Part shown: in pieces, positions 1 through 34,620 of the stretch
Numbering within the stretch: the stretch's first letter is position 1
How the letters are laid out: each line of letters opens with the position of its first letter
Source of the DNA: Thiomicrorhabdus sp.
GTDB lineage: Bacteria; Pseudomonadota; Gammaproteobacteria; Thiomicrospirales; Thiomicrospiraceae
Assembly (NCBI GenBank): GCA_021648625.1
Contig: JAKISK010000011.1
Span: 1-34,620, forward strand
Length of the DNA stretch: 34,620 bases
Direction: 5' to 3'
Notes under the pieces: generated by a model
What the model was told of the DNA's origin: nothing
The model's input: the letters and a program-made list of their open reading frames with translations, nothing else
Database searches by the model: none
Translations under genes and position numbers: made by a program

Positions 1-51
1 CTTAATTCGGCACCTAAGTTGTTTAAAGAGAAGGTTCTGGTGGCTGGGTAG
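1..51 (+). CDS. 3' end of an unidentified gene (partial)
   Basis: The frame starting at base 1 is open for 16 codons and stops with TAG at 49-51, one base before the first G8 tract. The sixteen residues carry no recognisable motif. It could be the tail of a gene that begins before the window or a chance open frame. Confidence 0.3.
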   Translation, partial: LNSAPKLFKEKVLVAG

Positions 52-207
52 AGGGGGGGGAGAAATTTAAAGTGGGTTTTAAATACGTGCTGTTGGTTAT
101 TAAAATAGATCGAATTTAATTGTTTTCTATTGGTTTTAAGATACCGCTTGAACTTAAACGCTCCTCTTTATCCTTTTTAAATTGCTGTTTCGTGATTTTG
201 AGTTTTA
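52..207. other. Intergenic segment, no gene
   Basis: This stretch lies between a possible gene tail and the end of the 320-aa minus-strand gene. It contains the first copy of the G8 motif (53-60, then AGAAATTT) and otherwise A/T-rich DNA. No clear terminator hairpin or promoter was found. Confidence 0.4.
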
Positions 208-1170
208 CTATGGATATTTTACTGTCGGTAGGTGTCTTCCAAAATACCCTATTGATACTTTATTTTTGTTAAAGTCCGCTAGAATGTGCATTCTTTTAGC
301 ATTAGAAAAATTTTTGACGTGTTTTTCAAAAAGTCTTTTTCCTAAAGTAGGATGTATAAATTCTCTTTGCCTCGCATACTTTCCATTCTCCAATGTTGCA
401 CTGCTTTCACCAGAAATAGATAGTTCAGAATTTAACTTTAAATCCTCTATATCATTAGAGGTCAAGATCGCCATATTAAGTTTTGTTAGCGCTTCGATAA
501 TTTTATGAAAATCATCTATGGTAATAGAAGGGGATTTAAAGTTTTTTAATGCGGAATTGCAAAATATAAGATTTGGAAAGTCCTCGTTATCTTGCAAAAC
601 AAGGTCTCGAAGGTAGTTTTTGTTTTTCTGCCTTTCGTTCTCTAGCTCAGCTATATAAGCTTTTAAATGCTCTAAGGATGATATATTCGGTACATCTACT
701 GATTGTTCTTTCCATTCCTCATTTTCTTGCCATTGTCTTACAATCGATATTGGATTTGACAACCAGTTCTTATGTGATAAAAAGCTTATGGCGTATGATT
801 CTATATGAGAAGCTATCCCCAAGCTTGTTACCTCTATGCTTCTATCACTCGAAAGCATAAATAACATGTCTCTCAAAGCCTCTCGTTTATCTTCTTCAAG
901 CTCAATTAAAGGGCAGTGAACTTTACTGATAACATTTTTTACAATTAAAGAAATATCCTTGTCAAGATGATTAATCCATTTTCCGAAGATAAAACCTTCG
1001 GCGTAATTTAAAGTGTTCCAATTACCATGTCTATTATCTGCTTGGTTGAAATTAACTCTAGCAGAATCAGCATAGTGGATAAGTTCAAAAAAATCTTCTA
1101 ACTTATTTTGACAATCTACCGTAGAACTAAATGGAAGAGATTCATCATTGATAATAACGCTATTTGACAT
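208..1170 (-). CDS. Hypothetical protein, likely partner of a DUF3696-type ATPase
   Basis: A 320-aa protein of unknown function. It begins two bases after the stop of the DUF3696-type ATPase remnant, so the two were probably one translationally coupled operon. I see no signal peptide and no membrane segment, so it is likely cytoplasmic. A short charged, possibly coiled segment lies near residues 170-190. The last 50 or so residues (after HPTLGKRLFEKHVKNF, ending near IGYFGRHLPT) resemble the ending of small RelE-like proteins, where an arginine/histidine-rich strand pattern is common; this is an impression, not a domain hit. Pairing with an OLD/AAA15-like ATPase suggests a two-gene defence module. 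The gene itself looks intact although its partner is broken. Confidence 0.6.
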   Translation of the reverse strand: MSNSVIINDESLPFSSTVDCQNKLEDFFELIHYADSARVNFNQADNRHGNWNTLNYAEGFIFGKWINHLDKDISLIVKNVISKVHCPLIELEEDKREALRDMLFMLSSDRSIEVTSLGIASHIESYAISFLSHKNWLSNPISIVRQWQENEEWKEQSVDVPNISSLEHLKAYIAELENERQKNKNYLRDLVLQDNEDFPNLIFCNSALKNFKSPSITIDDFHKIIEALTKLNMAILTSNDIEDLKLNSELSISGESSATLENGKYARQREFIHPTLGKRLFEKHVKNFSNAKRMHILADFNKNKVSIGYFGRHLPTVKYP

Positions 1171-1172
1171 AA

Positions 1173-1701
1173 TTAATCACTTTCAATAAGCTTGTTTAGG
1201 CTTTTTTCCCATTCATCAAAAAAACCTTCTGGCCAATATTCAATACGACCAGAGGGTTCTATGGCTACTTTTTCAACTTGCACTGAATGCTCAGAACTAT
1301 CAATGTTTCTCGATAAGAAATACACACACACATTGTCAGCATCTATTAGCTTTGACTTTACCGACTGTCTAATTCCATTTAAAAAGTGATCACTATGAGT
1401 TTCAATAATTATTTGGACATCATTATGCGCTGCAATAGATATTAATTTTGCAATCAAAGCTTGACCCGCAGGGTGTAGGTGCGACTCTGGATTCTCTATC
1501 AGTAAAAGGTCCCCTGAGCGAGCACTTAATACTGCTGTTACAACAGGAAGTACATAGGTTAGTCCAAAGCCCGTATTTTCAGGGCGGAAATTTGCTGTTA
1601 TTGCATTGGCTGATGAAAACCTATAATGCAGGAATTAATTTTGCAATAACTTTGGTTCCTGGAGTGATTTCTGACATCCAAGCATTAAGATTATCTGTCA
1701 G
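1173..1701 (-). pseudogene. 3' remnant of a DUF3696-type AAA ATPase gene
   Basis: The minus-strand reading from 1701 gives NLNAWMSEITPG and IPAL, then a stop at 1621-1623. The continuation is in another frame: RFSSANAITANFRPENTGFG, LTYVLPVV, then the Walker B-like LLLIENPESHLHPAGQA, and finally IETHSDHFLNGIR. These are hallmarks of the C-terminal half of AAA15/OLD-like ATPases with a DUF3696 tail. The N-terminal half with the Walker A motif is absent, because the IS481 element starts at 1702. The frameshift near 1621 plus the truncation make it a pseudogene. An internal TTG at 1457 could still start a 94-aa fragment. The stop lies two bases before the 320-aa gene. Confidence 0.8.
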
Positions 1702-2687
1702 GTTTCACCACGTTGTACCATCCCATTTAGGGCAGTAACAAAAAACGTATCTGTAGTAGACTTAAATAAAATAGGCTCAAGTTTAAGCCATTCTTCTATT
1801 GCTTCACAGGGCGTTATAACCTTAAGCTCTTTGACCAATCCGCCATGTCTGCGATTGGTATTATAAAATATTAGAAATTGATTTAGGCTTTCTTTTAACT
1901 CTTCGATACTTTGATAGGTCTCAGCCTTGATCGTGGCTTCTTTGATCGTTCCGTTAACTCTCTCTACCATCCCATTGGTTTGAGGGGTCGCAGGAGCCGT
2001 TAAACGGTGTTCAATGCTATATTCTTGACAGGCTTTATCAAACTTATGATTACCGCTAGGCTCTTTATTCCCTCTGGCAAACCGATCCGTGAATTCTAAA
2101 CCGTTATCTGTCAATATATGACTGATATAGAAGGGATAAAAATCTTTGCATTGTTTTAAAAAATCGACAGCATTAACCGCTGTTTTGTTTTTGTAGATTT
2201 GATAATAAAGGGTTCTTGTTGCTCGGTCTATGCAAACGAATAAGTAATGCCTTTGACCGTCTATTTTAGGGAGATAGGTCACGTCAATGTGTAAATATCC
2301 AGGCTGGTATTCTTTGAATTTCTTGGCTTCGCGTTTCTTCTCTTCGGGGACGGCGCTGATCCCCTGTGCTTTTAGAGTACGGTAAACATTGCTTCTATTC
2401 GCCTGTTTAAAGCTTGATCTGACCGTATCAACCAAATCATCCAGCGAACACCATGTTAAGGTTCTTATGACCCGTATTACTTCTTTTTGAATCTCATTCA
2501 GACTGTAGTGAATGGTCTGGGGTCTAGAGCTTTTATCTTCAAGATAGTTTCTATTTTTATGCTTGGCCACCGTTTTAACATTGATGCCAAAACGCCTTGC
2601 TAATTCAACATTGCTACAGAATGAGTTCTGTATAATGTTGCGTTGATGCTGATTTGTTTTGGCATTAGAGTGATAGACTTGTGTCAT
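1698..2687 (-). CDS. IS481-family transposase
   Basis: A 329-aa DDE transposase. The N-terminus holds a helix-turn-helix (ELARRFGINVKTVAKH, about residues 28-43). The rve-type catalytic core follows: first Asp in LHIDVTYLP, second in ILTDNGLEFTD, and the Glu in NGMVERVNGTIKE. The start is supported by AAGGA about 8 bases upstream. The stop codon (1698-1700) lies outside the terminal repeat, so the target DNA supplies it; the last coded residues, VQRGET, run through the inverted repeat itself. The length is normal for the family and all catalytic residues are present, so it may be active. Confidence 0.9.
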   Translation of the reverse strand: MTQVYHSNAKTNQHQRNIIQNSFCSNVELARRFGINVKTVAKHKNRNYLEDKSSRPQTIHYSLNEIQKEVIRVIRTLTWCSLDDLVDTVRSSFKQANRSNVYRTLKAQGISAVPEEKKREAKKFKEYQPGYLHIDVTYLPKIDGQRHYLFVCIDRATRTLYYQIYKNKTAVNAVDFLKQCKDFYPFYISHILTDNGLEFTDRFARGNKEPSGNHKFDKACQEYSIEHRLTAPATPQTNGMVERVNGTIKEATIKAETYQSIEELKESLNQFLIFYNTNRRHGGLVKELKVITPCEAIEEWLKLEPILFKSTTDTFFVTALNGMVQRGET

Positions 2688-2783
2688 TGTAAAATCCTTT
2701 TATTTGGTGATTTAAGAATTCTACTGGATACGCGCTCTATCACTCCCTTATTTTTAAACTACGATTCCACAACGTTGTGAAAC
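1702..2783 (-). mobile_element. IS481-family insertion sequence
   Basis: The element is about 1.08 kb, with one transposase gene on the minus strand and terminal inverted repeats. The low-coordinate end reads GTTTCACCACGTTGT, and the reverse complement of the high-coordinate end reads GTTTCACAACGTTGT, a 14/15 match. The flanks do not match each other: TTATCTGTCA lies before 1702 and TGAACAACTG after 2783, so there is no target duplication. The left flank is a DUF3696-type ATPase gene and the right flank an Avs-like gene, which suggests a deletion between two IS copies or an IS-adjacent deletion. The exact ends may be off by a base. A degenerate relative lies near 23,015-23,183. Confidence 0.8.
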
Positions 2784-4739
<1,956 letters not shown>

Positions 4740-5005
4740 TTATGACGTCCTACATAACTGAATTTTTATTGATCGGGTAATCGCCTAAGATCTTAATTAA
4801 TCACTACGTCGATAGGCATTGTGTTATGTGATGCGGGAATATTTAGTAAACCGCTGAACCCATAGCCCATGCTTTTAAAAAACACTACCGAACTTTGTAA
4901 ATTTAATGTCGTGTTGTTGGACCATAAAGAAGCTCTTCAAGTAAATACATTAAGTAGTTGAACGGCTTTTCCTGTCGCGGATTTGGGCAAGACTTGCAAA
5001 GCAAT
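4740..5005. other. Intergenic region upstream of the Avs-like gene
   Basis: About 270 bases of A/T-rich DNA between the Avs-like start and the IS200-type element. I see no convincing promoter hexamers. On the minus strand a frame is open from about 5024 to 4906 (ends EELLYGPTTRH). It lines up in frame with the transposase remnant at 5572-6112 if the IS200-type element is removed, but I do not recognise it, so I make no gene call. Confidence 0.4.
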
Positions 5006-5024
5006 TTAACCGCATGGCGAAAAT

Positions 5025-5079
5025 CTCGGGGGCTTGCCCCCGAGCTGGATAGTTTACAATGGGGGTCTTTTCCCATTGT
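5025..5079 (+). promoter_or_regulatory. IS200 left-end hairpin and leader hairpin
   Basis: Two stem-loops precede tnpA. The first has a perfect 8-bp stem (5025-5032 with 5037-5044, loop CTTG) and is probably the transposase recognition hairpin of the left end. The second pairs ACAATGGG (5056-5063) with CCCATTGT (5072-5079) around a T-rich loop. In IS200 a leader hairpin of this kind blocks transcription coming from outside and limits tnpA expression; I infer the same role here. Confidence 0.6.
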
Positions 5080-5093
5080 GGACTATTCGGCTT

Positions 5094-5537
5094 ATGGAGT
5101 TACAGAGAAATACACATCATGTATACCGCTTAATGTATCACTTTGTATGGATACCTAAGTATCGACACAAGGTGTTCAAGGAGCCATATCGAGCGATATT
5201 GAAGGGAATAATTCAAAAAATAGGTTATGACTACGATATTGATATAGTTGAGTTAGAAATACCAGAAGATCATATTCATATGGTTGTTCGTGGAGTGCCG
5301 AAAATGTCCCCCAGTGATGTAATGCAAATTATAAAGAGCCTCTCCGCGCGCGAATTTTTTCGAAGATACCCAGAAATAAAAAGGCAATATTTTTGGGGTG
5401 GAAAATTATGGACACAAAGTTATTTTGTGGAAACGATAGGAAATGCAGATGAGAAGAGCATTCGAAAGTATGTTCAAAATCAGTTAATGGAAAACGATAA
5501 GATAGAAACTAAATCAGAGCAATTGAAACTGCTCTAA
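5094..5537 (+). CDS. tnpA: IS200/IS605-family transposase TnpA
   Basis: A 147-aa Y1 HUH single-strand transposase. The family opening is visible (YRLMYHFVWIPKYRH), followed by the metal-binding HUH pair in EDHIHM. The nucleophile Tyr with its helper Gln four residues on is seen in IRKYVQNQ, matching the Tyr127/Gln131 arrangement of IS608 TnpA. I chose the ATG at 5094 (MELQRNTHHVYRL) because family members begin there; the longer frame from 5034 would run through the left-end hairpins. No tnpB follows, so the element is IS200-like. The gene looks intact. Confidence 0.9.
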   Translation: MELQRNTHHVYRLMYHFVWIPKYRHKVFKEPYRAILKGIIQKIGYDYDIDIVELEIPEDHIHMVVRGVPKMSPSDVMQIIKSLSAREFFRRYPEIKRQYFWGGKLWTQSYFVETIGNADEKSIRKYVQNQLMENDKIETKSEQLKLL

Positions 5538-5540
5538 AAA

Positions 5541-5566
5541 CTCGGTCGCTTGCGGCCGAGTTTTTT
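5541..5566 (+). terminator. Right-end hairpin / terminator after tnpA
   Basis: CTCGGTCGC (5541-5549) pairs with GCGGCCGAG (5552-5560) with one G-T pair, followed by six T. It starts four bases after the tnpA stop and doubles as the right-end hairpin of the IS200-type element and as a likely intrinsic terminator. Confidence 0.75.
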
Positions 5567-5571
5567 ATCAA

Positions 5572-6112
5572 TCGGTTCGGGTGCCAGCGGAATGACTACT
5601 TTATGTTCAGGGTGAACAATCGCGGCTCCCAGCATGTGATGGTAGTAGCATGTTTTTCCATTACGGTGCTTTTTGCTGCAACATTGTTCACAGTGTATTT
5701 TTTCAGAACTGAACTGGCCGGTGCCATCAATGGATAGAATATAATGGTCACCCAGATAGCGATATTGTTCCAGTGCTTTACCTCGCTGAAGGTGTGAAAA
5801 TATTTGTTTGAAAGGTTGTCTTAATTGTCTCGGATCAATTTGATCTAGATGTTCTCTCATGCAGGTGTCGCTCGGGGCTTTTTTTACACCGTAAAGTGTT
5901 CGCAGGTTGCGGGAAATCAAGGGTTCTTCATTCGCGCTTATTTCAAGCTGCAACAGCGAGGGAAATTTAAAGCCAAAAACAGCCAGTCCGGACATGATGC
6001 AATCATCCCAGCGATAAGGCGACTGGCAAGGTTTAAAGGTTTCACTGTTCAAACACTGCCGAACGGAGGACAATAATCCATCCGCCGATAAAAATTTACG
6101 AGCAAAGCCCAC
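5572..6112 (-). pseudogene. N-terminal remnant of a DDE transposase (ISNCY-like)
   Basis: The minus-strand frame reads from MGFARKFLSADGLL through DHYILSIDGTGQFSSEKI, HCEQCCSKKHRNGKTCYYH and HMLGAAIVHPEHKVV to PLAPEP, where the IS200-type element cuts it. The LSIDGTG stretch is probably the first catalytic Asp region of an IS4/ISNCY-like DDE transposase. The Cys/His cluster after it is typical of the family. Only about 180 of roughly 400 expected residues remain; the frame beyond 5571 reads through IS200 sequence to 5534. The C-terminal half is not recognisable on the far side of the IS200-type element. The family assignment is from memory of the motif style. Confidence 0.65.
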
Positions 6113-6169
6113 GACAACTACACCTTTAGTTCATTGAATTGGCTATAGTCTACGAGATTTTTATTCTGA

Positions 6170-6475
6170 ATGAACCTGCAAGCCTTTGTTTTTACGGGCT
6201 TTAGATGGGCGCGGGAACTGCTGGTAAAAGGCTATAAATCCCGTTGGGGCAGTTGCTGTTCCGATGGCCGGTTGCAGTTTAATTGGCGTTTATGGCAGGC
6301 TCCAGATTGGGTGATTGATTACGTTATCGTGCATGAGCTATGCCACCGAGTTTATCCCAACCATTCTAAGGCATTTTGGGCGTTGGTCATGCAGCATTAC
6401 CCCAAAACAAACGAGGCAAAGCGAATGATAAAACAGCAAGGAAAAAGGTGGATTAAATTTTTAGAACCTTGAAAG
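6170..6475 (+). pseudogene. C-terminal fragment of a YgjP-like zinc metallopeptidase
   Basis: A 100-aa frame containing KSRWGSC, FNWRL, the zinc motif VHELCH (HExxH) and HRVYPNHSKAFWALV. This is the C-terminal core of the YgjP/DUF45 metallopeptidase family, whose members are usually about 230-250 residues. The N-terminal half is missing: a TGA lies directly before the ATG at 6170, and transposase debris lies upstream. The remaining frame is open and keeps its catalytic Glu and His, so it may have been broken recently by the IS activity next door. Confidence 0.8.
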
Positions 6476-6560
6476 GTCGCGTTAATTTTACTTAGGCCTT
6501 TATTTTGCTTTATAGTCGGTAAGGTTTGTTGATTGTTGAAATTAGGTTATAAGCATTGTA

Positions 6561-9038
6561 ATGATTAAAAAAAGACTAAATTTAGTGCAAACACCTAAAG
6601 TGGCGTATTGGCGTCACAGTATTGCGGTTGTATTTTTTCTGGTTCTTCCCAGTATTATTTCTTTATTACCCGCTCCATTATCACAAACGTTAACTTGGTT
6701 GGAAGAGAAGCAGGCCTACGCAGCAATAATTACCATCTCTGGCAGTTGTAAGCGAGTGGATCAAGTAACCGATTGTAGTGACACGGGTACCGTGCGTTTT
6801 GCCGTTAATGGTGTATTACAACCTCAGACACAACCAGTGGTCGGTGGAGCTTGGACTATTGCTGGCGCTAATGTACTTAATGGCGATGTGGTGACTATTT
6901 TTATTGACGGTGCATCAAACATCCGTGAGGCCGTGACAGTGACGCGGTACGATGGCACGGGCAATATCACGGGTGTCGAACTACTTGAAAAACATCTAAC
7001 CATTGGCAGTGATGACAACCAGACCATAAGCAATAATGACCTTAGCCTGTATGACAATTCTGCCAGTGGCGATGAAGATATCTTTTATGATGTGAGTAAT
7101 GCTAATGATTTAACCGTCGATATATTTGGAGCCTATACCACCGAAAAACTCTACATTAAAAGTGGCAATACCTTTCGGCCAGACAGTACGGGTTCTGGCA
7201 ATGTTAGCTCACAAGACATAGAAATTAGCGGTACGTTTATCGCAGACAGCAATAGCATCACTCTAAATGGTTACTGGAAAAACAATTCCATATTTAATGC
7301 TGGCACTTCCACTGTAAATTTTACAGCGGGATCCAGCATAGAAAGAGTGGACTCGACTGGCGCCAGTGTATCCGATTTTTACAATCTCAGCTTTAATGAT
7401 GGAGCTGGCGCTGCAACCTATCAGCTTGAATCGGATTTAAGCGTACTCAATGATCTTAGTGTGGTTGATGGTCTTCTGAATACCAAGTTCGGATCAAACT
7501 ACGCGGTGAATGTCGGTAGAGATTTTTTACAGACAGGCGGGCGAGTTGAGGCACGTCTTTCAACCATCACCGTAGCGCGTAATTTTGTAGCGGATGGCAG
7601 TGAAATCAATGATGGCTATAACGATTCGCATCTTGTTATGACTGGAACAGGCACCCTGACTTATAATAATTTGGATATTTCCTGGGTTAATGGTTTTCGC
7701 TATTTGACGGCTGGGCAATCAGGTAATACAACCACGCTGATCCCTAGCAATGCTTTGGCTGTAGGTAATCAGTTATCGGTAGGGTCAGGTAGTTTGGTCG
7801 GCTATCAATTTAGAACACTTTTTCTGAGTGGTGTCCCAACCCCTTTGGTGGTTGATCCCAGTTCAACCATTGATGTGTTTAGGTTACGCTTTTTTGGCAA
7901 TGGTACACAAGATTTTCCCCCGCTGAACAACGGTTATGACTCCACTATTCAGCTTTCTTATCCTGGAGTCGTCCTGAGGCAAACAGGAGATATTAAGATT
8001 AATGGGGGTCATAGTTTAATTCTGGATGGTGATGGATTTTCCGACCGTGCTGTGACATACGAGACCAATGGTTTTAATTTAACGGCGGATGGCAATATAC
8101 AGGTAGGAAAAGGCGGAGACACTGCTCAGAAACGATTGGACATCACAAACAGCACCGTTACGGTGGGGGGCAATATTGAGGTGCGCAGTGGCGGCAGTGT
8201 TCAAGCGGATATTGTCTCAACCGGTTCCACCGTTATTTTAAATGGCTCTGCCTTGCAAACGATTACCACAAACAGCAGTAATTTTAACCACCTTACAGTC
8301 AATAATGCATCAACATCTGGTGTGAATTTTGTTGATTCATTTGCCGTCAATAATTTTACCAACACCACCGTAAATTCAAAGATGACTTTTGCCGCAGGGC
8401 AGAGCTATACCGTTAATGGCGCCGCCACCTTGCAAGGGGTGAATGGCCAACGGATCACGCTTGCCTCCTCCTCCCCAGGAACGCACTGGAATTTTGTGCT
8501 TAATAGCGGAGCAACCAAAGCGATTGATTACGTTAATGTCTCGTGGTCGGATGCCTCAGGATCGCACTCAACACAAAAGCCTATATTACCCACCAATTCT
8601 AATAACGGTGGCAACAACATCGACTGGTTTGGTGCAGTGATCAATGTGAACAAAACAAGCACCCTGATCTCCGACCCTATTAATGGCACAAGTACCAGTA
8701 AAAACCATATTCCTGGTGCCATTGTAGAATATGCCATCACCACCACTAATTCGGGAGACAGCTCACCCGATGCCAATACCATCACAATAACAGACGTTTT
8801 GGACAATAATGTTGAATATGAGGTGTCTAGCATTGGCTTTACGGCTCAAAATTCAGGTTTAACGCTTGGTGTGGTAACTTACTCTCATAAAAATACCCCA
8901 ACCGTTTATAGTTATATTCCCAGCGGTACTTACGATCCAAACGTTGCAGGCATTAAAATAGCCACAAGCGGTGTTTTTAATCACAGTGATATACCCGATC
9001 CAAGTTTTACAGTGACTTATCGGGTAAGAATTAAATAA
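6561..9038 (+). CDS. Large secreted beta-rich surface protein
   Basis: An 825-aa protein with a long export signal: a charged start (MIKKRLN), a hydrophobic stretch at about residues 22-42 and a likely cleavage after the Ala-Tyr-Ala-Ala region near 52-55. The body is Ser/Thr/Asn/Gly-rich with many short strand patterns (for example NFNHLTVNNAS, FYNLSFNDGAG, TVTVGGNIEVRSGG), suggesting a right-handed beta-helix or adhesin-like fold. From about residue 690 it looks like a DUF11-type repeat (KTSTLISDP, GAIVEYAITTTNSGD, ITDVLDNNVEYE), common in bacterial surface proteins. I see no autotransporter barrel, LPXTG or PEP-CTERM tail, so the export route and anchor are unknown. A possible -10 (TATAGT, near 6511) precedes it. 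No partner gene is adjacent. Confidence 0.65.
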   Translation: MIKKRLNLVQTPKVAYWRHSIAVVFFLVLPSIISLLPAPLSQTLTWLEEKQAYAAIITISGSCKRVDQVTDCSDTGTVRFAVNGVLQPQTQPVVGGAWTIAGANVLNGDVVTIFIDGASNIREAVTVTRYDGTGNITGVELLEKHLTIGSDDNQTISNNDLSLYDNSASGDEDIFYDVSNANDLTVDIFGAYTTEKLYIKSGNTFRPDSTGSGNVSSQDIEISGTFIADSNSITLNGYWKNNSIFNAGTSTVNFTAGSSIERVDSTGASVSDFYNLSFNDGAGAATYQLESDLSVLNDLSVVDGLLNTKFGSNYAVNVGRDFLQTGGRVEARLSTITVARNFVADGSEINDGYNDSHLVMTGTGTLTYNNLDISWVNGFRYLTAGQSGNTTTLIPSNALAVGNQLSVGSGSLVGYQFRTLFLSGVPTPLVVDPSSTIDVFRLRFFGNGTQDFPPLNNGYDSTIQLSYPGVVLRQTGDIKINGGHSLILDGDGFSDRAVTYETNGFNLTADGNIQVGKGGDTAQKRLDITNSTVTVGGNIEVRSGGSVQADIVSTGSTVILNGSALQTITTNSSNFNHLTVNNASTSGVNFVDSFAVNNFTNTTVNSKMTFAAGQSYTVNGAATLQGVNGQRITLASSSPGTHWNFVLNSGATKAIDYVNVSWSDASGSHSTQKPILPTNSNNGGNNIDWFGAVINVNKTSTLISDPINGTSTSKNHIPGAIVEYAITTTNSGDSSPDANTITITDVLDNNVEYEVSSIGFTAQNSGLTLGVVTYSHKNTPTVYSYIPSGTYDPNVAGIKIATSGVFNHSDIPDPSFTVTYRVRIK

Positions 9039-9046
9039 GAAATATT

Positions 9047-9168
9047 GTAACTACTCAGCTAGCCCCTGAAAAAGGTCAACTCTATGTTAAAAAATGGACA
9101 TTTACACTTTGTAAACTCACATTTTTCGCCTTGATTTGACCATTTTCAGGAGCCATCTGAGCAGTTAC
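9047..9168. mobile_element. MITE-like element with 33-bp inverted repeats
   Basis: The left arm 9047-9079 (begins GTAACTACTCAG) and the right arm 9136-9168 (ends CTGAGCAGTTAC) match at 28 of 33 positions when one is reverse-complemented. The 122-bp element has no coding capacity. Flanks are AATATT on the left and TATATT on the right, a possible imperfect target duplication. It lies between the surface-protein gene and the AddB-like gene and may provide a terminator or promoter. No second copy is present in the window. Confidence 0.65.
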
Positions 9169-9210
9169 TATATTAGTCCCTTTTTCTATATTCAAACTAG
9201 AGCCTCTTTT

Positions 9211-11979
9211 ATGAACCTCCACATCACAGCCAACAGTCGTTTAAGCGCGACCTTAAAAAGCCGAGCGATTCCGCAGGGTATTCAGGTGTGTGAAACGCCA
9301 CAGGTGATGACTTTACCTCAATGGTGGCAACAGTGGCAGGAGGCGTGTTTGCTTAACGGCGAGTTGCCCATAGAGGCGTTGCCCGATAAAGTGCTCAGCG
9401 ATTTTGAATCGCTTTGGTTGTGGGAGCAAGCGTTGCAATCGGTGTTGCAGGATTCGTCTTCAGAGAAAAATGAGGATTTAAGTACCGTATCGCAGGCGTC
9501 CATTGCGTTGTTAAATGTGTCCAGTACCGCCAAACAGTTGCAACAGGCGTGGGTGCTCTCTCAGGAGTGGTTGCCTGAGTCGTGGTTGGATTCACCTTAT
9601 TTATCGCAAGAGTCGCAACTGTTTAAGCAGTGCCAACAGCATTATCTTAATGTCCTTAAAGCACGAAACTGGCAGGACAGTGTGTTAGCACAACAGCAGG
9701 CGTTGGCGTGGTTGGCACAAGGCAAAGGACGCTTACCCAAACAGTTCACCTTGCACGGGTTTGATGACATTCCTCCTTTTATGCAACAGTGGCAACGCCT
9801 TGTGGAAGCCCGTGGCGTATTGTGTGAAATCGCGGAACACGCTTCCAATGACAGCCCCTCAAAACAGGCGGATGGTTATGCGGCACAAGATGAACAGGAC
9901 GAAGTGCAACAGGTGGCACTGTGGTGTGTGGCGCAATGGCACGTTTTATCAAAATCCAAGCCCGCGCATGAGATTAAAATTGGGGTGGTGTCGCCTAATT
10001 TAGCGGATTATAAAGCCACGTTAACTCAGTGTTTGGACGAGCAACTTTATATACACGGTTTGCAACCGTTGCAAACGCACCGTACCTCGCCTCCTTTTTA
10101 TAATTTATCCTTAGGCGTTCCTCTGCTGGAATGCCCGTTGGTGCAAAATGCACTGCTCAGTTTGCAACTGTTTTTAACGCCCAATAAACCTTGCCTTTAT
10201 CAAGATTGGAGTCAGTGGCTTACCTCGGCTTACACATTGGGTAATTGGGTGCAACGCCAACAGGCAGACGCCGCGTTTCGTCAATTGCAATGGGCCTCTT
10301 TTTGCTGGCCAACCCTATTGGAAACCAAAGCGGCAAATGCCTTGCCTAACGCCTTAAAGCAGGTGTTAAGTTCGGCTCAAAAAATTCTCCCCCCCCCTAC
10401 TTTAAAAACCTTAAACGAGTTTATTGCTGCTTGTAGAACGGTATTGCAACAGATTAAATGGGGCACAGAACGCTCTTTAAACAGCGATGAATTTCAGCAA
10501 AAAACCGCATTTGAATCGGCGTTAAATCAATTTTCATTGCTGGCCGATATTCAGCAAAAACAGTCGGTGAGTGCATGGTTGTCGTTGTTTAAACGATTCT
10601 TGGCCGAGCAGTTGCATCAATCGCAAAGTAAAGGGCTGCAACCGATTCAAATCATGGGAATGTTAGAAGCGGGCGGGCAACCTTTTGATGCCCTTTGGGT
10701 GCTGGGCATGACCGATGAAGCGTGGCCAAGAGCCGCCAATCCCAATCCGTTTTTACCGATGGCGTTGCAACGAGAGGTGATGTCACCGCGTTGCGATGCC
10801 AAACGCGAATTGGCGTATGCGCAACAAGTGACCGAACGCTTGGCGCACAGTGCAACACAGCTTGTTTGGAGTTACGCCAAGCAAAAAGGCGATGCCGAGC
10901 AATTGATGAGTCCCTTGATTCAGGCGCTCAATTTATCCAGCTATGAGGCTAAATTGTACGACTCTTTGGCTAAAAGGTCGTTTCAGCAACATGCAACCTC
11001 GCCCGTTGAATGGGTGCTGGATGCACAAGGCCCCGAGATGGCAGAAGGCAGTAAAGCGCCCGGCGGCACAGGATTTTTGCAGGCACAGAGTCAATGCCCG
11101 TTAATGGCGTTTATGGACTACCGTTTGGGTGCAAAATACGGTTTGCAAACGGTTGAAGATGGTTTACAAAACAACAATCAAGGCATTTTAGTGCATGCGA
11201 TTTTAGAGCATTTTTGGCAAGAGACTCAAACACAGGTTGCGTTGCTTGCATTGAGTGAAGAGGCGTTGCAAGCGCGGTTGCAAGTTCACATTGAACACGC
11301 GTTTGCAACCTTGGCGAGTCATTTAGACAGCGCTTACTTAACCTTAGAAAAAGCACGTTTGGCGGAGTTGTGTTTGGCGTGGTTACAGTTAGAAAAAACA
11401 CGCCCCAGTTTTAAAGTGGTGCAGACCGAGCAACGCCATGAAATTATATTGTCGTACATTCAATTTAATGTGGTGATCGACCGTGTGGACGAATGCACCA
11501 ACGAAGGTGAAGGGGGGGGTAAATTTATTTTGGACTATAAAACGGGTAAAGCCAGCATTGAAGACCTACTCAAATACCCCAACAAAGCCCCGCAGTTAGC
11601 GGTGTATTTATTTGCGGTTCAAGATGAAATATCGGGTATTGGTTACGGTATTTTGCATTCAGACGACGGGGTTAAAATCAGCGCGATGGTTCAAGATTCA
11701 GACGTATTAGCGTTGCCCAAAGCATCCCGTTCTATTAAGGACTTTTCGAAACTGTCCGAAAAAAAGGATGGGGATTATTTTGACGTGCAGTGGCAAGATT
11801 TTTTAGAGGATCTAAAATCACAAGTATGGGAGTTGGCGGGTCAAATTCAACAAGGCCATGCCCCCATGGTGTTTGCCAAAGAGGACGACACTCAATACGC
11901 ACACTGTAAATTAGCACTGCGTTTGCCCGAAGTAAAGGCTCAAAAAAACCGCTTATTAGATAAAGAGGTCTCCGCATAA
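9211..11979 (+). CDS. AddB-like DNA repair nuclease (RecB-family exonuclease)
   Basis: A 922-aa protein with the layout of the AddB-like 'probable DNA repair protein' family. The N-terminal part is a helicase-like region without an evident P-loop. The C-terminal third is a RecB-type nuclease: GGTGFLQAQSQCPLMAFMDY, then HAILEHFW, then the active-site strands VVIDRVDE and FILDYKTGKAS (Asp ... Asp-x-Lys), then PQLAVYLFAV. With its partner it should process double-strand DNA ends for recombination, a RecBCD/AddAB-like role. I chose ATG 9211 because a longer frame from 9136 runs through the MITE. Its stop overlaps the next start (TAATG), so the two are translationally coupled. A C9 tract (10389) and a G8 tract (11512) lie inside it. 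Confidence 0.85.
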   Translation: MNLHITANSRLSATLKSRAIPQGIQVCETPQVMTLPQWWQQWQEACLLNGELPIEALPDKVLSDFESLWLWEQALQSVLQDSSSEKNEDLSTVSQASIALLNVSSTAKQLQQAWVLSQEWLPESWLDSPYLSQESQLFKQCQQHYLNVLKARNWQDSVLAQQQALAWLAQGKGRLPKQFTLHGFDDIPPFMQQWQRLVEARGVLCEIAEHASNDSPSKQADGYAAQDEQDEVQQVALWCVAQWHVLSKSKPAHEIKIGVVSPNLADYKATLTQCLDEQLYIHGLQPLQTHRTSPPFYNLSLGVPLLECPLVQNALLSLQLFLTPNKPCLYQDWSQWLTSAYTLGNWVQRQQADAAFRQLQWASFCWPTLLETKAANALPNALKQVLSSAQKILPPPTLKTLNEFIAACRTVLQQIKWGTERSLNSDEFQQKTAFESALNQFSLLADIQQKQSVSAWLSLFKRFLAEQLHQSQSKGLQPIQIMGMLEAGGQPFDALWVLGMTDEAWPRAANPNPFLPMALQREVMSPRCDAKRELAYAQQVTERLAHSATQLVWSYAKQKGDAEQLMSPLIQALNLSSYEAKLYDSLAKRSFQQHATSPVEWVLDAQGPEMAEGSKAPGGTGFLQAQSQCPLMAFMDYRLGAKYGLQTVEDGLQNNNQGILVHAILEHFWQETQTQVALLALSEEALQARLQVHIEHAFATLASHLDSAYLTLEKARLAELCLAWLQLEKTRPSFKVVQTEQRHEIILSYIQFNVVIDRVDECTNEGEGGGKFILDYKTGKASIEDLLKYPNKAPQLAVYLFAVQDEISGIGYGILHSDDGVKISAMVQDSDVLALPKASRSIKDFSKLSEKKDGDYFDVQWQDFLEDLKSQVWELAGQIQQGHAPMVFAKEDDTQYAHCKLALRLPEVKAQKNRLLDKEVSA

Positions 11980-14900
11980 TGTCTTCAACGTCTTCAAAAA
12001 ATTCTCCCCCCCCTATCGACATTCTATTAGGCGTACAAAAAGACCCCCATTTACTCGATGGTCAAGCCCGATTTGAAGCCATTAATCCGTTTGAATCGTA
12101 CATTGTACAAGCGCCTGCGGGGTCGGGAAAAACCGCGCTGTTAACCCAACGGTTTTTGGCGTTGTTATCGCAAGTGGCGCAACCCGAACACATTGTAGCG
12201 ATGACCTTCACCAAAAAAGCCGCCGCCGAAATGCGTGACCGAATTATGGGCGCACTTAATATGGGACGGCTGTCGAGCTTATCGAGTGACGCCAACCTTA
12301 ATGACCAAAACACGTGGCAACTGGCCAAACGGGTGTTGCAAAAAGACCAAGAGTTCGCTTGGGGATTGTTAGACAATCCAAACCGTTTACGCATTAAAAC
12401 CATTGATGGTTTAAACAGTTATTTGGTGGGGCAGATGCCACTGCTCTCTAAAATGGGCGCACCTTCAGCGATTTTAAACGATGCCTCGCCCGCCTATAAA
12501 GAAGCGGTGCATTCCACCTTAAAAGACAGCAGTGTAGCCCCCGAAGTGGGGCGATTATTACGCTTGGTGAATGGACGTTTTAACCGAGCCGAAAGCCTTT
12601 TGATGAATATGTTGCAAAAACGTGACCAGTGGATGGGCTCACTGTTAGGCTTTGCGGGCGATGACGCGCGTGCGTATTTAGAGCAAGCGTTAGAACACCT
12701 TGTGGCCAACGAACTGTCGCAGCAGGTGGCGCATTTAAGCCATATCATGCCTTCTTTAGAAGAGGCATGTACACTGGCGGAGTTTGCGGTACAGCATAAA
12801 CAACCTCAGTTAGAGGTATTGTGTGGGGCATGGCCGTTGAGTGATTCTTTGCATGATTTAGAGGCGTGGCGCGTGTTGGCAGATTGGTTGCTGACTCAAA
12901 AGGATGAACTGCGTAAAACGGTTAATGTTAAGAATGGGTTTCCTGCAGGAAAAGGCACCCCAAAAGAACGTAAAGACCAGTTTTTAAATGTACTTTCCAC
13001 GTTAAGAGAGGGGCATCATGCGCAACAGGTGGCGGAGAGTTTGGCGGTGTTAAGATCCCTGCCAGACCCTACGTACACGCAAGATCAGTGGGACGATTTG
13101 CAAGGGTTAATTAAACTGTTAAGCCTGTCTGCCGCCTATTTAAAGTGGGTGTTTCAATCATTGGGGCAGGCCGACTTTATTGAAATTGCTCAAGCCGCTA
13201 CCCAGTCATTGGGGTCAGAGTTAAATCCCACCGATTTAGCGCAGCAGTTGGACTATCAAATTCAACACCTATTGGTGGATGAGTTTCAAGACACCAGCAG
13301 TGAGCAGTACGCACTCATTGGTAAACTCATTGCCGGTTGGGAGGCGGGCGATGGACGTACGTTGTTTATTGTGGGCGATCCCATGCAATCCATCTACCGT
13401 TTTCGAGAAGCGGAAGTGGGAAATTTTTTAAAAGCATGGCAAGGAAAACTGGCACAGGTCACACTTAAACCAATTCAACTGCATGTCAACTTTCGTTCGT
13501 CGCAAGGCATTGTGGACTGGGTCAATCAAAACTTTAAAAAGGTACTGCCCGCGCACAATCAAATTGAAAAAGGTGCGGTGTGTTACAGCGAATCGCACGC
13601 CTTTCATCAAGATAAAAAGGGGGCGACCTCTAACGCAGTCACCGCGCATTGGGGCATTAACCGCTCAGATGACGAAGAGGCCAAAGAGATTGTGGCGCTT
13701 ATCCAGCAACGGGTGCAAGCGTTTAGTGAAGGTGACGGCAAAAGCATTGCGCTGTTAGGGCGCACACGCTCCAGTTTAACCCCCATTGCACGGTTGCTTA
13801 AACAGCAAAATATTGCGTTTAGAGCGGTGGATTTAGAAGGGTTACACGAACGGCAAGAGGTGCAAGACGTGCTGGCATTGAGCCGCGCGTTGTTGCACGG
13901 CTCGGATCGTGCCGCATGGATTGCGCTGCTGCGTTCGCCGTTGGTGGGGTTATCGCTCACCGATTTGTATGTCTTAATGGGCGAAAACCCCTACCAATCG
14001 GTTTGGCAATGTATTTTAGACAAACAAGAGGACGGTGTGTTTCAGGATGTTTTATCCAGTGATGCACGTCAACGTCTTGCGTTTTCCCTGCCCATTCTGC
14101 AACAATCCCTTTCACGTTTAGGCAGTTTGCCTTTCTCAGTGTTGGTGCAAGAGACGTGGCTACAGCTCGATGGCGCACAAACCGTTGAGCACATTTTGGC
14201 GTTGGAAAACGTAGAGGTGTTTTGCCAAACTTTAGCGGACTTTGATGGACAGCCACTGGATTTTGAACAGCTAGAAACCTTAATGCAACGCCTGTTTGCG
14301 CGCGCCGACAGTTCGCCAGAGAGCCAACGTATTGAGCTAATGACGATGCATAAATCTAAAGGGTTGGAGTTTGATACCGTGATTTTACCCGGCTTAGGCC
14401 GCAAGCCTCGCCATGACGACGATGAACTCATCTCCTGGTTTCAATTTAAGGTTTCCGAAGAGGGGGGGGGAGATTTTGAGCAACTCGTTATCGCGCCAAT
14501 TCATCAAAAAGGCAAACAGGCACAAACCCCGCAAGACGGCGAAAGTTCACCTCGATTAAAGCAGTTTTTAAAACGGTTTGAATCGCAAAAACAGAGCTAT
14601 GAACAAGGGAGATTGATTTACGTAGCCGCCACGCGCGCCAAGCAACAACTGCACTTATTTGGTCAACTTAACGTAAAAGAGAGCGAAGACACCGAAAAAG
14701 TCTTTCAGCCTGTCAAAGGCAGTTTGCTGGAAACCTTGTGGCCGTGCATTCAACAGGATTTTCATCGCCTGATTCAAGCGTACAATCCAGAGCAAAGTGA
14801 GTGCGAAGCGGGCGAACCATCCAAGCTTGCAAGCGATGTCGCCTCGTGGCCAAAAGTAAGCCGTTTGCCTTTGCCAGAGACGCGAAAAGCCAATCAACAG

Positions 14901-15632
14901 AGCTTTTTGGCACTGAGTGGTGCGCCCTTAAGTTCCACTATTTTGGATGACGCGCCAGCGCATGAAAGTGAATCGGACTCTAAACCCAAAATAACCGAGC
15001 CAAACTCAGCGGAAAATCACCCCATTGACAGCAATTTGGCGTTGCTCAATACCTCTGTAGGTAATTTGGTACACGCCGTATTAGAGCAAGTTGCACAAGA
15101 GGGCATACAGCAGTGGCCGGTTTCAAAAGTGGCCGAGCAACTCAGCCAACGCCACCCTTTTTATCAACGTTGGCTTAAAAAACAGGGCTTAATGGAGCCT
15201 GAATTATCCGTTGCCATGAACCGCGTAATCCATTCGTTAAGCAATGCCTTAAACAATCCAAAAGTACGCTGGGCGTTGGGTGAAGAGGGGGGCGAAGGGG
15301 GCGTATTAAGTGACGCCAGTACCGAATACCCACTCACAACGCAGGCCGCTCAAGATGAGGGGGGGGAAATAAATCACCATATTATCGACCGAACCTTTAT
15401 TGATAACAAAGGCGTACGCTGGATTATTGATTACAAAACCAGTGTGTTTGAAAAAGTGAAGGGGGGGGAAGAAAATCGAACGCAAGCCGCGTTTATAGAT
15501 TACCAACTAACCCAATACCAACCGCAGTTACAACGCTATGGAAGATTGTTTGAATCGTTAGAAAATCGACCTCAACAATGGGTGCTGTATTTTACCCATT
15601 TGGATTGTTGGGTGGTGGTTGAAGACAATTAA
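11979..15632 (+). CDS. AddA/RecB-like UvrD-family helicase-nuclease
   Basis: A 1,217-aa SF1 helicase with a nuclease tail. Seen in order: Walker A APAGSGKT (about 45-52), motif Ia with TFTKKAAAEMRDR, Walker B LLVDEFQDT, motif III VGDPMQSIYRFR, motif IV VNFRSS, motif V MTMHKSKGLEFD and motif VI YVAATRAKQQL. The C-terminal nuclease strands are IIDRTF and IIDYKTS (Asp, Asp-x-Lys), then QLTQYQPQLQRYG. It should unwind and resect DNA ends together with the upstream AddB-like protein. It starts by a TAATG overlap with that gene. A C8 tract lies at codons 11-13, and G8-G9 tracts at 14462, 15359 and 15461 stay in frame. The last 257 bases of the gene are duplicated at 16602-16855. Confidence 0.9.
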   Translation: MSSTSSKNSPPPIDILLGVQKDPHLLDGQARFEAINPFESYIVQAPAGSGKTALLTQRFLALLSQVAQPEHIVAMTFTKKAAAEMRDRIMGALNMGRLSSLSSDANLNDQNTWQLAKRVLQKDQEFAWGLLDNPNRLRIKTIDGLNSYLVGQMPLLSKMGAPSAILNDASPAYKEAVHSTLKDSSVAPEVGRLLRLVNGRFNRAESLLMNMLQKRDQWMGSLLGFAGDDARAYLEQALEHLVANELSQQVAHLSHIMPSLEEACTLAEFAVQHKQPQLEVLCGAWPLSDSLHDLEAWRVLADWLLTQKDELRKTVNVKNGFPAGKGTPKERKDQFLNVLSTLREGHHAQQVAESLAVLRSLPDPTYTQDQWDDLQGLIKLLSLSAAYLKWVFQSLGQADFIEIAQAATQSLGSELNPTDLAQQLDYQIQHLLVDEFQDTSSEQYALIGKLIAGWEAGDGRTLFIVGDPMQSIYRFREAEVGNFLKAWQGKLAQVTLKPIQLHVNFRSSQGIVDWVNQNFKKVLPAHNQIEKGAVCYSESHAFHQDKKGATSNAVTAHWGINRSDDEEAKEIVALIQQRVQAFSEGDGKSIALLGRTRSSLTPIARLLKQQNIAFRAVDLEGLHERQEVQDVLALSRALLHGSDRAAWIALLRSPLVGLSLTDLYVLMGENPYQSVWQCILDKQEDGVFQDVLSSDARQRLAFSLPILQQSLSRLGSLPFSVLVQETWLQLDGAQTVEHILALENVEVFCQTLADFDGQPLDFEQLETLMQRLFARADSSPESQRIELMTMHKSKGLEFDTVILPGLGRKPRHDDDELISWFQFKVSEEGGGDFEQLVIAPIHQKGKQAQTPQDGESSPRLKQFLKRFESQKQSYEQGRLIYVAATRAKQQLHLFGQLNVKESEDTEKVFQPVKGSLLETLWPCIQQDFHRLIQAYNPEQSECEAGEPSKLASDVASWPKVSRLPLPETRKANQQSFLALSGAPLSSTILDDAPAHESESDSKPKITEPNSAENHPIDSNLALLNTSVGNLVHAVLEQVAQEGIQQWPVSKVAEQLSQRHPFYQRWLKKQGLMEPELSVAMNRVIHSLSNALNNPKVRWALGEEGGEGGVLSDASTEYPLTTQAAQDEGGEINHHIIDRTFIDNKGVRWIIDYKTSVFEKVKGGEENRTQAAFIDYQLTQYQPQLQRYGRLFESLENRPQQWVLYFTHLDCWVVVEDN
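15376..15632 (+). repeat. Direct repeat, copy 1 (3' end of the AddA-like gene)
   Basis: The segment from ACCATATTAT to the AddA-like stop codon has a close copy at 16602-16855 in the same orientation, roughly 90% identical by eye over about 255 bp. The two copies flank 969 bp containing a minus-strand PEP-CTERM gene. Confidence 0.9.
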
Positions 15633-15726
15633 GTTTGATGGATAAATTGAACGTTCATTTTGAAACGTTTTGAAAGGGGCAGAAGCGATATGCTATCACA
15701 CCCCTACTTGTGCAAAATTTCTTAGG

Positions 15727-16314
15727 TTAAAGTGAAACCTTTTTAGTACGACGTGCCGCCATAAAACCAATTAAACCTAAGCCACCTAACATTAATGCAA
15801 TGCTACTGGGTTCAGGGACTGGGCTGACAGTAAGAGACAGGTCATCTACTGAAAAATTATCACCAAAACCTAACCTAAGTTCATCAATTAGACCCGACTG
15901 GGCATCGTAGTATTCATAGCTACCATTTAAGCTTGTGTTTACTGTCCAGGCCAATGTACCATTGTTGTAACCCTCTAAGGTTCCAAACAGACTGTCGGTT
16001 CCGCCAGACTCTTTTGGTGTTTTAAACTTTTTGGCCCACAAGCCATCAAATGTAAAATACCCTCTATTTTCCTCTGTAATTGTTCCAGGCCCCCCTTGCA
16101 TATTTACAAGAATAAAGTCACCACTTTTTGTTCCATAATTCCAAAGAGAAGGCGCCTCAGCTTTAAACCAATCAAGTGTAGTAGAGAAAGTAAATCCGTT
16201 ATAAACTGGCATGTCACCAGTTACGCCTACACCAGATATGTCATCAAATGACAAAACAGCCGCGTTAGCCTGGCTTACGAATAAAGTGGTGATTAAAAGT
16301 AATGTTTTTTTCAT
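15727..16314 (-). CDS. PEP-CTERM sorting domain protein
   Basis: A 195-aa exported protein. The signal peptide is MKKTLLLITTLFVSQANA, probably cut before AVLSF. The C-terminal sorting signal is VPEPSSIALMLGGLG followed by a hydrophobic stretch and the basic end ARRTKK, the target of an exosortase (EpsH/XrtA type) that is not in the window. The middle part is beta-rich without cysteines and resembles other PEP-CTERM proteins of unknown role, often linked with exopolysaccharide or biofilm matrix. It lies on the opposite strand between the two copies of the AddA 3' end. No sigma-54 type promoter was seen upstream. Confidence 0.8.
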   Translation of the reverse strand: MKKTLLLITTLFVSQANAAVLSFDDISGVGVTGDMPVYNGFTFSTTLDWFKAEAPSLWNYGTKSGDFILVNMQGGPGTITEENRGYFTFDGLWAKKFKTPKESGGTDSLFGTLEGYNNGTLAWTVNTSLNGSYEYYDAQSGLIDELRLGFGDNFSVDDLSLTVSPVPEPSSIALMLGGLGLIGFMAARRTKKVSL

Positions 16315-16601
16315 GGTTATTCCTTTATCATATTTAATGGTTTAAAATTTAATTTTAGCTAAAAAATTGTATTGCAACACTTGGATTAGTGTAGCGCTAT
16401 ATTAGTAGAATACCTAGACTAGGTCGAGGAATAACACATGAATAATTACATTTAAAACAATGGCATAGGTAATGCTCCTAATCAATAAGCTAGATTACTG
16501 TCATTATGCCTAACGGCATCAGTATTATTTACAGCAGTATTTTTACTAAAAAACGTGCAATTGTGAAAAGTTGTGTTTTTTATTTAAGCGGATAAAAAGT
16601 T
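16315..16601. other. Intergenic region between PEP-CTERM gene and orphan AddA tail
   Basis: About 290 bases of A/T-rich DNA. It should carry the promoter of the minus-strand PEP-CTERM gene, but I found no clear hexamers. A possible ribosome site (AAAGGA) lies just before that gene's start. Nothing else is recognisable. Confidence 0.4.
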
Positions 16602-16855
16602 ACCATATTATGAGCCGAACCTTTATTGATAACAAAGGCGTACGCTGGATTATTGATTACAAAACCAGTGTGTTTGAAAAAACGAAGGGGGGGAGAGAAA
16701 ATAGAACGCAAGCCGCATTTATAGACCACCAAGTAACCCAATACCAACCGCAGTTACAATGCTACGGAACCTTGTTTGAATCGCTAGAAAATCGACCTCA
16801 ACAATGGGTGCTGTATTTTACGTATTTGGATTGTTGGGTGGTGGTTGAAGAGTAG
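16602..16855 (+). repeat. Direct repeat, copy 2 (orphan copy of the AddA 3' end)
   Basis: This is the second copy of 15376-15632. The junction with unrelated upstream DNA is at or close to 16601. Copy 2 has G7 where copy 1 has G8 at the tract (16687 against 15461), but the frame is kept because the neighbouring bases also differ. Confidence 0.9.
16610..16855 (+). CDS. Orphan RecB-like nuclease tail (duplicate of AddA C-terminus)
   Basis: An 81-aa open frame almost identical to the last residues of the AddA-like protein: SRTFIDNKGVRWIIDYKTSV through to CWVVVEE. Where the parent has Ile-Asp-Arg, the orphan has Met-Ser-Arg: ATC GAC has become ATG AGC, which creates the start codon and removes the first active-site Asp of the nuclease motif. 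The second Asp-x-Lys is kept. No good ribosome binding site is seen. The frame has stayed open in spite of about 10% divergence, so it may be translated, but it cannot be a complete nuclease on its own. It may equally be a non-functional remnant. Confidence 0.5.
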   Translation: MSRTFIDNKGVRWIIDYKTSVFEKTKGGRENRTQAAFIDHQVTQYQPQLQCYGTLFESLENRPQQWVLYFTYLDCWVVVEE

Positions 16856-16921
16856 CCAAAAAACCTCTCTAAAAATATGGTATATTTGCTTGGGCTTTTA
16901 TCTTAAATAAGGAGAGTGTTT

Positions 16922-17647
16922 ATGAAATTACTAATTGCAATGGGGCTTGTAGGGTTCACAGGGTTGGCGCAAGCTTATACGTTTGGTTTTGAACTTGATG
17001 AGGGCAAATATGGATTTAATTTTGCAGAAAATGAAACGATTGTTACTTGGGGGGTAAATAGCTCATTAGGCAACGGAGATGGTGTACCCATCAGTTATAG
17101 TTTTGCAGAGTCTGATTTTTTATGCGGTGGTGATTGTTCTCCAATTCAATCTATCGACTATCAAGTGGCAATTTCAGGCGCTTTTGATGAATGGGCATCT
17201 GTGGCCAATTTATCGTTTAATCAAGTCGAAGATAGAGCAGGGGAAATTGTTGTTGCATTTAAAACCCTATATCCTAGTCAGGTTGGTGAAGGCGGTATGG
17301 ATGCGATAATTCATACACGCAGTGGACTTGGTTATAGTTACGCTTCTGGGGGCACAGTTTTTCTTGATATTGCTGAAGACTGGAGTGATTCGTCATTTTT
17401 AGACAGCATTGCTTTGCATGAAGTCGGGCACGCATTAGGGCTTGGGCATACAGACCCAGCAACGGTCACTTCTATTATGAATCCAGTGTACAGCTCGGCC
17501 ATTACGTCATTGCAATTAGACGATATTAATGGTATCCAAGCTTTGTATGGTGTTTCTGCCATTCCAGAGCCCTCTTCTTATCTATTAATGTTAGGAGGTC
17601 TAGGACTGGTTGGTTTTATGGCGACACGCCGTCGTAAATTAAGTTAG
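16922..17647 (+). CDS. Matrixin-like metalloprotease with PEP-CTERM tail
   Basis: A 241-aa exported zinc protease of the M10 matrixin type. The signal peptide is MKLLIAMGLVGFTGLAQA. The zinc site is HEVGHALGLGH (about 166-176), the full HExxHxxGxxH motif, followed by the Met-turn SIMNP (about 184-188). The C-terminus is the exosortase signal IPEPSSYLLMLGGLG with a hydrophobic helix and the basic end RRRKLS. I chose ATG 16922 because AAGGAG lies 8 bases upstream; a GTG six bases earlier would add two residues. It probably acts at the cell surface or in the matrix. Its sorting tail closely resembles that of the neighbouring PEP-CTERM protein. Confidence 0.88.
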   Translation: MKLLIAMGLVGFTGLAQAYTFGFELDEGKYGFNFAENETIVTWGVNSSLGNGDGVPISYSFAESDFLCGGDCSPIQSIDYQVAISGAFDEWASVANLSFNQVEDRAGEIVVAFKTLYPSQVGEGGMDAIIHTRSGLGYSYASGGTVFLDIAEDWSDSSFLDSIALHEVGHALGLGHTDPATVTSIMNPVYSSAITSLQLDDINGIQALYGVSAIPEPSSYLLMLGGLGLVGFMATRRRKLS

Positions 17648-17711
17648 TTCAGTAAACTGTATTAGGAGCTGGACTAAATTGCATTAGAGAACCGTTCTAA
17701 AAATAATAAAA

Positions 17712-17737
17712 AAGCGACTCTTGAGTCGCTTTTTTTA
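17712..17737 (+). terminator. Intrinsic terminator
   Basis: AAGCGACTC (17712-17720) and GAGTCGCTT (17723-17731) form a 9-bp stem with a two-base loop, followed by a T run and preceded by an A run, so it may work in both directions. It ends the matrixin-like gene transcript. Confidence 0.9.
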
Positions 17738-17865
17738 TTAATATTTGAAAATTAAGGCGAATACCCAACCTCTCCTTGATTGTAGATATAGGGGGGGGGT
17801 AAAATTTTAGATAGTTTGTTACTGGAACAGTAAAATAAACGGTTAAAATAGCGTTTGTATATAAC

Positions 17866-18023
17866 GAGACCTTTGCACGAAAGGATGCACGGATGAAAAA
17901 GGCTAAAATAACCCTGATTTTTGTTGAAAACTTTGCGAATATCTGGCTATTCCCTGCGGTTTCCGCCTCAATCAGTCAAATTTTATCACTTTTTCCTCTC
18001 GCGCCCTTTCATGCAAAGGTCTC
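17866..18023. mobile_element. MITE-like element, 19-bp inverted repeats, ATAAC duplication
   Basis: The left end GAGACCTTTGCACGAAAGG (17866-17884) and the reverse complement of 18005-18023 match at 18 of 19 positions. ATAAC occurs directly before (17861-17865) and directly after (18024-18028), a likely 5-bp target duplication. The 158-bp element holds no transposase; its ends resemble those of IS5-like elements from memory. It sits 21 bp upstream of the DUF2058 gene. The rest of the 17,738-18,044 gap holds the G9 motif at 17791 and nothing else I can name. Confidence 0.75.
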
Positions 18024-18044
18024 ATAACAGCAGTCGAGGTAAGC

Positions 18045-18593
18045 ATGGCGGGATCTTTATTTGATCAGCTTAAAAGATCGGGTTTGGTGGATGATAAAAA
18101 AGCCAAGCAGATTAAAAAGCAGAAGTATCAGCAAGCAAAGCAAAAAAAGGGTAAAAAAGGTATAGCCGTTGTGAGTGAGGCGGCGCAATTGGCTGAAAAA
18201 GCAGCACAACAAAAGCAGGAGCGAGATCGCCAGCTCAATTTAGAGCGCCAACAAAGCCAAGAAAAAAAGGCTAAGGCGGCAGCGGTTCAGCAAGTTTTGG
18301 AGGCGAATCGCTTAAAAGGCTATGAAGGCGAGGTGGCTTATAACTTCGTGGATGGCAGTGCGGTTAAAACCTTGAATGTCTCGTCTAAAATACATAAGCA
18401 ACTGGTGGCAGAAACCCTTCGTATTGCACGTTTTAAGGGGGGGTATGTTTTATTGCCACTTGAGGCGGTTGAAAAATTAGAACAACGTGATTCGGAGGTG
18501 TTAATTTCGCTTTCTGGTGAAGACACCAGTGTCTCAGAAGAAGATAAGGATTATTACGCTCAATTTGAGGTGCCAGACGATTTGGTTTGGTAA
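18045..18593 (+). CDS. DUF2058 (YaiL-like) family protein
   Basis: A 182-aa cytoplasmic protein. The first half is a highly charged Lys/Gln/Ala-rich helix (KKAKQIKKQKYQQAKQKKGKK and similar), the second a small globular domain with YNFVDGSAVKTL and IHKQLVAETLRIARFKGGYVL. This matches DUF2058, a family annotated as nucleoprotein or polynucleotide-associated on thin evidence. GAGGT lies six bases before the ATG. It is convergent with the metal-permease gene and overlaps its 3' end by 34 bases. A G7 copy of the dispersed motif lies at 18437. Confidence 0.85.
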   Translation: MAGSLFDQLKRSGLVDDKKAKQIKKQKYQQAKQKKGKKGIAVVSEAAQLAEKAAQQKQERDRQLNLERQQSQEKKAKAAAVQQVLEANRLKGYEGEVAYNFVDGSAVKTLNVSSKIHKQLVAETLRIARFKGGYVLLPLEAVEKLEQRDSEVLISLSGEDTSVSEEDKDYYAQFEVPDDLVW

Positions 18594-19459
18594 TTGCATC
18601 GTTTTTTAATTTTGAGCAGAGTAATGGTTAAAAACAATAAAATCCCCGCACTCACGGCAATTGAGGCCGAAATCGAGCTGTCTAATTGATACGCGAGGGT
18701 GTAGCCGATGGCCACCGAAGCTTGCGAATACCCTACTGCAAACCACAGCATGGTTTTGAGTGATTTGGAAATTAAGTAAGCACTGCTGGCGGGAATGACG
18801 AGTAGAGCCACTACGAGTATTGCGCCCACAGCATCAAAGGAGGCGACGGTGGTCATGGAGACCAGCGTCATTAAAAAGTAGTGCCAAAATACGATGTTGA
18901 TGCCAAGTGAAAGTGCCAGCTTTGGATGAAATGCCACCGTTTGCAAACGGTTGAATGCCACGATAATACTGACCAGTACAATCACAAACACCACCGTAAT
19001 TGCCCAGAAGGCACGAGGGCCAATGTTTACGCCGTCGTTTAAATTTTCTCCCCCCCCTATGTGCAGTGTATCGAAAGGAATAAAGGCGATTTCTCCGTAT
19101 AAAACGCACTCTTGGTCTAGGTCAATTTGCCCCGTGTAGAGCGAGACTAAAATAATTCCGATGGCAAAAAACAGGGTAAACACAATGCCAATGCTGGCAT
19201 CGCTTTGCAGTTTGCCCACACGGTTTAAAGTGTCGCTTAACCAAGCGGTAAGCAAGCCAATAATGACCGCGCCGCCGAGCATAATCGGCAAGGCTCGGCT
19301 GTCGGTGATGAGGTAGGCCAGTACAATGCCCAGCAGTACCGAGTGGCTGATGGCATCGCCCATTAAGGCTTGACGACGCAAAATTAAAAATACACCCACC
19401 AACGCACACGCGGCGGCAACCAGTGCGGCGGTGGCTAAAATCCAAATATCGTTGATCAA
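18560..19459 (-). CDS. Mn/Fe/Zn-type ABC transporter permease (second subunit)
   Basis: A 299-aa inner-membrane permease of the ABC-3 family (ZnuB/MntD/SitD kind) with about eight or nine hydrophobic helices. The opening LRRQALMGDAISHSVLLG is the conserved family signature. HIGGGEN in the middle is coded across a G8 tract (19050-19057). Its ATG overlaps the stop of the upstream permease-DtxR gene (ATGA-type, 19456-19459). With the other permease it should form the heterodimeric channel of the importer coded by this operon. The metal is not fixed by this subunit. Confidence 0.9.
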   Translation of the reverse strand: MINDIWILATAALVAAACALVGVFLILRRQALMGDAISHSVLLGIVLAYLITDSRALPIMLGGAVIIGLLTAWLSDTLNRVGKLQSDASIGIVFTLFFAIGIILVSLYTGQIDLDQECVLYGEIAFIPFDTLHIGGGENLNDGVNIGPRAFWAITVVFVIVLVSIIVAFNRLQTVAFHPKLALSLGINIVFWHYFLMTLVSMTTVASFDAVGAILVVALLVIPASSAYLISKSLKTMLWFAVGYSQASVAIGYTLAYQLDSSISASIAVSAGILLFLTITLLKIKKRCNYQTKSSGTSN

Positions 19460-20844
19460 ATTTTCTTACCCCTCAAGGGGGTACTAAAAAGAGCCCCTCC
19501 CTCTTTGGATGGAACGGATGACGGTGCCGGGATTTGATTGCCATGTGGGTCTTGTTGACTGTTGCTGAGTTCTTGTTGCAGTTGTGCCTCTTGAGCATCG
19601 GTTAAAATGTGTTCGATTCGTTCGGCCTGTTGATGCACTTGGTCGGGTGACAGCTGCGCTTGTTCATTAAGGTAGCTCTCCCACAAACGGTGACGACGCG
19701 TGAGCTGCGTGGCTTTTTGAATGCCCGTTGGGGTCAGAGTAAACCCGTGGGCGGTGGATTCAATTAACCCTTTTTTACCCAGTTGTTTTAGGGTACTTTG
19801 CAAGCAACTGCTGGGCATGCTTCTAAATGATTGAATGTCCGCTTGGGTAAAGTGGTGATGTACAAAATCGTGGCGTTCGTGCAGTTTATAAAGGGTGCGT
19901 AAAATATTCTCTTCGGCCACTTTTTGGCGCAAACGCTTGTAGTTTAGGTGCTGTTTAATCAGTCCTTTTTGCGGGGCGAAAAGCAGGGATAAAATAAACA
20001 GTACGGATAAACTCACCACCATCCACGGCCCCGTTGGCATGGCGGGGGCTAGGTAGGATATTTGGGTGCTAATGACGGCACTGAGTGCGCCAAGCAAGGC
20101 GGCAATAATCAGAATGTGAGACAGTTGATTGCTCCAGTAACGTGCCGCCGCCATGGGCGTAAGCAGTACCGCCGCCATCAGCACCACGCCCACCAATTGC
20201 AAACCAACTACCACGGACATCACAATTAATAACGCCAAGAGCAGTTCGTACCGATTGACGGCAATGCCAAGGGTGCGTGCGTAGGCTTGATTAAAGGCGA
20301 TGAGCCTAAGTTTTTGAAAAAACAGCATCACGGTAATGAGTACAAACACGGTGACGTAGGCGAGCAGTTTAATGTCGCCTTCGGTCATGGCGGCGGCTTG
20401 ACCAAAGAGTATTTTGTCTAGCCCGCTTTTATTGTTGACCTCCATTCCTTGAATCAGTGAGAGCAGCATTAATCCAATGGCAAAGAAAAAAGAGAGCGTG
20501 ATGGCCAGTGCCGCATCGGCTTTTATTTTGGTGTGTTTGGGCAGCCAGTCAATTAAGAAAAACCCAATAAAACTGCTGGTTAAAGCGCCGAGAAAAATCA
20601 CCAGTGGGTCGCGGGTTTGAAACAGCAAAAAGGCCATCATCACACCAGGCAGGGCGGCATGGGCAAGCGCATCACCAATGAGAGCGCGTTTGCGTAAAAA
20701 GGCAAAGCCACCAATCACCGAGGCGCTCATCCCCAGCAATATGCTGCCCATGAGCACCCACAACACATTCATGTCATCAAATTGCCAAAAGAGGCGCAAG
20801 TTCTCCCAAAGAGAGGGGGGGGGAAATAATTCAAAGCCTGTCAT
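19456..20844 (-). CDS. Mn/Fe/Zn-type ABC permease fused to a DtxR-like domain
   Basis: A 462-aa protein. Residues to about 295 are an ABC-3 permease (LRKRALIGDALAHAALPGV is the family signature). From about 300 to 440 comes a cytoplasmic domain like the iron/manganese-dependent repressor DtxR/MntR: a winged-helix region ending KKGLIESTAHGFTLTPTG, then RRHRLWESYLNE, then VHQQAERIEHILTD with the His/Glu metal-site pattern, then DPHGNQIPAPS. This fusion is known in some bacteria; it may sense cytoplasmic metal and gate transport, or bind DNA. A C9 tract covers codons 8-10 (PPP). It starts seven bases after the ATPase gene stop and is clearly part of the operon. Confidence 0.88.
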   Translation of the reverse strand: MTGFELFPPPSLWENLRLFWQFDDMNVLWVLMGSILLGMSASVIGGFAFLRKRALIGDALAHAALPGVMMAFLLFQTRDPLVIFLGALTSSFIGFFLIDWLPKHTKIKADAALAITLSFFFAIGLMLLSLIQGMEVNNKSGLDKILFGQAAAMTEGDIKLLAYVTVFVLITVMLFFQKLRLIAFNQAYARTLGIAVNRYELLLALLIVMSVVVGLQLVGVVLMAAVLLTPMAAARYWSNQLSHILIIAALLGALSAVISTQISYLAPAMPTGPWMVVSLSVLFILSLLFAPQKGLIKQHLNYKRLRQKVAEENILRTLYKLHERHDFVHHHFTQADIQSFRSMPSSCLQSTLKQLGKKGLIESTAHGFTLTPTGIQKATQLTRRHRLWESYLNEQAQLSPDQVHQQAERIEHILTDAQEAQLQQELSNSQQDPHGNQIPAPSSVPSKEGGALFSTPLRGKKI

Positions 20845-20851
20845 TTAAAGA

Positions 20852-21652
20852 TTAATCGTCATCATGGGCTTTGTTAAGCTGAGTTCGGTACATGGTTTCG
20901 GTTAAATCGTTTAAGAGCGATAAGCGACCGCCATAGGTTTTATTGAGGTTCTCTTTGGTGAGCACCTGCTCAACAGGGCCTGCGGCAATTAGGCGGGCGT
21001 TAATAAAAATAATCCAATCAAAGTATTCGCCCACGGTATTCAGGTCGTGATGCACGCAGACAATGGTTTTTCCTTGGGATTTTAAGGTTTTAAACAGTTC
21101 TATAATGGCTTTTTCGGTGGACACATCCACGCCCGCAAACGGTTCGTCCATTAAATACAAACGGGCTTTTTGGGCCAGAGCACGGGCTAAAAACACCCGC
21201 TGTTGTTGGCCGCCTGAGAGTTCACTGATTTGGCGGTCTTTAAAGTCCCACATCTGCAAATCTTTAAGCGCTTGTTGGGCAATTTCTCGGTCGATGTTAG
21301 ACGGGCGTTGCCACAGTTTAAGTTGGCCATGTCGTCCCATTAATACCACGTCAAATACATTAATGGGAAAGTCCCAATCAATCTCTTCGCGTTGTGGCAC
21401 ATACGCGATGGCAAGGCGTTTATTGGTTAAGGGTTCACCAAAAAAACGTACCTCGCCCTCTAAGGTCGGTTCCAGCCCCATAATGCCTTTTAACAGTGTG
21501 GATTTTCCGGCACCGTTTGGCCCCACAATGGCAATGGTTTTGCCTTCGGGAATCTCAAAACTCACATCGGTTAGTACAGGTTTGTGGTGGTAGCGCATGC
21601 TCAGATTGTTGACCGACAGCGGCGCAAAAGGGAGGGGGGGGGTATTTTTCAT
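20852..21652 (-). CDS. Mn/Fe/Zn-type ABC transporter ATPase
   Basis: A 266-aa ABC ATPase (ZnuC/MntB/SitB kind). Walker A is GPNGAGKST (about 43-51), the Q-loop region is AYVPQREEIDWDFP, the signature is LSGGQQQRV, Walker B is LYLMDEPFAGVD, and the switch His is in VCVHHDL. It powers the importer. A C9 tract covers codons 4-7, directly after the start. It lies 14 bases after the substrate-binding protein gene and seven before the permease gene. Confidence 0.92.
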   Translation of the reverse strand: MKNTPPLPFAPLSVNNLSMRYHHKPVLTDVSFEIPEGKTIAIVGPNGAGKSTLLKGIMGLEPTLEGEVRFFGEPLTNKRLAIAYVPQREEIDWDFPINVFDVVLMGRHGQLKLWQRPSNIDREIAQQALKDLQMWDFKDRQISELSGGQQQRVFLARALAQKARLYLMDEPFAGVDVSTEKAIIELFKTLKSQGKTIVCVHHDLNTVGEYFDWIIFINARLIAAGPVEQVLTKENLNKTYGGRLSLLNDLTETMYRTQLNKAHDDD

Positions 21653-21666
21653 GCGGTAATCTCGGA

Positions 21667-22575
21667 TTACTTAAGTGCCGACACAATGGTGTTTACATTG
21701 TGTTTGACCATGCCAATGTAGTGGCCAGTGGTGCTGTTTTTTAATCCCATGGCATCGGAGTAGAGTTCGCCGCCAATGGTGAGCGGGTGTCCTTCTGCCT
21801 CAACGCCTTTCACCAAGGCTTCAATAAAACGAGGTGAAACGCTGGATTCTACAAACACCGCTTTAATGTGGTTTTTAACAATAATCTGTTTCAGTTGGCG
21901 AATGTCCTGCAAGCCAAATTCTGAAGCAGTGCTCACACCCTGTAGTCCTTTCACTTGAAGGCCATAGGCGCGTCCAAAATAGCCAAAGGCATCGTGCGCG
22001 GTAATTAAAATGCGTTGCGATTCTGGAATGCGCTGTACCTCGTTTAAAACCCATTCATGCAACTGTTGTAGTTGGGTTAAGTAGGCCTGTGCATTGCGCT
22101 GGTAATCGGCTTGATGGCTAGGGTCTTCGGCAATTAAAATTTCCAACACGCGTTCACCTGCTTTTTGCCACAAGGTAATGTCAAACCAAATGTGAGGGTC
22201 TGGGCTGCTGTCGTGATAGATCAATTCATCGTTTGAAACTAGGCTACTGATGGCAAAGACCGGTTTTTTACGCGCCATTTTTTCAAAAATTTCTTGCAGT
22301 TTTCCTTCCAAGTGCAAGCCGTTATATAAAATAATATCGGCACGCACCAAACGACGTAGATCGCCCTGCGTAGCTTTATACATGTGAGGATCCACCCCTG
22401 TGCCCATCAATGCCGTCACCTTTACATGCTTGCCGCCAATGTTTTGGGTTAGGTCTGCAATCATGCCGGTGGTGGTCACAATATTAAGCTGTGCAAACGC
22501 CATTAGTGGCGCAAGCAATAAACTTAAGCCCAAAAGGAGGGGGGGGAGTTTTTTTGAAACGGTGAATAGCTGCAT
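21667..22575 (-). CDS. Mn/Fe-type ABC transporter substrate-binding protein (TroA family)
   Basis: A 302-aa periplasmic protein with a signal peptide (LLLGLSLLLAPLMAFA, about 13-28). The four metal ligands of cluster A-I proteins are visible: His in GVDPHMYKAT, His in PDPHIWFD, Glu in FVESSVSPR and Asp in GELYSDAMG. The His/Asp-rich loop of zinc-specific ZnuA is absent, so manganese or iron is the likelier substrate; this is inference. A C8 tract covers codons 10-13. It is the first gene of the operon. No strong ribosome site is seen before the ATG. A dyad lies about 50 bases upstream. Confidence 0.88.
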   Translation of the reverse strand: MQLFTVSKKLPPLLLGLSLLLAPLMAFAQLNIVTTTGMIADLTQNIGGKHVKVTALMGTGVDPHMYKATQGDLRRLVRADIILYNGLHLEGKLQEIFEKMARKKPVFAISSLVSNDELIYHDSSPDPHIWFDITLWQKAGERVLEILIAEDPSHQADYQRNAQAYLTQLQQLHEWVLNEVQRIPESQRILITAHDAFGYFGRAYGLQVKGLQGVSTASEFGLQDIRQLKQIIVKNHIKAVFVESSVSPRFIEALVKGVEAEGHPLTIGGELYSDAMGLKNSTTGHYIGMVKHNVNTIVSALK

Positions 22576-22623
22576 AGTTTTGGGGTTCTTAAGTGGGTTA
22601 AATTTGTTTTTTTAAAAAATTAG

Positions 22624-22652
22624 GCAAGACTAATAAAAAAGTTAGTCGTGGC
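22624..22652 (-). promoter_or_regulatory. Dyad upstream of the metal importer operon
   Basis: GACTAA and TTAGTC form arms around eight A/T bases; extended outward, GCAAGACTAA pairs partly with TTAGTCGTGG. It lies 49-77 bases before the start of the substrate-binding protein gene, where an operator for a Fur/MntR-type regulator could be. It does not match a consensus I can name and could be a simple hairpin. Confidence 0.3.
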
Positions 22653-22770
22653 TAAATATTTAACGAATACTATACCTGAAATGCGGGAAGGGTGAGGGTG
22701 TTTTTTTGGAATGCTGGTGAATTCATCGTGTCCCTCATTAATACAATGTAATGGCTTAATAAACCTGTAG

Positions 22771-22933
22771 CCCTAATCCCCAGATAGAAATGCGAATTAG
22801 AGTGCAAACAGTTGATGTGCATAGTGAACTCAAAAAGAACAATGTCACCTTATTGGTGATGCGTCTTTTTTTGAATTTACTAGGTGCGGCAAGGGTTTGT
22901 GCTATAAACGTATTTTCTATCTGGGGATTAGGG
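22771..22933 (+). mobile_element. MITE family copy 1, TGTAG target duplication
   Basis: A 163-bp non-coding element. The ends are the perfect 20-bp inverted repeat CCCTAATCCCCAGATAGAAA. TGTAG lies directly outside both ends (22766-22770, 22934-22938). Inside is a short hairpin, TCACC(TTATT)GGTGA at 22845-22859, framed by A-rich and T-rich runs, which could act as a bidirectional terminator. A second copy, inverted, lies at 28702-28865. Confidence 0.9.
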
Positions 22934-23014
22934 TGTAGGGATCTTGATCAAACAAAAGGCTTTTACAGTGGCACGCTGTCTATCACTTTTCAATCCAATG
23001 GTAGAGATGCATAA

Positions 23015-23183
23015 AAATCTATTTATGGAAGATCTAAAAAAAAACTTAAATCAATTGTTAATATTTTATAATACCAACCGCAGATATAGCGGATTTTAAA
23101 TAGCTTAGAGGGTTGGTTAAAAAGCTTAAGGCTAGAGCGCTCTGTGTTATTGTCCTACAAGGGATGGTACAACGTGGTGAAAC
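23015..23183 (+). pseudogene. Degenerate 3' remnant of an IS481-family transposase
   Basis: Around 23030-23095 one frame reads EDLKKNLNQLLIFYNTNRRY, close to EELKESLNQFLIFYNTNRRH of the intact transposase at 1698-2687. It then breaks down with several stops and a deletion. The last bases, GGGATGGTACAACGTGGTGA and AAC, match the intact element's end exactly and stop at 23183, just before the DUF2334 lipoprotein gene. Confidence 0.8.
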
Positions 23184-23205
23184 CAAATAAATAAAGGATA
23201 AAGTT

Positions 23206-24918
23206 TTGTATTACAAATTATTATTACCCGCGATATTATCAATGTTCATTTTGGGATGCGGTGGAGGAAGTGGCGGTGGAAGTGACGAAGATCCACCTGT
23301 AGAGCAGCAAGATCCGCCTGCAGAGCAGCAAGATCCTCCTGTAATTCAGCAGAGTGCTTTAATTTTGTATGATGCGCCAGTGGGTGTTCCAATGCAAAAA
23401 TTTGGTTTGTCTCAAGCCATTATGCTTAAAAATCTGCTTGGGCATTTTTCAATGGATGTTGAAATGAAACCTGTTGCAGAGTATGCATCAGGTGAGGTAG
23501 ACTCCTATGATGCGCTGTTTTATTTAGGTAGTTATTACAGCAATCCTTCTTCGGACAGCTTTCTTTCAGATGTTTCAACAACAGAGACGACCGTTGTTTG
23601 GTTTAAGCACAATGTTTGGGATTTGGCTTGGAATACCACCTATGGCTTTAGTGAAAAGTTTGGTATCAAATTTATTTCATCTGTTGGGTTTAACTCTCCA
23701 CCGTCACCTAGCAACTTGGCGCCAGATTTCTTTGATACCGTGATGTATAAAGACCTCGCGTTTAAAAAGTTTTATGCTTACGATGCGGCAACGCAAGCGG
23801 TTTCAGCGGATCCTGATATTGGTTTGATTGAAATTGTGGATGTAACGAAGGCGACCGCATTGGTGGAAATTGTAAACAGTGCGACCAATGAGCGTGCGCC
23901 TTACATTACCAATTCGGCTAATTTTTGGTATGTTGCGGACATTCCTTTTTCGTTTATTGGGCCTAGAGATCGTTATATCGTGTTTAGTGATATGTTGCAT
24001 GAGATTTTGAATATTCCGCATGAAGAAAATCATCGTGCCATGATTCGTTTTGAAGACATTAGTTCTAAAACCAGTTCTGTGGCATTAAATCAGTTAAGTG
24101 ACTATCTGAGCACGCAGCAGATTCCATTTACCATGGCGGTGGTGCCCATTTATAAAGATCCAAATGGTGTTTATAATGGTGGCGTTGCGGAAGAGATTCC
24201 CATTTCGGACGCACCAAACCTTATTGATTCATTACGTTATGCCGAAGCGCGTGGCGGTCATGTCTTAATGCACGGTCTTACGCATCAATACAGCGACATG
24301 CGTAATCCAACGTCAGGTGTCACGTCAGAGGATTATGAGTTTTGGGATATTGTGAATAATAAACCTGTTGCGGAAGATTCGGTTGCTTGGGCGGCGGATC
24401 GTATTCAGACGGGTTTAAATGTGTTTGCCAGTGTCGGTATTTCTCCTTACGTTTGGGAAACCCCGCATTATCACGGGTCGCCGAATAGTTATGCGGCATT
24501 AGGTGCAGGAAAAGCACGTTATGAACGTGCGTTCTATTACACCTCAACAAATCCACAGTTAAATCTTGATGTGAATGATCCAGAACGCGATTTTGGTGTG
24601 GGGCAGTTTTTCCCGTTCATTATTGAAGTGGATCATTATGGTCAAAAAGTGTTACCAGAAAATCTTGGAAACTTTGTTTTTGACATTGGTGAAGGAGAAG
24701 TGCTGTGGGATGAATTGTATGAAAATGCAAAATATGCACGCGTTGTTCGCGATGGTTTTGCTTCTTTCTACTTCCATCCATTTTGGTTAGAACCTGGTTT
24801 TAATGTTCCTGCTTTGGAAGATTTAAACAAATTGGTTGAAGGCATTAATGGATTAGGGTATGAGTGGGTTGTTGGTAAAGAACTACTCAATTCAGAAGAG
24901 ATGTTAACTCCTCAGTAA
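23206..24918 (+). CDS. DUF2334 lipoprotein (polysaccharide-deacetylase-like)
   Basis: A 570-aa lipoprotein. The signal peptide ends in the lipobox FILGC (Cys 18), followed by a Gly/Ser-rich linker and a short repeat of the type DPPVEQQ (three times). From about residue 275 comes a DUF2334 domain: MIRFEDISSKT, FTMAVVPIY, GGHVLMHGLTHQYSD (His pair) and WETPHYHGSP, the fold of NodB-like deacetylases with likely metal ligands Asp/His/His. The role is probably on surface polysaccharide. The start is a TTG at 23206, supported by AAAGGA 7 bases upstream. It starts 23 bp after the IS481 remnant, so its promoter may come from the IS end or have been disturbed. It is convergent with the next gene. Confidence 0.8.
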   Translation: MYYKLLLPAILSMFILGCGGGSGGGSDEDPPVEQQDPPAEQQDPPVIQQSALILYDAPVGVPMQKFGLSQAIMLKNLLGHFSMDVEMKPVAEYASGEVDSYDALFYLGSYYSNPSSDSFLSDVSTTETTVVWFKHNVWDLAWNTTYGFSEKFGIKFISSVGFNSPPSPSNLAPDFFDTVMYKDLAFKKFYAYDAATQAVSADPDIGLIEIVDVTKATALVEIVNSATNERAPYITNSANFWYVADIPFSFIGPRDRYIVFSDMLHEILNIPHEENHRAMIRFEDISSKTSSVALNQLSDYLSTQQIPFTMAVVPIYKDPNGVYNGGVAEEIPISDAPNLIDSLRYAEARGGHVLMHGLTHQYSDMRNPTSGVTSEDYEFWDIVNNKPVAEDSVAWAADRIQTGLNVFASVGISPYVWETPHYHGSPNSYAALGAGKARYERAFYYTSTNPQLNLDVNDPERDFGVGQFFPFIIEVDHYGQKVLPENLGNFVFDIGEGEVLWDELYENAKYARVVRDGFASFYFHPFWLEPGFNVPALEDLNKLVEGINGLGYEWVVGKELLNSEEMLTPQ

Positions 24919-24958
24919 TAAGAGGATTAACTCGAATGCTGGAAAAAAAGGGGGGGAT

Positions 24959-26410
24959 TTAAAATCCACCACCCGTGCGGAACCCGCCACCGCGAGAGCT
25001 CCAGCCCCCAGATTTAGGTAGGCGAAACCCGCCGCCTGATTGACCTCGGCCACGTGGAAGATGCCAAGGGCTACGGCGGCGTTTAGGCAATCCTAAACCA
25101 CCACTGCCAAAATCGGGCCATGCACCGACATCTTGGTGGCGTTGAGAGCGTTCGATTACTCGCCATAGTTCACTGCTGTCGGCTAAACCATGAAGAAATT
25201 CACCCAGTATTGAGGTGATTAGGTTTCCGTTACTAAAGCCTGATCTAACATCATCAAACCGGCGGCTTTTGAACTGCCTGCGAACCTTTTCTAACTGTTG
25301 CAAGCGATCCAGTTTGTTTTCATGTATTTTTCGGTACTCTTGCAGTTCTTCTTTTAAATCGTCATATTGTTGGCGGAGTTCCGCTATTTCACGAACGATT
25401 AGGTTATCTTGTTTTGTGAGCGTTTTATGTGCGTCATCATTTAGTTCGTAGGTGCTTTTAGTGTTTAGCGTTGCGGTTAATGTTTGTAGGCTTTGCGCCA
25501 TGTAATCGTCTTTATTTTCTGCAAATTGGTTGCGTTGACTTAAGAGCGTATTGAGTTGATTTTCTTGTTGCTCAATTTCATTATCAATGCGGTCAACCAC
25601 TTTCAAGGCTTTAGTGTGTTCTTCTTGCAGGGCTGGTAGACCAGCCTGTTTCGTTTTTTCGGTCTCAATGTTTGCCAATAATTTGAGTGCATGGTCTGAC
25701 GCACTGCGCGCTTCTTTGGCATGGATACTCAGTCGTTTTGGAATTTCAAGTAATGTCCAGTAGTTGACTCGGTATTGACTGTAGTTGCACAGACGATCTA
25801 CCCAGCGGTCTAAAAATCGAGCCAGTGGATTTGCGTTGTAATCGGGCGTGCCATACTGACGTTTCCAAAGATACATAAAAAGGGTATTTTGTTCAAAATC
25901 TTGGCCTTTTTGCTGTCTGTCTTGCTCAGCGGTTTTCGCCTTTTCATCCGCATTATCGGCGATATTATCAAGTAATCTGGCCGCCTGAAGTTGTTCTTGG
26001 TAGCCTGAATCTTTTTCCAGTTCGGATTGAATGATATGTTCAAGATTAATCACTTTTTGTGCTTTTTCATTGGCGGCTTCCAGCGCCGTACTGCGATCAC
26101 GTTCTTGTTGTTCTAGCGTATTTGTATGGTGGGTGATGTCACTTTGTAGTTGCGTGTAGGCGTGTTGGCGTTTTTCGATCAACACAAGCGCACGTTGGTC
26201 TGAAGCGGTTAGCTCGCCCATAAATTCGTTTTGTGAAATGTCATCAAGACGAATTTTAGCCAATTGTTTTAAAGACTGTGTTTGTGACTGTAAATTGGCT
26301 TGTTGTGCTTGGTCAGTACGACTTAGATCGCGGTTAATGCGGTCGATGTCTTGTCGCGCTGAGGCGAGTACTTGGTCAATGTTTTGTAATGTTTTAAGAC
26401 CGCTGATCAT
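24959..26410 (-). CDS. Coiled-coil protein with Gly-rich C-terminal tail
   Basis: A 483-aa protein of unknown function, third gene of a three-gene operon. Residues 1-170 and 230-400 are long Gln/Glu/Lys/Arg/Leu-rich coiled coils separated by an aromatic, possibly globular part (YLWKRQYGTPDYNANPLA, YRVNYWTLLEIPK). The last 55 or so residues are low-complexity Gly/Arg/Pro/Ser (GRGQSGGGFRL, SSRGGGFRTGGGF), like RGG-type RNA- or protein-binding tails. There is no signal peptide. It starts 51 bases after the DUF6384 gene stop. I do not recognise a family for the whole protein. Confidence 0.7.
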   Translation of the reverse strand: MISGLKTLQNIDQVLASARQDIDRINRDLSRTDQAQQANLQSQTQSLKQLAKIRLDDISQNEFMGELTASDQRALVLIEKRQHAYTQLQSDITHHTNTLEQQERDRSTALEAANEKAQKVINLEHIIQSELEKDSGYQEQLQAARLLDNIADNADEKAKTAEQDRQQKGQDFEQNTLFMYLWKRQYGTPDYNANPLARFLDRWVDRLCNYSQYRVNYWTLLEIPKRLSIHAKEARSASDHALKLLANIETEKTKQAGLPALQEEHTKALKVVDRIDNEIEQQENQLNTLLSQRNQFAENKDDYMAQSLQTLTATLNTKSTYELNDDAHKTLTKQDNLIVREIAELRQQYDDLKEELQEYRKIHENKLDRLQQLEKVRRQFKSRRFDDVRSGFSNGNLITSILGEFLHGLADSSELWRVIERSQRHQDVGAWPDFGSGGLGLPKRRRSPWHLPRGRGQSGGGFRLPKSGGWSSRGGGFRTGGGF

Positions 26411-26461
26411 GTTTACTTATTCCTTTATCGGCCATTACTAGGCCATTATTCGCAGTTGGTT

Positions 26462-27370
26462 TTACCAACTTGTAATGGCACTACCACGGGTCGAAATGCT
26501 GTATTCAGGCGTTAGCATGCCCCGTTCTTTTTGGCCTACGTTTCGATTTTGGATGATGCCATCATCCTGTTTATCGGCGACGACTCGTTGATAGGTTTGA
26601 GCGTCAACACGAATGCCCCATTTTTTAACGGTTTTAATTTGACTGCTTTCCTCGCTGGCAATGGGCAGTGCGAGTATATTTCCTTGGCGATCAATGGCTT
26701 CTATGATCAAATAATAGTTACGTGTATTTTGATTAACACTGGGCACACGCCATATGCCAGAACGCTCATTAGGCCGTTGAACAATGCGAAGAGTGTAGGA
26801 TCTTTTTAGCTTGTCTACCATTAAGCGCAGAGATTGAAGTGCGTCTTTTGCTTCATCATAATTTTTATTATTGAGTGCCTGTTTGCCGTTTTGTTTTAAC
26901 TGTAGGGCTTTTGTCACCACATCCTTATTTTTTGCAATGGTCACCACTTGTTCATAGTGTTGAGTTAATTGATTGGGTAAGGCGTTTTGAGCGGTTTTTT
27001 CTGGTTGGAGTATAAAAAAATAATATAAAACGGGGAGTATAAACAGTGCAAATAAACCTAGCATTACAGGCTTTAACCACTTATCACGTTTAACGTAAAT
27101 ACCTGCAATGCGGGTCATCAATGAAGCTGTGGGGGGGGAATATTTAAAACGCCCTTCCTCCATGGCGCGAACCCCTTCGGCCAATACCTTATCACTAATG
27201 TCTAACCCCTGAGCTTGATAGATACCACGTAATTTTTCAACCATTCGGTCACGGCGAGCATCGGCATCTAATTCTCGGTCTATAAGAAGTGTTTGATGCC
27301 TGAGCGTATCGACAACATCCATTGCCGCCATCAACGCTTCCAAAGGTACTTTTTTAGTTGTGTTTGTCAT
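26462..27370 (-). CDS. DUF6384 family membrane protein
   Basis: A 302-aa protein. The N-terminal domain (about 10-80) has AAMDVVDTLRHQTLLIDREL and GRFKYSPPTA, which I associate with DUF6384. One membrane helix follows at about 100-120 (VMLGLFALFILPVLYYFFIL). The remainder, probably periplasmic, has an alpha-helical part and a beta-rich C-terminus (SGIWRVPSVNQNTRNYYLII). A G8 tract (27131-27138) codes SPP in the N-terminal part. It begins 18 bases after the TelA-like gene stop and is part of the same operon. Function unknown. Confidence 0.75.
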   Translation of the reverse strand: MTNTTKKVPLEALMAAMDVVDTLRHQTLLIDRELDADARRDRMVEKLRGIYQAQGLDISDKVLAEGVRAMEEGRFKYSPPTASLMTRIAGIYVKRDKWLKPVMLGLFALFILPVLYYFFILQPEKTAQNALPNQLTQHYEQVVTIAKNKDVVTKALQLKQNGKQALNNKNYDEAKDALQSLRLMVDKLKRSYTLRIVQRPNERSGIWRVPSVNQNTRNYYLIIEAIDRQGNILALPIASEESSQIKTVKKWGIRVDAQTYQRVVADKQDDGIIQNRNVGQKERGMLTPEYSISTRGSAITSW

Positions 27371-27388
27371 TGATTAAGAGAGACCACG

Positions 27389-28561
27389 TTAGATTTTTTT
27401 AGGTAATGGAAGAGAGTTTCCACGGCGAATAATGGCGGCTAATCGTTGCTTACCGTCTTCAACGGCATCACGAATCTCTTCTGCATTGTTGGTAGAAAGC
27501 GTACGCATTTCTTTAATAATTTCTGAACTGCGTTCCTGAAAATTAACGACCGATTCCACCAGTTTTTTCACCGATTCAGCGCGTATTGACGGGCCATACC
27601 CCGCTTTAATCGCCGCTTCTTGAACTTTGCCACCAATTTCGGCAAGGTCTTCTAAGCTTTTCGACACGCCATCCTTCATTGCTTCCAAAGCCTGAGTGCT
27701 TTCATGCAAGCCAAATAAACCGGTAAAAGAAGCCGACAGAGCGGTAAAAACCGTTTCATTGGTGCCAAAGAAGGCAATTGACTGTTTGTAAACACGATCT
27801 TTTGCACTCGTGGTTTGCATTAAGCGCGTCATAATCACTTCTGAAGTATTGTAGTTTATGGTTAGATTGTCAGAGAGATCCTTAGCGATTTGATAGCGGT
27901 CTTCTGCAAATTGAAGTTCTCGCATACGTTCGTCACGCGCCAGTTCCAGCTTGGCTCTGTCTGCAAGTGAATTCCCCGTAAAATTGTTGACTGCCTCAGA
28001 AGCCTGTTCGAGTGCTTTTTGAGTAATGTTCCATAGAGATTCTGCTTTTTGTAAAATATCCAACGCATAAATTTCGGACGTTTTCATGGCTCCGCGAAAA
28101 TCTTGATAGGCATTGAGTATCATGCGTTCTCTTTCAATTTGATTATTCGAATCGCGAGCCACTTCTAAATAAACCTTTTTGATTTTTGCAAAACGATCTG
28201 AAATGTCACCCCGTGTTACTTTCATCCATACGTTACTGATGCGTTCAAAGGAGTCAATTTTTCCGTCATCAATTTGCTGAACCATGCTTTTGGCATCTTC
28301 ACGAATGCTATTGAATGCGCTGGTAATCTCTTCGTAGCGTTCCCCTATATTCATCAGGCTTAACTGCTCTCGCACAATATCATTAAAGACAGACGCTTGA
28401 GATAAGGTTCGAGCAATTGCCAGTGACTTTTGTTCATCAATATCGGAAATACGTTCAAGCAAAGAAAGAATGGGCGCTTCTTCAACCGTATCGGGCATTA
28501 ATCCAAGATCACGAAGCTGATTCATGGCTTTATCTAGGTATTGTAAAGGGCTGCTGTTCAT
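27389..28561 (-). CDS. TelA-like / 'cell surface protein' family coiled-coil protein
   Basis: A 390-aa all-helical protein with the style of TelA/YceG-like 'toxic anion resistance' proteins: RTLSQASVFNDIVREQLSLM, DGKIDSFERISNVWMKVTRG, YNTSEVIMTRLMQTT and FTGLFGLHESTQALEAMKDG. No signal peptide or membrane segment is seen, so the database name 'cell surface protein' is doubtful. It is the first gene of the operon; the start is backed by ACGGAG six bases upstream. The two following genes code a DUF6384 membrane protein and a coiled-coil protein. Function unknown; envelope stress or membrane organisation are possibilities. Confidence 0.75.
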   Translation of the reverse strand: MNSSPLQYLDKAMNQLRDLGLMPDTVEEAPILSLLERISDIDEQKSLAIARTLSQASVFNDIVREQLSLMNIGERYEEITSAFNSIREDAKSMVQQIDDGKIDSFERISNVWMKVTRGDISDRFAKIKKVYLEVARDSNNQIERERMILNAYQDFRGAMKTSEIYALDILQKAESLWNITQKALEQASEAVNNFTGNSLADRAKLELARDERMRELQFAEDRYQIAKDLSDNLTINYNTSEVIMTRLMQTTSAKDRVYKQSIAFFGTNETVFTALSASFTGLFGLHESTQALEAMKDGVSKSLEDLAEIGGKVQEAAIKAGYGPSIRAESVKKLVESVVNFQERSSEIIKEMRTLSTNNAEEIRDAVEDGKQRLAAIIRRGNSLPLPKKI

Positions 28562-28598
28562 AACATACTCCGTTATTGCGGTTTTAAAAAAACGAGAG

Positions 28599-28620
28599 CC
28601 GTAAGAGCTTTTTCTTACGG
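28599..28620 (-). promoter_or_regulatory. Leader hairpin before the TelA-like operon
   Basis: CCGTAAGA (28599-28606) and TCTTACGG (28613-28620) form an 8-bp stem about 40 bases before the TelA-like start. It could be a leader hairpin. No sharp promoter was identified, and the MITE copy at 28702-28865 is just upstream. Confidence 0.35.
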
Positions 28621-28701
28621 GGTGACGAATTGTTCCATAATAATGTACTTAATAAGTGAATTCAAGCTGAATCCGTAGCCTTAATTCGTGTTGCTATATT
28701 C

Positions 28702-28865
28702 CCCTAATCCCCAGATAGAAAATACGTTTAATAGCGCAAGCCCTTGGCGCACCTAGCAAATGTAAAAAAGGACGCATCACCAATAAGGTGACATTGTCTT
28801 TTTTACATTCACTATGCACATCAATTGCTTACACTCTAATTCGCATTTCTATCTGGGGATTAGGG
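28702..28865 (-). mobile_element. MITE family copy 2, TATTC target duplication
   Basis: A 164-bp element, the same family as 22771-22933 in opposite orientation, with the same perfect 20-bp terminal repeats and the conserved TCACC/GGTGA hairpin. TATTC lies directly outside both ends (28697-28701, 28866-28870). The middle of the two copies differs by scattered changes. It lies between the TelA-like operon leader and the 3' end of rlmD and may terminate rlmD transcription. Confidence 0.9.
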
Positions 28866-28887
28866 TATTCTATAATAGGGATTCGGC

Positions 28888-30144
28888 TTAAATCTTAAAC
28901 GTAGGTCGAGACTTTGGTTTTTTAAGGGCTTTGTGCGTACGAGTGAGTTGCACCATGACTTCGGTGTGGGTGGTGTGCGGAAACATATCAATCATGCCTG
29001 CTTTGGTAAGGCGGTAGCCTTGTTTTTCGAGTTCTTTAATGTCTCGAATTAGGGTGGCGGCGTTGCAGGAGACGTAGACGATAATATGCGCTTTAAGTTT
29101 GCCCAGTACTTTGCTTAGATTAAACGCGCCTTGGCGACCGGGGTCGAGTAAAATTCGGTCGTATTTCTGTTTTTTAAACCACGGTTTTGGGGTGACTTCT
29201 TGAAAGAGATCGCCTTTGTAAAATTGAACCGAGTCCAATGTGTTTTGTTGGGCGTTAAATGTGGCCGTCTCTACGAGAGATTGCTCCCCTTCAATGCCTA
29301 CGGTGGTGTGTACTTGTTGGGCGATGGGTAGGGTAAAGTTGCCTACGCCACAAAAAAGGTCGAGTACTTTATGCGTTGGCTTTAGGTCTAACCAAGTGAG
29401 TGCTTGGGTAATCATCTGTTCGTTAAGTGATGGGTTGATCTGAATAAACCCTTCGGTGGGAAATGTGATTTTAAGAGGGCTGTGGGTGTTGAGTGTGTAG
29501 TACGGTTGAGCGTTTTGAGGCTCCGAAACCGTTTCAGGTAGCCCAAAAATGCCATTGCTGGCCTCGACTAATGTGACCTCTTTTAAGGCTCGGCTGGCGT
29601 TGTTTAGTAAGGCGGCTTTGTGGGTTTTAATGGTTTGATTTAAGCTTTCGGTTAAGACGGGGCAGTGGTCAATGTCCACAACCTCGTTAGAGGCTTTTTG
29701 TTTAAAGCCTAAGCGTGCCACTTTGTCTTTTTTGCTAATCACATAGCTCAGTCGAACGCGACGACGATAGTGTGTGTCGCCTCCTAAGAGTGGGGGGGCG
29801 GTTTTGTATTGTTGCGCGTCCACGGCTTGGGTCAGTTGGGTAATGAAGTTTTGATTTTTCCAGTGCCGTTGTGCATCAAGTGATAAATGCTGTAGCTGAC
29901 ATCCGCCACATTCATCGTAAACAGGGCAAAAGGGGGCGACGCGTTCGGGTGAGGGTGTTTTGATTTCTAGGCACTCGGCTTCGTCAAAATTGTCGTGATG
30001 TTTGATGATGTTTGCGGTCACAATATCACTGGGAACGGCGTCTGTCACAAAAATGGTTTTGCCTTCAAAGTGGCCTACGCCACGACCATCATGGGTAAGT
30101 CCATTAATTTGTAGGTTTTCTAAGCGTGTGTTTTGGGTTGTCAT
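28888..30144 (-). CDS. rlmD: 23S rRNA m5U1939 methyltransferase RlmD
   Basis: A 418-aa RNA m5U methyltransferase that uses S-adenosylmethionine to modify U1939 of 23S rRNA. An N-terminal TRAM domain (about 7-60) is followed by the 4Fe-4S cysteines in FCPVYDECGGCQLQHL with a further Cys in DHCPVL. The SAM site is KVLDLFCGVGNFTLPIA, then LLDPGRQGA, and the catalytic nucleophile Cys lies in VYVSCNAATLIRD. The ending MFPHTTHTEVM is typical. The length fits. No clear ribosome site is seen, but the ATG at 30144 fits family N-termini. Confidence 0.9.
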   Translation of the reverse strand: MTTQNTRLENLQINGLTHDGRGVGHFEGKTIFVTDAVPSDIVTANIIKHHDNFDEAECLEIKTPSPERVAPFCPVYDECGGCQLQHLSLDAQRHWKNQNFITQLTQAVDAQQYKTAPPLLGGDTHYRRRVRLSYVISKKDKVARLGFKQKASNEVVDIDHCPVLTESLNQTIKTHKAALLNNASRALKEVTLVEASNGIFGLPETVSEPQNAQPYYTLNTHSPLKITFPTEGFIQINPSLNEQMITQALTWLDLKPTHKVLDLFCGVGNFTLPIAQQVHTTVGIEGEQSLVETATFNAQQNTLDSVQFYKGDLFQEVTPKPWFKKQKYDRILLDPGRQGAFNLSKVLGKLKAHIIVYVSCNAATLIRDIKELEKQGYRLTKAGMIDMFPHTTHTEVMVQLTRTHKALKKPKSRPTFKI

Positions 30145-30213
30145 GGCGAGTTTAGCGACCTTATGGTTATGATGCGCGTAATATTGACGCTATTTTATCA
30201 GTCTGGGAGCGGG

Positions 30214-30633
30214 TTATTGCCCAAATGCATTTTTTATCCACTCGGGGGTGGTTTGCTTGCCTTCAAAGGTGATGACATCAAAGCGCATGGGCAGATGGTT
30301 GAGTGGGGTGTTTTTGAGCAAAAAAAGTTGCGCACACAGTGTAATTCGGCGTTGTTTTTTTTTGGTTACAAATTCTGATGGATGTCCGTAATCGCTGTTT
30401 TGTCGGTATTTTATTTCAAAAAAAACCAGAGTGGGTTCGGGATTAATTTGGCTGTGTAATGGTAATGCGCTATTGTTGGGTAAAGGGGAGAGGGCAATAA
30501 TATCAATCTCTCCTCCTTTACAGCGGTAGTTTTGCTCAAGTATGTTAAAGCCTTTATTTTGCAACCAGTCGCGGGCTTGTTGCTCTTTTTGTGCGCCTGT
30601 GGTGTTGGGTGCTTTTTTTTTACGAAACCACAT
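30214..30633 (-). CDS. yraN: YraN family (UPF0102) endonuclease-like protein
   Basis: A 139-aa protein with the restriction-endonuclease-like core of UPF0102: RDWLQNKGFNILEQNYRCKG, then GGEIDIIA (Glu, Asp) and LVFFEIKYR (Glu-x-Lys). The biochemical role is not settled; a link to DNA processing is assumed from the fold. It lies 14 bases after lpoA on the same strand, the arrangement seen in many Gammaproteobacteria, so both probably share a transcript. Confidence 0.9.
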   Translation of the reverse strand: MWFRKKKAPNTTGAQKEQQARDWLQNKGFNILEQNYRCKGGEIDIIALSPLPNNSALPLHSQINPEPTLVFFEIKYRQNSDYGHPSEFVTKKKQRRITLCAQLFLLKNTPLNHLPMRFDVITFEGKQTTPEWIKNAFGQ

Positions 30634-30647
30634 TTTAAACGTTTAAC

Positions 30648-32195
30648 TTATTCCGCGAGTGGAATAAGTTTCCCTTTTCGGTTGTAGGTGGCCCAAATTA
30701 AGTTTTGTTGAATCCGTTGATCTTTAAGCGTGAGTTCGCCTGTTTTTCCGTGGGCTAAATAAGCGCCCATTTTTAAGGAGTGTAAATTCGCGGCGACCTG
30801 AAAGCTGTCCCAACCAAAGGCTTCAAAGTTGGAGGTTAAGTTTTTGGGTTGAAATACCACGGAGTGCGCTAAAAATTGTACCCCAGCTAAGTCACGGTTC
30901 GATTTGATTTTATGTGGCTTTTTAGGCGAGATTTGTGCTGTTCCATAGATGGGGGTTTTTAAATCAAAATAGACAAACTGTGGTTTAAAAACGGCCATGC
31001 GTGTTGCATTATCAATAATCACAATGGCATCAAAGTCTTGACGGGTACGTGGAAAAAAGGCCAGTTTTTGCCCTGTTGCCCTGCGAAGTGTATCGTAACG
31101 TTCTTTACTTTTACCTTCATTAATTAAGGCATTTAGTGCTTGGCGAAGTTTGGGCTTTTTATCAGGGTAAATGCTTAAAAACGCACTGTGTCCTGCTGTT
31201 TGTTCCCATGCGGTTTTAAGGTTATTGGCCATTTTAGCGTCCACACGGCCGTCGTTGCTTAGGATGCCGATGTTTTGATAGTTTTTTGCCTTAAAGCGTG
31301 TAATAAGTTGTGAAATCTCATTGGCCGATTTATAGCTAAACTGTGTGAATGGCGCGTATTCAATTTGGTTAAGAGCCAGTACGTTTTCGTCGGCAATGCT
31401 AATTAAGCGATCAATGGCCTCTTTACGAAGAGGCCCGATAATAAAATCGGCACCCGTTTGTTTGGCTTGTTGGTAGATGTTTTCTAGCCTATCTAAATTT
31501 GACGTATTATGAAACGTTACCTTGGTGCGCTGATCTGAGGCCATAAAGGCTTTCATAATGCCACTTTTAATTTGGCTGGAAACATGCTCGTATTTCCCAT
31601 CAAATGGCAGTAAAACGGCAATGTGCTTGGGGGGGGTAACATTGTTGTTTTGCATTGTTATGCCAGGCAGTAGGTGTTGCATGTAAATGGCATCACTGTT
31701 GCTACGGCTTAATTTAGCAAGATTTTTTTGTAATTTTTCGGCAGGGCCTTTAAGCACAGAGAGTAATTTTCCCCACTGCTGTACCGAGGTGCTTGGGTGT
31801 TGCTTTAGGGTTTGAACGGTACGTTTGATCTCTTGCAGTGGTTGCTGGCTGATCGCATCCCAAATTCGTTGTTCAATTTGAGCTTGCTTCGTTTCTCTGG
31901 CATCTTGCCAAAGCTGGTGGTTCAATAAAATAAAATTAGGCCATTCGCCTTGTTCTTGGGCGATACTTGCTTGCACGTTTAATTCGACATCACTTAAGGT
32001 AATTAAGTCCTCGGCTTTAATTTGTGGTTTTGGCGTGTTTTTTATGATGCTAGGGCTGTAGCTTGGTTGCTTGGAAGAAGGTGCCTTTTGAGTGTGCTTT
32101 GGCGGCATGCTACAGCCGTTTAATGTGAGTAAAGCAATTAATGCACTGGAGAGAGTTAGGCTTTTTATGGGGTAAAGAGGTATGATATTTTTCAT
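30648..32195 (-). CDS. lpoA: Penicillin-binding protein activator LpoA
   Basis: A 515-aa outer-membrane lipoprotein with lipobox LNGC (Cys 28). The N-terminal part is helical, TPR-like. From about residue 190 comes a type-I periplasmic-binding-like domain (HIAVLLPFDGKYEHVSSQIKSG, ADFIIGPLRKEAIDRL, NIGILSNDGRVD), as in E. coli LpoA, which stimulates PBP1A. It is divergent from rsmI and upstream of yraN, the classic order. A perfect -10 hexamer TATAAT is seen about 40 bases before the ATG (32234-32239, minus strand). Confidence 0.9.
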   Translation of the reverse strand: MKNIIPLYPIKSLTLSSALIALLTLNGCSMPPKHTQKAPSSKQPSYSPSIIKNTPKPQIKAEDLITLSDVELNVQASIAQEQGEWPNFILLNHQLWQDARETKQAQIEQRIWDAISQQPLQEIKRTVQTLKQHPSTSVQQWGKLLSVLKGPAEKLQKNLAKLSRSNSDAIYMQHLLPGITMQNNNVTPPKHIAVLLPFDGKYEHVSSQIKSGIMKAFMASDQRTKVTFHNTSNLDRLENIYQQAKQTGADFIIGPLRKEAIDRLISIADENVLALNQIEYAPFTQFSYKSANEISQLITRFKAKNYQNIGILSNDGRVDAKMANNLKTAWEQTAGHSAFLSIYPDKKPKLRQALNALINEGKSKERYDTLRRATGQKLAFFPRTRQDFDAIVIIDNATRMAVFKPQFVYFDLKTPIYGTAQISPKKPHKIKSNRDLAGVQFLAHSVVFQPKNLTSNFEAFGWDSFQVAANLHSLKMGAYLAHGKTGELTLKDQRIQQNLIWATYNRKGKLIPLAE

Positions 32196-32233
32196 TTTTA
32201 AGCGTGTACGATGTATTTAAGAAATTGCGGGTG

Positions 32234-32239
32234 ATTATA
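32234..32239 (-). promoter_or_regulatory. Probable -10 element of lpoA promoter
   Basis: TATAAT on the minus strand, 39 bases before the lpoA start codon. The -35 is weak (CAACTT at 17-bp spacing). It lies in the 101-bp divergent region between lpoA and rsmI. Confidence 0.5.
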
Positions 32240-32296
32240 GCGTAAATTATCACGTAAAGTTGCTTACAGGTTTAAAATAAGAAGCGGTTTGCGAGT

Positions 32297-33178
32297 ATGA
32301 AACAGGAGAGCACCATTAATACTACGTCTGAAATAACAAAACAGGGCACACTATTTATTGTCGCTACGCCCATCGGTAATTTAAAAGACATTACACAACG
32401 AGCGGTGGAGACGTTAGAGGCGGTTGATTGGGTTGCCGCAGAAGACACGCGCCATACTCGACCGTTGTTACAATCCTTAGGTATTAATCAGTCGTTAATT
32501 AGCCTGCATGACCACAACGAAGCACAACGCAGTGTCCAGTTGTTGCAACGTTTACAGCAGGGCGAAACGGGGGCATTAGTCTCGGATGCGGGCACCCCAT
32601 TGATTAATGATCCGGGCTATCACTTGGTTAAATTATTGCGAGAACATAATATTAATGTTGTACCAATTCCTGGAGCCAGTGCGGTGATTACTGCGTTATG
32701 CGCCGCAGGCTTACCCACTGATCGTTTTAGTTACGAAGGTTTTTTACCTGCAAAATCGGGTAAACGATGCTTGGTGTTGGCGGGGTTAAAAGAGGATGTT
32801 AGAACCTTGGTTTTTTATGAATCTCCACATCGTGTGCAAGCGACACTGCTGGATTTAAAGCACGTATTTGGTGGCGACCGAGTGATGTCGGTGGCGCGCG
32901 AGTTGACCAAGAAATTTGAACAATTCGTGCAGGGAACGGTTGATGAAGTTATTGCTTACTTTGATGCAAACAGCGATAAAGTTCGCGGAGAGTTTGTGTT
33001 AATGGTGGCGGGGGCAAAAGAAAAAAAGGCGGTGGCGCTGTCAGAGTGGGACGGTTTAATTGAGGTACTGTTAAAACAAAATTTACCCGTAAAGCAAATT
33101 TCTGAAATTATCGCGGAGTATGCGGGCATTAAAAAGAAACCCGTTTACAGTCGAGTGTTAGAAATTAAAGGCAAGTAA
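32297..33178 (+). CDS. rsmI: 16S rRNA 2'-O-ribose C1402 methyltransferase RsmI
   Basis: A 293-aa tetrapyrrole-methylase-fold enzyme that methylates the ribose of C1402 in 16S rRNA. The signature opening is LFIVATPIGNLKDITQRA, then AAEDTRHTRPLL, then SDAGTPLINDPGY, with the SAM-binding region VPIPGASAVITAL and FYESPHRVQATL. The length and start fit the family. It is divergent from lpoA and overlaps the 3' end of rsmJ by 34 bases on the opposite strand. Confidence 0.93.
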   Translation: MKQESTINTTSEITKQGTLFIVATPIGNLKDITQRAVETLEAVDWVAAEDTRHTRPLLQSLGINQSLISLHDHNEAQRSVQLLQRLQQGETGALVSDAGTPLINDPGYHLVKLLREHNINVVPIPGASAVITALCAAGLPTDRFSYEGFLPAKSGKRCLVLAGLKEDVRTLVFYESPHRVQATLLDLKHVFGGDRVMSVARELTKKFEQFVQGTVDEVIAYFDANSDKVRGEFVLMVAGAKEKKAVALSEWDGLIEVLLKQNLPVKQISEIIAEYAGIKKKPVYSRVLEIKGK

Positions 33179-34020
33179 CCCGAAGCGTGCAATGCTTTAA
33201 TCACGTAAATATCGTAGCGAGTATTGGGGCTAAAAATTTGAGTGGTGGGCACCAGTTTTGGATTGTCTAACTGAATAATGGGGGCATTTTTAGGGCGCTT
33301 TACCACCACTCGGTAACGAGCGGCTTGCAGGGCAGCTTGCAGCAAATGTTGACTGTCTTGATCCGGGCCTACTAAGGTTTGTAGAACTTTCATCTCTTTT
33401 TTGGTGGCGGCCTTTTTTTTCTTTTCGGGGTACATGGGATCCATATACACCACTTCGATTGGGTGAGCGTGATTGATTGTTTGATGGTGTAAAAAGTGAG
33501 TAGAGTCGGTATGAATCACCTGTAAACGTGCGAAAATATCATGCAGTTCCGAGTCGGAATTTTCCGTTTTTAAAAAAGCTTCGCCACGTAGTAACGCGTC
33601 TTTTAAGAGTGCAGATACCGCCATAGAGCGTTCTAACATCAGTACGTGACAGCCCAGAGAGGCAAGAACAAAGCTGTCGCCCCCCATGCCTGCGGTGGCA
33701 TCAACAACGTATGGTAGGCGATTCTCTATTTTTCCCATGGCTCTTACGAGCGGTTGATTTTTCCCCCCCCCATAGTGGCGACGATGTGCTTTTTTACCCG
33801 TTACAAAATCAATAAACACCGCGCCACTGTTGGTTTGGAATAGCGCCAGTTTTGGGGAGCTGTCTTTTGTGTTGCGATGCCATCCTAGGGTGATTTTGGG
33901 CGGAGTTTTAAGGGAGTTTGCCAGTGGCAGTTGGTGCAGTTGACTCAAGGCTTGCGCTTCGTGTTGTGCGAGCTTTGGGTCTGCCAAGGAGCAGGTTTGA
34001 ATGGCGATGGCGTCGATCAT
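33145..34020 (-). CDS. rsmJ: 16S rRNA m2G1516 methyltransferase RsmJ
   Basis: A 291-aa Rossmann-fold methyltransferase that modifies G1516 of 16S rRNA. The SAM site is YVVDATAGMGGDSFVLASLG, followed by LERSMAVSALLKDAL and the catalytic region VVYMDPMYPEKKKKA, characteristic of RsmJ. I chose the ATG at 34020 (MIDAIAIQTC) because AAGG lies about 8 bases upstream; a longer frame from 34059 adds 13 unconvincing residues. A G9 tract (33763) codes GGG in HYGGGKNQP. It is convergent with rsmI. Confidence 0.88.
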   Translation of the reverse strand: MIDAIAIQTCSLADPKLAQHEAQALSQLHQLPLANSLKTPPKITLGWHRNTKDSSPKLALFQTNSGAVFIDFVTGKKAHRRHYGGGKNQPLVRAMGKIENRLPYVVDATAGMGGDSFVLASLGCHVLMLERSMAVSALLKDALLRGEAFLKTENSDSELHDIFARLQVIHTDSTHFLHHQTINHAHPIEVVYMDPMYPEKKKKAATKKEMKVLQTLVGPDQDSQHLLQAALQAARYRVVVKRPKNAPIIQLDNPKLVPTTQIFSPNTRYDIYVIKALHASGYLPLISNTRL

Positions 34021-34137
34021 GAAAAAACCTTGCGAATGAAACATGGGGTGAGTGTGCATTTAAAATGCAGAGATGCATTTTAAAGTAATTTCGCTTTAGG
34101 GGTAGAATTATTGAATAGGAGTAGGGGAAGGAATAGG

Positions 34138-34184
34138 AATCCGTAACTTCAATTAAGCTCTGCGCCACAGTGAAGTTACGGATT
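34138..34184 (-). terminator. Long hairpin after metE
   Basis: A perfect 14-bp stem, AATCCGTAACTTCA (34138-34151) with TGAAGTTACGGATT (34171-34184), around a 19-base loop, six bases after the metE stop. It lacks a clean U run on the minus strand, so it may be a processing or stability hairpin instead of a classic terminator. Confidence 0.6.
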
Positions 34185-34189
34185 TGGGT

Positions 34190-34620
34190 TTAACTCAGCT
34201 CCGAACGCAAAATCTTAGCCGCTTCTACCATGTGCTTTAATGCAGGTTCGGTCTCTTTCCAGCCACGGGTTTTTAGGCCGCAATCGGGGTTGACCCATAA
34301 ACGCTCAACGGGTATGTTTTTAACCGCTTTGCGAATCAGGTTTGCCATGGAATCGGTGGTTGGAATATTGGGTGAGTGAATGTCATACACACCAGGGCCG
34401 ATTTCGTTCGGGTATTCAAAATCCACAAACGCTTGCAGCAGTTTCATTTGAGATTTTGACGTCTCAATGGTAATCACATCCGCATCCATGGCCGCAACGG
34501 CTTCAATGATGTCATTAAATTCGGAATAGCACATGTGGGTGTGAATTTGCGTGGCATTTTGTACGCCAGATGTCGTGAGTTTAAAGGCATTGACCGCCCA
34601 GTCTAAATACGCTTTCCAGT
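34190..34620 (-). CDS. metE: Cobalamin-independent methionine synthase MetE (C-terminal part)
   Basis: The gene runs beyond the window; about 143 C-terminal residues are present. MetE transfers the methyl group of methyltetrahydrofolate-triglutamate to homocysteine. The zinc ligands are visible: His and Cys in [11 protein letters not shown], Glu in VITIETSKS and Cys in [12 protein letters not shown]. The frame is open to the window edge (readable as [20 protein letters not shown]), so the methionine at 34534 is internal. Expression is often tied to B12 and methionine level, but the 5' region is outside the window. Confidence 0.93.

What the first reader, a model, noticed from the sequence alone, without database searches (positions are those of the whole stretch)
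53..33771. A dispersed G8 + A/T motif occurs about every 1.3 kb outside the accessory region
Seen: 19 tracts of 7-9 G, 15 of them at least 8 long, nearly all followed by A/T-rich bases, best form AGGGGGGGGAGAAATTT. Two copies (10377 and 11995 regions) share about 22 aligned bases and 53 and 19050 are close to them, so this is more than a homopolymer. A rough hand estimate at about 45% GC expects fewer than one G8 or C8 in this length. Copies are in genes and between them, and the frame is kept. Inference: a genome-wide architectural motif (KOPS/AIMS-like, nucleoid protein site, uptake sequence) or a contingency repeat. I do not know a described match.
Basis: partly seen in the sequence, partly recalled or inferred. 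Interest (0 to 1): 0.75.

Follow-up and report, generated by a model that had tools for sequence, protein, structure and literature searches.

The report
Poly-G DNA self-recognition motif in Thiomicrorhabdus
One clade of sulfur-oxidising marine bacteria carries a short tag, about eight G's followed by A's and T's, scattered hundreds of times through its genome in the way that Haemophilus and Neisseria carry DNA-uptake tags, while several close relatives carry quite different scattered words instead.

Summary
The window has 19 G7-9 tracts (15 of at least 8), one per 1.35 kb from 10389 on. The genome as held has 529 runs of G8+; a 419-kb sample holds 192 of G7+ where about 23 are expected. The unit is RRA-G(7-9)-ARAAWTTT, A/T-rich on the 3' side only and only at runs of 7 or more. 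The pattern AG7RARAAW occurs in 6 of 32 genus genomes and not in the other 26, in 6 of 62 of the family, and 0-1 times in 368 other class genomes. The four G8 genomes on a tree form one clade. Ten relatives carry over 100 of an unrelated palindrome, CCAGGCCTGG (0-1 in G8 genomes); one has 1025 ACCGGCCGGT. Copies arise in place, are pure in the core, pair as convergent hairpins mostly at gene ends, and show no strand bias beyond skew. Best reading: a DNA uptake signal spread by biased transformation. Uptake is untested and no receptor was found.

The parts
53..67 (+). G8 motif copy, best form AGGGGGGGGAGAAATTT, intergenic
10389..10397 (-). G9 copy inside addB-like gene (reads PPP); present in G017 ortholog, absent in G023
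11512..11519 (+). G8 copy in addB-like gene (EGGGKF loop); shared with G017 and G023; loop missing or shorter in five relatives without the motif
12006..12013 (-). G8 copy at the start of addA-like gene; shared with G017 and G023
14462..14470 (+). G9 copy in addA-like gene; shared with G017, G023 and (shifted) G001
15359..15366 (+). G8 copy in addA-like gene; not in the orthologs of G017, G023 or G001
15461..15468 (+). G8 copy in addA-like gene; G run in the same loop of G023 and G001, not G017
16687..16693 (+). G7 copy in a 250-bp partial duplicate (93% identical) of the addA 3' end
17791..17799 (+). G9 copy, intergenic
18437..18443 (+). G7 copy in 182-aa ORF; shared with G017
19050..19057 (-). 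G8 copy in ABC-3 permease gene; shared with G017
20815..20823 (+). G9 copy near the 5' end of the second permease-like gene; shared with G017
21634..21642 (+). G9 copy at the start of the ABC ATPase gene; shared (shifted) with G017
22539..22546 (+). G8 copy near the start of a znuA-like gene (name is my reading); shared (7) with G017
24950..24956 (+). G7 copy, intergenic
27131..27138 (+). G8 copy in 302-aa ORF (no ortholog in the fetched loci)
29792..29798 (+). G7 copy (followed by CGG, weak flank) in a 418-aa ORF (RNA methyltransferase-like, my reading); absent in G017
31629..31636 (+). G8 copy in lpoA-like gene (name is my reading); absent in G001
33763..33771 (-). G9 copy in rsmJ-like gene (name is my reading), made of a conserved GGG tripeptide written with GGT/GGA/GGC codons in four non-G8 relatives

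Best explanation
The G8 motif is a DNA uptake signal (self-recognition tag for natural transformation). A surface receptor, probably a type IV pilus minor pilin, would prefer DNA carrying RRA-G(7-9)-ARAAWTTT. Fragments with better copies are taken up and recombined more often, so point mutations that improve a copy are driven to spread wherever proteins and regulatory DNA tolerate it. Convergent pairs have been co-opted as transcription terminators. In this clade the G8 tag may have replaced an unrelated palindromic word that sister species still carry. Shown: abundance, flank, lineage restriction, in-place origin, strong core consensus, hairpin pairing, mutual exclusion with the palindrome. 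Inferred: uptake preference, receptor, drive, termination, direction of the replacement.
For: Hundreds of copies, both orientations. GC core with one 3' tract that starts in A and ends in T, the layout described for USS segment 2 in PMC1626085. Core nearly all-or-none: 96 G8-9 cores with the flank vs 21 with one interruption at positions 2-6; 54 with a non-G at position 7 were set aside, 51 of them being the end of a true G7+ run plus the A-G of the flank. A strong consensus is stated for USS/DUS. Neighbours <40 bp apart in six genomes: 16 convergent, 5 divergent, 0 tandem of 21 (p 5e-7 for no tandem); 13 of 16 convergent lie between ORFs with at least one gene ending into them, 1 between divergent genes, 2 in called ORFs. 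The 5 convergent pairs folded form GC hairpins (z -2.1 to -4.4); inverted-pair terminators are stated for DUS (PMC2397512, PMC3630211). 65 of 192 intergenic vs 13% noncoding. Orthologs: 9 of 12 sites kept in G017, 4 of 6 in G023, 2 of 4 in G001, 0 of 33 site-genome pairs in five non-G8 genomes. Tract-free mobile region in the window. One clade on the AddA tree, 98/95. ComEC in 28 of 32 genus genomes, 5 of 6 G8 ones.
Against: No uptake data. No receptor: ComP_DUS PF16732 above cut-off in 0 of 32, and the pilins gave no candidate. ComEC not found in G000 itself (79.6% complete), and it is widespread (10 of 14 control genomes), so it says little. Density (0.24-0.55 G7+ per kb in the six genomes' samples) is below the DUS counts quoted (2245-5918 per genome). 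Known dialects within a family share a core (CTG in DUS; ANNNGCGGT in USS); the G8 motif and the sister palindromes share none. No second A/T segment. In the small G001 sample only 3 of 7 runs have the A/T flank. Tandem neighbours do occur further apart (5 of 22 within 100 bp); the 40-bp limit was set after seeing them. Palindromes do not pair above chance. Shared sites keep GGG/CCC codons only modestly better than elsewhere (p 0.03 and 0.04).
Confidence: 0.58

Rival explanations
1. Recombination hotspot (Chi-like) read by the AddAB/RecBCD-type nuclease, or a segregation guide (KOPS-like): an oriented G-rich word tuned to replication direction.
For: G-rich, about one G8+ run per 3.6 kb, 132 of 192 G7+ on the G-rich strand.
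Against: Ordinary G3-G6 tracts show nearly the same bias (62-67% vs 69%). Convergent hairpin pairs are not expected of a directional signal. Replichores could not be mapped in a 96-contig genome.
Confidence: 0.1
2. HIP-like dispersed word maintained through a DNA methyltransferase or repair bias, as discussed for cyanobacterial HIP1, with species-specific replacement words.
For: Sister species carry palindromes CCAGGCCTGG (10 genomes with >100) and ACCGGCCGGT (1025 in G024). Replacement of one iterated palindrome by another alongside methyltransferase change is described in PMC4390886 (passages).
Against: The G8 motif is not a palindrome, and I know of no methylase that reads a G run (recalled). 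It pairs into hairpins at gene ends. Methyltransferase content was not tested.
Confidence: 0.14
3. Structural or regulatory element: nucleoid-protein site or terminator module, with single copies as by-products.
For: Conserved A/T tract beside the G run; hairpin pairs, some with T tails.
Against: In the six-genome sample only 42 of 306 tracts are in close pairs, and 209 of the 264 unpaired ones are inside coding sequence. The pattern is absent from 26 of 32 congeners.
Confidence: 0.13
4. Sequencing or mutational artefact: homopolymer miscalls or slippage-grown G runs.
For: All six are draft genomes of 79-94% completeness and 96-320 contigs.
Against: Open frames, a specific 3' flank, shared sites across separate genomes, and none in 26 congeners, several of them drafts too.
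Confidence: 0.02

Closest known systems
USS of Pasteurellaceae (AAGTGCGGT / ACAAGCGGT)
   Same: Many dispersed copies, core followed 3' by a tract starting in A and ending in T, strong consensus, arises by point mutation, subclade-specific types (PMC1626085, passages)
   Different: Core is a G run of variable length; no second A/T segment; uptake untested
DUS of Neisseriaceae and its dialects
   Same: Lineage-specific types, none in some relatives, inverted pairs at terminators, scarce in recently acquired genes (PMC3630211, PMC2397512, passages)
   Different: Unrelated sequence; lower density; ComP_DUS family not over cut-off; the G8 motif shares no core with the palindromes of its congeners
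HIP1 and replacement palindromes of cyanobacteria
   Same: Dispersed iterated words that replace one another between related strains (PMC4390886, passages)
   Different: HIP words are palindromes; the G8 motif is directional. The palindromes in sister Thiomicrorhabdus do resemble HIPs
Chi and KOPS sites
   Same: Short G-rich words, many copies (recalled)
   Different: No orientation bias clearly beyond base skew

Membership tests
DNA uptake sequence (DUS/USS) | Hundreds or more of dispersed copies far above expectation | tested here: met
   529 G8+ runs in 1.92 Mb; 192 G7+ vs about 23 expected in 419 kb
DNA uptake sequence (DUS/USS) | Strong consensus: perfect cores outnumber singly mismatched ones | tested here: met
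   96 perfect vs 21 with one interruption at positions 2-6 (3 of the 21 touch a G7+ run). 54 at position 7 set aside: 51 are ends of true G7+ runs. The full 17-mer is looser: 5 perfect, 19 with one mismatch
DNA uptake sequence (DUS/USS) | Inverted pairs at transcription terminators | tested here: met
   16 convergent, 5 divergent, 0 tandem of 21 neighbours <40 bp; 13 of 16 convergent intergenic with a gene ending into them (ORFs called by script). Within 100 bp in G000: 13 convergent, 5 tandem, 4 divergent of 22. Termination itself not measured
DNA uptake sequence (DUS/USS) | Arises by substitution in place, in permissive sites | tested here: met
   Ortholog alignments of 14 of 15 window coding tracts; one had no ortholog
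DNA uptake sequence (DUS/USS) | Depleted in recently acquired DNA | tested here: inconclusive
   One region only, picked after seeing it: window 61-10388 free of tracts, p 0.009
DNA uptake sequence (DUS/USS) | Competence machinery present | tested here: inconclusive
   ComEC in 5 of 6 G8 genomes, not found in G000; pilin signatures in all six; other competence genes not searched
DNA uptake sequence (DUS/USS) | Known receptor family (ComP), neisserial system only | tested here: not met
   PF16732 over cut-off in 0 of 32
DNA uptake sequence (DUS/USS) | Motif raises uptake or transformation | not testable with these tools
   Needs an assay
KOPS/AIMS or Chi | Orientation bias beyond composition | tested here: not met
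   69% vs 62-67% for G3-G6 tracts, by local GC skew only
HIP (iterated palindrome) | Palindromic word | tested here: not met
   G8 motif is directional; the sister-species words are palindromes
HIP (iterated palindrome) | Matching methyltransferase | not tested
Contingency (phase-variable) repeat | Few loci, tract at a promoter or reading-frame switch | tested here: not met
   Hundreds of loci; 127 of 192 inside open ORFs; window sites aligned are mostly variable loops or gene starts

The most novel reading that the evidence does not exclude
Within one genus the genome-wide self-DNA tag has been swapped wholesale between unrelated words: a palindrome ACCAGGCCTGGT, a second palindrome ACCGGCCGGT, and a directional poly-G tag. 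Each swap would mean a new receptor specificity and the rewriting of hundreds of sites, making Thiomicrorhabdus a natural series for how uptake specificity changes and isolates lineages. The palindromes would then be uptake tags too, unlike the DUS/USS described in the papers seen here.
Probability: 0.35. Interest if true: 0.87.

Novelty: new variant of a known kind. Interest (0 to 1): 0.72.

Why it matters
The sequence tags for uptake treated in the papers I saw are those of Pasteurellaceae and Neisseriaceae; Campylobacter recognises methylated DNA (start of abstract of PMC8468864). A further, independent case in environmental sulfur oxidisers, with different words inside one genus, would let the old question of why bacteria mark their own DNA, and how receptor and genome change together, be tested by comparing sister species. 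It also matters for annotation: G8/C8 stretches in these genomes are unlikely to be sequencing errors, and their hairpins are likely terminators.

Tried and rejected
Receptor: ComP_DUS gave one weak match below cut-off in 32 genomes. N-methyl pilin signatures in 11 of 12 genomes gave tandem pilin clusters (T2SS-like by size and order, my reading) and larger T4P-like sets; nothing stood out by eye as G8-specific, and no formal test was made.

First AddA tree was invalid: my script read ORFs on one strand only, so several rows were short fragments. Redone on both strands. That tree is rooted at the midpoint only, for drawing.

KOPS/Chi, contingency loci and artefact were rejected as above. G006 was thought to have a weak form (16 AG8W), but the longer pattern is absent (0), the 5 runs in its sample lack a clear A/T flank, and it carries the palindrome instead (106). 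G003, G011, G013 and G014 samples (40-120 kb) showed no dispersed word of comparable strength and have 15 or fewer of either palindrome genome-wide. Pairing of the palindromes within 100 bp is not above chance: 1 found vs 1.7 expected in G024, 2 vs 3.5 in G009, 0 vs 0.6 in G015; this counts against the palindromes being the same kind of element as the G8 motif.

Paper searches for a described motif in this group: 'uptake sequence' with Thiomicrospira, 0; Thiomicrorhabdus with natural transformation, 0; palindrome name or genus names, 20 of 93 listed, palindrome term in none of the 20; the palindrome letters, 15 of 49 listed, none on such bacteria by title; (20 of 1,042 listed; 12 of 304; 10 of 1,294; 12 of 107; 1 of 1): none on this motif by title. 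Only open-licence PMC papers are held. PMC4390886, PMC1939737, PMC2397512, PMC3630211 and PMC1626085 were seen as passages; PMC12616744 as abstract and outline; PMC8468864 as the start of its abstract; the rest as listings.
Full report
CHECK. The window holds 19 runs of 7-9 G or C, 15 of them 8 or longer, 15 of 19 inside open reading frames. From 10389 on there is one per 1,346 bp; the stretch 61-10388, with an rve-integrase gene and an IS200-type transposase among other genes, has none. The copies at 10389 and 12006 share 20 exact bases. In a 419-kb sample of the genome (window plus 20 stretches) run lengths stay near expectation to G6 and then jump: 48, 74, 44, 19 runs of G7, G8, G9, G10 against 18, 4, 1 and 0.2. 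The genome as held (1.92 Mb, 96 contigs, 79.6% complete) has 529 runs of G8 or longer, 266 on one strand and 263 on the other.

THE UNIT. Aligned on the end of the G run, information is confined to about 18 positions: purine-rich RRA before, G7-9, then A-R-A-A-W-T-T-T; nothing clear further out. A+T of the eight bases downstream is 0.60-0.65 after G3-G6 and 0.82-0.91 after G7 and longer; upstream it does not change; G023 behaves alike. Similar consensuses are seen in the samples of G044, G012 and G017; in the small G001 sample only 3 of 7 runs have the flank. With the flank WDWWWW required, 96 G8-9 cores stand against 21 with one interruption at positions 2-6; 54 more with a non-G at position 7 were set aside because 51 of them are the end of a true G7+ run. 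The flank follows 26 of 48 G7, 96 of 118 G8-9 and 23 of 26 G10+ runs. The full 17-mer consensus is looser: 5 perfect, 19 with one mismatch, 25 with two, against 0, 0 and 0.1 for permuted words.

WHERE IT OCCURS. The genus was named through L009, a Thiomicrorhabdus sp. MAG contig 69% identical over the addA-like protein, probably the same contig as G017:C1 (same length, near-same match coordinates; my inference). The pattern AG7RARAAW is found in 6 of 32 genomes of the genus (G000 87, G023 112, G012 82, G044 65, G017 59, G001 50) and in none of the other 26; in 6 of 62 of the family, all one genus; and in 22 of 369 sampled from the class, where G000 is one and the other 21 have exactly one each. 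The pattern read backwards gives 12-30 in the six genomes, so purines and A's on both sides make part of the pattern less specific than the counts suggest. On an AddA protein tree of 13 genomes the four G8 genomes included form one clade (98/95), with G006 next to it (95/95); G012 and G044 were not on the tree.

SISTER WORDS. An unbiased word count showed that G009, without G8, is full of CCAGGCCTGG, extended weakly as TTACCAGGCCTGGTAA. Genus-wide, 10 of 32 genomes have more than 100 copies (856 in G019), five have 15-44, and the six G8 genomes have none, except one copy in G001. G024 instead has 1025 ACCGGCCGGT; no other genome has more than 15. Samples of G003, G011, G013 and G014 showed no such word. 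On the tree the palindrome carriers lie next to the G8 clade (G006) and in two other places, so the simplest history is palindrome first, G8 later; but the root is the midpoint, and a repeated gain of the palindrome is not excluded.

HOW COPIES ARISE. For the 15 coding tracts of the window I aligned orthologs codon by codon; one tract had none. Same-site G runs: 9 of 12 in G017, 4 of 6 in G023 (two paralogous rows at 26-32% identity left out), 2 of 4 in G001, 0 of 33 site-genome pairs in G006, G009, G010, G015 and G003. Sites are made by synonymous change (rsmJ-like gene: conserved GGG tripeptide, GGTGGAGGT in G009 and G015, nine Gs here) or lie in loops of variable length. GGG/CCC codons inside tracts are kept more often than those outside: 17 of 19 vs 45 of 72 in G017, 6 of 7 vs 15 of 38 in G023 (p 0.03 and 0.04). 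Gene names without a Pfam match are my reading of the translations.

ARRANGEMENT. 65 of 192 tracts are intergenic against 13% noncoding sequence; in genes 72 run with the gene and 55 against (ORFs of 100 aa or more called by script). 132 of 192 lie on the G-rich strand, but so do 62-67% of G3-G6 tracts. Within 100 bp G000 has 22 neighbouring pairs (9 expected): 13 convergent, 5 tandem, 4 divergent. With the limit then set at 40 bp, six genomes (306 tracts) have 21 pairs: 16 convergent, 5 divergent, none tandem (p 5e-7); 13 of the 16 convergent lie between ORFs with at least one gene ending into them, 1 between divergent genes, 2 within called ORFs. Five of the 13 convergent pairs of G000, picked by me and some with T tails, all fold as GC hairpins, z -2.1 to -4.4.

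READING. These are marks of DUS and USS: dispersed copies with strong consensus, origin by point mutation, permissive sites, scarcity in acquired DNA, inverted pairs as terminators, clade-specific types (passages of PMC1626085, PMC2397512, PMC3630211). The layout, a core followed 3' by a tract beginning in A and ending in T, matches segment 2 of the Pasteurellaceae USS as described there. ComEC is present in 5 of 6 G8 genomes and pilin signatures in all six. I put the uptake reading at 0.58. What is missing is any uptake measurement and a receptor; ComP_DUS is not over cut-off in any of 32 genomes. Other competence genes and methyltransferases were not searched.

RIVALS. Directional signals (KOPS, Chi) fail on strand bias as far as local skew can tell. 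A HIP-like, methylation-linked word is a fair reading for the sister palindromes, whose close pairing is not above chance and whose replacement between relatives parallels cyanobacteria (PMC4390886, passages), but the G8 motif is not a palindrome. The palindromes and the G8 motif may be two different kinds of thing that merely exclude each other in this sample. A nucleoid or terminator element explains only part of the copies: 42 of 306 are in close pairs and 209 of the 264 unpaired are in genes. Artefact is unlikely given frames, flanks and shared sites.

Noticed in passing
window 22771-22933 and 28702-28865; also L012, L015, L019, L020, L022, L023, L025, L027, L028, L029: A dispersed element of about 160 bp bounded by inverted CCCTAATCCCCAGATAG-type ends, more than a dozen copies in the 419-kb sample; looks like a MITE.
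   Followed up: partly
window 15376-15625 and 16602-16851: The 3' end of the addA-like gene is duplicated downstream (about 250 bp, 93% identical), the copy carrying its own G7 tract.
   Followed up: partly
G009, G015, G019, G043, G016, G022, G007, G040, G010, G006 genomes: Dispersed palindrome TTACCAGGCCTGGTAA (core CCAGGCCTGG), 106-856 copies of the core per genome, zero or one in the G8 genomes.
   Followed up: partly
G024 genome (sample L088-L092): 1025 copies of palindrome ACCGGCCGGT; one pair 25 bp apart folds as a strong hairpin (L088:11008-11068, z -6.0).
   Followed up: partly
window 2754-4739, 208-1170: A 661-aa and a 320-aa protein with no Pfam match inside the tract-free region beside an rve integrase.
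   Followed up: no
window 15727-16314 and 16916-17647: Two ORFs ending in PEP-CTERM-like sorting signals (recalled motif) next to the addA-like gene, one resembling a secreted metalloprotease (HEVGHALGLGH); not searched.
   Followed up: no
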